From the NCBI GenBank assembly GCA_017307855.1, contig JAFKGD010000007.1:1-64000 (forward strand): 64,000 bases of DNA. Reading direction: 5' to 3'. The position numbers were made by a program, and so were the translations under genes. Of this stretch, positions 1-64,000 are shown piece after piece. Position 1 is the first letter of the stretch, and every line of letters starts with the position of its first letter. Origin of the DNA: Burkholderiales bacterium (GTDB lineage Bacteria > Pseudomonadota > Gammaproteobacteria > Burkholderiales > Burkholderiaceae_C). The notes below the pieces were generated by a model that was not told where the DNA came from, did no database searches, and worked only from the letters and a program-made list of their open reading frames with translations.

Positions 1-164
1 ACCACGCCCTTTTCCTTCAGCCGCACGGCCTCTTCCACCGCGATCTCGTCGAACGGGTTCATGCTCATCTTCACGTTCGCGATGTCCACACCGCTTCCGT
101 CTGACTTCACGCGCACCTTGACGTTGTAGTCCACCACGCGCTTGACGGGGATCAAGGCCTTCAT
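1..164 (-). CDS. etfB: Electron transfer flavoprotein beta subunit (5' part only)
   Basis: Only the first 54 or so codons are inside the window; the gene runs off the left edge. The N-terminus [19 protein letters not shown], followed by a segment with [12 protein letters not shown], is the typical start of EtfB. Together with EtfA it carries electrons from acyl-CoA dehydrogenases to ETF:quinone oxidoreductase. A CAGGAG ribosome site lies about 10 nt before the ATG. It is the last minus-strand gene downstream of the SDR/TctC/MFS unit, 46 nt after the MFS stop, so it may be read from that unit or from its own promoter. Its presence suits an island with seven acyl-CoA dehydrogenases. Whether etfA follows cannot be seen. 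Confidence 0.93.
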
Positions 165-210
165 GCTTCTTGTGCTCCTGAGTTGATGTTGTTCCGGAAA
201 AAAATGGCGG

Positions 211-1803
211 TCATCGCCTTGTCTTTCGGTGCGCTAAGACGCGGACGGCTGCGCGCGGCGGCACCGGAGGGCAGAGCGCCGCGTGGACGCTTTCCTCCAG
301 CCGCTGGTCGGCCATTACCCTGCGTTCCTGGTGGCGCTGCCAGTCCGCCCATGAAGCGAGCAGACAGACTTCCACCACCTCAACCGTCTCCGCAACGCTG
401 TTCGAACGCAGGCGGCAGCGCCATGCAAGCGCCCCGTTGCGCAGGCGCGAACGGCCCAGTGCGCGCAGGGCCCGCATGAAAGCTTCCGCGTCGGCCGCGC
501 GCGTTGAATAGCAAATACGCAGGACGACCCAGCCGGTCGTGCCGCTCTGCCCAGACGCGTCGCTCATCGCGACAGGCGCGGGCACCAAGTCCCATCCGTC
601 GCTGACGACAAAAGGCCGCCGCCACAGCAGCAGCGGCCCGGCCAGCAGGCTTGCGCCCGCCAGCACCAGCGTCAGCGGCAATCCGCTGTAAGTCGCCACG
701 GCGCCCCACAGGACGGCGCCCACAGCCATCGCGCTCTGGAAGAAGAGCAGGTGCAGTGCCAGCGCGCGGCCCCGCACCCAGTGCGCGACCGAGGTGTGGA
801 TGGCGCCGCTGATGGTGGCGTTGATGAGAATCCACGCGATGCCTGCCATCACCAGCGCCATGTACACCAGGGGCAGCACTGTCACGCAGGCCAGCACGAC
901 AGTGGCCAGGGCAAACGCCACGGTGGCGACTGCAATCATCGGTGCCAGCGGCAGGCGCCGGCGAAGCGAAGGCATGAGGCCGCCGCCGATGACCGATCCA
1001 ATCCCGAGACTCGCGAGCATGGCGCCATAGCCAGCCGCGCCCAGGTCCAGTTGCCGGCGCGCGACGATGGGAAGCAGCGCCCACAGCGCGCTGGAACTGC
1101 AGACGAAAAGCATCGAGCGCAATAGCAATTCATGCATCACCGGTGAATGCCGCACATAGCGCACCCCTGCTTGCAGCCCGGCCCACAGCGGCTCGCGTGG
1201 CAGGGAGGTGGCGCGGGGCGGGTTTTTCCAGCGCCGCAGCAAGGCGATGGCGACAGAGAAAGCCAGGACGTTCGCGACGAATACGGCCCCTGTGCCGGCC
1301 CAGGCGATGATCGCGCCGGCCAGAACGGGGCCGACCGCGCGCGCGCTGTTGTAGGAGATGCCGCTGAGCACCACCGCGCGCGGCACCTCGTCCTGCGGGA
1401 CGACATCGGAGGACGACGCTTGCTGCGACGGCATGATGAACGCACTGCCGCAGCCCAGTGCGAAGGTCAGTCCCAGCAGCAACCAGGGTGTCATGGCGCC
1501 CGTGAGCGTTGCAACGCTCAGCAGCGTAGAGACAGCCAGCATCACGCCCTGCGCGGCCAGCAACAGCCGGCGGCGGTCGAACAGGTCGGCGGCAGTGCCT
1601 GCGGGCAATGCCAGGAGGAAGGACGGCAGGGCGCTCGCGGTCTGGATCAGCGCCACCATGATCACGGCCTCGCTCAGCGAAGTCATGAGCCATGCGGCAC
1701 CAACGTTCTGCATCCAGTTGCCGATGTTGGAGACCAACCCGGCGATCCAGATGGCGCGGAACGCCTTGTGCCTGAATGGACTCCAGGGCGATGCTGCGCT
1801 CAT
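211..1803 (-). CDS. MFS transporter with C-terminal cytosolic extension (MFS_3/EntS-like)
   Basis: About 530 residues. The first ~400 carry the hydrophobic segments of a 12-helix major facilitator, with an MFS motif-A-like [14 protein letters not shown] around residues 75-90. The last ~110 residues are a soluble domain rich in Arg and Trp, as seen in MFS_3-type proteins related to EntS. It probably exports a small molecule across the inner membrane; direction and substrate are inferred from family only. The ATG at 1803 has a GGGCGG stretch upstream; a GTG at 1830 is an alternative start. It lies 42 nt after the TctC gene on the same strand and is probably co-transcribed with it. Confidence 0.85.
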
Positions 1804-1845
1804 CGGAAACACCGCCCTGGACCTCGCCACTACCCGCGCCCGGAC

Positions 1846-2859
1846 TCAGTCGAGCTTGATGCCCAGCGGCTGGATCAGGCGGCCCCACTTCTCGGCGTCG
1901 GCGCGGATCATGGCCTGGAAGCCCTCGGGCGTACTGGTTTCTGCGAGCGTGCCATCGGTCGCGTAGCGGCGTGCCACCTCCGGGCTGCGCATGGCGAACT
2001 GCACGGCCGCGTTGAGCCGGTCGACCACCGCCCTCGGCGTGCCGGAAGGCGCGAAGAGGCCATACCATGACTGCGCCACGACGTCGGGAAAGCCTGACTC
2101 GGCGAAGGTCGGGATCTCGGGCGCAATCGGCGCACGCTTCTCGCCCATCATCCCGATGATGCGGATCTTGCCCGCGCGTGCCAGCGGCAGCGAGCTGTTG
2201 ATGGCGTCGACATAAACCTGCACCTGCCCTCCCATGAGATCGGCGAGCGCCGGGCCGCTGCCCTTGTAGGGTACGTCGACCATGCGGACTGTCGTCGCTC
2301 CCTCGATCATCTTGCCGACAAAATGCGACGAGCTGCCGACACCCATCATTCCGTAGTTGAGGCGACCGGGATTGGCGCGACCATAGTCGACGAACTCGCG
2401 CAGGTTCCTGATCGGCAGGTCGTTGTTGACCGCAATCACCCAGTCGGTCTTGGCGACCACCCCGATGGGCGCGAAGTCGGCCAGCGTGTAAGTTATCGCC
2501 TTGTAGAGATGCGGGTTGGTGGAGAAAGTCGACGTGGTGCCCAGCAGCAGCGTGTAGCCGTCCTTCGGCGCGCGTGCCACCGCTTCGGCGCCGAGCATCG
2601 TGGAGGCTCCCGGCTTGTTCTCGATGACGACTGCCTGTCCCAGGTCGGCTGCCATGCGCTCCGCCACCACGCGAGCGATCGCATCAGTAGGGCCGCCGGC
2701 CGCGAAGGGCACGACGATCTTCAGCGGCTTGCTCGGGAAAGCCTGTGCGAGCACCGCAGGCGCCAGGCCCAGCCAGGGCGCCAGCGCGGCCATGCTCATG
2801 GCCTGCCGAAGCAGGCTTCGGCGCGTGGGCGCGCGCCGGGTCGGGAAATCGGTCCCCAT
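1846..2859 (-). CDS. TctC/Bug-family periplasmic solute-binding protein (copy 1)
   Basis: 337 residues. The N-terminus has a twin-arginine-like TRRSLLRQ followed by a hydrophobic run ending AVLAQA, so export by Tat or Sec is possible. The mature part begins with FPSKPLKIVVPFAAGGPTD, the typical Bug opening in which the PGG/AGGxxD loop binds the carboxylate of the ligand; VIENKPGAST and DGYTLLL follow. Such proteins bind carboxylic acids in the periplasm. AGGAGA lies 8 nt before the ATG. It sits 26 nt downstream of the SDR gene. No TctA/TctB membrane partner is seen nearby. Confidence 0.92.
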   Translation of the reverse strand: MGTDFPTRRAPTRRSLLRQAMSMAALAPWLGLAPAVLAQAFPSKPLKIVVPFAAGGPTDAIARVVAERMAADLGQAVVIENKPGASTMLGAEAVARAPKDGYTLLLGTTSTFSTNPHLYKAITYTLADFAPIGVVAKTDWVIAVNNDLPIRNLREFVDYGRANPGRLNYGMMGVGSSSHFVGKMIEGATTVRMVDVPYKGSGPALADLMGGQVQVYVDAINSSLPLARAGKIRIIGMMGEKRAPIAPEIPTFAESGFPDVVAQSWYGLFAPSGTPRAVVDRLNAAVQFAMRSPEVARRYATDGTLAETSTPEGFQAMIRADAEKWGRLIQPLGIKLD

Positions 2860-2885
2860 GGTTCGTCTCCTGTGTTCTGCTCTCT

Positions 2886-3665
2886 TCAGATCATCACGGC
2901 GCCACCGTTGACGCTGTAGATCTGGCCGGTGATCCAGCGGGCCTGCTCGCTTACGAGGAAGGCCATCAGGCCGGCCACGTCCTCAGGCTGCCCTGTACGG
3001 CCGAGCGGATGAGACTTCTCGATCGCCGCTGACCGGCGCTCGAACTTCTCGTCGCCCAGCTTGCTGCGCAGCTCCTGGTTGCGGCCCTCGCGCAGCGGCG
3101 TGTCGACCGAGCCGGGCGAGATGCCATTGACGGTGATGTTGTGGCGACCGACTTCCTGTGCAATGGATTTGACCAGCGCGATGACAGCGCCCTTGCTGGC
3201 GGCGTAGTAGGAGTGCCCGGACTGACCCACCTTGCCAGCGTCCGAAGCCATGCACAGCACGCGGCCGTAGCCACGCTCGACCATCCCCGGCAGCACCGCG
3301 TGCAGGCAGTTCATGGGCCCGTAGATGCCCACGCCGAACATGCGGTCCCAGTCCGCCTTGGTGGATTCGAGGAACAGGCGCGAATCCAGCACCGCCGCGC
3401 TGTTGATGAAGATGTCGATCGGGCCGAGCTCCTTCGTCGCGCGTTCGACCATGGCCTGCACCTGGTCTGCCTTCGAGATGTCGGTGGGAATGCCTATCGC
3501 CCGCGCCGGCGCCAGGGCACGTGCCGCTTCTTCCACGCCTTTTGCGTTGATGTCGGCAATGGCAACTCGGGCTCCGCCCTGCGCCAGCAGCCGCGCGGCG
3601 GCATGGCCCATGCCATGCACGCCCCCCGTGACAAGCGCAACCTTGTTCTCGAACTGCAGTGTCAT
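2886..3665 (-). CDS. SDR-family NAD(P)-dependent dehydrogenase
   Basis: 259 residues, a classical short-chain dehydrogenase. TGGVHGMG (13-20) is the nucleotide-binding motif, NSAA (88-91) stands where NNAG is usual, and the catalytic set is Ser141, Tyr154 and Lys158. It should oxidise a secondary alcohol or reduce a ketone, perhaps a hydroxyacyl-CoA or cyclic alcohol; the substrate is unknown. The ATG at 3665 was chosen over longer frames because AGGAG and AAGGAA stand just before it. It heads the minus-strand unit SDR-TctC-MFS and faces a divergent TctC unit across a 246-bp region with two operator-like dyads. Confidence 0.9.
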   Translation of the reverse strand: MTLQFENKVALVTGGVHGMGHAAARLLAQGGARVAIADINAKGVEEAARALAPARAIGIPTDISKADQVQAMVERATKELGPIDIFINSAAVLDSRLFLESTKADWDRMFGVGIYGPMNCLHAVLPGMVERGYGRVLCMASDAGKVGQSGHSYYAASKGAVIALVKSIAQEVGRHNITVNGISPGSVDTPLREGRNQELRSKLGDEKFERRSAAIEKSHPLGRTGQPEDVAGLMAFLVSEQARWITGQIYSVNGGAVMI

Positions 3666-3755
3666 TTCCTTTTGTCTCCTGAGCCGCTGCCGGCGGCATG
3701 TTGAGTGGACCACCGGACGCCATGTGCGTCCGCCGATCCGATCGAGTTTTTATTA

Positions 3756-3769
3756 TGGAACACAATTCG
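3756..3769 (-). promoter_or_regulatory. Operator-like dyad, site 1 (SDR side)
   Basis: TGGAACACAATTCG. The left half matches the shared TGGAA exactly and the right half is degenerate. On the minus strand it overlaps a TTGACG -35-like hexamer exactly as at 35268, but a good -10 is not evident. It would control the minus-strand SDR unit. Confidence 0.5.
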
Positions 3770-3790
3770 TCAAGCGGAATCTCCCGGTGA

Positions 3791-3832
3791 TTGACCTGAC
3801 AAAGTCCAAGCCATATACTGAATTTAGTTCCA
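3791..3832 (+). promoter_or_regulatory. Sigma-70-like promoter with operator site 2
   Basis: TTGACC (3791-3796), a 17-bp spacer and TATACT (3814-3819) form a strong-looking promoter for the TctC gene at 3912. The dyad TGAATTTAGTTCCA (3819-3832) starts on the last base of the -10, so a bound protein would cover the transcription start. The left half of the dyad has two mismatches to the consensus. Confidence 0.7.
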
Positions 3833-3911
3833 CTGCACGGAACACCAAGGAACCAGAGAACGTTCCACACGGCCGCTCCGAAGGCAGCCCACCTCAACAG
3901 GAGACAGAACC

Positions 3912-4886
3912 ATGCATCACCGCCGCATCGTCCTCGGCGCAGTCCTCGCTGCGGCCGCCTTCATCACAGCGCCCGCGCTGGCCGCAGATCCCTGGCCCTC
4001 GAAGCCGATCCGCATCGTTGTGCCTTACACCCCCGGGGGCCTGACCGACGTGCTGGCGCGCCTGGTGGCCCAGAAGGCCAGCATCACGCTCGGCCAGCCG
4101 ATCGTGATCGAGAACAAGCCGGGCGCCAGCACCGTGATCGGCGCCGAGTTCGTGGCCAGATCGCCTGCCGACGGCTACACGCTGCTGATGTCGGGGACGA
4201 CGACGCTATCGACCAATCCGATCCTGCTGAAGAAGTTGCCCTACAAGACGTCGGATTTCACGCCGGTTGCGCTCATCGGCATGGTTCCCTTCATCGCCGT
4301 GGCGCACCCCTCAGTCCCGGCGAACAACCTGAAGGAACTGGTGGCCTACGCGCAGGCCAACCCGGACAAGCTGACCTACTCGTCGTCCGGCACGGGCACG
4401 TCGTCGCACCTCGTGGGCGAGATGTTCGAATCGGTCACGGGCACGAAGCTGCGCGACATTCCCTACAAAGGCACCAGCCCCGCGCTCACCGCCGTTCTCA
4501 GCGGCGAAGTGTCGATGACCTTCGACGGCGTGACGCTCTACATCCCCCATATCCAGGCCGGCCGTCTCAAGCCCATCGCGTTGTTCGGCGAACAGCGTGT
4601 GACGGGCATCGAGCAGGTCCAGACGATGGTCGAGCAGGGCTACAAGGACGCAATCGCGCTCGCCTGGTTCGGCCTGGTGGCGCCTGCTGGCACACCGCGC
4701 GAAGCCGTCGAGCGCGTCAACGACGCAGTACGCAAGGCGCTCAGCGAGCCGGAGCTGGTGGCCAAGCTGCGCGAGTTCAACGCCTATGTCGAACCCCGCT
4801 CGGCATCGGCATTCGGCGAGCTGATCCAGCGGGAGTCCGCGCTGTGGGGCCGTGTGCTCACACCGCTGAACCTGCAACTCGACTGA
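3912..4886 (+). CDS. TctC/Bug-family periplasmic solute-binding protein (copy 2)
   Basis: 324 residues with a Sec signal peptide likely cut after ALA (residue 24). The mature protein has IRIVVPYTPGGLTD, VIENKPGAST and a conserved PAGTPREAV near the C-terminus, all Bug hallmarks. AGGAGA precedes the ATG. It leads the plus-strand unit TctC-EthD-TctC-OYE-EthD. By eye it is closely similar to the TctC two genes downstream, sharing long stretches such as ADGYTLLM and LVAHPSVPA-like segments, so the pair probably arose by duplication around the small EthD gene. Confidence 0.92.
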   Translation: MHHRRIVLGAVLAAAAFITAPALAADPWPSKPIRIVVPYTPGGLTDVLARLVAQKASITLGQPIVIENKPGASTVIGAEFVARSPADGYTLLMSGTTTLSTNPILLKKLPYKTSDFTPVALIGMVPFIAVAHPSVPANNLKELVAYAQANPDKLTYSSSGTGTSSHLVGEMFESVTGTKLRDIPYKGTSPALTAVLSGEVSMTFDGVTLYIPHIQAGRLKPIALFGEQRVTGIEQVQTMVEQGYKDAIALAWFGLVAPAGTPREAVERVNDAVRKALSEPELVAKLREFNAYVEPRSASAFGELIQRESALWGRVLTPLNLQLD

Positions 4887-4901
4887 CGCCGCGGCCACGC
4901 C

Positions 4902-5252
4902 ATGATCCAGCGCCTCACCCTGATCTACCGCAAGGACGGCATGACGGTCGAGCAGTTCCGCGCCCACTGGCGCGACGTGCACGGCCCGCTTGCCGCCCGC
5001 ACGCCGGGGTTGCGCCGCTACATCCAGCATCACGTCGTGGACGGCCGCTCTCCCAGCAACGTACTGCGGCCCGATGGCATTGCCGAGTTGTGGTTCGACA
5101 CCGAGCAGGACGAGGAAGCGTTCTTCGCCTCCGAACTGGGACGCCTGCAACGCGAGGACGGCCGCAACTTCGTCGGCTTCTCGACCGCCTTCATCGTTCA
5201 GGACCATGAATTCGACCTGGGCCCGTCGGCACCGGGCACCACGCGCGGCTGA
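4902..5252 (+). CDS. EthD-domain protein
   Basis: 116 residues forming one dimeric ferredoxin-like EthD domain. It starts MIQRLTLIYRKDGMTVEQF and has the typical HWRDVHGPLA pattern (residues about 22-31), where the His residues are conserved in the family. EthD proteins accompany degradation operons and some act as cyclases, isomerases or dehydratases; the activity here is unknown. It starts 15 nt after the TctC stop and has only a weak ribosome site, suggesting coupling. It is the simple form of the two-domain EthD protein at the end of the same operon. Confidence 0.85.
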   Translation: MIQRLTLIYRKDGMTVEQFRAHWRDVHGPLAARTPGLRRYIQHHVVDGRSPSNVLRPDGIAELWFDTEQDEEAFFASELGRLQREDGRNFVGFSTAFIVQDHEFDLGPSAPGTTRG

Positions 5253-5276
5253 GGCCCGCACAAGCAGGAAACAAGC

Positions 5277-6272
5277 ATGAACCGACTCGTATCGACCCTC
5301 ACTGCCTTGGCCATGGGGCTGGGCGCCGCACATGCGTACGCGCAGACACCGCCAGCACAGGACGCGCGCACGCGCGCCTTTCCGGAGAAGCCGATCCGCA
5401 TCGTCGTCCCTTACGCGCCCGGTGGCTACACGGACATCGTCGCCCGCCTGGTGGCCGGCAAGATGTCGGACCGCCTGGGCCAGCCGGTGGTGGTCGAGAA
5501 CAAGGCTGGCGCCTCCACCATCGTGGGGGCCGAGTTCGTTGCCAAGTCGCCCGCCGACGGCTACACGCTGTTGATGGCGGTGACGACCACACTGTCGACC
5601 AACCCTTTCATGTTCAGGAAGCTCCCGTACAGGACGGAGGATTTCACGCCGGTCGCGCTGACCGGGCTGACGCCCTTCATCCTGGTGGCGCACCCCTCCG
5701 TGCCGGCCGGCAACGCGAAGGAACTGGTGGCGCTGGCGAAGGCGAAGCCCGGCTCGCTGAACGTGGCCACGCTGGGCGTGGGCGCATCCACGCAACTGGT
5801 GATGGAGATGTTCAAGGCGGCCGCTGGCGTGGACGTGAAAGACGTGCCATACAAGGGATCGGGCCCGGCCAGCACCGACCTGCTGGCCGGACACGTTCAG
5901 CTGTACTTCGATGGCATCACCACTTCGATGCCGCGCGTGCGCGCGGGCCAGCTCAAGGCCATCGGCGTCACCGCGGAGACGCGTTCGCCAGCCGCTCCCC
6001 AGGTGCCGACGTTCGCTGAACAGGGTTTGCCACAGATGGTGGCTTACGCCTGGTACGGGTTGATGGCGCCGGCCGGCACGCCGCCAGGCATTGTCGAGAA
6101 GATCAACAAGGCGACGAATGAAGCGCTGCAGATGCCGGACGTGCGGGCGCAGGTCGACGAGAACGGCGGTACCGCGCCGTTCCTCAGCCCCCAGCAGTTC
6201 GGCAAGCTGATCGACGATCACACGAAGGTGTGGGAGAAGATCATCAAACCGCTGAATATCCAGCTGGACTGA
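5277..6272 (+). CDS. TctC/Bug-family periplasmic solute-binding protein (copy 3)
   Basis: 331 residues. The signal peptide probably ends at AYA-Q (about residue 22) and is followed by a short linker rich in Pro, Gln and Arg before the Bug core IRIVVPYAPGGYTD. AGGAAA precedes the ATG. The sequence is closest to the TctC at 3912, and both lie in the same operon. Having two binding proteins in one transcript suggests two related ligands or a sensory role for one of them. Confidence 0.92.
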   Translation: MNRLVSTLTALAMGLGAAHAYAQTPPAQDARTRAFPEKPIRIVVPYAPGGYTDIVARLVAGKMSDRLGQPVVVENKAGASTIVGAEFVAKSPADGYTLLMAVTTTLSTNPFMFRKLPYRTEDFTPVALTGLTPFILVAHPSVPAGNAKELVALAKAKPGSLNVATLGVGASTQLVMEMFKAAAGVDVKDVPYKGSGPASTDLLAGHVQLYFDGITTSMPRVRAGQLKAIGVTAETRSPAAPQVPTFAEQGLPQMVAYAWYGLMAPAGTPPGIVEKINKATNEALQMPDVRAQVDENGGTAPFLSPQQFGKLIDDHTKVWEKIIKPLNIQLD

Positions 6273-6295
6273 AGCGCCATCGAGGAATCCCACAC

Positions 6296-7375
6296 GTGTC
6301 CCTCCTGTTTTCACCAATCACCCTGCGTGGGCTCACGCTGCGCAATCGTGTCATCGTCTCCCCGATGTGCATGTACTCGACGCCCGAAGGCATTCCGGGC
6401 CCCTGGCACCTGGTGCACCTGGGCAGCCGCGCCATCGGCGGTGCGGGCGCCGTGATGGCCGAAGCAAGCGCCGTATCGCGTGAAGGGCGTATCAGCCCGA
6501 TGGACCTGGGCATCTGGTCGGATGCGCACACCGAGGCCTTCAAGCCCATCGTGCAGTTCATCCGCGAGTCCGGCGCGGTGGCAGCCATTCAGTTGGCCCA
6601 TGCCGGCCGCAAGGCATCCACTGCGGTGCCGTGGCTGGGTCACAAGCCTATCTACGAGGAGGCGAACGGCTGGTTGCCCCTGGGCCCCAGCCCCATCCCC
6701 TATGCCGACGGCTATGCGCCGCCACGGGAGATGAGCCTGGCCGACATCGACAAGGTGGTGGCCGATTTCGCCGCGGCTGCAAGGAGAGCGCATGCGGCCG
6801 GCTTCGAGCTGCTCGAATGCCACATGGGGCACGGCTACCTGCTGCACTCCTTCCTGTCGCCCATCTCCAATCAACGAACCGACGAGTACGGGGGCAGCCT
6901 GGAGAACCGGGCACGCCTCCCATTGCGCGTGGCACGGGCGGTGCGCGAGGTCTGGCCCGAGTCGCTGCCGCTGTTCGTGCGCATCTCGTCCACCGACTGG
7001 ATAGAAGGCGGCTGGGATCTGCCGCAATCCGTGCAGCTCTCGCGCTGGATGAAAGAAATCGGCGTGGACCTGATGGACTGCTCCAGCGGTGCAGTCAACG
7101 CGGCCTCTTCGGTTCCCGCAGCACCGGGATTCCACGTTCCCTTCTCCAGCGCCATCCGCCAGCAGGCGGGCATTGCCACCGGCGCGGTGGGCCTCATCAC
7201 GGAAGCAGTCCAGGCCGAGCAGATCGTGGGCACGGGGCTGGCGGACGTGATCCTCATCGGCCGGGGCTTCCTCGAAGACCCCTATTGGGCGCTGCACGCG
7301 GCACGCAAGCTGCGCGCAGAAGGTGCGTGGCCCCTGCCCTACGCACGCGCTGTGGGCGTGCGGCGCAGCACCTGA
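6296..7375 (+). CDS. NADH:flavin oxidoreductase, old yellow enzyme family (YqjM-like)
   Basis: 359 residues from a GTG start, 23 nt after the TctC stop, with AGGAA upstream; this start puts the OYE core at residue 3. FMN-dependent ene-reductases reduce activated C=C bonds. YqjM-type active-site residues are present: Cys25 and Tyr27 in SPMCMYS, Lys106 in HAGRKA, and His176/His179 in CHMGHGY. The segment SNQRTDEYGGSLENR is the family signature. In this setting it could reduce an alpha,beta-unsaturated ketone or enoyl intermediate, for instance in a ring. Bacterial relatives also act on cyclohexenones; that link is inference. Confidence 0.9.
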   Translation: MSLLFSPITLRGLTLRNRVIVSPMCMYSTPEGIPGPWHLVHLGSRAIGGAGAVMAEASAVSREGRISPMDLGIWSDAHTEAFKPIVQFIRESGAVAAIQLAHAGRKASTAVPWLGHKPIYEEANGWLPLGPSPIPYADGYAPPREMSLADIDKVVADFAAAARRAHAAGFELLECHMGHGYLLHSFLSPISNQRTDEYGGSLENRARLPLRVARAVREVWPESLPLFVRISSTDWIEGGWDLPQSVQLSRWMKEIGVDLMDCSSGAVNAASSVPAAPGFHVPFSSAIRQQAGIATGAVGLITEAVQAEQIVGTGLADVILIGRGFLEDPYWALHAARKLRAEGAWPLPYARAVGVRRST

Positions 7376-7398
7376 GCCTTCGTTGCAAGGAGACCGGC

Positions 7399-8094
7399 AT
7401 GTCCACCAAACGCATCTACCTCACGCGCCGCAACCCCGCCATCGCCGCGCAGGACTTTCCGCGCGAATGGCGCCGCCACGCCGCGCTGGCGGCCAGCTTC
7501 TCCAACGTGGGTCGGCGCTACACGCGCGTGGCGCAATGCACGAAGGCCGAGGACTTCGCGCTCGCTCCGGCCAACGATTACGCGGGCGTGGCCCTGCTGT
7601 GGATGGAAAGCCTGGAGTCCGCGCTCGAGGTGAACACCGATCCCGAGATCGTCGCGCGCCTGCGGCCCGACGAAGTGCGCGTGTTCGGCATGGAGGTCGT
7701 GCACTGCGCGATGTTCACCGAAGAGCGGATTCTCCGGGACGGCCCGGCCACGGGCGTGGTGGTGATCGAGTTCCTGGCGCGTGCGCCAGGCATGTCGCCC
7801 GAGGACTTCGCCGACCGGTGGCAGGCGCACGCCCATCAGGTGCTGGGGCATACCTCGGTGCAGCGGCTGGTCCGCCGCTACGCACAGGACCTGGTGGTTC
7901 GCCAGCCGCCGCCGGGCTATGAGTTCGACGGCGTATCGGAGATGTGGTTCGAAACCGCGGAGGACGCAGCCACCCTGCTGCGGGATCCGCGCTACGTCGA
8001 GGAAGTGGCACAGGCCCGCGAGGGGTTCTGCGACGTGGGCCGGACCGTACTGATGCCGACACGCGTCACGCACGCCTGGTCGGCACCGGCCTGA
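7399..8094 (+). CDS. Two-domain EthD-like protein
   Basis: 231 residues, about twice the length of the EthD protein at 4902. The N-terminal half (about 1-110, with RRNPAIAAQDFPREWRRH) and the C-terminal half (about 115-220, with MSPEDFADRWQAHAHQVLGH) each look like a ferredoxin-like EthD repeat, the second better conserved. AAGGAGA precedes the ATG. It is the last gene of the operon led by the TctC at 3912 and is convergent with the next TctC, 11 bp away. Activity unknown; the partner OYE suggests work on the same intermediate. Confidence 0.75.
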   Translation: MSTKRIYLTRRNPAIAAQDFPREWRRHAALAASFSNVGRRYTRVAQCTKAEDFALAPANDYAGVALLWMESLESALEVNTDPEIVARLRPDEVRVFGMEVVHCAMFTEERILRDGPATGVVVIEFLARAPGMSPEDFADRWQAHAHQVLGHTSVQRLVRRYAQDLVVRQPPPGYEFDGVSEMWFETAEDAATLLRDPRYVEEVAQAREGFCDVGRTVLMPTRVTHAWSAPA

Positions 8095-8105
8095 GAGGCG
8101 CCACC

Positions 8106-9101
8106 TCAGTCGAGCTGCAGGTTCAGTGGCTTGATCACAGGCGTCCAGAAGTCAAGGTCTTTCTGGATGGCGGCCGTGTATTCCTCGGGCGTGCTGCCCT
8201 TGGCGATCGTGCCGTCGGCGAGCAGGGCGTTGCGCAGCTCGTCGGCCGCCGCGACCTGGATGGCAGCCTTGCTCAGCCGTTCCACCACAGCGCGCGGTGT
8301 CTTTGCCGGTGCGAAAAGGCCGAACACGGTGTCGATCGTGAGCGCCGGGTAGCCAAGCTCCTTGAACGTCGGGATCTCGGGCGCCACGGGCGATCGCTGC
8401 TCGCTCGTCACGGCGAACACGCGGATCTTGTTGGCGCGATACATCGGCAACGAAGTGCTGACGGCGTCGAAGTAGAAGGCAAGCCGGCCGCTGAGCAGGT
8501 CCGGCCACACCAGGCCCGTGCCGCGGTAGGGAATGTCGACGCCAGAGATCCTGACCGTCTGCTCGAACATCTTGGACAGCAGATGCGTCGGACCGCCTAC
8601 ACCCAGGATGCCGTAGCTGAGCTTGCCGGGGTTGGCCTGACCGTACTTCACGAGGTCGGACAGCGTCGCCGCGGGCGCGGCCTGGCTGACAGACAGAACG
8701 AAGGGCGCGGCGGCGAAAGTCGATACCGGAGTGAACTCTTCCACCTTGTACGGCACCTTCTTGTAGAGCAGCGGATTCAGCCAGAGCGAAGGTGTGCCGA
8801 CCAGCAGCGTGTAGCCGTCCGGCGCCGACTTGGCCACATACTCCGCGCCGATCATCGTGCCCCCGCCAGGCTTGTTCTCGATGATGACCGGCTGGCCCAG
8901 CAGGGCGCTCATGCGCTGGCCGAACTGTCGCGCGAGAATGTCTGTCGTTCCTCCTGGTGCGAAAGGAACGATGAAGCGGATCGGCTTGTCCGGATAGGCG
9001 GCAGGCGCCTGCGCCGCGCTGGGAGTAGGCAGGCCCGCGGCGAGCACGGTGGACGTCAGTGCTGCAAGCGCGAAACTGCGGCGGGTGATCTGTGTCTTCA
9101 T
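8106..9101 (-). CDS. TctC/Bug-family periplasmic solute-binding protein (copy 4)
   Basis: 331 residues. The leader has TRRSFALAALTST, a good twin-arginine motif, then a cleavable AAQA. The core opens IRFIVPFAPGGTTD and continues VIIENKPGGGTMIGAEY. AAGGAG precedes the ATG. It is the last gene of the minus-strand unit CoA-transferase, NmrA-like, TctC, and starts 9 nt after the NmrA-like stop. The Tat motif is shared with copy 1 but not with copies 2, 3, 5, 6 and 7, so the island mixes export routes. Confidence 0.92.
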   Translation of the reverse strand: MKTQITRRSFALAALTSTVLAAGLPTPSAAQAPAAYPDKPIRFIVPFAPGGTTDILARQFGQRMSALLGQPVIIENKPGGGTMIGAEYVAKSAPDGYTLLVGTPSLWLNPLLYKKVPYKVEEFTPVSTFAAAPFVLSVSQAAPAATLSDLVKYGQANPGKLSYGILGVGGPTHLLSKMFEQTVRISGVDIPYRGTGLVWPDLLSGRLAFYFDAVSTSLPMYRANKIRVFAVTSEQRSPVAPEIPTFKELGYPALTIDTVFGLFAPAKTPRAVVERLSKAAIQVAAADELRNALLADGTIAKGSTPEEYTAAIQKDLDFWTPVIKPLNLQLD

Positions 9102-9110
9102 GGGTCTCCT

Positions 9111-10013
9111 TCAGTGTTGTGGCGCGGCCGGCACACCCTGCCGAAGCCGCTCCAGGTTTTTTCTCGCGAACTCGGGCCATCGCGTGCCCGCACGGCCGGT
9201 GACCTTGAGCACCGTGCCGTGGACGGTACTGGCGTCCTCGCCCTCTCCCCCCGCACCGGCTGCCGTACCGGCAGCGAGGCTGGCCGCGTAGACCGGCTCC
9301 ATGCCGGACTTGAGCAGCGCGGGCAGCAACTGGTCGGCAGAGCGGCTCTGAGCGATGTACGGCAGGCCGGATTCCCTGGCCAGCACAGCCGCCACGCCCT
9401 CCATGTCCAGAGCGTCCTCGCACAGCGGGTAGGTGCGGCCGGCATGACGCGCCGGATCCAGCAGCGCCTCGGCGGCGACACTGGCGATGTCGTCGACATC
9501 GATCCACCCGACGGGTGAATCACCATGGTAGTGACGCAGCTGCAGGGAACCCGGACGCAGCGTCGCCAGCACGTTCTGCATGAAAGCGCGCGGTCTCAGT
9601 TCCGTATGCGGCAGGCCCAGCCGCTCCATGTAGGCTTCGACATAGTCGTGCCAGACGAAATGGGGAAGGTGGCTGTCGCGCGGACCGAGCGCGCCCAGAT
9701 GCACCACCTGCCGCACGCCGGCGTCGCGCGCGGCATCGAGCGCAAGCCTGGCATGCACCAGCATGTCGACCGTGTAGCCCGTGCACAGGAAGAGCCGGTC
9801 GACGCCCGCCATGCACGCGCGGACGGTGTTCGGGTCGCGATAGTCGAAGACCACGCATTCGACTCCCTTAGCGGCGAAGGCACGGCGTTGCGCTTCGGAG
9901 CGTGCGGTGGCGAGCAGCGTGTGGCCGGTCGCACGCGGATCGGACAGCAGGCGCGCGATCAGTGCGCCACCGACAGTGCCGGTCGCGCCGGTAACGAGGA
10001 TGCGGCTGCCCAT
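9111..10013 (-). CDS. NmrA-like NAD(P)-binding protein (atypical SDR)
   Basis: 300 residues. GATGTVG (residues 9-15) is the dinucleotide-binding glycine motif near the N-terminus, followed by a Rossmann pattern; WIDVDDIA and a C-terminal substrate lobe are typical of NmrA/HSCARG-type proteins. The classical Tyr-x-x-x-Lys pair is not obvious, so it may be a redox sensor, an NADPH-dependent quinone reductase-like protein or a binding protein rather than a dehydrogenase. It lies between a CoA-transferase (14 nt away) and a TctC gene (9 nt away), so it is surely co-transcribed. Function within the pathway unknown. Confidence 0.8.
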   Translation of the reverse strand: MGSRILVTGATGTVGGALIARLLSDPRATGHTLLATARSEAQRRAFAAKGVECVVFDYRDPNTVRACMAGVDRLFLCTGYTVDMLVHARLALDAARDAGVRQVVHLGALGPRDSHLPHFVWHDYVEAYMERLGLPHTELRPRAFMQNVLATLRPGSLQLRHYHGDSPVGWIDVDDIASVAAEALLDPARHAGRTYPLCEDALDMEGVAAVLARESGLPYIAQSRSADQLLPALLKSGMEPVYAASLAAGTAAGAGGEGEDASTVHGTVLKVTGRAGTRWPEFARKNLERLRQGVPAAPQH

Positions 10014-10027
10014 TGTGTCCGGATGGG

Positions 10028-11218
10028 CTAGATCACGCCGTCAGCGGCCAGTGCGTCGAGTGCCGCGGCATCCAGGTTCAGGCGCTCGCCCAGGATGGTT
10101 CGGGTGTCGGCTCCCAGCGGTGAACTGGGCTTGTACGCCTGGGGATCGGAACCGCGGAAACGCAGCGGGCTGGAAGGCACGACGATGCGGCCGTATTCGG
10201 GGTGATCGATCCACTGCAGAGATCCACGCTCGTGCAGGTGCGGGTCATTGACCACGTCCAGCAGGGTGCGGACCGGAGCGCACGGCACGCGACGCGCGAT
10301 CAGTTGCTCGAACAGCGCGGCCTTGGTCTGCTGGCGGGTGATCTCGCCCAGCTCGGCATCCAGGGCATCCATGTTTGCGCACCGGTCGGCCACCTTCAGG
10401 TAGCGCGGGTCGCGTGCCATTTCGGGGTGTCCCAGCGCGTCGACCAGATTGAGCCAGTGGGTCTCGTTGTTGGTGATGATGGCGATGTAGCCATCCGACG
10501 TCGGGTAGACGTTGTAGGGGCTCAGCGACATGCCTGTATGTCGGTTGCCGGTGCGGGGCGCTGCGCCGCCGCCCGAGCCGTAGAACAACCCGAGGCTCGA
10601 AGCCAGCGTCGGGTAGATCGATTCGAGCATCGAGATCTCGATGGACCGCCCTTTGCCCGTGCGTTCGCGTTCGTAGAGCGCGGCCGACACGGCACCGAAC
10701 AGATGCACACCGGCCATGAAATCGGCGACGGCGGGGCCGGCTTTCACTGGAGGCCGGTCGGCATAGCCGGTGGTGTCGATCACGCCGGCAATCGCCTGCA
10801 CCGTCAGATCCATGGCCGGATAGTCACGATACGGTCCCGACAGACCGAAGCCGGACCCGCTGGCATAGATGAGCCGGGGATTGGCCTTCTGAAGTTCCGC
10901 GCCGCCCACGCCCAGCCGGTCGAGCACACCAGGCGCAAAGTTTTCCACGAGCACATCGGCACCCGCGACGAGCTCCAGCAGGATCTCGCGCCCGCGGCTG
11001 GTCTTGAGGTCGAGCGTCATGGTGCGCTTGTTGGCATTGAGCATCGCGAACGGCATCGCGGCACCGCTGACGCCCTGGCGCCGACGCAGGTGTTCACCTC
11101 CCGGTGGCTCGATCTTGATGACCTCGGCGCCCGCCATGGCCATCAGGAAGGTCGCGTATGGACCGTTGTAGATCTGGGTGAGGTCCAGGACCGTCACGCC
11201 TTCGAGTGGTTGCGCCAT
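10028..11218 (-). CDS. CaiB/BaiF CoA-transferase family protein (copy 1)
   Basis: 396 residues, family III CoA-transferase. It should move CoA between a donor thioester and a carboxylic acid. Asp137 in PAMDLTVQA is at the place of the catalytic Asp that forms the enzyme-acyl anhydride. The N-terminus has GVTVLDLTQIYNGPYAT and AEVIKIEPPGGEHLR, the usual CoA-binding segment. The ATG at 11218 has GGAGA about 10 nt upstream; a longer in-frame start exists at 11257. It heads the minus-strand unit and is more distant from copies 2 and 3, which resemble each other. Confidence 0.9.
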   Translation of the reverse strand: MAQPLEGVTVLDLTQIYNGPYATFLMAMAGAEVIKIEPPGGEHLRRRQGVSGAAMPFAMLNANKRTMTLDLKTSRGREILLELVAGADVLVENFAPGVLDRLGVGGAELQKANPRLIYASGSGFGLSGPYRDYPAMDLTVQAIAGVIDTTGYADRPPVKAGPAVADFMAGVHLFGAVSAALYERERTGKGRSIEISMLESIYPTLASSLGLFYGSGGGAAPRTGNRHTGMSLSPYNVYPTSDGYIAIITNNETHWLNLVDALGHPEMARDPRYLKVADRCANMDALDAELGEITRQQTKAALFEQLIARRVPCAPVRTLLDVVNDPHLHERGSLQWIDHPEYGRIVVPSSPLRFRGSDPQAYKPSSPLGADTRTILGERLNLDAAALDALAADGVI

Positions 11219-11545
11219 TGGCTGTGTCTCCAAATACTCCCGACCGTTGACGGGCAAAATAATGGTATCAGTTCCATCAAGTGGATGGCAAGCACGTTAA
11301 CGAGCTTCTGTCATGGTCGCCGGTTTCCATTGGCCCCCATTGGGAAAACCCTCTTGGCCGGAAGGCCGTCCGCCCAGGAGAATCGATCGGCGAACGTTGG
11401 CACGCAGGCAAATGAATCGTTCCATTCAGTGGATTTGATATCTCTGAGTGGAACTTTTATTGACATCACGCGAGAGGCCGCATTACGATCGCCGCGACCA
11501 AGACCTTCCCCATCCACCCCGACTTCCATGACATCCCGAGGCCAC
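11219..11545. other. Divergent intergenic region, 327 bp
   Basis: It separates the CoA-transferase and crotonase operons. I see one operator-like dyad near the CoA-transferase (11263-11276) and several loose TTCCA/TGGAA half-sites at 11420-11453, including TTGATA-N17-TATTGA (11435-11463) that could be a weak plus-strand promoter. No protein-coding frame here looks genuine. Confidence 0.5.
11263..11276 (-). promoter_or_regulatory. Operator-like dyad, site 3
   Basis: TGGTATCAGTTCCA, 45 bp before the CoA-transferase ATG. It is almost the same as site 7 (TGGCATCAGTTCCG), which precedes another TctC gene. A TTGATG -35-like hexamer overlaps it on the minus strand; the -10 is unclear. Confidence 0.6.
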
Positions 11546-12349
11546 ATGAACTACGAGAGCTACCAGTACCTGACGGTCCAGCGCGAGGACGGCATCGCGA
11601 CGCTCACGCTCAACCAGCCGGAGAACCGCAACGCCATCCACGCCGAGATGCACGCCGAACTCGAACGCGTCTGGCTCGACCTCGCCGAGGACAAGCAGGT
11701 CAACGTGATCGTGTTCACCGGCGCCGGAAAGTTTTTCTCCGCTGGCGGCGACATCAAGCGAATGGCCAGCCGCTGGGGCTCCGAGGAGGGCTGGCGCTTT
11801 TCGCTGGAAGTGCCCGCTGCCACGCGGCGCATGTTCCAGAACATCCTCGAGGTGAGCCAGCCGATCATCTGTGCCGTCAACGGCGACGCTGTCGGCCTGG
11901 GCGCCACGCTGGCACTGTTCAGCGACGTGAGCGTCATCTCGTCCACCGCCAAGTTCGGCGACACGCACGTGAAGGTGGGGCTGGTGGCGGGCGACGGCGG
12001 CGCCGTCGTATGGCCGGTGCTGATCGGACCCAACCGTGCCAAGGAATTCCTGATGCGCGGCCGTCTGGTCAACGGCGCGGAGGCGCATGAACTCGCCCTT
12101 GTGAATCACCATGTGCCGGCCGAAGAAGTGATGGCCAAGTCGATGGAGATTGCCCGCGAGCTGGCATCCCTGCCGCCGCTGGCGGTGCGCTGGACGAAGC
12201 TGTCGGTGAACAAGTGGATGAAGCAGCAGCTCAACCTTGTGCTGGACGCCTCGATCGCCTACGAGATGCTCTCGATGAATTCCAAGGACCATCACGAGGC
12301 CGCGCTGGCCTTCATCGAGAAGCGCAAACCCGAGTTCAAGGGCATCTGA
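11546..12349 (+). CDS. Enoyl-CoA hydratase/isomerase family protein (crotonase)
   Basis: 267 residues. The crotonase fold is shown by NQPENRNAIHAEM, the oxyanion-hole segment FSAGGDIKRM and NGDAVGLGATLALFSDV. Of the two glutamates of enoyl-CoA hydratases, the first (in PEI in rat crotonase) is replaced by His in THVKVG, while the second is kept in AKEFLM; GLVAGDGG also has an unusual Asp. The reaction may therefore be isomerisation, hydrolysis or ring chemistry rather than simple hydration. GAGG lies just before the ATG; an in-frame ATG at 11528 lacks a ribosome site. It heads an operon with three acyl-CoA dehydrogenases. Confidence 0.88.
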   Translation: MNYESYQYLTVQREDGIATLTLNQPENRNAIHAEMHAELERVWLDLAEDKQVNVIVFTGAGKFFSAGGDIKRMASRWGSEEGWRFSLEVPAATRRMFQNILEVSQPIICAVNGDAVGLGATLALFSDVSVISSTAKFGDTHVKVGLVAGDGGAVVWPVLIGPNRAKEFLMRGRLVNGAEAHELALVNHHVPAEEVMAKSMEIARELASLPPLAVRWTKLSVNKWMKQQLNLVLDASIAYEMLSMNSKDHHEAALAFIEKRKPEFKGI

Positions 12350-12363
12350 GGAGCCACGCACCG

Positions 12364-13506
12364 ATGACCGCCACGCCAGACTGGAACCAGCTGGGCGACG
12401 CCGAATTCAGGTCGCGCGTGGCCGCCTTCGTGCAGGAGCACTGCCCGCCTTCGCTACGCCACCTGGGACGCCGGCCACGCTGGTCTGAAGTCGGCGGCTG
12501 GTACACCACGCTCGCACGGCACGGCTGGCTGGCCCCCGGCTGGCCAACTGAGTGGGGTGGCATGGGCCTGCATGCGGCACGCCACCTGCTCTATATCGAG
12601 GAGATGGAGCGCTGCGGCGCGCCGTGGATGCCCGACTCGGGCGTGCGCAACCTCGGGCCGGTGCTGATCGCGCACGGCAGCGATGACCAGAAGCGCTACT
12701 GGCTTCCCCGCATCCTCTCCGGAACGCAGGTCTGGTGCCAGGGCTACTCCGAGCCGGGCGCAGGCTCCGACCTCGCCGGCCTGCGCACCAGCGCGCGCGT
12801 CGAGGGCGACGAGCTGTTCATCACCGGCCACAAGATCTGGACCACGGCGGCATACGACGCCACGCACATGTTCGCGCTGGTCCGCACGGAGCCGGGCTCG
12901 GTCCGGCAGGCCGGCATCAGCTTCGTGCTGCTGTCGATGGACCAGCCGGGCGTGACGGTGCGGGACATCCGCAACATCGCCGGCGAGGTGGAGTTCTGCG
13001 AAGTGTTCCTCGACAACGCCCGCACGCCGCTCGCGAACATCGTCGGCCCCATGAACGACGGCTGGCGCATCGCCAAGTCCCTGCTGGGGTTCGAGCGCGT
13101 GTGGGCCGGCTCACCGCGAAAGGCGCTGGCCGCGCTCTGGCGCACGGAAGAGCTGGCGCGACGCGACCACTCGCGACTCGCCGCAGATGCCGCCTTCGTC
13201 GACCGGTTGACCCAGATGCGCCTGGACGTGGAGGACCTGCAATCGCTCTACCAGCGCTTCGCGCAGCTGCTGCGGCAAGGCGAGCTCGGACCGGAGGTTT
13301 CCGCACTCAAGGTGTGGGCCACCGAAACCGGCCAGCGCGCCAGCGAGCTGCTGGTGGAGGCGGCCGGTGGCGGCGGCCTGCTTGAGGACAGCGGACCCCT
13401 TGGGGCGTTCTACGACACCCGCGCCCCCGCGATCTTCAGCGGCACCAACCAGATCCAGCGCAACCTCATCGCGCGGAACGTGCTGAACCTCTCAGGAAAA
13501 CCATGA
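12364..13506 (+). CDS. Acyl-CoA dehydrogenase (tandem copy A)
   Basis: 380 residues, FAD-dependent. The middle beta domain has WCQGYSEPGAGSDLAGL and GHKIWTT, the flavin and substrate contact regions, and the C-terminus has FSGTNQIQRN. The glutamate of medium-chain enzymes at the position before GTNQIQR is absent; the conserved Glu in LLGFERVW, at the place used by isovaleryl-CoA dehydrogenase-type enzymes, could be the base. GAGGAG stands 12 nt before the ATG. Its stop overlaps the next start in ATGA. The next gene is a close paralogue, which suggests a heteromeric enzyme or divergent duplicates. Confidence 0.92.
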   Translation: MTATPDWNQLGDAEFRSRVAAFVQEHCPPSLRHLGRRPRWSEVGGWYTTLARHGWLAPGWPTEWGGMGLHAARHLLYIEEMERCGAPWMPDSGVRNLGPVLIAHGSDDQKRYWLPRILSGTQVWCQGYSEPGAGSDLAGLRTSARVEGDELFITGHKIWTTAAYDATHMFALVRTEPGSVRQAGISFVLLSMDQPGVTVRDIRNIAGEVEFCEVFLDNARTPLANIVGPMNDGWRIAKSLLGFERVWAGSPRKALAALWRTEELARRDHSRLAADAAFVDRLTQMRLDVEDLQSLYQRFAQLLRQGELGPEVSALKVWATETGQRASELLVEAAGGGGLLEDSGPLGAFYDTRAPAIFSGTNQIQRNLIARNVLNLSGKP

Positions 13507-14669
13507 ACTTCCCCACCCAGAAGCAGGACTGGAACTCGCTCGGCGATGACGAGTTCCGCCTGCACGCAGCCAGCTTCTTCGAGAAGCACGTCCCACGCCA
13601 TCTGCGTTTCCTCAATCGCCGGCCGGCCTGGAGCGAGGTCAAGGACTGGTACCACACGCTGTCGTCCGAGGGCTGGCTCTGCCCGGGCTGGCCGGTGGAG
13701 TACGGCGGCATGGGATTGTCGCCGTCCAAGTACCTGATCTACGTCGAGGAACTGGAGCGCTGCGGCACACCTCGGGTGATGGACCAGGGCATCATGAACC
13801 TCGGTCCGGTACTGATCGCGCGCGGCTCGCAGGCCCAGCGTGAGAAGTACCTGCCCAAGATCCTCTCGGCCGAGCACCTGTGGTGCCAGGGTTATTCCGA
13901 GCCTGGGGCGGGCTCCGACCTGGCCGGCCTGCGCACGGAAGCCGTGATCGACGGCGACGAGTTCGTCATCAACGGCCACAAGATCTGGACCAGCATGGCC
14001 ATGGAGGCCAATCATCTCTTTGCTCTGGTGCGCACGGACAAGACGGTGAAGAAGCAGGCCGGCATCAGCTTCGTGATGATCGACATGAACCAGCCGGGCG
14101 TCACCGTGCGGACCATACGCAACATCGCGGGCCACGAAGAACTTTGCGAGGTTTTCCTGGATAACGTGCGCACGCCGGTGGAGAACCTGGTGGGGCAGCT
14201 CAACGATGGCTGGCAGGTGGCCAAGGCGCTGCTGGGCTTCGAGCGGGTGTGGTCGGGCTCGCCGCGTCAGTCGCTGCTGGCGTTGCTGCGGCTGGAGAAA
14301 GTGGCGCGCCTGAACGGCAAGATGAACGACCCCGTATTCCAGGACCGGCTTGCCCAGATCACCTTCGACGTGCTCGACGGCGCATCGGCGTATGAGCGCA
14401 CGGCGCAGATCATGCGGACGGGGGGCAGCTTCGGCTCGGAAGTGTCGGTGCTCAAGATCTGGGCCACGGAGACCTGCCAGCGCGTGACCGAGTTGCTGGT
14501 GGAGGCCGCGGGAGACGCCGGCATGGTATTGGGCGACGTCGATTTCGGAGAGGAGAGCGTGAACGTGCTGCATCCCTTCCTGGATTGCCGCGCCTTCACC
14601 ATCTACGGCGGCTCCAACCAGATACAGCGCAACATCCTCGCCAAGACCGTACTCGACCTGCCCGCCTGA
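13503..14669 (+). CDS. Acyl-CoA dehydrogenase (tandem copy B)
   Basis: 388 residues, starting within the stop codon of copy A (ATGA), hence translationally coupled. It shares with copy A the openings xDWNSLGDxEFR and WSEVxxWYxTL, WCQGYSEPGAGSDLAGL and LLGFERVWxGSPR. The C-terminal motif is YGGSNQIQRN, without the medium-chain-type glutamate. An insertion at residues about 343-365 (VLGDVDFGEESVNVL) is not in copy A. The pair resembles FadE-type subunits that form mixed tetramers in steroid and branched-acid degradation; partnership is inference. Confidence 0.92.
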   Translation: MNFPTQKQDWNSLGDDEFRLHAASFFEKHVPRHLRFLNRRPAWSEVKDWYHTLSSEGWLCPGWPVEYGGMGLSPSKYLIYVEELERCGTPRVMDQGIMNLGPVLIARGSQAQREKYLPKILSAEHLWCQGYSEPGAGSDLAGLRTEAVIDGDEFVINGHKIWTSMAMEANHLFALVRTDKTVKKQAGISFVMIDMNQPGVTVRTIRNIAGHEELCEVFLDNVRTPVENLVGQLNDGWQVAKALLGFERVWSGSPRQSLLALLRLEKVARLNGKMNDPVFQDRLAQITFDVLDGASAYERTAQIMRTGGSFGSEVSVLKIWATETCQRVTELLVEAAGDAGMVLGDVDFGEESVNVLHPFLDCRAFTIYGGSNQIQRNILAKTVLDLPA

Positions 14670-14701
14670 GGCACGCGCCCGCATTCACGGAAACACGACA
14701 C

Positions 14702-15916
14702 ATGATCACCTCCACCCCCACTCGTCCCGCCGCCATGCCTGAGCCCACGGCCGCCGAGAGCGCCGCCGCCGCGCGGGCCGAACAGGTCGAAATGCTGCGC
14801 AACAGCGCGCTCGACTTCGCCAGCGGCTCCACCGACCTCAAGCGCCAGCGCGAATTCCGCCAGGCCCTGCCCGGCTACGACGCGGCACTGGTGCGCAACA
14901 TGGCCGGGTTGGGCTGGTTCGGCATCCTCGTGCCGGAGGAGTACGGCGGCCTGGGGCTGGGACTGGCCGAGATGGGCGCGGTGTTGCAGGAACTGGGCAA
15001 GGGCCTGCTCGCCGAGCCCCTGCTGGCCACCGTCGTGCTGGGCGGCCTGACGCTGCGCCATGGCGGGAACGAAGCCCTGAAGCAGGAGCTGCTGCCCCGC
15101 CTGGCCGAGGGGCAGCTGCTGCCCTGCGTGGCCTGGCAGGAAGACGCGGGCGGGCTGCAACTCCAGCCCGAAGGAACCACGGCGACGCCTGACGGCGAGG
15201 GCGTGCGCCTGAACGGCCGCAAGCGGTTCGTGGGCGGGATCGGCGAAGCCGGCGGCTTCCTGGTGACGGCCCAGGTGACGGGCCGCGGTGCCGGAATCTA
15301 CTGGGTTCCCGCCGGCTCGCACGGACTGCAGGTGTCGCACGAGTGGCGCGCCGACGGCACGCCCAGCGGCATCGTCACGCTGTCCGATGTCGGCGTTGCA
15401 GCCAGCCATGTGCTCACCCAGCCTTCCCCTGCTTCGCTCGACGGACTGGAACGCGCCATCGAACAGGCCTGCGTGCTGGCCAGCGCCGAGATGCTGGGTG
15501 TGATCGAGGCCACCCTGAAGATGACGCTGGAGTACATGCGCAACCGCGTGCAGTTCGGAAAGCCCATCGGCAGCTTCCAGGCGCTGCAGCACAAGGCCGC
15601 CGACTTGTACATCCAGCAGGAGCTCGTGCGCGCAGTCCTCGGCGATGCGATCCAGTCCTTCGACGGCGACGCCAGCCCGGACGATCGCAGCCGCATCGCC
15701 AGCCGCTGCAAGAGCCGCAGCAGCGAGGCCGGCCTGCGCATCACGCGCGAGGCCATCCAGTTGCACGGCGCGATCGGATTCACCGACGAGTACGACCTGG
15801 GCCTGTACGTCAAGCGCGCCCTCGTGCTGTCGGCCTGGCTGGGCAATTCCACCGAGCATCGCCGCCGCTTCGCGCGGCTGAACCTGCCGACCTGGCAGGA
15901 CAGCTCGCAGGACTGA
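14702..15916 (+). CDS. Acyl-CoA dehydrogenase, divergent third copy
   Basis: 404 residues. A 30-residue Ala-rich N-terminal extension precedes the fold, which is clear from LGWFGILVPEEYGGLGLG, EYMRNRVQFGKPIGSFQALQH and AIQLHGAIGFTDEYDLGLY. These are the motifs of the small or beta-type subunits of heterotetrameric acyl-CoA dehydrogenases. No QIQR motif or catalytic glutamate is evident, so it may provide the non-catalytic half of the FAD site. It starts 32 nt after copy B and ends the operon, convergent with the next crotonase. Confidence 0.9.
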   Translation: MITSTPTRPAAMPEPTAAESAAAARAEQVEMLRNSALDFASGSTDLKRQREFRQALPGYDAALVRNMAGLGWFGILVPEEYGGLGLGLAEMGAVLQELGKGLLAEPLLATVVLGGLTLRHGGNEALKQELLPRLAEGQLLPCVAWQEDAGGLQLQPEGTTATPDGEGVRLNGRKRFVGGIGEAGGFLVTAQVTGRGAGIYWVPAGSHGLQVSHEWRADGTPSGIVTLSDVGVAASHVLTQPSPASLDGLERAIEQACVLASAEMLGVIEATLKMTLEYMRNRVQFGKPIGSFQALQHKAADLYIQQELVRAVLGDAIQSFDGDASPDDRSRIASRCKSRSSEAGLRITREAIQLHGAIGFTDEYDLGLYVKRALVLSAWLGNSTEHRRRFARLNLPTWQDSSQD

Positions 15917-15932
15917 CGGTTTCAGCAGCGGC

Positions 15933-16703
15933 TCAGTTGCCCGTGAACCGCGCCGCGCGCTTCTCGCGGAAGGCCAGCTTGCCTTCCTGGTGGTCGTGGG
16001 TCTGCTTGAGCTGCGGCTGAATCAGCAGTTCGGTTTCAAGGAACTGGTCCAGGCCTGGGCTCGAGCCGGCCTCGAACATGCGCTTGCCCATGACCAGCGC
16101 GAAGGTGGGCGCTGCCGCCAGCTCGGCCGCCCAGCGCTGCGCCTGCGCAGCCAGATCGGCGTCGGGAACCACACGGTTCACCAGGCCGAGCTGCAATGCC
16201 TCCATCGCTTCCACCATGCGCGCGGAAAACACCAGTTCCTTGGCACGTGCCAGGCCGAGATTGCGCTGCAGGAAATAGACGGCTCCCCCGTCGGGCGCCA
16301 GCCCCATCTTCGAGAAGATCTGGGAGAACTTCGCCGTGTCCGATGCGATGACGAGGTCGCAGGCGAGCGCCAGGCTCCAGCCGAAGCCCACAGCCGGGCC
16401 GCGAACCGCGGCGATGACTGGCTTTTCCAGGCGGTAGAGCGTGCGGACAAGCGCGTGCAGGTGTTGCATTCGCGCGCGGCTTTGCTGCTGGTTGCCCGCT
16501 GCCATCGCTTCCACGTCGGCGCCCGCGCAGAAGGCCGCCCCCGCTCCCGTCAGCACGACCGCTCGCACCGAAGCGTCTGCGCTGACCTCCTCCAGGCGCT
16601 CGCGCAGCTGACCTCGCAGTTCGAACGTCAGGGCATTCCTGCGTCCGGGGACATTCATGGTGATCGTGGCGACCGCGCCTTCACGCGCGAGATCGATGGA
16701 CAT
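15933..16703 (-). CDS. Enoyl-CoA hydratase/isomerase family protein (PaaG-like)
   Basis: 256 residues. Crotonase motifs: NVPGRRNALTFEL, FCAGADVEAMA and RGPAVGFGWSLALACD. The first catalytic Glu of hydratases is missing; the sequence there is QIFSKMGLAPDGG, whose Asp recalls PaaG-type isomerases, while the second Glu remains in RAKELVF. An isomerase or hydrolase role is therefore more likely than hydration. AAGGAG lies 7 nt before the ATG at 16703, chosen over 16724. It is a single-gene minus-strand unit with its own promoter and dyad. Confidence 0.88.
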   Translation of the reverse strand: MSIDLAREGAVATITMNVPGRRNALTFELRGQLRERLEEVSADASVRAVVLTGAGAAFCAGADVEAMAAGNQQQSRARMQHLHALVRTLYRLEKPVIAAVRGPAVGFGWSLALACDLVIASDTAKFSQIFSKMGLAPDGGAVYFLQRNLGLARAKELVFSARMVEAMEALQLGLVNRVVPDADLAAQAQRWAAELAAAPTFALVMGKRMFEAGSSPGLDQFLETELLIQPQLKQTHDHQEGKLAFREKRAARFTGN

Positions 16704-16727
16704 GCGGACTCCTTGCGTCTTCAAAAA

Positions 16728-16770
16728 CGGAACTTATTCCATTAGACTGCAGCACACCCCGCCCTGTAAA
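16728..16770 (-). promoter_or_regulatory. Minus-strand promoter with operator site 4
   Basis: Reading on the minus strand: TTTACA (16770-16765), an 18-bp spacer, TCTAAT (16746-16741), then the dyad. On the plus strand the dyad is CGGAACTTATTCCA (16728-16741), with only one base away from perfect symmetry. It abuts the -10, 25 bp before the crotonase ATG, and is also 68 bp upstream of the divergent SDR gene at 16810, so it may serve both. Confidence 0.75.
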
Positions 16771-16809
16771 GGCAGGGACGACCCGGAACAACCCAACACG
16801 AGGACGTGC

Positions 16810-17562
16810 ATGAATCAACTGTCAGGAAAGGTCGCGCTCGTCACCGGCGCGGGTTCGGGCATCGGCCGCGCCAACTCCCAGGTGATGGCGGCGCGCGGCG
16901 CCACGCTCATCGTCAACGACCTGCATGAGGCCTCGGCGGAAGAGACCGTCGGACTGATCACCGCAGCCGGGGGCCGCGCCATAGCGTGCGCCGGAGATGT
17001 CAGCAATGCCGCGGCGATTGCGGAGGCCATCGGACGTGCCAGACGGCAGGTGGGCGAGATCGACATCCTCGTCAACAACGCCGGCGTGGCGAGCGGCCGC
17101 ATGGCGTTCGAGGATATCGACGAAGCCACGGTCGATCGCATGTTCGACATCAACGTCAAGGGAGCCATGTTCTGCACGCGCGTCGTGCTAGGGGCCATGA
17201 AGGAGCGCAAGGCCGGCAAGATCATCAATACATCGTCCATCATGGGAATGGCAGCTCAGCGGCGAGGCTCGCACTACGCGGCCGCCAAGGCGGCACTGAT
17301 CGGCCTGACCAAGGCATGGGCGAAGGAATTCGCCGACTGGAACATCCAGGTCAACGCCGTGGCTCCGGGCCGCGTACTCACGCCCATGGTGGCCTACATG
17401 ACGGACAACGACGCCTACCGCGAGGACCTCAGGCGCAACGTGCCTGCGAAACGTCAGGCCAAGCCCGAGGAGATCGGGTATCTGGTCGCATTCCTCGCGT
17501 CTTCCGAGGCCGACTATCTCACCGGCCAGGTGATCAGCCCGAACGGTGGCGAAGTGATCTGA
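16810..17562 (+). CDS. SDR-family dehydrogenase
   Basis: 250 residues. TGAGSGIG (12-19), NNAG (89-92), Ser143, Tyr156 and Lys160 form a complete classical SDR site, and NDLHE at the end of the second strand, with an acidic residue, favours NAD. It resembles FabG/3-hydroxyacyl dehydrogenases. GAGGA precedes the ATG. It stands alone on the plus strand, divergent from the PaaG-like gene and convergent (16 bp) with another SDR. Confidence 0.9.
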   Translation: MNQLSGKVALVTGAGSGIGRANSQVMAARGATLIVNDLHEASAEETVGLITAAGGRAIACAGDVSNAAAIAEAIGRARRQVGEIDILVNNAGVASGRMAFEDIDEATVDRMFDINVKGAMFCTRVVLGAMKERKAGKIINTSSIMGMAAQRRGSHYAAAKAALIGLTKAWAKEFADWNIQVNAVAPGRVLTPMVAYMTDNDAYREDLRRNVPAKRQAKPEEIGYLVAFLASSEADYLTGQVISPNGGEVI

Positions 17563-17578
17563 CCCCGGCGCTGGCGGG

Positions 17579-18340
17579 TCAGGAGAATACGTAGCCGCCC
17601 CCGCCCGCGTCCACAACCGCCCCCGACAGGAAGGCGAACGAATCCGACAGCATCGATACAACGGGCGCCGCGATTTCGTCCGCAGTGGCGTAGCGTCCCA
17701 TGGCAATGGTGCGCTCGATCGCTGCACGCGTGGCCGGATCGTTGAAGCCGGCGGCCGTCAGGTCGGTCTCAGTCGCGCCGGGCCGGATGGCGAAGACCCG
17801 GATGCCGTCGCGCGCCAGTTCGCGCGCTGCACCGACGGTGAACGCATCCACGGCCGCCTTGGATGATGCATAGTGGCTCAGACCCGGCCGCCCACCGATG
17901 GTGGAAGCCATGGAGGAAATGTTCACGATCACGCCGCCTCGCCCGCCTCGCGATGTGGCCATGCACCGCACGGCCTCCCGGGTGCACAGCATGGTGCCCA
18001 GCACGTTGATGCGGAACAGATTCTCGAGGTGTGCACGATCGAAGTCGCCGATGGCCACCCGCCCCCCGTTGAGGCCGGCGTTGTTGATCAACCCGCCGGG
18101 CGTTCCCATCTCGGCCTGTACGCGCTCGAACGCCTGCACGATGTCCCGATCTACGGCGACGTCGGCACGGATGGCCAGCGAGGGTGCACCGAGCGCCTCA
18201 CATTCGGCGCGCACATCCTCGGCGCTCTGCTGGTCGGATCGGTACAGCAAGGCCGTCGGATAGCCCGACGCCGCCGCATGGCGCGCCACCGCTGCACCGA
18301 TGCCCCGCCCACCACCCGTGATGACGACGACGCGCTTCAT
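17579..18340 (-). CDS. SDR-family dehydrogenase
   Basis: 253 residues with TGGGRGIG (8-15), NNAG (86-89), Ser142, Tyr157 and Lys161. LLYRSD after the second strand, with Arg, suggests NADP(H) use. The sequence resembles the glucose/ribitol dehydrogenase-like SDRs often annotated YgfF-type. The ATG at 18340 fits the promoter position; an in-frame ATG at 18382 would lie inside the operator. It is a single-gene unit divergent from the next TctC operon. Confidence 0.88.
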   Translation of the reverse strand: MKRVVVITGGGRGIGAAVARHAAASGYPTALLYRSDQQSAEDVRAECEALGAPSLAIRADVAVDRDIVQAFERVQAEMGTPGGLINNAGLNGGRVAIGDFDRAHLENLFRINVLGTMLCTREAVRCMATSRGGRGGVIVNISSMASTIGGRPGLSHYASSKAAVDAFTVGAARELARDGIRVFAIRPGATETDLTAAGFNDPATRAAIERTIAMGRYATADEIAAPVVSMLSDSFAFLSGAVVDAGGGGYVFS

Positions 18341-18372
18341 GGAAGCCGCACGGGCCGGCCCGGTTTCTATAG

Positions 18373-18418
18373 AGGAATTCATTCCAAAAATACTATCGAC
18401 CTGGGCACTGCCCCACAA
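18373..18418 (-). promoter_or_regulatory. Minus-strand promoter with operator site 5
   Basis: On the minus strand TTGTGG (18418-18413), a 17-bp spacer and TAGTAT (18395-18390) are followed after 3 bp by the dyad, read on the plus strand as AGGAATTCATTCCA (18373-18386). The core GGAATTCATTCC is a near-perfect GGAA-N4-TTCC. It would control the SDR gene at 18340. Confidence 0.7.
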
Positions 18419-18451
18419 CCCGTGGCTTCCCGCGGACCCACGGATTCCCGA

Positions 18452-18495
18452 TTGACACCCGAGATGGGCACACCTAGTATTCGAAATCAATTCCG
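18452..18495 (+). promoter_or_regulatory. Strong promoter with operator site 6
   Basis: TTGACA (18452-18457), a 17-bp spacer and TAGTAT (18475-18480): a consensus -35 and a good -10. One base later comes the dyad CGAAATCAATTCCG (18482-18495), covering the expected start of transcription for the TctC-led operon at 18536. Confidence 0.8.
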
Positions 18496-18535
18496 TCAGA
18501 TGAATTCGACACAACAAAGAAGCAGGAGACAAGCG

Positions 18536-19507
18536 ATGAGACTGCGCACCCTGATCCTTGCCGGCGCCGCGGTGCTGGGCGCCACAGCCGCCCCGCTGGC
18601 GCTGGCGCAGGCCTGGCCCTCGCGGCCCATCACCATCATCAACCCTTATGCGGCTGGCGGACCGACCGACATTGTCGCGCGCATGCTCGCGCAGCGGCTG
18701 AGCGAGTCGCTGGGGCAGCCTGTCGTGGTCTCGAATGCCCCGGGGGCCAGCACCATGATCGGCGCAGAGAAGGCTGCGCGCTCGCCGGCAGACGGCTACA
18801 CGCTGTTCATCGGCAGCGTGACCACGTTCTCCAACAACCCGCTGATGTACAAGAAGATCCGCTACAAGGTGGAGGATTTCGCGCCGATCTCCATGATCGC
18901 GCGCACGCCGTACACCATGACGGTGGCTCCCAACCTGCCGACGAAGGATTTCGCCGAATTTGTCGCTTACGCCAGGCAGAGGCCGGGCAAGGTCTTCAAC
19001 GCCACCACAGGCATCGGCGCCACCAACCAGCTGCTGGGTCAGATGCTCAACAGCGAAGCCGGCATACAGCTGGCCGATGTGGCCTACAAGGGCTCCGGTC
19101 CCGCGCTACTGGATGTCATGGGCGGGCAGGTCGACCTGACGTTCGACGGAATCAACACTTCGGCCCAGGCCCTCAAGGCGGGCAAGGTGCGCGTGCTGGC
19201 GGTCACCAGCGAGAAGCGCTCCAGCGCCATGCCCGATGTGCCCACCTTCGCCGAACTGGGCTACCCGAAGATGAATGCCTCGTTCTGGTACGGCATGTTC
19301 GCACCCACCGGCACGCCGCAACCCATCATCGAGCGGCTCAATCGAGAAATCGGCGCCGCGCTGCGCGCCGAGGACATCCGCAACCGCCTCGTCACCGACG
19401 GCCTGACGGTGGAGCCCAGCACGCCCCAGGCCCTGAGCGCCACCATCACGCGCGACTCGCAGCTGTGGGGGCCTGTCATCAAGGCGCTTGGCATCGAGCT
19501 GGAGTGA
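18536..19507 (+). CDS. TctC/Bug-family periplasmic solute-binding protein (copy 5)
   Basis: 323 residues. The Sec signal ends ALALAQA (about residue 23). The core opens ITIINPYAAGGPTD, where INPY replaces the common VVPF, then VVSNAPGASTMIG. AGGAGA precedes the ATG. It heads the longest plus-strand operon of this part: TctC, CoA-transferase, crotonase, quinone-reductase-like, SDR. Longer upstream readings in this frame cross the divergent promoter region and are not real. Confidence 0.92.
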   Translation: MRLRTLILAGAAVLGATAAPLALAQAWPSRPITIINPYAAGGPTDIVARMLAQRLSESLGQPVVVSNAPGASTMIGAEKAARSPADGYTLFIGSVTTFSNNPLMYKKIRYKVEDFAPISMIARTPYTMTVAPNLPTKDFAEFVAYARQRPGKVFNATTGIGATNQLLGQMLNSEAGIQLADVAYKGSGPALLDVMGGQVDLTFDGINTSAQALKAGKVRVLAVTSEKRSSAMPDVPTFAELGYPKMNASFWYGMFAPTGTPQPIIERLNREIGAALRAEDIRNRLVTDGLTVEPSTPQALSATITRDSQLWGPVIKALGIELE

Positions 19508-19526
19508 GCTCGCACGAAGGAAGCAC

Positions 19527-20768
19527 ATGGCGAATGCGAACATGGCCGGCTGTCTGGGCCACCTGCGGGTACTGGATCTGTCCCGCATCTTCGCCGGCCC
19601 CTGGGCCGGTCAGTTCTTCGGTGACCTGGGCGCCGACGTGATCAAGGTGGAGGTGCCGGGCCGCGGCGACGACGTGCGCCAGTCGGGCCCGCCATTCCTC
19701 AAGGATGCCGAGGGCCGCGACAGCCGCGAGTCCGCGCAGTTCATGAGCGTCAACCGCAACAAGCGCTCGATCACGGTCGACCTGTCCAAGCCCGAGGGCC
19801 AGGACATCATCCGCCAGCTTGCTGCGCAGTGTGACGTGCTGATCGAGAACTACAAGGTCGGCACGCTTGCACGCTACAACCTCGCCTACGAGGACATTGC
19901 CAAGGTGAACCCGCGCCTGGTGTACTGCTCCATCACGGGCTTCGGCCAATCCGGGCCGTACAGCCACCGACCCGGCTACGACATGGTCTTCCAGGCCATG
20001 AGCGGGCTGATGAGCGTGACCGGCGAACGCGACGACCGTCCCGGCGGCGGGCCGCAACGCGCGGGCTATTCGTCATCCGACATGTCGGCCGGCATGTACG
20101 CCATCACGGCCATCCTCGCCGCGCTGCATCACCGCGAGGCGGTCTCGGGGAGGGGCCAGCACATCGACCTCGCGCTGCTCGATTCGCAAGTCGCCCTGCT
20201 CTCCCACGTCGCGGCCAACTACTTCATGACCGGCAACGTGCCGGGGCGGCTGGGCAACGTGTCGGCCAACGCCAGCCCCTGGGGTACCTTTCCGTGCGCG
20301 GACGACGACGTGGTGCTGGCGGTGGGCAACGACACGCAGTTCCAGCGTCTGTGCGAAACCATGGGCCGAGCCGAGCTGGCGGCCGACCCGCGCTTCCTCA
20401 CCACGCCCGACCGCGTGCGCCGCCGCGACGAGCTGACCGATGTCCTCAACGAAGAATTCCGCAAACGCCGCGCGCTCGAGTGGGTGGAGATGCTGGATGC
20501 CGCAGGCGTTCCCTGCGGTCCGATCTACAACATGGAGCAGATGCTGCGCGATCCGCAGGTGCGGGCGCGCGGGCTGGAGGTCGTCCAGTCCCACCCGCTG
20601 GGCGCAGAAGTACACACCATAGCCAACCCGATCAAGCTGTCCGGCACCCCCGTGTCCAATCGCCTGCCACCCCCCATGCAGGGCGAACACACCCACGAAG
20701 TACTCACCGGACTCCTGGGCATGGACGAGGCACAACTGCAGGCGCTGCGTGCAGCCAGGGTCGTCTGA
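19527..20768 (+). CDS. CaiB/BaiF CoA-transferase family protein (copy 2)
   Basis: 413 residues. Asp152 in RPGYDMVFQAMSG is the expected catalytic Asp. The N-terminal segment LRVLDLSRIFAGPWAGQFFGDLGADVIKVE is standard for the family. GAAGGAAG precedes the ATG at 19527. It closely resembles the CoA-transferase at 43209 (both have LLDSQVA and GGGPQ segments), so one probably arose from the other. It lies 19 nt after the TctC stop and probably activates the acid brought in by that system. Confidence 0.92.
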   Translation: MANANMAGCLGHLRVLDLSRIFAGPWAGQFFGDLGADVIKVEVPGRGDDVRQSGPPFLKDAEGRDSRESAQFMSVNRNKRSITVDLSKPEGQDIIRQLAAQCDVLIENYKVGTLARYNLAYEDIAKVNPRLVYCSITGFGQSGPYSHRPGYDMVFQAMSGLMSVTGERDDRPGGGPQRAGYSSSDMSAGMYAITAILAALHHREAVSGRGQHIDLALLDSQVALLSHVAANYFMTGNVPGRLGNVSANASPWGTFPCADDDVVLAVGNDTQFQRLCETMGRAELAADPRFLTTPDRVRRRDELTDVLNEEFRKRRALEWVEMLDAAGVPCGPIYNMEQMLRDPQVRARGLEVVQSHPLGAEVHTIANPIKLSGTPVSNRLPPPMQGEHTHEVLTGLLGMDEAQLQALRAARVV

Positions 20769-20788
20769 GCGCCAGCGTGGTCAGGTCG

Positions 20789-21556
20789 ATGGAAGACGTC
20801 ATCCTGGAGCGGCACGGCGCGGTCGCGCTGCTGCGCATCAACCGGCCTGCCGCGCGCAATGCCCTCAACCGCGCTGTCATCGACGCCCTGGGTGGGCACC
20901 TGCTGCGGATGGAGAACGAGCATGACATCCGGTGCATCGTCATCACAGGCGACGAACGGGCCTTCAGCGCCGGCGCCGACCTCAAGGAGATGGCACATGT
21001 GCCCGCCACCGTCATGGCCCGGCGCGGTGCCAGCGCCATCTGGCGCGCACTCGACCAGTTGGGCACACCGGTGATCGCTGCCGTCAACGGCTACGCGCTG
21101 GGCGGCGGCTGCGAGCTGGCCATGGGCTGCGACATCATCGTCGCAGGCGAAGGCGCGCGCTTCGGGCTGCCCGAGATCCGTTCGGGCATCCTGCCTGGCG
21201 GCGGCGGTACGCAACGGCTGCTGCGCGCCATCGGCAAGCACCGCGCGATGCTGCTCTTGCTGACGGGTGACATGCTGCCTGCGCGGGAAGCGCATGCGTA
21301 CGGCCTGGTGTCGCAGGTGGTGCAAGACGGACGCGTCGTGGCGGAGGCACTGGCCCTGGCTGCACGCATCGCTGGAATGCCGCCACTGGCCGTGCACCAG
21401 ATCAAGGAAGCCGTGCGCCACGGCCAGGACGCAGCCCTTCCCACCGCTCTCTCGCTGGAGCGCAACGCCAACTACCTTCTGTTCGCTAGCGATGACCGGC
21501 GCGAAGGCATGCAGGCGTTCGCCGAGAAGCGCCCGCCGGTCTTCACCGGCTCCTGA
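20789..21556 (+). CDS. Enoyl-CoA hydratase/isomerase family protein
   Basis: 255 residues. Motifs: NRPAARNALNRAV, FSAGADLKEMA, NGYALGGGCELAMGCD and GLPEIRSGILPGGGGTQRL. The first catalytic Glu is present in LPEI; the second is replaced by Leu in AMLLLLTGD. This one-glutamate pattern occurs in dehydratases and hydratases of varied specificity. The start is 20 nt after the CoA-transferase stop with a weak AGG site, so coupling is likely. Confidence 0.88.
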   Translation: MEDVILERHGAVALLRINRPAARNALNRAVIDALGGHLLRMENEHDIRCIVITGDERAFSAGADLKEMAHVPATVMARRGASAIWRALDQLGTPVIAAVNGYALGGGCELAMGCDIIVAGEGARFGLPEIRSGILPGGGGTQRLLRAIGKHRAMLLLLTGDMLPAREAHAYGLVSQVVQDGRVVAEALALAARIAGMPPLAVHQIKEAVRHGQDAALPTALSLERNANYLLFASDDRREGMQAFAEKRPPVFTGS

Positions 21557-21574
21557 CTGCGCACGAGGATCGAC

Positions 21575-22579
21575 ATGAGAGCCTGGATCTGCCATGACTG
21601 GGGCGAACCACGATCGTTGACGCTGGGCGAGCGCGATACCCCAAGGCCCGGCCCGCACCAGGTGCTCATCGACGTGCACCGGGCCAGCGTCAACTTTCCC
21701 GACACGCTGATGATCGCTGGCAAGTACCAGATGAAGCCACAGCGCCCCTTCGTGGCCGGCACAGAGTGCTCGGGCACGGTCATGGACATCGGCACGGAGG
21801 TGACGGGTTTCAGGCGCGGCGATCGCGTGGCGGCAATCCTCGACACAGGAGCCTTCGCACAGCACGCGGTAGCCGACGACTTCCAGACCTACGTCATCCC
21901 GGACTCGATGAGCTTCGACCATGCGGCGGCCTTTCCCACCACCTATGGCACCAGTTATCGCGCGCTGGTCGATCGCGGCCGTCTCGCCTCGGGCGAGACG
22001 CTGCTGGTGCTCGGCGCAGCTGGCGGCGTGGGCCTTAACGCGGTCGAGCTTGGCCGGCTGATGGGCGCGAACGTCATCGCGGCCGCGGGCTCTGACGACA
22101 AGCTGGCGCTCGCGAAGTCCTATGGCGCACATCACACGATCAACTACGCGCGCGAGTCGATCCGGGAGCGGGTGCGCGAGATCACGGGCGGCCGCGGCGC
22201 CGACGTGGTGTTCGATCCGGTCGGCGGCGACGCCTTCGACGAGTCGCTGCGCTGCATGGCCCGCGAGGGTCGCCTGCTGATCATCGGCTTCGCATCAGGC
22301 CGCATACCAAGCGCCCCCGCCAACCGCGTGCTCATGAGCGAGTCGGAAGTCATCGGCGTGCTCTACGGAGGACGTCGCACGCCCCAGGTGGCGCGTGCCA
22401 ACTTCGCCACGATGATGGACTGGTACGTGGCCGGCCTCATCCGGCCACACGTCTCGATGACGTTTGCGTTCGAGCAGGTGCCCGAGGCCATGGAGGCGCT
22501 GCTCGAGCGCCGCGCCACCGGCAAGGTTCTCATCGGTCGCGCCGGTACCCAGACACACGCAACCCCCAACCACGGATAA
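21575..22579 (+). CDS. NADPH:quinone oxidoreductase-like MDR protein
   Basis: 334 residues of the zinc-free medium-chain reductase type. PFVAGTECSGTV (58-69) and GDRVAAI mark the catalytic domain, and GAAGGVG (147-153) the NADP-binding Rossmann fold. There is no zinc-ligand pattern. Relatives reduce quinones, alkenals or enoyl thioesters, so an enoyl-CoA or enone reductase role is possible. GAGGA precedes the ATG. Confidence 0.9.
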   Translation: MRAWICHDWGEPRSLTLGERDTPRPGPHQVLIDVHRASVNFPDTLMIAGKYQMKPQRPFVAGTECSGTVMDIGTEVTGFRRGDRVAAILDTGAFAQHAVADDFQTYVIPDSMSFDHAAAFPTTYGTSYRALVDRGRLASGETLLVLGAAGGVGLNAVELGRLMGANVIAAAGSDDKLALAKSYGAHHTINYARESIRERVREITGGRGADVVFDPVGGDAFDESLRCMAREGRLLIIGFASGRIPSAPANRVLMSESEVIGVLYGGRRTPQVARANFATMMDWYVAGLIRPHVSMTFAFEQVPEAMEALLERRATGKVLIGRAGTQTHATPNHG

Positions 22580-22584
22580 CGCCC

Positions 22585-23367
22585 ATGCTCGAAGGAAAAG
22601 TCGCAGTCATCACCGGATCCACCGACGGCATCGGCCTGGCCATTGCGCGCGCCCTGGCAGCCCAGAAGGTCGACATCATGCTCAATGGCTTCGGAGAGGC
22701 CTCCGCCATCGACGCGCTGCGCCGCGAGCTGGCGCAGGCGCATGGTGTGAGGGTCTGCCATTCGCCGGCAGATCTCTCGGTGGGCACGGAGGCCACGCAA
22801 CTGATCGAGACCGCCACGCGCGAGCTGGGCCGGGTGGACATCCTCGTCAACAACGCCGGCACGCAGCACAAGAGCGTCGTCGAGCAGCATCCTCTGGACA
22901 AGTGGAATCTGGTGCTCGGCCTCAATCTCACGGCACCCTTCCAGACCATCCGCGCCGCATTGCCGCAAATGCGCGAGCGCGGCTGGGGCCGGATCATCAA
23001 CATTGCCTCCATCTACGGACTGGTGGGCGGCTACGAACGCAGCAGCTATGTGGCATCCAAGCACGGGCTGGTGGGATTGACCAAGGCCGTGGCGCTGGAA
23101 ACCGCAGGTTCGCCCATTACCTGCAACGCCATCTGCCCCGGCGACGTTTCCACGCGCATCTTCTACAAGACGGCCAAGGACCTGGCGCTGCGCGAGAACA
23201 TCAGCCGGGAGGAAGCGCAACGCCGCGTCGCAGCCACCAACATGCCCTCGGGGAATACCGTGGCGCCGGAACAGGTGGCGGCGCTTGCAGCTTTCCTGTG
23301 CTCGGCCTCCGCGTCCGAAATGCGCGGCGCCGCGCTGTCCATGGACGGTGGCTGGCAGGCGCGCTGA
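22585..23367 (+). CDS. SDR dehydrogenase, 3-hydroxybutyrate dehydrogenase-like
   Basis: 260 residues. TGSTDGIG (10-17), NNAG (89-92), Ser142, Tyr155 and Lys159 are in place, and the SIYGLVGGYERSSYVASKHG and CPGDVSTRI regions are like those of D-3-hydroxybutyrate dehydrogenases. It probably oxidises a short hydroxy acid or hydroxyacyl compound to the keto form with NAD. It starts 5 nt after the MDR stop and is the last gene of its operon, convergent (9 bp) with another SDR. Confidence 0.88.
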   Translation: MLEGKVAVITGSTDGIGLAIARALAAQKVDIMLNGFGEASAIDALRRELAQAHGVRVCHSPADLSVGTEATQLIETATRELGRVDILVNNAGTQHKSVVEQHPLDKWNLVLGLNLTAPFQTIRAALPQMRERGWGRIINIASIYGLVGGYERSSYVASKHGLVGLTKAVALETAGSPITCNAICPGDVSTRIFYKTAKDLALRENISREEAQRRVAATNMPSGNTVAPEQVAALAAFLCSASASEMRGAALSMDGGWQAR

Positions 23368-23376
23368 GCGCGGCAT

Positions 23377-24189
23377 TCAGATCGGGGGGTGCACGTCGGC
23401 CCCGTAGGCGCCGATCACGTTCTGGTCGAAATCGATGATGGAACCCGTCATCATGGCGGATGCATCGGACAGCAGGTATGCCACCAGCGTCGACACATCG
23501 CCCGTGTCCAGAAGCCGTCCGAACGGCAGCAGCGCGCCAGCGCGCTCGTTCCATCCGGGTGCCTGCCCCTCCCGGCGGCGTATCTCGTGCTCGCCGGGCG
23601 TGTCGGTCCAGCCGACGTTGATCGCATTGACACGGATGCGGCGCTTTCGCAGCGCGTGAGCGCTGTTGCGGGTCAGCGTGACCAGGGCTCCCTTGGATGC
23701 AGCGTAGGCCATCAGGAAGGGCGGCCCCGCCATGCTGGAGCGGGAACTGATGTTGACGATGCTGCCGGCCGTGCCATTCACCCGCGCCACGCGCGCGAAC
23801 TCCTGCATGAGAACGAACGGCGCACGCACGTTGACGGCGAACAGCCGGTCCCATTGCGCCGTGGTGGTGTCTTCCAGTGTTCCGCGGTCCGTGAGTCCTG
23901 CCGCGTTGACCAGGCCATGCAGGATGCCGAAGCGCGAGGCCGCCGCGCGCACGAGCGCGCGGCAGTCGTCCTCGGCAGCCAGGTCGCCGCGCGCGAACAG
24001 TGCTGCACAACCCATCGCTTCGATTCGCGCGGCGACTGCAGCGCCCCGTTCGGCGTCGCGACCTCCCAGGCACACACCGGCCGCGCCGGCCTCAGCACAA
24101 GCCAGCGCCACGGCCTCTCCGATTCCCTGGGTCGCGCCGGTGACGACAACCGCCTTGCCATCCAGGCGGGTGCTCTTCAGCGTCGGCAT
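23377..24189 (-). CDS. SDR-family dehydrogenase
   Basis: 270 residues from the ATG at 24189. TGATQGIG (17-24), NAAG (95-98) in place of NNAG, Ser148, Tyr162 and Lys166. A GTG at 24219, overlapping the stop of the TctC gene upstream, is in frame and would add 10 residues by translational coupling; I kept the ATG because the classical fold begins soon after it. It is the second gene of the minus-strand TctC-SDR unit. Substrate unknown. Confidence 0.87.
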   Translation of the reverse strand: MPTLKSTRLDGKAVVVTGATQGIGEAVALACAEAGAAGVCLGGRDAERGAAVAARIEAMGCAALFARGDLAAEDDCRALVRAAASRFGILHGLVNAAGLTDRGTLEDTTTAQWDRLFAVNVRAPFVLMQEFARVARVNGTAGSIVNISSRSSMAGPPFLMAYAASKGALVTLTRNSAHALRKRRIRVNAINVGWTDTPGEHEIRRREGQAPGWNERAGALLPFGRLLDTGDVSTLVAYLLSDASAMMTGSIIDFDQNVIGAYGADVHPPI

Positions 24190-24208
24190 GGCGATGCGCT
24201 GCCGTGCC

Positions 24209-25219
24209 TCAGTTGACACGTGCACCGGCGCGCTTCTGCACCTCGGTGTATTTGGCGATATCGCGCTGGATGACCGCAGCGAAATCCGCGGGCGTTCCAC
24301 CGACACCTACAACGCCGTTCTGCTCGAAGATGTCCTGCATCGCCGGCTGGCGCACGGCGCTGGCGATCGCTTCCTGCAGCTTCGCCACGATGGCCGGGCT
24401 CGTGCCCGTAGGTACCACCACGCCGGACCACACGCTGTGCTCGTATCCTGGAAAAGTCTCGGTGGCCGTGGGCACTTCAGGCACCAGCTTCGAACGCTGA
24501 AGGCCCGTCATGGCCAGCGCTTTCACGCGGCCCGCCTTCATGAGCGGCTGCGCCGACTGCAGACCACCGACAAAGAGGTCCACCTCGCCCGCGGCCAGCG
24601 CCACCACTGCCTGGCCGTCTCCCTTGTACGGCACATGCAGCATCTCGATACCCGCTCGTTGCAGGAACAACTGGAACGCCAGGTAGTTGGGCCCATCCAC
24701 GCCCGTCGTCGCATACGTGTACCTGCCCGGCGAGGCCTTGGCCAGCGCGACGAACTCGGCGAGATTGGCGGCCGGCAGGGAGCCGCGCGCAAACAGCCCC
24801 AGCTCGACCGTGTTGACCAGACTCACAGGGAGCAAGTCGCGTTGCGTGCGGTACGGCACCGCCGGGTTGAGCAGCGGCGCGGTGATGAGCGAGCCGACGG
24901 TGCACAGGCACAACATGTAGCCGTCCGGCGGCGACTTGGCGACCAGGTCTGCGCCCACCGCGCCGGCGTTGCCAGGCTTGTTCTCGACGACGACCGGCTG
25001 ACCAAGCGTCTTCGCCATGTCGATGGCGATGGCGCGCGCGACCAGATCAGTGGCGCCGCCGGAGACGAACGGCACGATGATCTTCACGGCGCGCGTGGGA
25101 TAGACCGCTGGCGCGGTCTGCGCATGCGCCACGGAGGTGAACGCCAGGAAGGCAAGGACCGACTGGATCGCACAGGTGGCAACGAGCGCATGCGCATGTG
25201 CCCGGATTCCGTTTTTCAT
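24209..25219 (-). CDS. TctC/Bug-family periplasmic solute-binding protein (copy 6)
   Basis: 336 residues with a long Sec-type leader ending SVAHAQ (about residue 34). The core has VKIIVPFVSGGATD and VVENKPGNAGAVGAD; the usual STMIG after the PG is replaced by NAGAVG, and DGYMLCLCTVGS has two cysteines, both unlike the other copies. The ligand is probably different. GAGGAA precedes the ATG. It is divergent from the IclR regulator gene, a common arrangement for a regulator and its target. Confidence 0.92.
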   Translation of the reverse strand: MKNGIRAHAHALVATCAIQSVLAFLAFTSVAHAQTAPAVYPTRAVKIIVPFVSGGATDLVARAIAIDMAKTLGQPVVVENKPGNAGAVGADLVAKSPPDGYMLCLCTVGSLITAPLLNPAVPYRTQRDLLPVSLVNTVELGLFARGSLPAANLAEFVALAKASPGRYTYATTGVDGPNYLAFQLFLQRAGIEMLHVPYKGDGQAVVALAAGEVDLFVGGLQSAQPLMKAGRVKALAMTGLQRSKLVPEVPTATETFPGYEHSVWSGVVVPTGTSPAIVAKLQEAIASAVRQPAMQDIFEQNGVVGVGGTPADFAAVIQRDIAKYTEVQKRAGARVN

Positions 25220-25326
25220 GGAAATTCCTCGTTTTCATCGGCTCGGACGGGGGAAGGGACTGCGGCGCGTGCCGGGCGCTTCGCCTTGCCGGAGGCGATG
25301 CATGGAACGTAGCCAATTCCACTTTA

Positions 25327-25351
25327 TGGCATCAGTTCCGAAAAAATACTA
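25327..25351 (-). promoter_or_regulatory. Operator site 7 and -10, between TctC and iclR-type gene
   Basis: The dyad TGGCATCAGTTCCG (25327-25340) lies 5 bp after a minus-strand TAGTAT -10 (25351-25346); no good -35 is evident. It sits in the 275-bp region between the TctC gene and the IclR gene and could serve control of TctC and autoregulation. Confidence 0.6.
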
Positions 25352-25494
25352 GGGAATTCCCGCCGGACTTTGGAGTGTGGAGATCGCGCTGCACCCCTCA
25401 CACGCGGTGCCCCGGCCGACGCCAAAATGCATGCAGGGGCTACACACGGCGTGTTAAATTTGAAACCTCTTTCATTATCGAACTGGACCACCTG

Positions 25495-26382
25495 ATGATC
25501 CGTGCCGTGGGCCGCGCCTTGGCCATCTTCGATGCTTTCGACAAAGATCACCTCAGCCTTACGCTGCAGGAAATCAGTGAGCGCATCCGCATGCCGAAGA
25601 CCACGGCGTTCCGGCTGGTGAACACGGTGGAGCGCGCGGGCTTTCTGATCCGCATGGACAATCAGCAGTACTGCCTGTCGCTCAAGCTGGTGCGTCTGGC
25701 CGGCATGGTGCGCAGTACGTTGAGCATCCGCGACATCGCGCGTCCCGTGATGGCCGAGGTCAACGCCCGCACGTCCGAGACCATTACCCTCACCACCATC
25801 CTGAACAATGAGCGCATGGTGCTGGAGGTGGTCGACACGCCCTCTCCTCTCATGTCCATCGTCCGCCCTGGCGAACACATGCCGCTGCTCTACGGTGCCA
25901 GCGCGCGCATCCTGATGGCGCATATGGACGAAGCGGAGCTCGAGCGGGTGCTCAAGGCCAATGTCCCCAGCAAGGACTTCGATCGCGCCGCGTTCGACCG
26001 CGAACTCGCACGTTTCCGTCGCCAGGGCTATGCGCTCACGCGCGGCCAGCGTGTCCCCGGCCTCACTGCCATCGCGGTTCCGGTGTTCGACATCGACGGT
26101 CGTGTCCGCAACTGCCTGGCACTCACCGGCCCCAGCGTGCGCGTGGACGCGATGGACCTGGACTTCGCCGAAATCATGATCGCTGCCGGCCGCGACCTCT
26201 CCAACCGGCTCGGTGCCCAGGTCGCAACGGCCGAGGAGGCACCCGAAGCCGCCGATCCGCCTCGCAAACCGCGGACACCGCGTGCATCGAAAGCGTCCGG
26301 CGACACGGCCACAACGTCGCGCAAAACCGCCCCCCGCACGCCGGCGGCAAAGAAGACCGCCGCGGCGCGCCAGGTCCGCTAG
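25495..26382 (+). CDS. IclR-family transcriptional regulator with basic C-terminal tail
   Basis: 295 residues. The N-terminal winged helix (about 1-65) has SLTLQEISERIRMPKTTAFRLV, and the effector domain (about 80-250) carries LYGASARILMAHM and RVPGLTAIAVPVFD, both IclR signatures. It is the only regulator in the 48-kb island and the likely reader of the repeated GGAA-N4-TTCC dyads. Residues after about 255 form an unusual tail rich in Lys, Arg, Pro, Ala and Thr, unlike normal IclR ends. The ATG at 25495 gives a standard N-terminus; the ribosome site is weak. Its stop overlaps that of the convergent gene in CTAG. Confidence 0.92.
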   Translation: MIRAVGRALAIFDAFDKDHLSLTLQEISERIRMPKTTAFRLVNTVERAGFLIRMDNQQYCLSLKLVRLAGMVRSTLSIRDIARPVMAEVNARTSETITLTTILNNERMVLEVVDTPSPLMSIVRPGEHMPLLYGASARILMAHMDEAELERVLKANVPSKDFDRAAFDRELARFRRQGYALTRGQRVPGLTAIAVPVFDIDGRVRNCLALTGPSVRVDAMDLDFAEIMIAAGRDLSNRLGAQVATAEEAPEAADPPRKPRTPRASKASGDTATTSRKTAPRTPAAKKTAAARQVR

Positions 26383-27152
26383 ACCACTGGCTGGCCCGCG
26401 CGGGCCAGCTCGTCAGTGAAGACCGGCACGCCGATCGAGCAGGTGTGGATGCCCAGCACGCTCGTCAGCTGCAGCACTTCCATGAGTTCCGCGGCAGTGG
26501 CGCCACAGGCGATCGCGCGGCGGATGTGCATGCGCATGCCTGCTTCGTGCAGGTGTGTGGTGGACGCGTTCACCGACAGTGCGATGAACTCCTTCACCTT
26601 GGGCTCGAGCACGCCGGACGTCCACGCTTCGCGAGAGAAGCGGTAATAGGCCTCCAGGAACGCCGGAGCCAGGCGGGCCAGTTCGTCGCAGCACTCGTCC
26701 CAATAGCCGAGGTCCTGCTCGAACTTCGCACGCAGGGCCTGGGCCTCCGCAGGCAACGGAGCATCAGCTGGCGCGCCCAGACCGGCCTTGCGCAGTTCGT
26801 CGGCCAGGATGGGTACACCGACGCTGCAGGTGTGCCAGCCCAGCTGACTCACGATCTGCAGCACCTCCATGATTTCTTCCTTTGTGGCACCGTACTGCAA
26901 TGCGGTGCCGATGTGCAGGCGCAGCCCGCGCAGGTAGAGGTGCGTGGTGGCAGCGTCGATCGCAATGTAGATGAACTCCTTGAGTTTGGGCTCCAGCACG
27001 CCGTTGGTCCAGGCGAGGCTGGTCATGCCAAGGTAGGCCTCCAGGAAGTCCGGATTCAACGCCAGCAGCCCCTCGTGCCAGGGCGCCCAGTAGCCGCGCC
27101 TGGCAATGAAGTCCGCCTTCACGGCCTGCCTGTGTGCATCGCTGGTATCCAA
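26379..27152 (-). CDS. Tandem carboxymuconolactone decarboxylase-like protein
   Basis: 257 residues from a TTG start preceded by CAGGAGAAGAG, the best ribosome site in the region. It has two CMD/AhpD-like repeats: about 30-130 and 155-250, each with a WTxGVLEPKxKEFI helix and a later HTCSxGVPxxxDEL. The redox CxxC of AhpD is replaced by ATTH in the first repeat and STTH in the second, so a peroxidase-linked role is unlikely; a decarboxylase or lactone-acting role is possible. It follows the alpha/beta hydrolase by 46 bp on the same strand. Confidence 0.85.
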   Translation of the reverse strand: MDTSDAHRQAVKADFIARRGYWAPWHEGLLALNPDFLEAYLGMTSLAWTNGVLEPKLKEFIYIAIDAATTHLYLRGLRLHIGTALQYGATKEEIMEVLQIVSQLGWHTCSVGVPILADELRKAGLGAPADAPLPAEAQALRAKFEQDLGYWDECCDELARLAPAFLEAYYRFSREAWTSGVLEPKVKEFIALSVNASTTHLHEAGMRMHIRRAIACGATAAELMEVLQLTSVLGIHTCSIGVPVFTDELARAGQPVV

Positions 27153-27198
27153 TCTCTTCTCCTGTACTGTGGAATCGAAGGGGCCGCCGGTCGTGCAG

Positions 27199-28086
27199 TC
27201 AGTCTGGGCTGATGCCGCGCGCCTGGAAGTCCAGCAGCAGACGGTTGATGGGCCCGGCGCACATGTACTGCGACCAGTGGCCACAACCCGGGACAACGGC
27301 GGTCTCGATGTCCGCGCGCGCGGCCAGGCACATGGCACGGCGGGCCTCGACCGAGGGATGGGCGAGGCGGTCACTGTCACCCCACAGCACCTGCACCGGC
27401 GCCGTGGCCCGCTGCAAGTCAGACAGCAGCGTGGGGCGCCATCCGACGGTGCGGCTGTCGAAGCGGGCCCGCTCGACGTTGGCCATGTGCAGATCGATCA
27501 CCGCGTCGTCCGTCGCAGGCGGTGCAGACAACATCCACTGACCCAGGTTGTAAGCGGTGACTTCGCGCATCAACTGCAGGTCGCTGCGGTCACTGGGTCG
27601 CTTTCTCACGGGAATACTCCGTCCCACCGGCTCGCCGAATCCACCCGGTCCGATCAGGCTGAGCCGACGCACACAGGCGCCAATGCGGCCCGCGACGGCT
27701 GCTGCCACGACGCCGCCGAAGCTGAAGCCAATGAGCCCTGTACTGCCGCCTGTGCTGCACAGCGCGAGATCCTTCGCCGTTTCAGCCACCCAGTCCAGGT
27801 AGCCGTCGGGCCCCAGGCCGGGCGGCGCGTCGGGCGAGTCGCCAAAGCCCGGGAGATCCAGGGCATGAACCGTGAAGTGCTCGGCCAGCGGGCCGACATT
27901 GCGCACCCAATGCGACCATGAGCCCACGCCACCATGCACGAGCAGCACGGATGGACCCTCGCCCCATGAGCGCACGGCCAGGCCGCGATGCCACGAACGG
28001 CGCGACCGCCGGTCAAGCAGGGCGGCGGCCTCGGTCACGGAGACCGGCCAGTCTGCGGCCACCAACTGCTCGCGCGCTTTGTCCAA
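27199..28086 (-). CDS. Alpha/beta hydrolase
   Basis: 295 residues from a TTG at 28086, which has GGAG 6 nt upstream and lies about 25 nt from the predicted transcript start; a TTG at 28107 would leave almost no leader. The fold shows VLLVHGG (oxyanion loop, HGG at 51-53), Ser122 in GFSFGG as nucleophile, Asp237 in LWGDSD and His270 in GCGHWSQ. It resembles C-C bond or ester hydrolases of aromatic-ring meta-cleavage type. With the CMD-like gene next to it, it could act on a lactone, enol-lactone or diketone. Substrate unknown. Confidence 0.85.
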   Translation of the reverse strand: MDKAREQLVAADWPVSVTEAAALLDRRSRRSWHRGLAVRSWGEGPSVLLVHGGVGSWSHWVRNVGPLAEHFTVHALDLPGFGDSPDAPPGLGPDGYLDWVAETAKDLALCSTGGSTGLIGFSFGGVVAAAVAGRIGACVRRLSLIGPGGFGEPVGRSIPVRKRPSDRSDLQLMREVTAYNLGQWMLSAPPATDDAVIDLHMANVERARFDSRTVGWRPTLLSDLQRATAPVQVLWGDSDRLAHPSVEARRAMCLAARADIETAVVPGCGHWSQYMCAGPINRLLLDFQARGISPD

Positions 28087-28118
28087 GGAACTCTCCACCC
28101 CAAGCAAGAGGCAGTCAA

Positions 28119-28148
28119 TGTATCACAACGGAACACGATCCACAGAAA
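28119..28148 (-). promoter_or_regulatory. Minus-strand promoter with operator site 8
   Basis: Minus strand: TTTCTG (28148-28143), 18-bp spacer, GATACA (28124-28119) with an upstream TGT. The dyad CGGAACACGATCCA (28129-28142) fills most of the spacer, next to the -35, as at 35268 and 40972. It would control the hydrolase-CMD pair. Confidence 0.6.
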
Positions 28149-28173
28149 GGAATCACCATGCATTGAGTGACGA

Positions 28174-28219
28174 TTGACGCGGCATGCAGCACAAAAGCAT
28201 AATTGCGGAATTAAATCCA
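28174..28219 (+). promoter_or_regulatory. Promoter with operator site 9
   Basis: TTGACG (28174-28179), an 18-bp spacer and CATAAT (28198-28203) precede the dyad CGGAATTAAATCCA (28206-28219) by 2 bp. It drives the OB-fold/thiolase/SDR/MaoC operon that starts at 28240. Confidence 0.7.
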
Positions 28220-28239
28220 ATAGACGGAACAACAAGAAC

Positions 28240-28626
28240 ATGAAGACGAGAATGGAGACTTCGCCACTCAGCACCTGGCGGGCTTACCTCGCGCAGGGCC
28301 AGCTGGCATTCCAGCGCGACACGGACACGGGAGAGGCCGTGTTCTATCCACGGGTCTGCGCACCCGGCAGCGGGAACACCGAGCTTCGGTGGGAAACCAG
28401 CAAAGGGCTGGGGACGGTCTATGCCACCACCGCCATCACGCCGCGTGACGGACCGGCCTACAACGTGTCGCTGATCGATATGGACGAGGGTTTCAGGCTG
28501 ATGAGCCGCGTCGAGTCCGTCGCCGCCGACAAGGTGACGATCGGCCAGCGGGTGAAGGTCCGCATCCATCAGACCGGCGGCGAAGAGCCCCCCTATCCCG
28601 TGTTCGACATCGTGGAGACGGCATGA
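28240..28626 (+). CDS. OB-fold (DUF35-type) partner of thiolase-like protein, zinc ribbon lost
   Basis: 128 residues. The pattern of a short helix (STWRAYLAQGQLAFQR), a degenerate ribbon with FYPRVCAPGSG, then an OB-fold with VYATTAITPRDGPAYNVSLIDMDEGFRLMSRV matches DUF35-type acyl-CoA-associated proteins. The four ribbon cysteines of the family are reduced to one, so zinc is probably not bound; compare the intact ribbon of the copy at 31625. DUF35 proteins bind and steady thiolase-like aldolases. The stop overlaps the next start by 4 bp. A start at 28252 is also possible. Confidence 0.8.
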   Translation: MKTRMETSPLSTWRAYLAQGQLAFQRDTDTGEAVFYPRVCAPGSGNTELRWETSKGLGTVYATTAITPRDGPAYNVSLIDMDEGFRLMSRVESVAADKVTIGQRVKVRIHQTGGEEPPYPVFDIVETA

Positions 28627-29774
28627 CCAACTCCCTGAGGCGCGGCTCGGCCGCCATCGTCGGCGTGGCCGAATCCGATCTGGGCGAGGTCGCCGCAGGC
28701 ATGTCAGCCATCGATCTGATGGCCCAGGCGACGGTGCGCGCGCTGGATGACTGCGGCCTGAAACTGTCGGACGTCGATGGCCTGCTGTCCGCCGCCACCC
28801 AGAGCCGCATGGCCACCAGTGCCCTTGCCGAGTACCTGGGCGTGCAACCACGCTACCACGACGGCACCTACATGGGCGGCTCGTCATTCATGACGCTCGT
28901 CGCACATGCGCAGGCTGCCATCGAGGCGGGCCTGTGCGAAGTGGCCGTCATCACCTACGGCAGCACCGCGCGGACCGGACGCAGCGCCGCAGCGCGCGAC
29001 TACAACCCTTATGAAACCCCTTACAAGCCGGTCCTGCCCGTCACGGCCTACGCGCTGGCAGCATCGCGCCACATGCACGAATATGGCACCACGCGCGAGC
29101 AACTGGCAGAGATCGCCGTTGCGGCGCGTCAGTGGGCCCTCCTCAACCCGGCCGCCTGGGAAAAGAAGCCGCTGTCGGTTGCCGACGTGCTGTCCGCTCG
29201 CATGGTCGCTACGCCGCTGTCCGTGCGCGACTGCTGCCTTGTCACCGACGGTGGCGGTGCGCTCGTGATGACTTCGGCTGCGCGCGCACGCAGCCTGCGC
29301 AAGCCGGGCGCTTTCGTGCTCGGCTCCGGTGAGACGCTGAGCCACCTCACTGTCAGCAACATGCCCGACCTGACCGTCACGGGCGCCCGCCGCTCGGGGG
29401 ATGCGGCTTACCGGATGGCCGGACTGGGGCCGTCCGACATGGACATTGCCGAGGTGTACGACGCGTTCACCATCACCACACTGCTGTTCCTGGAAGACCT
29501 GGGCTTCTGCCCCAAGGGTGAGGGTGGCCGCTTCGTGCAGGACGGTGCCATCGCGCCTGGCGGGCGCCTGCCGGTCAACACCAATGGCGGCGGGCTGTCG
29601 TATTGCCATCCCGGCATGTACGGCATCTTCCCGCTGATCGAGGCGGTGAGGCAGATCCGCGGCGAGTGCGGGCCGCGCCAGGTCGCCGACGTTGAGACCG
29701 CCATTGTCCATGGCAACGGCGGCGTGCTGTCGAGCCAGAGCACCGTCATCCTGGGCGCGGCGTCGACCGTCTGA
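28623..29774 (+). CDS. Thiolase-like lipid-transfer protein (SCP-x/Ltp2 type), possible aldolase
   Basis: 383 residues. The thiolase fold is clear from DGLLSAATQ, VTDGGGALVMTS, EVYDAFTITTLLFLEDLGFC, PVNTNGGGLSYCHPG and EAVRQIRGECG. The nucleophilic Cys of thiolases is not there: the loop reads YMGGSSFM (84-90). Tyr279 and Tyr327 stand in the segments that hold tyrosines in Ltp2-type retro-aldolases. With the coupled OB-fold partner upstream, retro-aldol cleavage of a branched beta-hydroxyacyl-CoA is a good guess. SDR and MaoC genes follow, giving a dehydration/oxidation set. Confidence 0.85.
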   Translation: MTNSLRRGSAAIVGVAESDLGEVAAGMSAIDLMAQATVRALDDCGLKLSDVDGLLSAATQSRMATSALAEYLGVQPRYHDGTYMGGSSFMTLVAHAQAAIEAGLCEVAVITYGSTARTGRSAAARDYNPYETPYKPVLPVTAYALAASRHMHEYGTTREQLAEIAVAARQWALLNPAAWEKKPLSVADVLSARMVATPLSVRDCCLVTDGGGALVMTSAARARSLRKPGAFVLGSGETLSHLTVSNMPDLTVTGARRSGDAAYRMAGLGPSDMDIAEVYDAFTITTLLFLEDLGFCPKGEGGRFVQDGAIAPGGRLPVNTNGGGLSYCHPGMYGIFPLIEAVRQIRGECGPRQVADVETAIVHGNGGVLSSQSTVILGAASTV

Positions 29775-29809
29775 GCCCGCAAACCACACGTCATCGACAG
29801 GATCGTTCC

Positions 29810-30733
29810 ATGAGCAATAACGGAGTACTCGCCGGCAAGGTCGTCATTGTCACCGGCGCGGGGCGCGGCATCGGCCGCGAGATCGCGCTGCTGGCCGCGA
29901 CCGAAGGCGCGCGCGTCGTCGTCAACGACGTCGGCGTGGCACTGGACGGCGGTTCGCCCGACGCTGGGCCGGCCGCGGACGTGGTGCGCGAGATCGCCGC
30001 GCGCGGCGGCGAGGCCATGGCCAGCACGGAGAGCGTTGCCGAGTGGGACAGCGCGCAGCGCATCGTGGCGTCCGCCATCGCCCGCTTCGGCCGGCTGGAC
30101 GCGCTCGTCAACAATGCCGGCATTCTTCGCGACCGGATCTTCCACCAGATGAGTCCCGAGGAATTCGACGCCGTGGTCAAGGTGCACCTGTACGGCAGCT
30201 TCTACATGAGCCGCGCGGCGGCCGCCGTGTTCCGCAAGCAGGAGTCCGGCGCGTTCGTCCACATGACCTCCACCAGCGGGCTGATCGGCGGACTCGCCCA
30301 GGCCAACTACGCATCAGCCAAGCTGGGCGTCGTCGGCCTGTCCAAGACCATCGCCCTGGACATGGCGCGCTTCAACGTGCGCTCCAACTGCATCTCGCCC
30401 TCGGCCTTCAGCCGCATGATCGAGAGCGCCGCCGGCCAGCCGGCCGACAAGCAGGCCGCGTACATGGAGATGCGCAAGACCAAGACCCGGCCCGAGCAGA
30501 TCGCGCCGCTGGCGGTCTTCCTGGCCAGCGACGCCGCAAGCGAGGTCAACGGCCAGATCATCGGCTCGCGCGGCAACGAGCTCTACCTCTACAGCCAGCC
30601 CCGCCCCGTGCGGACCCTGCACCGGGGTGATGGGTGGACGCCGCAGTCCATGTCTGACATGGTGGCCGCATGGAAGAGTGCCTTCACGCCGCTGGAACGG
30701 ACCCGGAACGTGTTCGACTGGGAGCCGCTCTGA
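29810..30733 (+). CDS. SDR dehydrogenase, MFE-2/17beta-HSD4-like hydroxyacyl-CoA dehydrogenase
   Basis: 307 residues, longer than usual SDRs. TGAGRGIG (15-22), NNAG (101-104), Ser154, Tyr167 and Lys171 are present. The insertion after strand 2, VNDVGVALDGGSPDAG, is typical of the (R)-hydroxyacyl-CoA dehydrogenase part of multifunctional enzyme 2. A C-terminal ~50-residue extension ends in FDWEPL. The MaoC hydratase gene follows 12 bp later, so the two together rebuild the MFE-2 pair as separate proteins. CAGGA lies before the ATG. Confidence 0.9.
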   Translation: MSNNGVLAGKVVIVTGAGRGIGREIALLAATEGARVVVNDVGVALDGGSPDAGPAADVVREIAARGGEAMASTESVAEWDSAQRIVASAIARFGRLDALVNNAGILRDRIFHQMSPEEFDAVVKVHLYGSFYMSRAAAAVFRKQESGAFVHMTSTSGLIGGLAQANYASAKLGVVGLSKTIALDMARFNVRSNCISPSAFSRMIESAAGQPADKQAAYMEMRKTKTRPEQIAPLAVFLASDAASEVNGQIIGSRGNELYLYSQPRPVRTLHRGDGWTPQSMSDMVAAWKSAFTPLERTRNVFDWEPL

Positions 30734-30745
30734 CCAGCGACGCAG

Positions 30746-31609
30746 ATGATCAATCCGCAACGACTGCTGGACTGGCCTTTCGAGGACGTCGTCCAGTCCT
30801 ACACTGCCCGCGACACCATGCTCTACGCGCTGGGACTGGGCCTGGGCTGCGACCCTGTCGATGCGCAGCAACTGCGCTATGTGTATGAGCGCGACCTCAC
30901 CGCATTCCCTACCCTTCCGGTGGTGCTGTGCCACCCTGGCCCGTGGATTGCGCATCCCGGTACGGGTGTGGACCGCAAGATGGTGCTGCACGGCGAACAG
31001 GGCGTGGTTCTGCACCAGCCCGTGCCGCCCGAGGCCACGGTTCGCGGCCGTACACGCGTCACGCGGGTCGTCGACAAGGGCGCTGGCAAGGGAGCGCTGG
31101 TCTATTCCGAACGCCGCATCGTGGACCACGCCACAGATGAGCCGATCGCCACGCTCACTTCGACGAGTTTCTGCCGGGCAGACGGTGGCTTCGGCGGCCC
31201 CGTGGAGAAGCTGCCACCGCCTCACGCCATGCCATCCGGCCCGCCGCATCACGTGGTGGAATTGACCACGTTGCCGCAAGCCGCCCTGCTCTACCGGCTC
31301 AATGCCGACTACAACCCCCTGCACGCCGACCCGGATGTCGCCCGCGCGGCCGGCTATTCCCGTCCCATCCTGCATGGCCTGTGCACCTTCGGCGTTGCAG
31401 CCCATGCCGTATTGAAGGCAGTGTGCGGCTATGAGGCGGCCCGCCTGGCGTCCTTTGCAGCCCGCTTTACCTCGCCCTCCTACCCGGGCGAGACGATCTC
31501 TGTCGACATCTGGCAGGAGGGCGACGTGGTGTCCTTCCAGGCCTGGGTGCGCGCGCGCGACAGGATGGTGCTGGACAACGGTCGGGCCACGCTGCGCGAC
31601 ACGGTCTGA
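30746..31609 (+). CDS. MaoC-family (R)-specific enoyl-CoA hydratase 2
   Basis: 287 residues, a double hot-dog protein. The second half has the hydratase-2 motif around LNADYNPLHADPDVA, with Asp188, Asn190 and His193 as the catalytic set, followed by GYSRPILHGLCTFG. The first half is the degenerate, substrate-binding hot dog. It hydrates 2-enoyl-CoA to (R)-3-hydroxyacyl-CoA, which the SDR before it would oxidise. It ends the operon, 15 bp from a convergent stop. The ribosome site is weak. Confidence 0.92.
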   Translation: MINPQRLLDWPFEDVVQSYTARDTMLYALGLGLGCDPVDAQQLRYVYERDLTAFPTLPVVLCHPGPWIAHPGTGVDRKMVLHGEQGVVLHQPVPPEATVRGRTRVTRVVDKGAGKGALVYSERRIVDHATDEPIATLTSTSFCRADGGFGGPVEKLPPPHAMPSGPPHHVVELTTLPQAALLYRLNADYNPLHADPDVARAAGYSRPILHGLCTFGVAAHAVLKAVCGYEAARLASFAARFTSPSYPGETISVDIWQEGDVVSFQAWVRARDRMVLDNGRATLRDTV

Positions 31610-31624
31610 CGGACCCGCCCGCGC

Positions 31625-32014
31625 TCAGGCCAGCGCGAAACGGGCCAGCGCCACTCCATCCACTGTCTGGATCGCCAGGCGCACCGGTGCGTCGCACGCC
31701 AGGGCGTCGTGGGCATCGACCATGTTGGTGATGAGCCGAGGTCCCTCGTCGAGCTCGACCACGGCCACGTTGTAGGGCAGCCGGTCCTTGAACGCGTCGC
31801 TGTAAGCCGTGTGGTAGACCACCCAGCTCACCAGGCGGCCGCCGCCGCCCGCCTCTTCCCAGTGCAGCCGGTCACCCAGGCACCGGGGACATTCACGCCG
31901 CGCGGGCAACCACGCATGGCCACAGGCGCAGCGCATGTACAGCAAGCGCCCTTCGCGCAGGGCGTCCCAGTACGGGCGCGTGATTTCGGTCACTTCGGGG
32001 GCAGGAATCGGCAT
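31625..32014 (-). CDS. Zn-ribbon/OB-fold (DUF35) protein
   Basis: 129 residues. N-terminal helix TRPYWDALREGRLLY, then a rubredoxin-like zinc ribbon with CAC (about 29-31) and CPRC, then the OB-fold with VVYHTAYSDAF and RLPYNVAVVELDEGPRL. It is the partner of the thiolase-like gene that ends 3 bp before its ATG. GGGAG precedes the start. It is the last gene of the minus-strand unit ACAD, crotonase, thiolase-like, OB-fold. Confidence 0.9.
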   Translation of the reverse strand: MPIPAPEVTEITRPYWDALREGRLLYMRCACGHAWLPARRECPRCLGDRLHWEEAGGGGRLVSWVVYHTAYSDAFKDRLPYNVAVVELDEGPRLITNMVDAHDALACDAPVRLAIQTVDGVALARFALA

Positions 32015-32017
32015 GGA

Positions 32018-33154
32018 TCAGCTCCCGAGCAGCAGGGTCGAATGGGTGTGCATGGTGCCTCCCTGGTTGCTGACCAGACAGGTTCTGGCACCAGGTACCT
32101 GCAGTCGCGCCGTCCCGCGCATCTGCCGTACGCCCTCGATGATGAGCTGCATGCCGGGCATGCCGGTCTCGGACAGCAGGCCACCGCTGGTATTGACGGG
32201 CAGCCGCCCGCCAAACTCGATCGCGCCGCCACGCACGAAATCTCCGGCTTTTCCCCGGGGACAGAAGCCATAGTCTTCCAGCGTCATCAGCACGGTGATG
32301 GTGAAGCAATCGTAGAGCTGCGCAACGTCAACGTTGGCAGGATCGACTCCGGCCATGGCGAAAGCGGTCTGCGCGGCACGCGCCGCTTCGGTGCGCGTGA
32401 GGCTGGGACGCAGCTGAACGTCCCACGAGGTCTGTCCATGGCCGAAGCCGAGCACGGGGACGGCTTCCCGCACCCCCAGCGCACGGGCACGCGCCTCGCT
32501 CGTCACGACCAGGGCCGCGCCGCCGTCAGAGACGAGCGCGCAGTCGTCACGGCGCAGCGGCTCGACCAGCCATGGCGACTGCAGGTATTGCTCCATCGTG
32601 AGCGGCTTGCGCAACTGCGCATGCGGGTTGTCTGCGCCATGGCGGCGGCTGGCCAGCGCCACCGCCCCCAGTGCCTCCGCGCCTATCCCGTGCTCGTGCA
32701 CGTAGCGGCGCTGGATCATCGCGTAGCCTGCCGCGGTCGAGAGCCATCCGTAGGCCGCGTCGTCGCCCCTCGGCCGCGCATAGACGGCGCGGTTGCCCGA
32801 ACGCGGGTTGTCCGCATAGCAGACCAGCGCCACGTCGCACTGCCCAGCCTCGATGGCGCCGATCGCCATGGTGACCAGCGTGATGTTGGCTGCGCCTCCC
32901 TGATCCCAGGCCCCGCCCATGCGCGGCATGACGCCAAGTGCCTCGGCCACCTTCTGGCCATACATGAACTGGTGCGCGGAGGTGGGCACTTTCACGAACA
33001 CGCCGTCCACCTCCTCCTTGGCAATGCCCGCGTCGGCCAGCGCGTGCCGACAGGCTTCGACATTCAGCGACAGCGTGTCGCGCCCTGGCAGCTTGCCGAA
33101 GGCGGTATGGCCGATGCCCGCGATGACGTAGCGTTCGCGCAGCATGCGGATCAC
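32018..33154 (-). CDS. Thiolase-like protein (SCP-x type), second copy
   Basis: 378 residues from a GTG that overlaps the crotonase stop (GTGA); an ATG at 33145 is the alternative. The fold is shown by VSDGGAALVVTS, QLYDCFTITVLMTLEDYGFC and LPVNTSGGLLSETGMPG. The usual nucleophilic Cys is missing (WDQGGAANITL, 83-93). Tyr281 is kept but the second tyrosine of the 28623 copy is replaced by Glu in LLSETG, so the two may differ in chemistry. Function as aldolase or acyl-transfer enzyme is inference. Confidence 0.83.
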   Translation of the reverse strand: MIRMLRERYVIAGIGHTAFGKLPGRDTLSLNVEACRHALADAGIAKEEVDGVFVKVPTSAHQFMYGQKVAEALGVMPRMGGAWDQGGAANITLVTMAIGAIEAGQCDVALVCYADNPRSGNRAVYARPRGDDAAYGWLSTAAGYAMIQRRYVHEHGIGAEALGAVALASRRHGADNPHAQLRKPLTMEQYLQSPWLVEPLRRDDCALVSDGGAALVVTSEARARALGVREAVPVLGFGHGQTSWDVQLRPSLTRTEAARAAQTAFAMAGVDPANVDVAQLYDCFTITVLMTLEDYGFCPRGKAGDFVRGGAIEFGGRLPVNTSGGLLSETGMPGMQLIIEGVRQMRGTARLQVPGARTCLVSNQGGTMHTHSTLLLGS

Positions 33155-33927
33155 TGTCCCCTGAAGCGCGGCACGCGCTTCTCCGCGAAGGCTTGAGTGC
33201 CCTCCTTCGCGTCCTCGGTCTTCTGGAGGATGTGGTTGACGAACTGCTCCATCCGCAGACCGGAGGGCAGGTTCTGGCTGCGCGAGCGCAGTGCCAGTTC
33301 CTTGGCGGCCTGCACCGCCAGCGGTGCGTTGGCGGCGATCCTGCGAGCATAGGCCAGCGCCGTCTCCATCAGTTGCTCCAGCGGAACCACCTTGTTCACG
33401 AGGCCCCAGCGTTGAGCCGTCATGGCGTCCATGGCGTCGCCGGTCAGCAGCATCTCCATGGCGATGGCCTGCGGCAGCTGGTCGATGAGGCGCTGCGTGC
33501 CGCCGTTAGCCGCGATGACCCCGCGCCGCACCTCGGACAAACCGAACGTCGCCTCGCTGGCCGCCACGCGGATATCGGTGGCCAGCAGCAGCGTCATGCC
33601 ACCGCCCACGCAATACCCGTTGACAGCGGCGATGACCGGCTTCCAGACCTCGAGGCCGCGGTTTAGAAGCATGTCCCTCTGCGTCTGCCACATGGAGGAC
33701 ATCTCGACCTTGCGGCCGATCCAGGACTTGAGATCGGCTCCGGCGCTGAACGACTTGTCGCCCGCGCCCGTTATCACGGCCACGCGGATGGCTGCGTCGT
33801 CCCGCACCCGTTCCCAGGCCTCGGAGAGCGCACGATAGTGCTCGGCGTCGAGCGCATTGCGGGTCTCGGGGCGATTGATGGTGACGACGGCTATGCCGTC
33901 CTGCAGCACTTCAAGATCGATCGACAT
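33151..33927 (-). CDS. Enoyl-CoA hydratase
   Basis: 258 residues. This is the only single-domain crotonase here with both catalytic glutamates in place: GLSEVRRG and AMEMLLTGD. Also NRPETRNALDAEH, FSAGADLKSW and NGYCVGGGMTLLLATD. It should hydrate 2-enoyl-CoA to 3-hydroxyacyl-CoA. AGGAGGG precedes the ATG. It lies between an acyl-CoA dehydrogenase (45 bp upstream) and the thiolase-like gene (overlapping), forming a complete oxidation, hydration and cleavage set. Confidence 0.92.
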   Translation of the reverse strand: MSIDLEVLQDGIAVVTINRPETRNALDAEHYRALSEAWERVRDDAAIRVAVITGAGDKSFSAGADLKSWIGRKVEMSSMWQTQRDMLLNRGLEVWKPVIAAVNGYCVGGGMTLLLATDIRVAASEATFGLSEVRRGVIAANGGTQRLIDQLPQAIAMEMLLTGDAMDAMTAQRWGLVNKVVPLEQLMETALAYARRIAANAPLAVQAAKELALRSRSQNLPSGLRMEQFVNHILQKTEDAKEGTQAFAEKRVPRFRGQ

Positions 33928-33972
33928 GCAGCCCTCCTCATGCTGAGCCCCTGGCGGGCCATTGCTCTTGCG

Positions 33973-35142
33973 TCAGCGTACGGGCGCGCCCAGCAGGTGG
34001 CGCGCCAGCACCATCCGGTGGACCTCCGACGGGCCCTCTCCGATGCGCTTGATGCGCAGTTCGCGATACCAGCGCTCGAGCGGCAGTTCCTTGGAAACGC
34101 CGAGAGCGCCAAAGATCTGGATGCAGCGGTCCACCACGCGCCCGGCCGTCTCCGTGGCCGTCACCTTGGCGATGGACGAGTCGACCTTCATGTCACGGCC
34201 CAGATCGCCCTGCCACGCCGCCTGGTAGGTCAGAAGCCGCGCTGAACGCAGCTCCATCTCGCTGTCCGCGATCATCCACTGGATCGACTGCTTGTCGGCC
34301 AGCTTGCTGCGGAAGGTTTCGCGCTCGCGTGCCCATTCGATCGCCAGGTCCAGCGCGGCCTGCGCGATGCCGATGGTTCCTGCCGCGTAGGGCACGCGTC
34401 CTTCGACCAGCCATTTCTCGCAGACCGCGAAGCCCCTGCCTTCCTCGCCCAGCCGGTCCTCCTCGGGGATCTCGACATTGTCGAAGTGCACCTCGTAGGG
34501 CGAGTACGAACGGATGACCGGAATCGGCTTGATCGTCATGCCTTTGGGAACGCCGTTGACAATGAAGCAGGTGATACCGCCGCGGTCGCCCTGCTCACCC
34601 GTGCGGGCAAACACCAGTCCCCAGCCGGCACCGTCGGCACCCGTGATCCACATCTTGGTGCCATTGAGCACATAACGCCCATCCTTGCGGACCGCGCGCG
34701 TGCGGATGGACCGCGCCGGATCCGCCCCACCCGAGGACTCGCTGATGGCCACGTATACCTTCTTGCCCACGCTGGCCGCAGGCACCGCGTACTTCTCGAT
34801 CTGGTAGCGGCTGCCCAGGTAGATCGCGTTCGGCGGATCTGCGCCGAACGCACCGCAGCCCGGGACATAGGCGCCCATGCGACAGCGCGCCGACTCTTCG
34901 GCGAACACAGCCTGGCCCAGCAGGTTCAGCCCTGCTCCGCCGTACTCCGTGGGCGTGCGCACGCACCACAGGCCGATCTCGCGCGCCTTCTTCTGAAGCG
35001 CCAGCAACTGGTCCGCAGGCAATTCATAAGCGTCGTGAGGCAGGCGGTCCTCAACCGGCTTGACCTCTGACTGCATGAAGCGGCGGGTGGTCTCCCGCAT
35101 CTGGCGGAGTTCTTCGGGTAATTCCCAGCTGTCTTGGTTCAT
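33973..35142 (-). CDS. Acyl-CoA dehydrogenase, medium-chain-type active site
   Basis: 389 residues. It has EYGGAGLNLLGQAV, YVAISESSGGADPARSIRT in the beta domain, GTKMWITGADGAG and the C-terminal RIGEGPSEVHR, where Glu369 is at the position of the catalytic base of medium-chain acyl-CoA dehydrogenase. It is the only one of the seven here with that residue. It heads the minus-strand unit and has a well-formed promoter about 30 bp upstream. The presence of both strands of similar sets on each side suggests it starts a different oxidation round. Confidence 0.93.
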   Translation of the reverse strand: MNQDSWELPEELRQMRETTRRFMQSEVKPVEDRLPHDAYELPADQLLALQKKAREIGLWCVRTPTEYGGAGLNLLGQAVFAEESARCRMGAYVPGCGAFGADPPNAIYLGSRYQIEKYAVPAASVGKKVYVAISESSGGADPARSIRTRAVRKDGRYVLNGTKMWITGADGAGWGLVFARTGEQGDRGGITCFIVNGVPKGMTIKPIPVIRSYSPYEVHFDNVEIPEEDRLGEEGRGFAVCEKWLVEGRVPYAAGTIGIAQAALDLAIEWARERETFRSKLADKQSIQWMIADSEMELRSARLLTYQAAWQGDLGRDMKVDSSIAKVTATETAGRVVDRCIQIFGALGVSKELPLERWYRELRIKRIGEGPSEVHRMVLARHLLGAPVR

Positions 35143-35156
35143 TCCATTGTCTCGTC

Positions 35157-35198
35157 TGGTATTTGTTCCATTCTACAAAACCAATACCGTTTATTCAA
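35157..35198 (-). promoter_or_regulatory. Minus-strand promoter with operator site 10
   Basis: Minus strand: TTGAAT (35198-35193), exactly 17 bp, TAGAAT (35175-35170). The dyad, plus strand TGGTATTTGTTCCA (35157-35170), begins on the last -10 base and covers the start point. It controls the acyl-CoA dehydrogenase operon at 35142. Confidence 0.8.
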
Positions 35199-35267
35199 CA
35201 AGAGATGCATACGGATTTCCCTGAACTCCTAAGCGAGACTGTTGCCGATCTTCCGTCTTGATTTCAT

Positions 35268-35297
35268 TTGACGGAATATATTCCGATTACCTAGAAT
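35268..35297 (+). promoter_or_regulatory. Promoter with perfect operator site 11
   Basis: TTGACG (35268-35273), 18-bp spacer, TAGAAT (35292-35297). The dyad CGGAATATATTCCG (35272-35285) is a perfect 14-bp palindrome overlapping the -35 and lying in the spacer. The flanking sequence is nearly the same at 40972. It drives the TctC-synthetase-dehydrogenase operon at 35410. Confidence 0.85.
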
Positions 35298-35409
35298 CAA
35301 TTTGCGGTCCATGACGGACACGGGCACGACCAAGATGCCCGGCGCCGTCAGCGCAAGGCCTGCAACCCGAAACAACGCCGGCGACGACCGGCTCACGGAG
35401 ACAAAACCT

Positions 35410-36366
35410 ATGCATCCCTGGCCCAGGCTTTTCCGCTCGCTTTGCGCCGTCGCGCTTTTCGCGGCCGCGTCCGTGCACGCGCAGACCACACGCCTCGTCG
35501 TGCCGCTCAATCCCGGTGGCGCCACCGACATCTACGCGCGCCAGCTTGCCGAGGAGATGACCAAACGCGGGGTGCAGACCATCGTCGAGAACAAACCGGG
35601 CGCCTCCGGGATGATCGCGGCGGACTACGTAGCCCGTTCGCGGCCCGACGGCCTCACGCTGTTCCTGGGATCCAACAGCAACCTGGTCTACAACGTGTCG
35701 CTCTACGCCAAGATGCCGTACGACCCCTTCAAGGACTTCGTGCCGGTATCGCACGTCGGCCACCTGCCTGTCATCCTCATCGCGCGCGCGAACGCGCCGT
35801 TCAGGAACATTGCCGAATACGTGGCCTACGCGCGCGCCAATCCCGGCAAGATCAACCGGGCCTCGGTCGGTGCGGGAACCATCACCAATCTGGGCATGTT
35901 CATGCTGGACCGCGCAGCGGGGATCAGCACCACGCACGTCCCCTACAACGGCGACGCGGCCATCATCCAGGCCCTGCTCAGTGACCAGGTCGATGTCTAT
36001 ATGGGCTCCACCACGCAGGCACTGCCCCTCATCCAGAGTGGCAAGCTCCGCCCCCTGGCAGTGTTCGACCGCTCCCGCCTGCAGCAATTGCCCGACGTCC
36101 CCACGCTGAAGGAATCCGGCCTCGACGTGGAAGCCCTGGCCTGGTTCGGCCTGGTCGCGCCCGCAGGCACGCCGCCAGCCATCGTGGATCGAATCAACCA
36201 GGTGATGACGCAGATCCTGTCTTCCGAGAGCTTCGTGGCCAAGTCGGCGCAGCTCGGCTGGGCGACGCGCACCGGCACGCCGCAGGAGTTCGGCCGCTTC
36301 GTTCAGGGCGAGTTCGACCTGTGGTCGCCACTCATCAGGGATCTGGGCATGGCCAAGTCGATGTGA
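35410..36366 (+). CDS. TctC/Bug-family periplasmic solute-binding protein (copy 7)
   Basis: 318 residues from the ATG at 35410 (CGGAGAC upstream), with a Sec signal ending ASVHAQ (about residue 24). The core starts directly with TTRLVVPLNPGGATD, the most divergent opening of the seven, and has MIAADYVARSRPDG and NSNLVYNVSLYAKMPY. The leader between the promoter and the ATG is about 105 nt and codes for nothing obvious. It heads the operon with an acyl-CoA synthetase and two acyl-CoA dehydrogenases. Confidence 0.92.
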   Translation: MHPWPRLFRSLCAVALFAAASVHAQTTRLVVPLNPGGATDIYARQLAEEMTKRGVQTIVENKPGASGMIAADYVARSRPDGLTLFLGSNSNLVYNVSLYAKMPYDPFKDFVPVSHVGHLPVILIARANAPFRNIAEYVAYARANPGKINRASVGAGTITNLGMFMLDRAAGISTTHVPYNGDAAIIQALLSDQVDVYMGSTTQALPLIQSGKLRPLAVFDRSRLQQLPDVPTLKESGLDVEALAWFGLVAPAGTPPAIVDRINQVMTQILSSESFVAKSAQLGWATRTGTPQEFGRFVQGEFDLWSPLIRDLGMAKSM

Positions 36367-36379
36367 GGCCTGCGTCGAT

Positions 36380-38581
36380 ATGGCTGCATCGATTCCGTCT
36401 CGTCCTCTCTACAGCCACGACCAGCTCCGCCGGCTGCTGGAGCCCCGCTCCATCGCCATCGTCGGTGTTTCCAGCAACGCTTCGGGCTTCGGCTCGACCA
36501 CGCTGGCGAACATCACGGCCCCGGGGCGCTTCGAGGGCAATGTCTACCGCGTGAACGCGCGCCTCGAGGCGCTCGATGGCCACCGCTGCTATCCCTCCGT
36601 GGCGGACCTGCCCGAGGCACCCGATTGTGTTTTCATCGCCGCGCCGCGAGCCTCTGTTCCGTCGATCCTGCAGGACTGCATCCGGCGCGGCGCAGGTGGT
36701 GTGGTGATGTATGCGTCGGGCTACGCGGAGACTGGCGATCCCATCCACACCAGCGAGCAACAGGCGCTGGTGGCCACCACCCGTGCCGCCGGCATCCCGC
36801 TGCTGGGGCCCAACTGCATGGGCTACATCCACTACGGCATCGGGGCGGTCGGCACGTTCGCCGCATCCAGCTTCAGGGGCAAGCCGCAGGCGCCGGCCAT
36901 CGGACTGATCAGCCAGTCGGGCGCCATCGGCGCGGCGCTGGCGCAGGCCATCGACCGTGGCGTGGTGCTCAGCCACATGCTCACATGCGGAAACGCCGGC
37001 GATGTCGACGCCGCCGACCTGGTGAACTATCTGGCAGCCGACCCGCGCTGCAGCGCAGTGGCTTGCGTCTTCGAAGGCATGGCAGACCCGACGCGCTTCC
37101 TGGCCGCAGCTGCCGCGTGCAGCGCCCTCGGCAAACCGCTGGTAGTGCACAAGCTCGGCACCAGCGAGCGCGGAGCACAGGCCGCCGCGTCGCACACCGG
37201 TTCTGTCGCCGGCTCGCAGGCCGCCTACCGCGCAGCATTCGCCCAGGCCGGCGTGGTGCTGGTCGATGAACTCGAAGCGCTCATCGACACCTGTTCGTTC
37301 TTCGCCAAGGCAAGACGCCCGCTGGCGCGCGGCGTGGCGGGTGCAGCGGTATCGGGGGGAGCCTGCATCCTGCTGGCCGACCAGGCCGAAGCCGGGGGCA
37401 TCGCACTGCCGCCGCCTGCAGCCGACACGCTGGCCGCACTGCGTCCGCTGATTCCCGACTATGGCTCACCGGGCAACCCCTGCGACATGACGGCGCAGGT
37501 GCTGGCGACGCCCGGACACCAGATCGCCTGCTTCGACGCTTTACTGTCCGACGCACAGTACGGTGCGCTGGTGGTGCCTCATACCACCGCGAGTGGTGCC
37601 GTAGGCGGTCGGCTCGAGGCCCTCGACGGGGTGGCGGCGCGGCACGGAAAGATCGCCTGCAACGTCTGGCTGACGCAGCATCCTGAAGAGGCAGGCGCCA
37701 TCGATGCGGAGCGGCATACGCACGTCGCTTCGTTCCGCTCGATGCGCCACTGCGTGGAGGCGCTGGCCGCGTGGCATCGCCGCACGGACTGGCTCGAAAG
37801 TCAGGCGGAGGTCGCCCCGGCGCTGGTGCCCTGCACGTCGCGCGCGCAAGCGGCGGCCCTGATCGCAGCCTCGCCCAACGACACGCTGACGGAGCGCGAG
37901 GGCAAGGCCGTGCTGGCGAGCTATGGCATCGCCGTGGCGCGCGACGTGCTCGCGCGCAGCGCTGCCCGGGCAGCCGACGCCGCACAGGAGCTGGGCTTTC
38001 CGGTCGTTCTGAAGATCGAATCGCCCGACATCCCCCACAAGACAGAGGCCGGTGGCGTGCGGCTGAACCTGCGCACGGCCGAAGATGTCTGCGACGCTTT
38101 CGACGCGATCGTGGCCAGCGTCCGCGCCAGGGCACCGGGTGCGCGCATCGACGGCGTGCTGGTGCAGCCGATGGTGACGTCCGGCACCGAGATCATGGTG
38201 GGCGGGCGCATCGATCCGCAGTTCGGCGCCATCGTGGTCGCGGGCCTGGGCGGCGTATTCGTGGAGCTGCTGCGCGACACCGCCGTCCGGCTAGCGCCGG
38301 TCAGTCCGGCCCAGGCGCGCGGCATGCTCCTGGAACTGAAGGCGCAGAGCGTTCTGCGCGGCTTCCGTGGGGCGCCGCCGGTCGACGTGGACCGGCTGGC
38401 CGACACGATCGCACGCGTATCAGAACTGCTTCACGACCAGCGCGGGCTGATCGCCGAGCTCGATGTGAATCCGCTGATCTGCGCCGGAGACCGCGTCATG
38501 GCGGTCGACGCGCTGCTGGTCCGCGCCCCTGCAAATCCCATCGCGTCACAGCACGCCGTGCTGATGGAGCCTGCTGAATGA
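36380..38581 (+). CDS. NDP-forming acyl-CoA synthetase (acetate-CoA ligase family), copy 1
   Basis: 733 residues joining three parts: a CoA-binding domain (about 15-140, LEPRSIAIVGVSS), a succinyl-CoA-ligase-like domain (about 150-300, LISQSGAIGAAL) with the phospho-histidine His272 in ASHTGSVAGS, and an ATP-grasp domain (about 500-720, FPVVLKIESPDIPHKTEAGGV). It makes an acyl-CoA from acid, CoA and ATP or GTP. It would activate the acid bound by the TctC encoded 13 bp upstream. Its stop overlaps the next start by 4 bp. Confidence 0.92.
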   Translation: MAASIPSRPLYSHDQLRRLLEPRSIAIVGVSSNASGFGSTTLANITAPGRFEGNVYRVNARLEALDGHRCYPSVADLPEAPDCVFIAAPRASVPSILQDCIRRGAGGVVMYASGYAETGDPIHTSEQQALVATTRAAGIPLLGPNCMGYIHYGIGAVGTFAASSFRGKPQAPAIGLISQSGAIGAALAQAIDRGVVLSHMLTCGNAGDVDAADLVNYLAADPRCSAVACVFEGMADPTRFLAAAAACSALGKPLVVHKLGTSERGAQAAASHTGSVAGSQAAYRAAFAQAGVVLVDELEALIDTCSFFAKARRPLARGVAGAAVSGGACILLADQAEAGGIALPPPAADTLAALRPLIPDYGSPGNPCDMTAQVLATPGHQIACFDALLSDAQYGALVVPHTTASGAVGGRLEALDGVAARHGKIACNVWLTQHPEEAGAIDAERHTHVASFRSMRHCVEALAAWHRRTDWLESQAEVAPALVPCTSRAQAAALIAASPNDTLTEREGKAVLASYGIAVARDVLARSAARAADAAQELGFPVVLKIESPDIPHKTEAGGVRLNLRTAEDVCDAFDAIVASVRARAPGARIDGVLVQPMVTSGTEIMVGGRIDPQFGAIVVAGLGGVFVELLRDTAVRLAPVSPAQARGMLLELKAQSVLRGFRGAPPVDVDRLADTIARVSELLHDQRGLIAELDVNPLICAGDRVMAVDALLVRAPANPIASQHAVLMEPAE

Positions 38582-39786
38582 ATCTGGACTACTCGGAAAA
38601 AGAAGAAGCGTTCCGCGCCGAGGTGCGCGCTTTCCTCAGGGACAAGCTGCCCGCCGCACTGGCGGCCAAGGTGCGCGACCGCAGGCGGCTCGAGCGCGAG
38701 GACTTCCTGCAGTGGCAACGCATCCTGCACGCTCAGGGCTGGGGAGCGTCGGCCTGGCCACAGTCCTTCGGCGGACCGGGCTGGGGCGCGGTCGAGCGCA
38801 ACATCTTCGATGAGGAATGTTCACGCGCGCACGCCCCGGTGCAGGTGTCGTTCGGGGTAAAGATGGTGGCGCCCGTCATCATGCAGTTCGGCAGTCCCGA
38901 GCAACAGCAGCAGCACCTGCCAGGCATCATTGGCGGCACGACCTGGTGGTGCCAGGGCTATTCGGAACCCGGCGCCGGCTCCGACCTCGCTTCACTGCGC
39001 ACAAGCGCAGTGCGCGACGGCGACGACTACATCGTGAACGGGCAGAAAATGTGGACCACGATGGCGCATCACGCCGACTGGATCTTCTGCCTCGTACGCA
39101 CCGATCGCGAAGCTCGCAAGCAGGAGGGCATCAGCTTCCTGCTCATCGACATGAAGACGCCCGGCATCACGGTGCGCCCCATCTGGCTGATGGATGGCGA
39201 GCGCGAAGTCAATGAAGTTTTCTTCGACAACGTGCGGGTCCCCGTGGCGAACCGGATCGGCGAGGAGAACAAGGGCTGGACCTATGCCAAGTACCTGCTG
39301 GGGCACGAGCGCACCATCTCCTCGGGAGTGGGCTGGTCGAAGGTCACACTCTCCCGCCTCAAGCAGCTGGCGCGGCGCCAACCGGGAGACGACGGCCGGC
39401 CGCTGATCGAGGACGCACGATTCCGCGACCGGATTGCTCAAGCAGAACTGGAGCTCATGGCGCTGGACGCCACGGTGCTCAAGATCGTCGCCCAGGAGGG
39501 CCGCGCCATGGCGCCAGGGCCTGAGGCTTCGATCCTCAAGTTCAAGGGCACGCAGTTGCAGCAGCAGCTGACGGAGTTGCTCATGACGGCGACGGGAGCG
39601 TACGCGCTGCCCTACCTGCCGGGAGTACGAACGGGCGACGTCCCCGACGACGCTCTCGAGGCCGGCCTCGAGAGCGCGGACTACACGTGGACAGCCATGT
39701 ACTTCAACTATCGAAAGACCACCATCTACGGTGGTTCCGACGAAGTGCAGCGCACCATCATCGCCAAGCACATCCTCGGACTTTGA
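38578..39786 (+). CDS. Acyl-CoA dehydrogenase, large-subunit type (pimeloyl-CoA dehydrogenase-like)
   Basis: 402 residues. WCQGYSEPGAGSDLASLRTSA, GQKMWTTMAHHADW, a long insertion near 240-260 (ERTISSGVGWSK) and the end TIYGGSDEVQRTIIAKHILGL match the large subunit of pimeloyl-CoA-type dehydrogenases (PimC). It starts in the stop of the synthetase gene. Its neighbour 14 bp downstream is the matching small subunit, so the two probably form a heterotetramer that desaturates a dicarboxylyl- or branched acyl-CoA. The dicarboxylate link is from family resemblance only. Confidence 0.9.
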   Translation: MNLDYSEKEEAFRAEVRAFLRDKLPAALAAKVRDRRRLEREDFLQWQRILHAQGWGASAWPQSFGGPGWGAVERNIFDEECSRAHAPVQVSFGVKMVAPVIMQFGSPEQQQQHLPGIIGGTTWWCQGYSEPGAGSDLASLRTSAVRDGDDYIVNGQKMWTTMAHHADWIFCLVRTDREARKQEGISFLLIDMKTPGITVRPIWLMDGEREVNEVFFDNVRVPVANRIGEENKGWTYAKYLLGHERTISSGVGWSKVTLSRLKQLARRQPGDDGRPLIEDARFRDRIAQAELELMALDATVLKIVAQEGRAMAPGPEASILKFKGTQLQQQLTELLMTATGAYALPYLPGVRTGDVPDDALEAGLESADYTWTAMYFNYRKTTIYGGSDEVQRTIIAKHILGL

Positions 39787-39800
39787 GAAACGGATCCACC

Positions 39801-40937
39801 ATGGACTTCGAGTTCAGCGCCGAGCAGGACGCACTTCGCGACAGCCTGCGGCGCTATCTGCAGAACCACTACAGCTTCGAACAGCGTCGTGCTGTCCTCA
39901 GGAGCGAATCGGGAGACAACCCCAAGGCCTGGGCGGCCTTCGCGGACATGGGATTGCTGGGTCTGGCTATTCCGCAGGACATGGGGGGCATGGGGGGCAC
40001 AGGCATCGACATCCTGCTGGCGATGGAGCTCTTCGGCGAACACCTGGCTCTGGAGCCCTATCTTGCGACCGTCGTGCTGGGCGCAGGCATCCTGCGCGAT
40101 GCGGGCTCTCCTGCGCAGCGCGCTTTGTTGCCCCACGTCGTGGCCGGCGAGATCAGGCTGGCGCTGGCGCACCAGGAGCCCCAGGTACGAGCCATCGATG
40201 GCATCGTCCGCACGCAAGCCACACGGCTGGCCGATGGCGGATGGCGGCTGGATGGGCACAAAGCCGTGGTGCTGGGCGCCCCTGCGGCGGACTACCTGCT
40301 CGTGTCAGCCACCACCCGCACCGGCCAGGCCAGTGTCTTCATGCTCGAGCGCGCGACACCCGGGCTGCGCCTGCATGCCTACGCCAATCACGACGGTCAG
40401 CGCGCCGCCGACGTTTTCCTCGACAACGTGGCCGTGCCGGCCGATGCGCTGGTCGGCCAGGCGGGCGATGGCATGGCCATCGTCGAGCGCGCGCTCCAGG
40501 AAGCCAACGCCGCGCTGTGTTGCGAGGCCGTCGGCGTGATGGATGCCCTGAACCGGCAGACGCTGGAGTACCTCAAGACGCGCAAGCAGTTCGGCGTCGC
40601 CATTGGTAGCTTCCAGGCGCTGCAGCACCGGATGGCCGACATGACTGTCGCCACCTTCCAGGCTCGCTCCATGGCACTCCTGGTCAGCGCTCGGCTGCAC
40701 GTTGCATCGCCCGCCGAGCGCGCACGGCTGGTGTCGGCTGCCAAGGCCTATGTGTGCCAGCAGGCCCGCTTCGTCGGCCAGCAGGCGGTTCAGCTGCATG
40801 GCGGCATGGGCATCGCCGATGAGTTGATCACCGGACATTACTTCAAGCGGCTGACCCTCATCGGGCAGACCTTTGGCGATGCGCAGTATCACCTGGGACG
40901 CTTCAGCGCCACTCTGCTGGAGACAGAAGCGACGTGA
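39801..40937 (+). CDS. Acyl-CoA dehydrogenase, small-subunit type (pimeloyl-CoA dehydrogenase-like)
   Basis: 378 residues. FSAEQDALRDSLRRYLQNHY, TLEYLKTRKQFGVAIGSFQALQH and AVQLHGGMGIADEL are typical of PimD-like small subunits, which lack the C-terminal QIQR motif. The beta-domain is reduced (LAHQEPQVRAIDG), with no TESxAGSD-like motif. It ends the operon that starts with TctC at 35410, 34 bp before the next promoter region. Confidence 0.9.
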   Translation: MDFEFSAEQDALRDSLRRYLQNHYSFEQRRAVLRSESGDNPKAWAAFADMGLLGLAIPQDMGGMGGTGIDILLAMELFGEHLALEPYLATVVLGAGILRDAGSPAQRALLPHVVAGEIRLALAHQEPQVRAIDGIVRTQATRLADGGWRLDGHKAVVLGAPAADYLLVSATTRTGQASVFMLERATPGLRLHAYANHDGQRAADVFLDNVAVPADALVGQAGDGMAIVERALQEANAALCCEAVGVMDALNRQTLEYLKTRKQFGVAIGSFQALQHRMADMTVATFQARSMALLVSARLHVASPAERARLVSAAKAYVCQQARFVGQQAVQLHGGMGIADELITGHYFKRLTLIGQTFGDAQYHLGRFSATLLETEAT

Positions 40938-40971
40938 CGGCCAAGAGGAGCCTCATCGCTGGACATTTCAT

Positions 40972-41001
40972 TTGACGGAACTTGTTCCGATTTAATAGAA
41001 T
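40972..41001 (+). promoter_or_regulatory. Promoter with operator site 12
   Basis: TTGACG (40972-40977), 18-bp spacer, TAGAAT (40996-41001), with CGGAACTTGTTCCG (40976-40989) overlapping the -35. The geometry is the same to the base as at 35268, including the ATTTCA just upstream of the -35. It drives the FadB-like gene 33 bp later. Confidence 0.85.
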
Positions 41002-41034
41002 CCAGCCAGGAACCGACACGAGACTGATCCCGCT

Positions 41035-43140
41035 ATGACGACAGACAGCAACTACGCAATCCACGGCAGCACAGCGGTCATCTACCTGGACAACCCGCCC
41101 GTGAACAGTCTGGGCCATGCGCTGCGCGTCCAGCTGGACGCGCACCTGAGGGCCGCCATCGACGATCCTTCCGTCGACAGCGTGGTCATCACCGGCCGGG
41201 GCAAGTTGTTCTGCGGCGGCGCCGACGTGAAGGCGTTCAACACCCCGATGTCGCGCGCCGAGCCCAGTTCACGCTCCATCATTGCCAGGATCGAGGCCGG
41301 CACCATGCCCGTGGTGGCGGCCATCCACGGCAATGCGCTGGGCCTGGGACTGGAATTCGCCATGAGCTGCCATTACCGGGTGGCCTCGCCAGGCGCGCGG
41401 CTCGGTCTGCCTGAAGTCAAGCTGGGCCTGCTGCCCGGTGGCGGCGGCACGCAGCGCCTGCCGCGCCTGGTGGGCGCACAGGCTGCGTTGCGCATGATCA
41501 CCACCGGCGATGCCGTGGACTCGCGCGAGGCGCTGGAGCTGGGCCTGATCGACGAACTGATCGAAGGCGACCTTGTCGAGGGCGCTGTCGCATTCGCACG
41601 GCGTATCGTCAGTCAGGCGCCACATCGCGTCACTTCGCGCATGCGCGCAGAGCCGGTCGACACCGAGGGGAGCACGACCGCCTTCTTTGCGGCCCAACGC
41701 GCCGTACTCGAGAGGGACAGGCGCGGCCTGGCCGCGCCGCGCGAATGCCTGGCCTGCGTGGAAGCCGCCTACAGACTGCCCTTCGACGAGGGCATGGCCT
41801 TCGAGCGCGAGCGCTTCGATGTGCTGGTCAACAGCGTCGAGTCCAAAGCCATGCGTCACCTTTTCTTCGCCGAGCGCGCCGCGGCCAGGGTGGAGGGCGT
41901 CGCACCCGACACGGCGCAGCGCCCGATCAGGCACGTGGCAGTGTTGGGCGCAGGCACCATGGGCGGCGGCATCGCCATGAGCTTCGCCAGCGCGGGCTTC
42001 CAGGTCAGCCTGATCGAGTCGAAGCCCGAGGCGCTGGAGCGCGGTCTGGGCAACATCCGCAAGAACTACGCCTCCACCGTCTCGAAGGGCCGGCTTTCGC
42101 AGGCGGATGTCGACGCACGGATCGCACGCATCGGCGGCACGCTGGACTTCCAGGCGGTTGCGCAGGCAGACCTGGTGATCGAGGCGGTGTTCGAGGACAT
42201 GGCGGTCAAGAAGGAAGTCTTCGAGAAGCTCGACGCCGCCTGCAAGCCCGGCGCCGTGCTGGCCACCAACACGTCGCGGCTGGACGTGAACACCATCGCC
42301 AGCTTCACGCGGCGACAACAGGATGTGATCGGCCTGCATTTCTTCAGCCCCGCCAACGTGATGCGCCTGGTGGAAGTCGTGCGTGGCCAGGCCACATCGC
42401 CTGAAGTGATCGCCACCTGTCTGTCGGTAGTGCGCAAGATCGGCAAGCTGCCCGTGGTCGTGGGCGTGTGTGACGGATTCGTCGGCAACCGGATGGTGAG
42501 CCACTACGCGCGCGAAGCCGAATTCCTCCTCGAAGAAGGCGCTACCCCGCAGCAGGTGGACAGGGCGCTCCAGGACTTCGGCCTGGCGATGGGACGCTTC
42601 GCCATGACCGACCTGGCAGGCCTGGACATCGGATGGGCCAGCCGCAAGCGCCTGGCGCCCACACGGCCGGCGCACCTGCGCTATTCGAAAGTGGCCGACC
42701 GCATCTGCGAGATGGGCCGGTTCGGCCAGAAGACGGGCGCGGGGTATTACCGTTACGAGTCCGGCAGCCGCACACCGATTCCTGATCCTGAGATCGACGC
42801 AGTGATCGCCGCCTGTGCGGCGGAGGCCGGTATCGAGCGGCGCCCCATCAGCGACGAGGAGATCGTCGAGCGCACCATGTACGCGCTGATCAACGAAGGC
42901 GCGAAGATCCTGGAGGAAGGCGTGGTGCAGCGTGCCTCGGACATCGACCTCATCTATGTCAACGGGTATGGCTTCCCGGCCCGCCGAGGCGGTCCCATGT
43001 TCCTGGCCGACACCATCGGGCTGGCCAAGGTGTACGCGCGGATATGCCAGTTCCACGCGACACATGGCGAATGGTGGAAGCCCTCGGCGCTGCTACAGCG
43101 CCTGGCCGAAGGCGGCAAGACCTTCGCAAAGCCCGAGTAA
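41035..43140 (+). CDS. Bifunctional enoyl-CoA hydratase / 3-hydroxyacyl-CoA dehydrogenase (FadB-like)
   Basis: 701 residues. The crotonase domain (about 1-190) has NPPVNSLGHALR, FCGGADVKAFN and GLPEVKLGLLPGGGGTQRL, with the first catalytic Glu present and Arg at the second (AALRMITTGD). The NAD domain starts near residue 300 with VAVLGAGTMGGGIAMS and is followed by the HFFSPANVMRLVEVV catalytic-His segment and two C-terminal helical 3HCDH repeats. It hydrates enoyl-CoA and oxidises the (S)-3-hydroxyacyl-CoA. PimF-like enzymes have this layout. No fadA-type thiolase follows. Confidence 0.95.
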   Translation: MTTDSNYAIHGSTAVIYLDNPPVNSLGHALRVQLDAHLRAAIDDPSVDSVVITGRGKLFCGGADVKAFNTPMSRAEPSSRSIIARIEAGTMPVVAAIHGNALGLGLEFAMSCHYRVASPGARLGLPEVKLGLLPGGGGTQRLPRLVGAQAALRMITTGDAVDSREALELGLIDELIEGDLVEGAVAFARRIVSQAPHRVTSRMRAEPVDTEGSTTAFFAAQRAVLERDRRGLAAPRECLACVEAAYRLPFDEGMAFERERFDVLVNSVESKAMRHLFFAERAAARVEGVAPDTAQRPIRHVAVLGAGTMGGGIAMSFASAGFQVSLIESKPEALERGLGNIRKNYASTVSKGRLSQADVDARIARIGGTLDFQAVAQADLVIEAVFEDMAVKKEVFEKLDAACKPGAVLATNTSRLDVNTIASFTRRQQDVIGLHFFSPANVMRLVEVVRGQATSPEVIATCLSVVRKIGKLPVVVGVCDGFVGNRMVSHYAREAEFLLEEGATPQQVDRALQDFGLAMGRFAMTDLAGLDIGWASRKRLAPTRPAHLRYSKVADRICEMGRFGQKTGAGYYRYESGSRTPIPDPEIDAVIAACAAEAGIERRPISDEEIVERTMYALINEGAKILEEGVVQRASDIDLIYVNGYGFPARRGGPMFLADTIGLAKVYARICQFHATHGEWWKPSALLQRLAEGGKTFAKPE

Positions 43141-43146
43141 GTCATC

Positions 43147-43193
43147 TTGACGCCCCGAAAAGCCCTTTCCTATCATGTTCGGATGCAATTCCG
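43147..43193 (+). promoter_or_regulatory. Promoter with operator site 13
   Basis: TTGACG (43147-43152), 18-bp spacer, TATCAT (43171-43176), then 3 bp and the dyad CGGATGCAATTCCG (43180-43193). It begins only 7 bp after the FadB-like stop and drives the CoA-transferase operon. Confidence 0.7.
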
Positions 43194-43208
43194 AAGGATG
43201 AAACCGCA

Positions 43209-44486
43209 GTGACAGCGCCCAAGAATCAAGACGAGACAACCGCCCCCGCAGGCCCACCCGCCGCCGGCTGCCTTTCGCATGTGCGCGTGCTCGACCTCAG
43301 CCGCGTTTTCGCCGGGCCCTGGTCGGGCCAGATGCTGGCAGACCTGGGTGCCGAGGTGATCAAGGTCGAGCGCCCCCAGACGGGCGACGATTCCCGCCGC
43401 CTGGGCCCGCCCTTCCTGCGCGACGACGACGGCGCGGAGACGCGCGACTCGGGCTTCTTCCTGAGCGCCAACCGCAACAAGAAGTCAGTCACCGTCGACA
43501 TCTCCCAGCCCGCGGGCCAGGAGGTCATCCGCGAACTGGTGAAGTCCTGCGACATCCTGATCGAGAACTACAAGGTCGGCGACCTCCAGCGTTACGGGCT
43601 CGATTACCCCACGCTGTCGGCCATCAACCCGCGCCTGATCTACTGCAGCATCACCGGCTTTGGCCAGACGGGTCCCTATCGCAAGCTGCCGGGCTACGAT
43701 TCCATCTTCCAGGGCATGGCCGGCCTCATGGCCATCACGGGCCATCCCGACGAGGAGCCGGGTGGCGGGCCGCAGAAGGTCGGGCTGATCGTGTCCGATC
43801 TCGTGACGGGCATGTACGCCTCCATTGCAATGCTCGCCGCGCTCGAGCACCGCGATGTCGTCTCCGGCAAGGGACAATTCATCGATCTGGCGCTGCTGGA
43901 TTCACAGGTGGCCTCGCTCTCGCATTCCGGCGTCGGGTACCTCGTTTCGGGCGACCCGCCCAAGCGCCGCGGTACCGTCGCACCCACGGGCTCGCCGTCC
44001 CAGATGTACCAGTGCGCCGATGGCCCGCTCATGCTGGTCGTCGGAAACAACCCGCAGTTCGTGCGGCTGAGCGCCACGATGGGGGTGCCCCACCTGGCGA
44101 CCGACGAGCGGTTCGTGACCAACCAGGCGCGCATCAGGAACCGCGGCGCGCTCAACGACATCCTCATTCCCATCTTCGCCAGCCGCCCCAAGAAATACTG
44201 GATCGACGCCATCGGCCAGGCCGGTGTGCCTTGTGGCCCGGTCAACGAGATGAACGAGGTCTTCGAGGATCCTCAGGTCATCCAGCGCGAGATGGTCGTC
44301 CGGATGAAGCACCCGCAACGCGGCGATATGCCGCTGCTGGCCAACCCGATCAAGTTCTCCGGCACACCGGTCCAGTACCGGCTGCGGCCACCCGACCTGG
44401 GCGAGCACACCGACGACGTGCTGGGCAGCCTGCTGGGCTATGACCGCGAGCGTCTGGAGGCCCTCCGGGCAGCCGGCGCGATCTGA
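43209..44486 (+). CDS. CaiB/BaiF CoA-transferase family protein (copy 3)
   Basis: 425 residues from a GTG with GAAGGA about 11 nt upstream; in-frame starts further up lie in the preceding gene. SHVRVLDLSRVFAGPWSGQMLADLGAEVIKVE and the catalytic Asp in LPGYDSIFQGMAG identify the family. It is very like copy 2 at 19527 throughout. It heads the unit CoA-transferase, acyl-CoA dehydrogenase, acyl-CoA synthetase, so both activation routes occur in one operon. Confidence 0.92.
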   Translation: MTAPKNQDETTAPAGPPAAGCLSHVRVLDLSRVFAGPWSGQMLADLGAEVIKVERPQTGDDSRRLGPPFLRDDDGAETRDSGFFLSANRNKKSVTVDISQPAGQEVIRELVKSCDILIENYKVGDLQRYGLDYPTLSAINPRLIYCSITGFGQTGPYRKLPGYDSIFQGMAGLMAITGHPDEEPGGGPQKVGLIVSDLVTGMYASIAMLAALEHRDVVSGKGQFIDLALLDSQVASLSHSGVGYLVSGDPPKRRGTVAPTGSPSQMYQCADGPLMLVVGNNPQFVRLSATMGVPHLATDERFVTNQARIRNRGALNDILIPIFASRPKKYWIDAIGQAGVPCGPVNEMNEVFEDPQVIQREMVVRMKHPQRGDMPLLANPIKFSGTPVQYRLRPPDLGEHTDDVLGSLLGYDRERLEALRAAGAI

Positions 44487-44501
44487 AAGGCCGTGCGCCC
44501 G

Positions 44502-44538
44502 CCTCCCGCGCGTTGGCGACGCCGGATCGCGGGGGAGG
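44502..44538 (+). other. GC-rich imperfect hairpin between coupled genes
   Basis: CCTCCCGCG (44502-44510) pairs with CGCGGGGGAGG (44528-44538) with a bulge. It sits in the 112-bp gap between the CoA-transferase and the acyl-CoA dehydrogenase and could lower or process the distal transcript. No U-run follows, so a full terminator is unlikely. Confidence 0.35.
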
Positions 44539-44598
44539 GGCCAGCGCGCCGGGACAGCGCCTGCGCAATCCCGCGACGCATCTTCAACAGGATGGACC

Positions 44599-45759
44599 AT
44601 GAATTTCGAACTCAGTGAAGAACACCGCGCGTTCGCACAGTCGGTGCGCCGCTTCGCGCAGGACAAGCTCGGCCCCGGCGCGCTGGAACGCGCGCATTCG
44701 GCCGACTACCCCTGGGACGCCGCCCGCCTGATCGCCGAGCAGGACCTGCTGGGCATCAGCTTCCCTGAAACAGACGGCGGCGCCGGCGGCACGCTCATGC
44801 ATTCGGTGCTCGCGATCCAGGAGGTCGCCATGGTCTGCCCCAAGAGCGCCGATATCGTGCAGGCTGGCAATTTCGGACCCATCCGGACCTTCGTGGAATA
44901 CGCCACGCCAGAACAGAAGCAACGCTTCCTGCCGGGCCTGCTGGCGGGAGAGACATTGATCTCGCTGGGCATGAGCGAGCCCGACGCGGGATCTGCAGTG
45001 ACCGAACTCAAGACCAGTGCGGTGATCGACGGCGGCGAGGTTGTCATCAATGGCAGCAAGGTGTTCTCCACCCATAGCCCCCATGCCCACCTGTTCCTCA
45101 TTTATGTGCGCTTCGGGCCGGGCGTGGGCGGTATCGGCTCGGTGCTGGTGGAGCGCGGCACGCCCGGCTTCGAGATCGGCAAGGCGTCGGCATTCATGAG
45201 CGGCGAGGAATGGAGCCCGCTGTTCTTCGACAACTGCCGTATTCCGCGCGCGAATGTGCTGTTGGGCGAGGGCGGGTTCAAGAAGCAGATTTCCGGCTTC
45301 AACGTGGAGCGGCTGGGCAACTCGTCACGCTCGCTGGCACTGGGACGGCATTGCTACGAGCTCGCTCGCGAGCACGCCATGACCCGCCAGCAGTTCGGAC
45401 GCCCGCTGTGCGAGTTCCAGGGGCTGCAGTGGAAATTCGCCGACATGAAGATGAAGCTCGAGACGGCGCAGTTGCTGCTCTACAAGGCGGCGCTCGAAGG
45501 CGAGCACGGCCTGCCGTCTGCGCAGAGCACCGCCATGGCCAAGCTGGCCTGCAACGAGGCCGGCTGGTTCGTGGCGAACGAAGCGCTGCAGGTCATGGGC
45601 GGCACGGGCTATAGCCAGGAATCGCTGGTGGAGTACTGCGTGCGTCGTACCCGCGGCTGGATGATCGCGGGCGGCTCCATCGAAATGCTCAAGAACCGCA
45701 TCGCCGAAGGCGTGTTTGACCGCAGCTTCCCGCAGCGGGTCGCGAAAGCCGCCGCTTGA
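44599..45759 (+). CDS. Acyl-CoA dehydrogenase
   Basis: 386 residues. Motifs: FPETDGGAGGTLMHSVLA, LGMSEPDAGSAVTELKTSA, NGSKVFST, TRQQFGRPLCEFQGLQWKFADM and MGGTGYSQESLVEY. The base of medium-chain enzymes is replaced (IAGGSIEML), but the Glu in NVERLGNSS is at the place of the isovaleryl-CoA dehydrogenase-type base. AGGA stands before the ATG at 44599. The stop overlaps the TTG start of the following synthetase (TTGA). Confidence 0.92.
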   Translation: MNFELSEEHRAFAQSVRRFAQDKLGPGALERAHSADYPWDAARLIAEQDLLGISFPETDGGAGGTLMHSVLAIQEVAMVCPKSADIVQAGNFGPIRTFVEYATPEQKQRFLPGLLAGETLISLGMSEPDAGSAVTELKTSAVIDGGEVVINGSKVFSTHSPHAHLFLIYVRFGPGVGGIGSVLVERGTPGFEIGKASAFMSGEEWSPLFFDNCRIPRANVLLGEGGFKKQISGFNVERLGNSSRSLALGRHCYELAREHAMTRQQFGRPLCEFQGLQWKFADMKMKLETAQLLLYKAALEGEHGLPSAQSTAMAKLACNEAGWFVANEALQVMGGTGYSQESLVEYCVRRTRGWMIAGGSIEMLKNRIAEGVFDRSFPQRVAKAAA

Positions 45760-47849
45760 ACGCCCCGCCCGGCGCCGCGCCGCGGCCAGCGCTGGCCGAC
45801 CTGCTGCTGCGACCGCGCAGCGTGGCTCTGGTCGGCATATCCGACGATGCCGGCAAGACGGCAGGCCGCCCTCTGGCCTACCTGCGCACTGCCGGTTTCC
45901 GGGGAGCGGTGTACCCGGTCAACCCGCGTCGCGAGACCGTGCAGGGCGAACGGGCGTGGCCTGACCTCTCCAGCCTGCCGACGGTGCCCGATATCGTCTA
46001 CGTGCTGACGCCCACCGAGAGCGTGGTGCCCACAGTGCAGGAGTGCGCGCGCCTGGGCGTTCCCGTGGTGGCCATCCTGGCCAGCGGCTTCTCCGAATCC
46101 GGCCCTGAGGGCGTGAAGCGTGAAGGGGCGCTGCGCGAGATTGCGCGCAGCAGCGGAATCCGCATCCTCGGTCCCAGCAGCCTCGGCCTGGTGAACTTTG
46201 GCAATGGCCTGCGGCTGACAGCCAACGCCGCCTTCGCCGAAACCGACCTCCCCCATGGCCGCGTGTTCGTGGCTTCGCACAGCGGCAGCATGATCGGGGC
46301 GCTGGTCTCGCGCGGCAAGGCACGCGGCGTGGGCTTCGCGGGCCTCGTGTCGGTGGGCAGCGAAGTCGACCTGAGCATCGGCGACATCTGCCTGTCGGTG
46401 CTGGATGACCCGGCGATCGACGGGTTCCTGCTGTTTCTCGAGTCCACGCGCCACGGCGCCGCGCTGCGTGCCTTCGCGCTGGAGGCGGCGCGCCGCGGCA
46501 AGCCGGTCATCGCATACAAGCTTGGCCGCTCCGACGCTGCCGCCGAGATGGCCGCCACCCACACCGGCGCCCTCTCGGGCGAGGACGACGTCGCCGATGC
46601 GTTCATGAAGGACATGGGCATCGCTCGCGTCGGCGTGCTCGAGGCTTTGCTCGAAGCCTTCCCGCTGGCACGCCGTGTCCCGCTGCTGCCGCCCGGCCGC
46701 CCGCCGCGCGTGGGCGTAGTCACCACGACCGGTGGCGGTGCCGCCATGGCGGTCGACCAGCTCGGCCTGCGCGGGATCGACGTGCAACCTTGCGAGCCAG
46801 CCACGCTGGAACGGCTTCGTGCCGCAGGCATCGATGCCCTCGGCGGCCGGGTGCTCGACCTCACTCTGGCCGGCACGAAGTACGAGGTGATGAAGTGTGC
46901 ACTGGACATTTTGCTGGCGGCATCAGAGTTCGACCTGGTGCTCGCGGTGGTCGGCTCCTCGGCGAGGCTGCAGCCGCATCTGGCCGTGCGTCCCATCGTC
47001 GACAGCGCCGGCAGCTCGCGGCCGTTGGCTGCCATGCTGGTCCCCGATGCTCCACAGGCGCTGGCTGAGCTGACAGCCGCCGGCGTGGCGGCATTCCGCT
47101 CGCCCGAAGCCTGCGCCGACGCGATCGCCGCCGTGTTCGCGCGTCGCCAGCCCGGCGAACAACCGTGCGTGGCGTACACCAGCATCGCCACCCAGGCGGT
47201 CAGCGAAGCCCGGGCCTACGCGCTGCTGGACAGTGTGGGCGTTCCGCGCGCGCCTTTCGTCGTGCTGCCGCTGGACGGGAGCACAGAGGCCGCCCTTCCG
47301 TTCGACTATCCGGTCGTTGCCAAAGTCTGCTCGGCTCATATTCCGCACAAGACGGAGGTGGGCGGAGTGGCGCTGGGCATTGATAGCCCGTCGGCCCTGG
47401 ATGTCGCACGTGCCACGTTGCGCGATAACCTTGCCCGCCACGCATCGGGCGCGCCGTGCAACGAGGTACTGGTACAACCCATGTGCAAGGGCCTGGGCGA
47501 GGCATTGGTCGGCTACCGCATCGACCCGGAAGTGGGCCCTATCGTCATGCTGGCTGCCGGCGGCATCTGGGCCGAGGTGATGCGCGACCGCAGCATCCGG
47601 CTGGCGCCGGTCGATCTCCCGACGGCACGCCAGATGGTCGACGAGGTGAAGCTGCTGAGGACACTGTCGGGCCTGCGCGGCCGTCCGCGCGGTGACCTGG
47701 AGGCCCTGGCCGCAGCAGTGGTGGCCGTCTCGCGCCTGGCACTGCACCCGGAGCTGGGCGTGCGCGAAGCCGAGGTCAACCCACTGATGGTGCTGGCCGA
47801 AGGCCAGGGGGTACGCGCTGTCGATGCGCTGGTGCTGACCGGGAAATGA
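45756..47849 (+). CDS. NDP-forming acyl-CoA synthetase, copy 2
   Basis: 697 residues from a TTG that overlaps the previous stop. The layout is as in copy 1: CoA-binding domain (LLRPRSVALVGISD), ligase-like domain (VASHSGSMIGALV) with phospho-histidine His269 in ATHTGALSGED, and C-terminal ATP-grasp (YPVVAKVCSAHIPHKTEVGGV). A TTTGGGAAM segment near 330 differs from the SGGA of copy 1. The two copies are only distantly similar, so they probably activate different acids. It is the last gene of the island, directly before a terminator. Confidence 0.9.
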   Translation: MNAPPGAAPRPALADLLLRPRSVALVGISDDAGKTAGRPLAYLRTAGFRGAVYPVNPRRETVQGERAWPDLSSLPTVPDIVYVLTPTESVVPTVQECARLGVPVVAILASGFSESGPEGVKREGALREIARSSGIRILGPSSLGLVNFGNGLRLTANAAFAETDLPHGRVFVASHSGSMIGALVSRGKARGVGFAGLVSVGSEVDLSIGDICLSVLDDPAIDGFLLFLESTRHGAALRAFALEAARRGKPVIAYKLGRSDAAAEMAATHTGALSGEDDVADAFMKDMGIARVGVLEALLEAFPLARRVPLLPPGRPPRVGVVTTTGGGAAMAVDQLGLRGIDVQPCEPATLERLRAAGIDALGGRVLDLTLAGTKYEVMKCALDILLAASEFDLVLAVVGSSARLQPHLAVRPIVDSAGSSRPLAAMLVPDAPQALAELTAAGVAAFRSPEACADAIAAVFARRQPGEQPCVAYTSIATQAVSEARAYALLDSVGVPRAPFVVLPLDGSTEAALPFDYPVVAKVCSAHIPHKTEVGGVALGIDSPSALDVARATLRDNLARHASGAPCNEVLVQPMCKGLGEALVGYRIDPEVGPIVMLAAGGIWAEVMRDRSIRLAPVDLPTARQMVDEVKLLRTLSGLRGRPRGDLEALAAAVVAVSRLALHPELGVREAEVNPLMVLAEGQGVRAVDALVLTGK

Positions 47850-47874
47850 ACAAGCCCGCTGCTGCGGGCTTGTT
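47849..47874 (+). terminator. Strong hairpin terminator at end of island
   Basis: AACAAGCCCGC (47849-47859), loop TGCT, GCGGGCTTGTT (47864-47874): an 11-bp perfect stem that begins on the last base of the synthetase stop. It ends the catabolic transcript and, read from the other strand, could stop transcripts coming from the tRNA. Confidence 0.85.
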
Positions 47875-47911
47875 GCCGAGGTCATGCCGCCGATTCACGG
47901 ATGCCTCGATG

Positions 47912-48001
<90 letters not shown>

Positions 48002-48065
48002 TGAAGGTTCACCGAGTGAAGCCCGTGATTGTACTACACGATCCGGGCCGACATACCCCCGGGCG

Positions 48066-49373
<1,308 letters not shown>

Positions 49374-49422
49374 CTAGGTGGGGGCCGGCGCAGGTCGTGC
49401 GCCGCTGCCCGGCCGGGCGCTT

Positions 49423-50388
49423 TCAGGCGAGGGACGAAGGATCGACGTTGGCACCGCAGACAATGAGGCAGACGCGCTCGTCGCCCCGCGGCACGTAGGC
49501 ACCGGCCTGCAGGGCCGCCAGCGGCAATGCGGCGGCGGGCTCCACGGCCAGGCGAAGCTCGCGCCACAGCCAGTGCTGGGCGGCGCGGATGGCGTCGTCG
49601 GCCAGCAGCAGCGACTGCGCCACGTGACGCTGTGCCACCTGCCAGGCGATGTCGCCGATGCGCCGCGCGCCCAGCGAATCGGACGCCACGCCACCCACCG
49701 ACACGTCGACCGGCCCGCCTGACGCCAGCGCGGCATGCAGTGTGGGTGCGAGCCCCGGTTCGAGCGCGATCACGCGCGAACGCCCGGCGAACCAGCTGGC
49801 CACGCCGCCGATCAGCCCACCGCCACCGACGCTCACCAGGACGCTGTCGGGCACGCCGCCCTGCACCTCGATCTCCAGCGCCAGCGTGCCGGCGCCGGCC
49901 ACCACTTCGGGCTGGTCATACGCGTGAGTGAGCAATGCGCCGGTTTCCTGCTGGCGCGCGAGGCATGCGGCCAGTGCATCGGCGTAGGCGTCGCCTGCCA
50001 CGACGACGTGCGCGCCCAGCGCGCGCAGGCGCTCCTGCTTGGCCGGCGAACTGACCGAAGGCACGAAGACTTCGCATCGCGTACCCAGCGCACGCGCAGC
50101 CACGGCCGTGGCGATGCCGGCGTTGCCTCCGGACGCGACGACGACTCCGGCCGGCGAGAGCGGACCAGCCAGCAACCGATTGAGCATGCCGCGCGCCTTG
50201 AAGCTGCCGCCGGCCTGCAGGTGTTCCAGCTTGAGCCAGACCTCCGCACAGTTCACTCCCAGCGAGGCGCCGGGCAGCTTCCAGAGCGGCGTCTCCCGCA
50301 CCACGCCGTGGCGCGCGATCGCGGCATGCGCCCGGCGGATGGTGGCGGCGTCCGGTACGTGCGGCACAGGGGGCGCAGCGATCGTCAT
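49423..50388 (-). CDS. PLP-dependent serine/threonine dehydratase-family protein
   Basis: 321 residues, fold type II PLP enzyme. Lys64 in GGSFKARG forms the internal aldimine, SGGNAG (86-91) binds the cofactor phosphate or substrate carboxylate, and GGGGLIGG is the phosphate-cup glycine loop. Unlike long biosynthetic threonine deaminase it has no regulatory domain, so it is of the catabolic, serine racemase or hydroxyaspartate dehydratase-like kind. Its ATG overlaps the ispH stop (ATGA). Confidence 0.88.
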
Positions 50389-51347
50389 GCGTCCTGCTTG
50401 AGGCCCTTGGGCAGCGGGAAGCGCACTGTCTCCTCGATGCCGTCCATCCGGCGTACGGCCAGAGCGCCGAGCGTGCGCAACCGGTCGATGACTTCGCGCA
50501 CCAGCACTTCGGGCGCCGACGCGCCTGCCGTCAGGCCTACGCGCTGGCGGCCGTCGAACCACTCGGGCTGCAGTTCGGCCGCGCTGTCGACCATGTAGGC
50601 GGGCGTGCCCAGGCGTGCGGCCAGTTCGCGCAGGCGATTGCTGTTGGAGCTGGTGGGGCTGCCCACCACGATCACCACGTCGACCTGCGGGGCCATGATC
50701 TTCACCGCGTCCTGGCGGTTCTGCGTGGCATAGCAGATGTCCTGCTGCTTGGGTTCACGCACGTGGGGAAAGCGGGCGCGCACGGCGGCCGTGATGCCGG
50801 CGGCATCGTCCACCGACAGCGTCGTCTGGGTGACGACGGCGAGCTTGCCGGTCTGCCCCGGCTGCACGCGCGCCACGTCCTCGACGTCTTCCACCAGATG
50901 AATGCCGTGGTCGAGCTGGCCCATCGTTCCCTCGACTTCGGGGTGGCCCTTGTGGCCGATCATGATGAACTCGTAGCCCTCTTTCGCGAGCTTGGCCACC
51001 TCGACGTGGACCTTGGTCACCAGTGGGCACGTGGCATCGAAGACATGAAAACCACGCTCGGCGGCCTCTCGCTCCACGGCTTTGCTCACGCCGTGCGCCG
51101 AGAACACCAGCGTTGCCCCGGGCGGGACTTCGGCCAGGTCTTCGATGAAGATCGCACCCTTGGACTTGAGGTCGTTCACCACGAAGGTGTTGTGCACGAT
51201 CTCGTGGCGCACATAGATGGGCGCCCCGAACTTGGCCAGTGCGCGCTCGACGATCTCGATGGCCCGGTCCACGCCGGCGCAGAAGCCCCGCGGCTCGGCC
51301 AGCACCACCTCGCGGTCCATTGCTCCGGCACCGGTCACGGCTGTCAT
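50385..51347 (-). CDS. ispH: 4-hydroxy-3-methylbut-2-enyl diphosphate reductase
   Basis: 320 residues. It catalyses the last step of the MEP isoprenoid pathway with a [4Fe-4S] cluster. Three cluster cysteines are seen: Cys23 in [11 protein letters not shown], Cys107 in DATCPLV and Cys205 in [17 protein letters not shown] holds the catalytic Glu. The start at 51347 overlaps the fkpB stop; an internal ATG at 51320 would match the shorter E. coli protein. The fkpB-ispH order is widespread. Confidence 0.97.
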
Positions 51348-51796
51348 AGCACCCCGATCAGTTGTACTTCGAACGTCACCGGCTGGCCTGCCAGCGGATG
51401 GTTGAAGTCGAACAGCACGGCATCGGCGCTCTCGGCATTGCCCACCTGCTGCACCGCGCCGGCATAGCTGCCCAGTCCGTCGGGCGTGGGGAACTGCACG
51501 ACGTCGCCCGGCTTGTACTGCTCGTCCGGATCGCCCAGCTCGTTGAGCAGGCGGCGCGCCACCCATTGCTGCATCTCGGGATTTCGCTCACCGAAGGCCT
51601 CGCCAGCCGGAATCTGGAAGGTGGCGTGGGCTCCCTCGGCCAGCCCGATCAGGCGTTGCTCGACCGCCGGGCTGAGCTCGCCCGTGCCCAGCGACAGCGT
51701 GGCGGGCTTGCCATCGAAGGTGTTGATGATGTCGCCCTGCGGCCCCGCGAGGCGGTAGTGCAAGGTCAGGAACGAGCCGGTCTGGACGGTGGACAT
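51344..51796 (-). CDS. fkpB: FKBP-type peptidyl-prolyl isomerase, SlpA-like
   Basis: 150 residues of the SlyD/SlpA class: an FKBP core ([36 protein letters not shown]) with an inserted IF flap domain (about 70-120, [14 protein letters not shown] and QFPTPDG) giving chaperone activity. No metal-binding His tail as in SlyD. The ATG at 51796 gives a normal SlpA N-terminus; no good ribosome site is visible. It heads the coupled operon and is divergent from radC. Confidence 0.94.
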
Positions 51797-51882
51797 GGGG
51801 TTTGGAGGCGGCGCGCACGCCCCGGGGAATGGCGCAAATAGACTGGCCTCCATTGTAGAAAACAGGGAGGGCGGACACCGCC

Positions 51883-52560
51883 ATGGCCATCAAAGACCTT
51901 CCGGCCGGATTGCGGCCACGCGAAAAACTGCTTGCCCGCGGGCCCGCGGCTCTGGCCGATGCCGAGTTGCTGGCCCTGCTACTGCGTACCGGCGTGGCGG
52001 GCAAGGGCGTGCTGCAACTGGCACAGGAGCTACTGGATACCTTCGGCGGCGTGGCCGGCCTGCTGCACGCGAGCCTGGACGAACTCAAGCGCGTCAAGGG
52101 GCTGGGCGGAACGGCCAAACGGGCCGAGCTGGCGGCCGTGCTCGAAGTCACCCGGCGCGCGCTGGCCCAGCAATTGCGCGAGCGCGAGGTCCTCTCCTCG
52201 CCGCAGCAGGTGCGCCACTATCTGCAACTGCACCTCGCCGCCTTGCCGCACGAGGTCTTCGCCGTGCTGTTCCTCGACGCGCAGAACAAGCTGTTGGCAA
52301 TGGAAGAACTGTTCCGGGGCACCCTCACGCAGACCAGCGTCTATCCGCGCGAAGTGGTGCTGCGCGCGCTCCACCATCGCGCCGCGTCGGTCGTGCTGGC
52401 GCACAACCACCCCAGCGGCACGGTGCAGCCCAGCCGCAGCGACGAAGTACTCACCCGCACGCTGCAGGCTGCGCTGGCGCTGGTGGACGTGCGGGTACTC
52501 GACCACGTGATCGTGGCGGCTGGCCAGGGGCTGTCGATGGCCGAACAGGGCCTGATCTGA
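51883..52560 (+). CDS. radC: RadC-family JAB-domain protein
   Basis: 225 residues. A helix-hairpin-helix-like N-terminus ([33 protein letters not shown]) precedes a JAMM/JAB domain with [14 protein letters not shown], the metal-ligand pattern HxH...D. The early claim of a DNA-repair role in E. coli was withdrawn and the true function is unclear. It is divergent from fkpB with 86 bp between them. Confidence 0.96.
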
Positions 52561-52684
52561 AGGCGTTCCTGTAACAGCGGCAGACGCGGCGCCCGCCTAC
52601 ACCGGCCTACGCGCCGCACGCACCCGGCGCGCGGCGGCGCCGGGCCACCATGGCGTCCTGCATCCCACTGATCAAGGAAACACC

Positions 52685-53185
52685 ATGGCAAACGATACCC
52701 ACGACACGCTCTGGAAGCTCATCAAGGACATCCGCTTCGGCATGTTCACGCACCGCCACACCGATGGCCGCCTGCACAGCCATCCGCTCACCACGCAGAA
52801 CAAGGCAGTGGACGATGACGGCATCCTGTACTTCTTCGTTTCACGCAGCAGCGAGCTCGCCCAGCGGCTGCGCTCGGACGGGGTCGTCAACATCGCCTAT
52901 GCAGACCCGGGCGCCGACAGTTACGTCTCGATCACAGGCACGGCGCGTGACAGCGAGGATCACGCCAAGATCTCCGAGCTGTGGAACAAGGCGGCCGAAG
53001 CCTGGTTCCCTGGCGGCCCCACCGACCCCGACCTGCAGCTGGTTGAGGTGACGATCGAAGAAGCCGAGTACTGGAACGTCACCGACAGCAAGATGACCCA
53101 GCTGTTCAAGATGGCCAAGGCCGTCGTCACCGGCCAACCGCCCAAGGATCTGGGCGAGCACCGCGAAGTCAAGCTGCGCGCCTGA
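52685..53185 (+). CDS. PNPOx-like FMN-binding general stress protein
   Basis: 166 residues of the split-barrel flavin-binding fold (general stress protein 26 type): GMFTHRHTDGRLHSHPLTTQ, LYFFVSRSSELA and GTARDSEDHAKISELWN. The C-terminal VEVTIEEAEYWNVTDSKMTQLF is typical. AAGGAAA precedes the ATG. It stands alone; the 124-bp gap before it holds a GC-rich stretch but no clear promoter. The physiological reaction is unknown. Confidence 0.92.
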   Translation: MANDTHDTLWKLIKDIRFGMFTHRHTDGRLHSHPLTTQNKAVDDDGILYFFVSRSSELAQRLRSDGVVNIAYADPGADSYVSITGTARDSEDHAKISELWNKAAEAWFPGGPTDPDLQLVEVTIEEAEYWNVTDSKMTQLFKMAKAVVTGQPPKDLGEHREVKLRA

Positions 53186-53197
53186 CCCGCGTGGCCG

Positions 53198-54304
53198 TCA
53201 TTCGGACGGTGGCAAGGCGTCGGCCGCGACGGCTGATGCGCTGCGCGCGTTGGCGGCACGTATGTTGTGCAGCCACTCGCGCCAGATGGCGACCAGGAGC
53301 GCCATCAGCACCGGCCCGACGAACAGGCCCACGAATCCCATTGTCTTGACGCCCCCGACCAGGCCGAAGAAGGTAGGCAGGAACGGCAGCTTGACCGGCC
53401 CGCCAACGAGGCGTGGCCGCAATGTCTTGTCGACGATGAACAGCTCGACCGATCCCCACACGAACAGCGCGATCCCTGCCACAGCGTGGCCCGAACCCAC
53501 GAGATAAAGCGACACCAGTGTGAATGCCATTGGCGCACCGCCCGGAATCAGCGCCATGAAGCCGGTGATCACGCCCAACAGCACTGGGGACGGCACCCCC
53601 GCCACCCAATAGGCCACCCCGAGCACCACACCTTCACCCAGTGCGATGAGGCCCATGCCCGTCACGGTGGCGCTCACGGTGGCCGGCACCACACGCGAGA
53701 ACCGCTGCCAACGCAGCGGCAGGACGCGCTCGCCTACTACATCGAGCTGGCCCATCATGCGATCGCCGTCCTTGTAGATGAAGAACAGGGTGATCAGCAT
53801 GAACAGGATGGTCAGCGCCAGATTCACGAAATGGCCGGTCGCTGTCAGCACCAGGCGATAGATGTTGCCGATGTTCTGGCCGCTGAGCAGCTGGATCCAC
53901 TCGCCCAGAGCGCCCGGCTCACCCAGATGCTCACGCCAGTAAAGCGCCAGACGCTCGCCCACCAGGGGCAGCGATTCGATCCACTGCGGCACGCGCGCGC
54001 CGCGGCGGTTGGCCTCCAGCAGCCAGTTGACACCCGCGTTCGCCTCCTGCAGCGCGTAGTGCAGCGCGAGCGACAGCGGCACCACCAGCACGCCGGTCAC
54101 CACGACCAGCGCGATGCTCGCCGCCCAGCTGGTACGGCCTGCGCAAGCAGTCACCAGGCGCCGATACAGCGGCCAGCTCGCGAAGCCGATGATCAGCGCG
54201 GCCAGGATGGGGACGACGAAGCCGCGGAAGAAATAGACGCCGGCAGCCAGCAGTAGAAGCAGCAGGCCCCGTGCAATCAGCGGCGCATGGAGAACGGAAG
54301 GCAT
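53198..54304 (-). CDS. AI-2E family transporter (YdiK/PerM-like)
   Basis: 368 residues with about eight membrane segments: two at the N-terminus (LLLLLAAGVYFF, LAALIIGFASW), one at 60-80, a periplasmic or cytosolic loop 90-150, then several from 155 on. GVITGFMALIPGGAPMAF is the family signature. The substrate is unknown; the family name comes from one member linked to autoinducer-2. The C-terminal tail is Ala/Arg/Ser-rich. It is convergent with the stress protein gene, 12 bp apart. Confidence 0.92.
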   Translation of the reverse strand: MPSVLHAPLIARGLLLLLLAAGVYFFRGFVVPILAALIIGFASWPLYRRLVTACAGRTSWAASIALVVVTGVLVVPLSLALHYALQEANAGVNWLLEANRRGARVPQWIESLPLVGERLALYWREHLGEPGALGEWIQLLSGQNIGNIYRLVLTATGHFVNLALTILFMLITLFFIYKDGDRMMGQLDVVGERVLPLRWQRFSRVVPATVSATVTGMGLIALGEGVVLGVAYWVAGVPSPVLLGVITGFMALIPGGAPMAFTLVSLYLVGSGHAVAGIALFVWGSVELFIVDKTLRPRLVGGPVKLPFLPTFFGLVGGVKTMGFVGLFVGPVLMALLVAIWREWLHNIRAANARSASAVAADALPPSE

Positions 54305-54362
54305 TCGGGAATTCTGTCAGACCCTCCGCGGGGGCCTCCTCCGAATCACCTTGCGGTTCGCT

Positions 54363-54827
54363 CTACTTGGCGGCGACGGCCGGCAGCGTCGGCGGCACGG
54401 GTTGACCTTCGGTTTCGACCGAGCGGTCGAAGACCAGGGTCTTGCCGAATTCGAGCTGGACCCACGTGGGATAGGTGTACGCCGTTCCCTTGTTGTGGTC
54501 GATGATGGCGCCGATGCCGCCGCCGAAAATGATGTTGCCCGCAAGCCCGGCGTTGCCGCGGGAGATCGCGCGTGCCGCCGCATCCGGCGAATCTGGCGAT
54601 TTACAGACGATGTCCAGATCCTTGCCGGATCGGCGGACCTGCGAGGTCTCGCCCGATTTGACGGATGTCGAGCCATAGTCATTGGTCAACACGCAGTCGG
54701 CGCCGGCAATGACAGCACCGTTGCTGGCCTTGGTCTCGATCTTCATGCCCTGCGTCGTGTCGTTCATGACGGACGCGCAACCCACCGTCGCCAGACAGAC
54801 ACCCAGCGACATCATCGAACGGTACAT
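54363..54827 (-). CDS. Small predicted lipoprotein with glycine-zipper segment
   Basis: 154 residues. The leader MYRSMMSLGVCLATVGCAS has a lipobox-like VGC with Cys17, so a lipid anchor is likely. A mid segment rich in Gly and small residues, GNIIFGGGIGAIID (about 98-111), looks like a short glycine zipper. I do not recognise a specific family. GGAGGAA lies 6 nt before the ATG. Just upstream is an AT-rich 20-bp dyad that may hold its promoter or operator. Confidence 0.8.
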   Translation of the reverse strand: MYRSMMSLGVCLATVGCASVMNDTTQGMKIETKASNGAVIAGADCVLTNDYGSTSVKSGETSQVRRSGKDLDIVCKSPDSPDAAARAISRGNAGLAGNIIFGGGIGAIIDHNKGTAYTYPTWVQLEFGKTLVFDRSVETEGQPVPPTLPAVAAK

Positions 54828-54851
54828 GCTCTTCCTCCGGAATTATTCGGT

Positions 54852-54871
54852 AACTTTTAGATATAAAAGTT
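54852..54871 (-). promoter_or_regulatory. AT-rich perfect dyad upstream of lipoprotein gene
   Basis: AACTTTTA (54852-54859), GATA, TAAAAGTT (54864-54871). It lies 25 bp before the lipoprotein ATG in otherwise GC-rich DNA and could be a regulator site over the promoter. It is unrelated to the GGAA-N4-TTCC dyads. Confidence 0.5.
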
Positions 54872-54978
54872 TACACCTCGTGGGCACTGCCGCATCGGGC
54901 CCGGCATCGACGTTTTCCCTGACAGCTGATGTGTTCGATCGGCGTGGAGTACCCTCGCGTGCCCTGCCCTGAACAACC

Positions 54979-55638
54979 ATGAAAGCCCGATCGCTTCAAG
55001 ACCTCGGTGCCATCTCGAAGGCCTTGGCCGAAACACGCCGCCAGGCCGAACGCCAGGCGGCCGAGCGACGCGAGATCGAGCGCCGCCGCGAGGCCGAGGC
55101 CGACCTGTTCACGCGCGCGGCCGGCGCCGTGAAGCCCCTGCCTGCACGCGGCCGCGTTCTGCACGCGCCCGACCTGCCCCCGCCGATTCCCGTGCAGCAG
55201 CAACTCGACGACCAGCGCGTGATGCGGGAGTCGCTCTCCGATGAATTCGACACCAGCACCCTGCTGGACACGGACGACGCGCTGAGCTTCCGCCGCCCCG
55301 GCGTGGGCATCGACGTGACACGCCGGCTGCGCCGCGGCGACTGGCGCATCCAGCGGGAAATCGACCTGCACGGCCTGCGCACCGACGAGGCGCGCGACGC
55401 ACTGGGCGGATTCGTGCGCGAGGCCCATCGCCTCGGCCTGCGGTGCGTGCGCGTGGTGCACGGCAAGGGGCTGGGCTCGCCCGGCAAGTCGCCGGTGCTC
55501 AAGGGGCGCGTGCAGGGCTGGCTGATCCAGAAGAACGAAGTGATGGCCTTCGTGCAGGCGCGTCCGGCCGAAGGCGGCGCGGGCGCGCTGGTGGTGCTGC
55601 TGCGGCCCAGTCCGGCGCCGGTCGCCGGACGTCACTGA
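54979..55638 (+). CDS. Smr-domain protein
   Basis: 219 residues. The N-terminal third is an Arg/Glu/Ala-rich helix that is probably a coiled coil (about 15-45). The Smr domain (about 125-210) has REIDLHGLRTDEAR and RVVHGKGLGSPG, the DLHG and HGKG motifs of the MutS2-type nuclease fold, and ends VVLLRP. It resembles the stand-alone SmrA/SmrB proteins, one of which cuts mRNA at collided ribosomes; which role applies is not clear from sequence. Confidence 0.92.
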   Translation: MKARSLQDLGAISKALAETRRQAERQAAERREIERRREAEADLFTRAAGAVKPLPARGRVLHAPDLPPPIPVQQQLDDQRVMRESLSDEFDTSTLLDTDDALSFRRPGVGIDVTRRLRRGDWRIQREIDLHGLRTDEARDALGGFVREAHRLGLRCVRVVHGKGLGSPGKSPVLKGRVQGWLIQKNEVMAFVQARPAEGGAGALVVLLRPSPAPVAGRH

Positions 55639-55655
55639 CGCCGCGCTACAGGCCC

Positions 55656-56066
55656 TCAGCCGCCCTGGTTGCGCATCCAGTCGGCCGTCTGGAAGAAGCT
55701 GTTGTTCAGCCGCGTGCGCAGGCCCTCTGGCACGCCGGTCTCGCCCATCGCCTGGTCCATGCAGGCCAGCCACTGGTCGCGCTCCTTGATGCCGACCTTG
55801 AACGGCATGTGGCGCATGCGCAGGCGCGGATGCCCGAAGCGCTCGGTGTAGTGGTTCGGCCCGCCCAGCCAGCCGCACAGGAACCAGAAGAGTCGCTGGC
55901 GCGCGTTGTCGAGCGTGCTGCCATGGCTGGCACGCAGGTCGGCGTAGGCCGGCTCCAGGTCCATCAGGTCGTAGAAACGCTCGACCAGCGCCTGCACCCT
56001 CCCCTCGCCGCCGATCCATTCGAATGGCGTGTCGAAGGGCGGCTTCTCCTCGATCTGCATGCTCAT
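55656..56066 (-). CDS. Group II truncated haemoglobin
   Basis: 136 residues with a 2-on-2 globin fold. Proximal His86 lies in RHMPFKVG, Tyr32 is at the B10 place in ERFYDLM, and Trp99 in DQWLACM is the G8 Trp of group II. The loop FLCGWLGGPNHYTERFGHPRLR is typical. Such proteins bind O2 or NO and may protect against nitrosative or oxidative stress. Convergent with the Smr gene, 17 bp apart. Confidence 0.95.
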   Translation of the reverse strand: MSMQIEEKPPFDTPFEWIGGEGRVQALVERFYDLMDLEPAYADLRASHGSTLDNARQRLFWFLCGWLGGPNHYTERFGHPRLRMRHMPFKVGIKERDQWLACMDQAMGETGVPEGLRTRLNNSFFQTADWMRNQGG

Positions 56067-56100
56067 CGCCGGACTCCCCTCGAGGGACAGATCCGAGCGC

Positions 56101-56117
56101 TGAGCGCAAAGCGCTCA
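56101..56117. other. Perfect short hairpin in intergenic region
   Basis: TGAGCGC-AAA-GCGCTCA, a 7-bp stem with a 3-nt loop, in the 103 bp between the permease stop and the globin start. It may end the permease transcript or be part of a dispersed intergenic element of this genome. Confidence 0.4.
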
Positions 56118-56169
56118 CACCTCGGCCTCAGGGGGCAGACAGCTACACGCAGTGAGCGAACGTGGGGGC

Positions 56170-58686
56170 TCATGTGTTTGCGCGCCGCAAGGTCTCGACC
56201 ACCGGGCGACGCAGCACATCGCGCAGGCCCCACCAGCCGGCCAGCAGCGCCAGCACCGCGCCGCACAGGGCGCCGATGAGCGGCACGGTGGGCGAGGCTG
56301 TCCACGTGAAGTCGAACGCGAAGCGCGCCAGTGCCCAGCCCACGGCCACGGCGATCAGGCTGGCGAGGAAGCCGGCCAGCAGGCCGACGCCCGCGAGTTC
56401 GGCGCGCTGCACTTGGCGCAGCAGCGCGGCGCTGGCGCCGACGGCACGCATGATGGCGAATTCCCGCGCGCGTTCCTCGCGCGTGGCCGTGACGGCGGCG
56501 AACAGCACCACCAGACCGGCCGCGAGCGTGAAGCCGAACAGGAATTCCACCGCCCGGATCACCTGGTCGAGCACCTTCTGCACCTGCACCAGCGCCGCCG
56601 TCAGGTCGACGTTCGTCACATTGGGGAAAGCGCGCACCAGCGCGTTGTCGAAGCCGCGCACCTCGGGCGCGTGGTAGGCGGCCATGTAGGTGACGGGCAG
56701 CTCGGGCATCGCCGATACCGGGAACATAACGAAGAAGTTGGCGCGCATCGATTGCCAGTCGACCTTGCGAATCGAGGTGATGGTGGATTCGTGCGGAATG
56801 CCACCGATGTCGAACACGATGGTGTCGCCCAGCTTGAGGCCCAGGCGCTCGGCGATGCCCTCCTCGATGCTCGCGCCCTTCGCCTCCTCGGGGGTCCAGC
56901 GTCCTGCGACGATCTCGTTGTGATCGGGCGCCTGCGCCGCATGCGAGAGATTGAACTCGCGCTCCACCTGCCGCTGTGCGCGATCGTCGGTGTAGTCATC
57001 GGGCGACACGGCGCGGCCGTTCACCGAGACGAGGCGGCCGCGGATCATCGGGAACCAGTCGTAGTTCGACACGCCCGCCGCGCGCAGCTGGGCCTGGAAG
57101 GCGTCGGCCTGGTCCGGCATGATGTTGATGACGAAGCGGTTGGATGCGTCGGGCGGCGTGGCCTGGCGCCAGCTGTTGATGAGGTCGGTGCGCAGTAGCA
57201 CCAGCAGCACCAGCGCCAGCAGGCCCACGGCGAGCGCGCTCACCTGCACCACCGCATAGGCGGGTCGCGCCGAGATCTGGCGCGTCGCCAGCACCAGCCA
57301 GCGCGGCGCGGTGGTTTCGTTCACGCTCTTGCGCAATGCTTTCACCGCCAGCCACGACAGGCCCGCGAACACCAGCACGGCGGCCGCGAATCCACCCACG
57401 GCGATCAGGCCCAGCAGCAGGTCGCTGCTGGCGGCCAGAAGCAATGCGGCGAAGCCGGCCACGCCCAATCCGAGCACGGCCAGCGACGCAGGCTTGAGCG
57501 CGCCCACATCGCGACGGATCACACGCAGCGGCGGCACCTGCGCCAGTTGCAGCACAGGCGGCAGGCCGAATGCGAACAGCAGTGTGAGACCCATGCCCAC
57601 GCCCAGCGCGACGGGCCACAGGCTGGCGGCAGGCAGGCTGGTCTCGACCAGGCCCGCCAGCAGCGCGACGAAAACGTGGTGGACAGCAAAACCGATGACT
57701 ACGCCCAGCACACTGGCGAACACGCCCACCAGCGCGAACTCGAACGCATAGCTGCGCGCGATGGTGCCTTGCGACACCCCCAGCACGCGCAGCATCGCGC
57801 AGTCGTCGAGGTGATTGGCGGCGAAACCGCGCGCCGCCAGCGCCACGGCCACGGCCGACAGCAGAGCCGCCAGCAGCGCCACCAGGCTCAGGAACTGCTC
57901 GGCACGGTCGAGCGTGCGGCGCATCTGCGGGCTGCCACTCTCCAGCGACTCCACGCGCACGCCCCGCATGCCGGGCTGGTGCACCGCCGTTTCGGCCCAC
58001 TCGGCGAAGGCACGCGTGGCGCGCTCGTCGCCCGCCACGGCGAAGCGCCAGTTGATGCGGCTGGCCGGCTGCACCAACTGCGTGGCCGCCAGACCCGCCT
58101 CGTGGATCATCACGCGCGGCGAGAAGTTCATGAAGCCCGCGCCGCGGTCGGGCTCGGTGACGATGATGCGGGCGATGGTGAAGCTGGCATCGCCCAGCAG
58201 CAGCGGATCGCCCACATTCAGCTCGAGTGCTTCGAGCAGCGAACCGTCGACCCAGGCCTGACCCGGGCCCGGCACCTCCCGCGTGGATTGCGCCGGCTGG
58301 CCGGGTTGGCTGGTCGTGGTGAGGTTGCCGCGCAGCGGATACCCGTCGGGCACGGCCTTGAGCGCCACCAGGCGGCTGGCGCCGCCCTTGTCATCGGGCG
58401 CGCGCCCCATGGTCGGGAAGGTGAGCGTGGTGGCCGATTGCAGGCCGAGCGCCCTGGCGCGTTCTGCGAATACCGCCTCGGGCGCGTGATCGCTGGCCAC
58501 CACGACGTCGCCGCCCAGCAGCTGGCGGGCATCGCGTGCCAGGCCAGCGTTGAGGCGGTCGGCAAAGAAGCCGACGGCGGTGAGCGCCGCCACGGCCAGC
58601 GTGACGGCGACGATCAGAAGGCGCAGCTCGCCCGCGCGCAGGTCGCGCCAGAGCGTGCGCCAGCCCAGGCGCAGGAAATCATTCAT
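56170..58686 (-). CDS. FtsX-like ABC transporter permease (YbbP-like)
   Basis: 838 residues from the ATG at 58686. One N-terminal membrane helix, a large periplasmic region (about 45-250), a block of helices (about 260-480), a second periplasmic region and a final FtsX block (FLFGFTLAAGLVVLFAAVTATREERAREFAIMRAVGAS). This is the YbbP layout, in which the permease works with a YbbA ATPase in extracting or moving envelope molecules. No ATPase gene lies next to it: the neighbours are fdhD upstream and a globin gene downstream. Confidence 0.92.
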   Translation of the reverse strand: MNDFLRLGWRTLWRDLRAGELRLLIVAVTLAVAALTAVGFFADRLNAGLARDARQLLGGDVVVASDHAPEAVFAERARALGLQSATTLTFPTMGRAPDDKGGASRLVALKAVPDGYPLRGNLTTTSQPGQPAQSTREVPGPGQAWVDGSLLEALELNVGDPLLLGDASFTIARIIVTEPDRGAGFMNFSPRVMIHEAGLAATQLVQPASRINWRFAVAGDERATRAFAEWAETAVHQPGMRGVRVESLESGSPQMRRTLDRAEQFLSLVALLAALLSAVAVALAARGFAANHLDDCAMLRVLGVSQGTIARSYAFEFALVGVFASVLGVVIGFAVHHVFVALLAGLVETSLPAASLWPVALGVGMGLTLLFAFGLPPVLQLAQVPPLRVIRRDVGALKPASLAVLGLGVAGFAALLLAASSDLLLGLIAVGGFAAAVLVFAGLSWLAVKALRKSVNETTAPRWLVLATRQISARPAYAVVQVSALAVGLLALVLLVLLRTDLINSWRQATPPDASNRFVINIMPDQADAFQAQLRAAGVSNYDWFPMIRGRLVSVNGRAVSPDDYTDDRAQRQVEREFNLSHAAQAPDHNEIVAGRWTPEEAKGASIEEGIAERLGLKLGDTIVFDIGGIPHESTITSIRKVDWQSMRANFFVMFPVSAMPELPVTYMAAYHAPEVRGFDNALVRAFPNVTNVDLTAALVQVQKVLDQVIRAVEFLFGFTLAAGLVVLFAAVTATREERAREFAIMRAVGASAALLRQVQRAELAGVGLLAGFLASLIAVAVGWALARFAFDFTWTASPTVPLIGALCGAVLALLAGWWGLRDVLRRPVVETLRRANT

Positions 58687-58744
58687 GGGCGGGACGATAC
58701 CCCAGCGCCCGCCACCGCGCACGGACGGCCCGGGCGGCCTGGGG

Positions 58745-59907
58745 TTATGGGACGGCAGGCGCGCCGGTGTAACGCACGGCCCGGGGCGGACGGCACAGAC
58801 CCCAGAGCGTGAGCCCGGCGCCCGCAGCCAGGTCGATGGCCAGCGACGTGGGCGCCGAGACGGTGGCCAGCAACGGGATGTCGAGCCGGGCGCACTTGCG
58901 CACCAGTTCGTAACTGGCGCGGCTGGACATGACGACGAAGCCCGGCTCGCCCAGGCGCTGCTGCGCGGCCAGCCGGCCGATCAGCTTGTCGAGCGCGTTG
59001 TGGCGGCCGACGTCCTCGCACAGATCGGTCAGGCGCCCGTCGGGCGTGGCCCAGCCGGCGGCGTGGATGGCGCCCGAGGCGGCGTTGAGCACCTGCAGCG
59101 CCGGCATGGCGTCGATGGCGCGCAGCACCGTGTCGGCCGCCAGCTGAGTGGCCCACGGGCGCGGCGTCACCTGCTCGGGCACGATGTCCAGCGCCTGCAG
59201 GCTGTCGATGCCGCAGACACCGCAGCCGGTGCGGCCGGCGAGCGCGCGGCGCTTTTCCTTGAGCCGGACGAAGCAGCGCGAGGCGATGTCCAGATGCACC
59301 TCGCAGGCCGTGGGCATGCCGGCACGCGCCGCCTCTTCCCCCGGGGCACGCAACTCGATGCCATGGCAGTCGGCGGGGGAATCGATCAATCCTTCGGAGA
59401 GCGCGAAGCCCAGTGCGAAGGCCTGCAACTCGGTGGGCGTGGCCATCATCACGGCATGGGAAAGGCCGTTGAACACCAGAGCCACGGGCACCTCGGCCGC
59501 CACATCGTCGTCCTGCCAGGCCGGCGCGCGGCCGCCAGCCACCGGATGGCGCAGCACGGGTCGGCGCACCAGCGGCGCGGGCAGCGGCTGTCCGGAATCG
59601 TCGGCGTGGTCGGCATCGTTCATGGCGCCGGATTCTGCCTGCGCCGTTTCGTGCGCCGCGCGCCCCGCCGGCGTGAGCTGCACGATCCAGCGCGCGCCGT
59701 CATGCGCCACTTCCACCCAGCCCGGCCCTTGGTGGCTGCCGATGCGGGCATCGCCCATGAGCGAGAGTTCGCGCAGCACGGCGCTGGCTTCCAGCCGCAA
59801 CTGCTTTCCCAGGCGTGGCAGCGATACCGGCGCGCCCGGCGCCTGCTCGGCCAGCGCCGCCAGCAGTCCGGCGGCGAGCGAGCCCGCCTCGGGCGCGGCT
59901 CGTGTCG

Positions 59908-59911
<4 letters not shown>
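58745..59911 (-). CDS. fdhD: FdhD sulfurtransferase, with an in-frame N-terminal winged-helix domain
   Basis: FdhD itself is 292 residues if translation starts at the ATG at 59623. It passes sulfur from a cysteine desulfurase to the molybdenum cofactor of formate dehydrogenase; the sulfur-carrying CGVC is Cys134/Cys137 counted from that ATG. No stop separates it from an upstream segment reading back to a TTG at 59911 that overlaps the fdhF-type stop (TTGA). That ~96-residue segment looks like a winged helix (LPRLGKQLRLEASAVLREL, then IVQLTPAGRAAHE). The product may thus be a 388-residue fusion, or FdhD alone from the internal ATG. Confidence 0.85.
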
Positions 59912-62283
<2,372 letters not shown>

Positions 62284-62307
62284 CACCGTGCTCCTTCACA
62301 AGGTTTG

Positions 62308-62362
62308 AAGCCGGGAAGGCTTGCGCGTTCCCGGCTTTGCGCAACGCGGTGTCACCGCGTTG
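62308..62362 (-). terminator. Two hairpins between OFA transporter and molybdoenzyme genes
   Basis: AAGCCGGGAA/TTCCCGGCTT (62308-62317 with 62328-62337, 10-bp stem, 10-nt loop) and CAACGCGG/CCGCGTTG (62342-62349 with 62355-62362, 8-bp stem). Neither has a U-run, so they may weaken read-through or act as processing or stability elements rather than full terminators. Confidence 0.45.
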
Positions 62363-62389
62363 CCATTTCGGTCTGATCCGTGGCGGGGA

Positions 62390-64000
62390 TCAGCCGAAGA
62401 ACTTCGCCGCGCTGGCCAGCGTCTTCCAGATGCCCCACGCCAGCGGGATGCCGACCGCGATCCAGGCGAACGCCACGGTGGCGGAGCTGGTACGGTCTGC
62501 GCGGCCGCTGCCCGCGCCCACTTCGGAAGCGGCGGCCTTGTCGTGGGCCAGGCGCTTTTCCTCGGCCAGCTCGGCGTCCGTCATGAAATGCTTGTCGGCC
62601 ACGGGGCGGATCAGCAGGTTGGCGATGAGGCCGATGACCAGCATGCCCACCAGGATGTACATGGTCTGGTTGTAGACCTGCTCACGCGGCAGGCCCAGGC
62701 CCAGCTGGTACTCGCGCATGTAGTTCACCACCACCGGACCCAGGATGCCCGCCGTGGCCCAGGCGGTGAGCAGGCGGCCATGGATGGCGCCCACCATCTG
62801 CGTGCCGAACAGGTCGGCCAGGTAGGCCGGCACGGTGGCGAAGCCGCCACCGTACATCGACAGGATGATGCAGAAGGCCCCCACGAACAGCAGCTTGTTG
62901 CCGGCGGCGGCCGACGATGGAATGCTGGCGTAGAGCAGACCGCCCAGCACGAAGAAGATCGTGTAGGTCATCTTGCGGCCGAACTTGTCGGACGCGCTGG
63001 CCCAGACGAAACGGCCGCCGATGTTGAAGAGCGACAGCAGCGCGGTGAAGCCGCCGGCCACGGCCGCGATGGCCGCCAGTTGCGTCTTGTCGAGCTCGCC
63101 GAACTTCTGCTGGATGCCGATGAGGCCGCCGCCGAACACTTCCTGCAGCATGGGCGAGGCCATGCCGATCACGCCGATGCCGGCCGAGACGTTCATGCAC
63201 AGCACGATCCAGACCAGCCAGAACTGGGGAATGCCCCAGACTTTCTTCACGTGCACGTGGCGCTGCGTGATCATGGTGTTGGCCACCTGGGCGGGCGGCG
63301 GCGTCCAGCCTTCGGGCTTCCAGCCCGAGGGCGGCACGCGGTAGCCCAGGGCTCCGGCCATCATGAAGACGAAGTAGACCAGCGCCATGACGACGAAGGT
63401 CTGCATCACGCCCACGTCGGTGGGGGTGCCGAAGTACTTCATCAGCTCGACCGCCAGCGGCGAGCCGATCATCGCGCCGCCGCCGAAACCCATGATGGCC
63501 ATGCCGGTGGCCATGCCCCGGCGGTCGGGGAACCACTTGATCAGCGTGGACACGGGCGAGATGTAGCCCAGGCCCAGGCCGATGCCGCCGATCACGCCCG
63601 AGCCGATGATCATCAGCCAGAACTGGTGCAGGTGGATGCCCAGCGCCGAGATCATCATGCCGCCGCACCAGCACACGGCCGACACCACGCCGGCCTTGCG
63701 CGGGCCGGCGCGTTCGAGCCAGCCGCCCCAGATCGCCGCCGAGCAGCCCAGGAACACGAAGAACAGCGTGTACATCCAGCCCAGGGTGGAAACCCGCCAG
63801 TCGCAGCCGGTGGCGAACAGCTCGGCGAAGAAACTCATGTCGCGCGAGCAGGCCGCAGCGCCCGTGCCCGCCGTCTGCAGCATCTTGGAGAGCGGCAGCC
63901 AGAACACCGAGAAGCCATAGGCCATGCCGATGCACAGGTGGATGGCCAGCGCGGCGGGCGGAACAAGCCACCGGTTGAAGCCGGGTCCGGCGATGATGCG
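62390..64000 (-). CDS. OFA-family MFS transporter (oxalate/formate antiporter type), 5' end beyond window
   Basis: The frame is open to the right edge and reads RIIAGPGFNRWLVPPAALA before the internal ATG at 63925, giving a proper first membrane helix, so the true start lies outside. About 537 residues are visible with 12 or more helices. GLGLGYISPVSTLIKWFPDRRGMATG is the OFA signature and GFGGGAMIGSPLA follows. A ~60-residue cytosolic loop is seen mid-protein (about 230-255) and a polar C-terminal region before a last helix. It probably moves oxalate, formate or a related acid, feeding the adjacent molybdoenzyme. Confidence 0.92.
   Translation of the reverse strand, partial: RIIAGPGFNRWLVPPAALAIHLCIGMAYGFSVFWLPLSKMLQTAGTGAAACSRDMSFFAELFATGCDWRVSTLGWMYTLFFVFLGCSAAIWGGWLERAGPRKAGVVSAVCWCGGMMISALGIHLHQFWLMIIGSGVIGGIGLGLGYISPVSTLIKWFPDRRGMATGMAIMGFGGGAMIGSPLAVELMKYFGTPTDVGVMQTFVVMALVYFVFMMAGALGYRVPPSGWKPEGWTPPPAQVANTMITQRHVHVKKVWGIPQFWLVWIVLCMNVSAGIGVIGMASPMLQEVFGGGLIGIQQKFGELDKTQLAAIAAVAGGFTALLSLFNIGGRFVWASASDKFGRKMTYTIFFVLGGLLYASIPSSAAAGNKLLFVGAFCIILSMYGGGFATVPAYLADLFGTQMVGAIHGRLLTAWATAGILGPVVVNYMREYQLGLGLPREQVYNQTMYILVGMLVIGLIANLLIRPVADKHFMTDAELAEEKRLAHDKAAASEVGAGSGRADRTSSATVAFAWIAVGIPLAWGIWKTLASAAKFFG

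Follow-up and report, generated by a model that had tools for sequence, protein, structure and literature searches.

A single IclR-family regulator, encoded at position 25495 of the 64,000-nucleotide stretch of Burkholderiales DNA analysed here (the window), probably controls a 45-kb acid-degrading gene cluster (the island) through about thirteen 24-base sites located at or beside promoters. We consider it very probable that these sites, each composed of three boxes, are the operators of this protein, which would repress nearly all units of the island until an inducer binds. As an example of an IclR regulon, the island is unusually large and tidy. In the survey of Suvorova and Gelfand 2021 (PMC8222616), the reach of an IclR regulator is given as generally its own gene plus one or two neighbouring operons, although regulogs of up to 55 COGs are reported there too; in the island, about 14 units spread over 40 kb appear to be under one such regulator. 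A literature search found no description of a regulon of this gene content. As genes under a common operator belong together, the regulon marks out one pathway and should help in finding its substrate, while the 13 natural operator variants and five related contigs make the use of the third box by IclR proteins testable in vitro.

The operator had been described in a first-pass annotation as a 14-bp dyad, (T/C)GGAA-N4-TTCC(A/G), at 13 places. These places belong to one family concentrated in the island, with a GGAA/TTCC-like dyad at every one of them, but the wording of the consensus fits exactly at three only (16728, 35272 and 40976), while eight carry one mismatch, and 3756 and 3819 match six of the eight core bases. 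Across the window, the exact pattern occurs three times (0.15 expected) and the pattern with at most one mismatch 16 times (4.4 expected), counts reached in 0 of 100 shuffles; eight of these 16 matches are absent from the earlier list or lie outside promoters. Further one-mismatch dyads are found at 6384, 10934, 11359, 30704 and 54295, the last of which limits to the exact dyad the claim that none occurs right of 47.9 kb. Of 2816 gapped dyads, the one with the strongest enrichment in the AT-richer DNA of the island (4540 bases) is GGAA-N4-TTCC (12 versus 1.1, judged against 8 resampled controls), which ranks 59th of 2816 in the loci of orthologous regulators; GGAA-N5-TTCC ranks 815th in the window but eighth in the ortholog loci.

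At nine of the 13 listed places, GGAA recurs as a third half-site at offset +19, with no more than one mismatch allowed; 130 other offsets give 1.3 such places on average and never more than 5. The full site is a 24-bp element whose three boxes alternate in direction, about YGRAA-N4-TTYCR-N5-YGRAA, present at 13 places. In the nine operator-bearing gaps, YGRAA-N4-TTYCR is counted 14 times versus 0-5 at other spacings (four for N5), and TTYCR-N5-YGRAA 11 times versus 0-6. Twenty-five sites from the window and the orthologs, leaving out window 11420-11443, L049:13016 and L051:6546, align without gaps. This three-box site is a better description of the operator than the dyad, which is ruled out as a sufficient one: its exact form occurs at 20 places in the whole genome, 3 of them inside the window, and the reversed pattern at 39, so the 14 bp alone are unspecific. 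Most of the listed places were retained (Table 1), except that 18373 is weak, 35157 had to be re-registered to 35166-35189, and 11420-11443 had been overlooked.

When left out in turn, the 13 three-box sites still score 19.8-33.0 bits, above every one of 229,782 background positions of the same genome (background maximum 17.3-18.4), and a score of 19.5 is reached by only two positions in 150 dinucleotide shuffles of the operator-bearing gaps. As originally written, the dyads at 18373 and 35157 are equalled by 7 and 4 background positions, respectively, and 18373 was rejected as a full operator. With up to two mismatches, a 15-base pattern gives 41 matches in the 4.99-Mb genome (reversed control, 45), 10 of which fall within 39 kb (3756 to 43203), the other 31 being scattered. 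Of the 13 window sites, 12 were used to train profile R1, which was applied to 150 of 594 first-look genome candidates and reached E ≤10 in the genome for only nine sites. In these pattern and profile searches, the three-box site did not prove equally common at promoters of unrelated genes. Two places outside the island, C2:570219 and C2:186804, show one mismatch to the three-box pattern. The former adjoins genes for a DctP-type binding protein, an HTH-cupin protein and a beta-lactamase-fold protein, and in view of these neighbours and a score of at most 13.1 with the 25-site matrix, it was left out of the regulon. A three-box site stands before 14 of the 15 non-regulator transcription units of the island, in line with the original claim that the motif precedes nearly every catabolic unit. 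SDR3 is the unit with the weak dyad at 18373 only.

Table 1. Candidate operators of the island, the units behind them and the regulator gene. LOO, leave-one-out score in bits; OM, score with the ortholog-only matrix; promoters are predicted.
Feature	Position	Strand	Score	Unit	Promoter; operator position
Three-box operator, TGGAA-caca-ATTCG-tcaag-CGGAA	3756..3779	+	LOO 21.8	SDR1-TctC1-MFS, 3713 down to 211, minus	minus strand, moderate (7.2); -41..-18
Three-box operator	3819..3842	+	LOO 19.9; OM 14.9	TctC2-EthD-TctC3-OYE-EthD, 3912-8094, +	TTGACC-17-TATACT; -7..+17, on transcription start
Three-box operator	11263..11286	+	LOO 25.3	CaiB1-NmrA-TctC4, 11257 down to 8106, minus	TTGCCA-18-TACCAT; -31..-8
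Additional operator, absent from first-pass annotation	11420..11443	-	LOO 23.7; OM 13.0	ECH1-ACD1-ACD2-ACD3, 11546-15916, +	better promoter TTGACA-18-TACGAT at 11460-11489; upstream, about -76..-53
Second, weaker register of ECH1 operator	11430-11453	+	OM 19.1		
Operator, degenerate third box, exact dyad	16728..16751	+	LOO 19.8	common to divergent ECH2 (-) and SDR2 (+), in the gap between them	
Weak candidate dyad, no third box	18373..18386		LOO 13.9	start of SDR3 (-)	
Three-box operator	18482..18505	+	LOO 28.2	TctC5-CaiB2-ECH3-ADH-SDR4, 18536-23367, +	TTGACA-17-TAGTAT; -5..+19, on transcription start
Three-box operator (first-pass 25327)	25317..25340	-	LOO 24.8	TctC6-SDR5, minus; on other side, 155 bp upstream of IclR gene	weak (5.1 and 4.5)
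IclR-family regulator gene, 295 aa	25495..26382	+			
Three-box operator	28129..28152	+	LOO 20.6; OM below 10	ABH-CMD, 28107 down to 26379, minus	weak (4.0)
Three-box operator	28206..28229	+	LOO 29.8	OB1-thiolase1-SDR6-MaoC, to 31609, +	TTGACG-18-CATAAT; -4..+20, on transcription start
Three-box site, re-registered; dyad 35157-35170 overlaps	35166..35189	-	LOO 21.5	ACD4-ECH4-thiolase2-OB2, 35142 down to 31625, minus	TTGAAT-17-TAGAAT; -26..-3
Three-box operator, contains palindrome 35272	35262..35285	-	LOO 33.0	TctC7-AcsL1-ACD5-ACD6, to 40937, +	TTGACG-18-TAGAAT; -42..-19, over -35 box and spacer
Three-box operator	40966..40989	-	LOO 32.1	FadJ-like, 41035-43140, +	TTGACG-18-TAGAAT; -42..-19, over -35 box and spacer
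Three-box operator	43180..43203	+	LOO 20.9; OM 12.2	CaiB3-ACD7-AcsL2, to 47849, +	TTGACG-18-TATCAT; -3..+21, on transcription start

Between positions 1 and 47990, nine promoter-like matches were computed (about 4.5 expected), all of them inside operator-bearing gaps, and eight either overlap an operator or sit at most three bases away from one. With most operators overlapping predicted core promoters, repression relieved by a pathway acid or CoA-ester is the most likely mode of action. In the mechanism that we infer, a dimer of the 25495 protein, or a tetramer using the third box, would occupy the three-box operators and block RNA polymerase at the sigma-70-type promoters of nearly all island units; the acid or CoA-ester would then free the operators, allowing the joint induction of uptake proteins and beta-oxidation-like enzymes. 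It is unlikely that the same regulator instead works on these sites chiefly as an activator, or as a dual regulator like PcaU and PobR, recruiting polymerase with the inducer. Activators and dual regulators do occur in the IclR family (PMC8222616), the ECH1 operator lies at about -76..-53, and those at 35262 and 40966 extend to -42, but the operators at 3819, 18482, 28206 and 43180 cover the predicted start of promoters that are already good (11.0-12.7), an arrangement that blocking fits better than recruiting. With repression as the preferred reading, ECH1, whose operator is upstream of its predicted promoter, may differ from the other units in the sign or mechanism of its control. The position of this operator is unfit for simple occlusion.

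IclR-family transcription factors, about 250 aa in length, combine an N-terminal HTH_IclR domain with a C-terminal IclR_C domain. The 25495 protein belongs to this family by its domains (PF09339 HTH_IclR, 44.0 bits; PF01614 IclR_C, 99.7 bits; both above the Pfam cut-off), its closest matches among solved chains are of IclR type (E 6.5e-21), and no other regulator was found among the island ORFs scanned with Pfam, which agrees with its earlier designation as the sole regulator of the island. It scores below the cut-offs of both the E. coli IclR equivalog NF008601 (41.8 bits, cut-off 380) and the PcaR/PcaU/PobR model TIGR02431 (110.3 bits, cut-off 284.75). Orthologs that are 62-76% identical were found on six betaproteobacterial contigs, and the recognition helix is nearly identical in the window and the orthologs. 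A matrix of ten window sites, containing no ortholog data, yields nine matches of at least 23.5 bits in five of the six contigs; control DNA of 144,577 bases peaks at 17.6, and two actinobacterial loci peak at 14.7. The 13-site window matrix yields 11 matches of at least 19.5 bits in the ortholog contigs and 0 in each of six shuffles. No site on contig L050 (6.6 kb, with a 64% ortholog) scores above 9.1 bits. An operator precedes ACD4 in all four ortholog loci showing the ACD4 start, and strong sites precede FadJ in two of four and CaiB3 in two of three. Since the window-only matrix finds sites in five of six ortholog contigs, partly before the same genes, the 25495 protein is the likely binder of the three-box sites. 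The grouping ECH1-ACD2-ACD3-IclR is present in five of the six ortholog loci, and the protein of the second EthD gene has no counterpart among the matches listed for these loci.

The genome contains 22 IclR-like matches, so a sister protein could bind too, and autoregulation was not seen in the window, where no operator above 4 bits was found directly before the IclR gene, although regulators of this kind usually act on their own genes; just before the ortholog IclR start, scores are 17.5, 14.8, 10.0 and 23.5 bits in L047, L048, L049 and L051. That another regulator of the genome, for instance a further IclR-like protein, is the real binder, the adjacent IclR gene being incidental, is nevertheless quite improbable given how the motif accompanies the orthologs. 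A weaker form of it (15.6-21.0 bits) also occurs within 3 kb of 40-46% relatives in five of six loci, directly adjoining the gene in three; 59 relatives lacking a close ortholog show the strict pattern at about the control rate (14 versus 8; own genome, 5 versus 0). The proposal of one IclR protein switching all units stands as regards one motif family, concentrated in the island and travelling with the IclR gene, and falls short in that the operator was misdescribed. That the sites are a by-product of AT-rich promoter DNA, with the -35 box TTGACG falling inside the motif at some, is scarcely credible: the linker TCAA, read as its reverse complement, does form part of the -35 box at sites 35262 and 40966, but at 3819, 18482, 28206 and 43180 the boxes keep their spacing with the -35 box elsewhere, and shuffled AT-richer gaps almost never score as high.

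The three-box principle of IclR operators is already known, and the sites described here have a shorter inner spacing, N4 rather than N5-6. Three-box operators were predicted for the IclR family in the PMC8222616 survey of 181 orthologous groups, which the window sites resemble in their three alternating boxes and half-boxes YGRAA/TTYCR. The pair of boxes 2 and 3 (TTYC-N7-GRAA) fits the group 1 consensus of that survey (GKTYCRYW3-4RYGRAMC), whereas the GGAA-N4-TTCC pair departs from that of group 2 (TGRAACAN1-2TGTTYCA), in which 5-6 bases separate the halves; boxes 1 and 3 lie 19 bp apart, unlike in the PMC8222616 operators compared here. TctC (COG3181) and the OB-fold family (COG1545), both present in the island, are tied to IclR regulons in the same source. 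PcaU, PobR and HmgR, described there with three-box operators in which an external direct half-site accompanies an inverted pair and in which PcaU binding requires the third box, share this architecture and the association with catabolic clusters, but their boxes are of TTCG/TCCG types, unlike YGRAA/TTYCR. The E. coli IclR box, given in the survey's table as TGGAAATNATTTCCA with 5 bases between the halves, shares the TGGAA/TTCCA halves with the window sites, as the first-pass annotation had pointed out; its consensus has a spacing of five and no third box, against four and a third box here, and E. coli IclR is ruled out as a model by this spacing and by the NF008601 score. GenR of Corynebacterium glutamicum (ATTCC-N7(5)-GGAAT in the table) has a TTCC-N7-GGAA pair equal to boxes 2 and 3, but it belongs to another pathway and phylum, and the table gives no three-box site for it.

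A rule of direction, spotted post hoc, can be added to these features. In 11 of the 13 operators, box 1 is turned towards the promoter element of the gene served, and this holds for operators on either side of the -10 box; three of the 11 involve weak or moderate promoter predictions, and 25317 its second-best. Tentatively, and with less than even confidence, one IclR protein could hold about 14 of the 15 units of the 45-kb cluster through asymmetric operators with an unusually tight 19-bp distance from box 1 to box 3 and box 1 facing the promoter. Were the rule true, the protein complex would be asymmetric, with a preferred side towards the polymerase.

The 14-bp dyad (T/C)GGAA-N4-TTCC(A/G), which the first-pass annotation had placed at 13 positions ahead of nearly every catabolic transcription unit, is enriched in the cluster: the exact dyad occurs three times in the window against 0.15 expected, and the one-mismatch dyad 16 times against 4.4, neither count being reached in any of 100 shuffles. 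The written consensus, however, is exact at only three of the 13 places; eight more carry one mismatch, and 3756 and 3819 match six of the eight core bases. Five one-mismatch dyads had gone unlisted (6384, 10934, 11359, 30704 and 54295), the last of them right of 47.9 kb, where the exact dyad is indeed absent. Since the genome (4,991,047 bases) contains 20 exact places and 39 of the reversed control, the dyad, though enriched in the island, lacks specificity on its own. In the background, 7 positions score as high as 18373 as listed, and 4 as high as 35157.

A further box accompanies the dyad. With both orientations examined, nine of the 13 listed places, which had been chosen without use of this box, have a GGAA with no more than one mismatch at offset +19, whereas 130 other offsets average 1.3 such places and never exceed five; the element is therefore a 24-bp, three-box sequence of about YGRAA-N4-TTYCR-N5-YGRAA. 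Across the nine operator-bearing gaps (1542 bases in total), again with at most one mismatch, YGRAA-N4-TTYCR was counted 14 times and TTYCR-N5-YGRAA 11 times, whereas other spacings of these pairs gave 0-5 and 0-6, respectively. A scan by a 10-site window matrix added one new site and improved the register of 35157. In leave-one-out scoring, the 13 three-box sites reach 19.8-33.0 bits, above the best background scores of 17.3-18.4 bits (229,782 own-genome positions), and 150 dinucleotide shuffles of AT-richer gaps gave two positions in total at 19.5 bits or more.

Three-box sites (by start unless a range is given), their placement on predicted promoters, and other features; window coordinates unless stated
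Feature	Coordinates	Strand	Remark
Three-box sites	3756, 25317, 28129		predicted promoters weak to moderate
Three-box sites	3819, 18482, 28206, 43180		span predicted transcription start, -7 to +21
Three-box sites	35262, 40966		over -35 box and spacer, -42 to -19
Three-box site	35166-35189		formerly 35157; -26 to -3
Three-box site	11263		-31 to -8
Three-box site	11420-11443		new
Three-box site	16728		common to two units
Weak dyad ahead of SDR3	18373-18386		contains TAGTAT, 7 bases ahead of an ATG of SDR3 (minus strand)
IclR gene	25495-26382	+	
Seven TctC-type solute-binding protein genes	1846-36366		one cluster
Adjacent acyl-CoA dehydrogenase genes	12214-15916, 38578-40937		pairs/triples
Two thiolase and OB-fold (ChsH2 C-terminal type) pairs	28174-33154	opposite	
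tRNA-Ser (cga)	47914-48001	-	right edge of cluster
Two GGAA/TTCC dyads, own-genome C2 locus (~569-570 kb)	L110 8930-8953, 9720-9743		ahead of DctP-type binding protein gene; between HTH-cupin and beta-lactamase-fold genes

Genome-wide, the three-box pattern with at most two mismatches gives 41 matches, 10 within 3756-43203 and 31 scattered, and its reversed control 45; with at most one mismatch, four of six matches fall in the island. A stricter pattern finds five matches in this genome versus none for the control, and 14 versus eight in 59 relatives lacking a close ortholog. A profile of 25 sites (12 window, 13 ortholog), biased towards its own training sites, returned nine matches at E up to 10 among the 150 of 594 candidates scored, all in the island, and missed four of the 13 sites (3819, 11420, 28129 and 43180). 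The two dyads at the C2 locus are perhaps operators of a different regulator.

The element recurs on most contigs with an ortholog of the regulator. An IclR protein 62-76% identical, with a near-identical first helix-turn-helix region, is encoded on six contigs, and the window-only matrix finds nine matches of at least 23.5 bits on five of them, whereas the controls peak at 17.6 bits (144,577 bases) and, for two distant actinobacterial loci, at 14.7; on the sixth (6.6 kb) no match exceeds 9.1 bits. The 13-site window matrix gives 11 matches of at least 19.5 bits in 99,168 ortholog-locus bases, whereas all six shuffles yielded none. In the reverse direction, a matrix of 13 ortholog sites, only partly independent because these were chosen with the window matrix, returns 20 window matches of at least 10 bits, all of which fall in operator-bearing gaps of the 3.7-43.2 kb interval, and recovers every window site except 28129. 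Ab initio ranking of 2816 dyads in the ortholog loci places TTCC-N6-GGAA first and TTCC-N7-GGAA third, above GGAA-N5-TTCC (8th) and GGAA-N4-TTCC (only 59th), making boxes 2 and 3 the better conserved pair. ECH1-ACD2-ACD3-IclR stand together in five of the six contigs, most of which also carry ACD4-ECH4-thiolase2, FadJ-like, CaiB and AcsL genes; an operator precedes ACD4 in all four loci showing its start, and a strong site precedes FadJ in two of four and CaiB3 in two of three. Among six loci with a 40-46% identical IclR, five have weaker sites, scoring 15.6-21.0 bits, in a gap no more than 3 kb away, directly adjoining the IclR gene in three, and the other has none above 10.1 bits; as these scores overlap the top of the control scores, the sites are only suggestive of related operators.

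Three-box IclR operators are already known, the present set being a probable further example, large and tidy, with slightly different spacing. PMC8222616 predicts such sites, whose boxes alternate in direction, for 32 orthologous groups of the IclR family, names PcaU, PobR and HmgR as examples, and reports a need of PcaU for the third box; the window element fits its group 1 pair, whereas the counterpart of its group 2 pair is shorter by one or two bases. The window protein is an IclR family member, for which model comparison ruled out membership of the PcaR/PcaU/PobR and E. coli IclR models. No described system of this gene content was found among the open-access papers searched.

Grouping of ORFs by strand and gap predicts, apart from the regulator, 15 transcription units in the interval 211-47849, and 14 have a three-box site ahead; for the SDR3 unit, 18373 is the sole candidate. 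If its TAGTAT box is real, the SDR3 transcript would be nearly leaderless. A simple sigma-70 scan of 1-47990 gave nine promoter-like matches (4 + 0 + 5), where shuffles predict about 4.5; all nine fall in operator-bearing gaps, and eight overlap an operator or come within 3 bases of one. Most operators overlap a predicted core promoter, a layout typical of a repressor. ECH1 departs from this pattern, with its operator at about -76 to -53 of the better predicted promoter. Except at 35166 and 16728, box 1 points towards the promoter (11 of 13 sites), a regularity noticed after the fact. Directly ahead of the window IclR gene no site exceeds 4 bits, offering no sign of autoregulation there; four orthologs have one of 10.0-23.5 bits in that position.

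Among the island ORFs scanned with Pfam, no regulator besides the IclR protein was found. The other products include family III CoA-transferases, many acyl-CoA dehydrogenases, enoyl-CoA hydratases, SDRs, two thiolase/OB-fold pairs, one FadJ-like protein and two ATP-grasp CoA ligases; none of the ORFs scanned encodes a membrane partner for a tripartite tricarboxylate transporter. ACD2 scores 279 bits against the pimeloyl-CoA dehydrogenase large subunit model, under the cut-off of 624. G+C is even across the cluster (0.654-0.681 per 4 kb) and near the core value, so base composition does not point to recent import. The window begins at the first base of its contig, so the cluster may continue leftwards past the assembly break.
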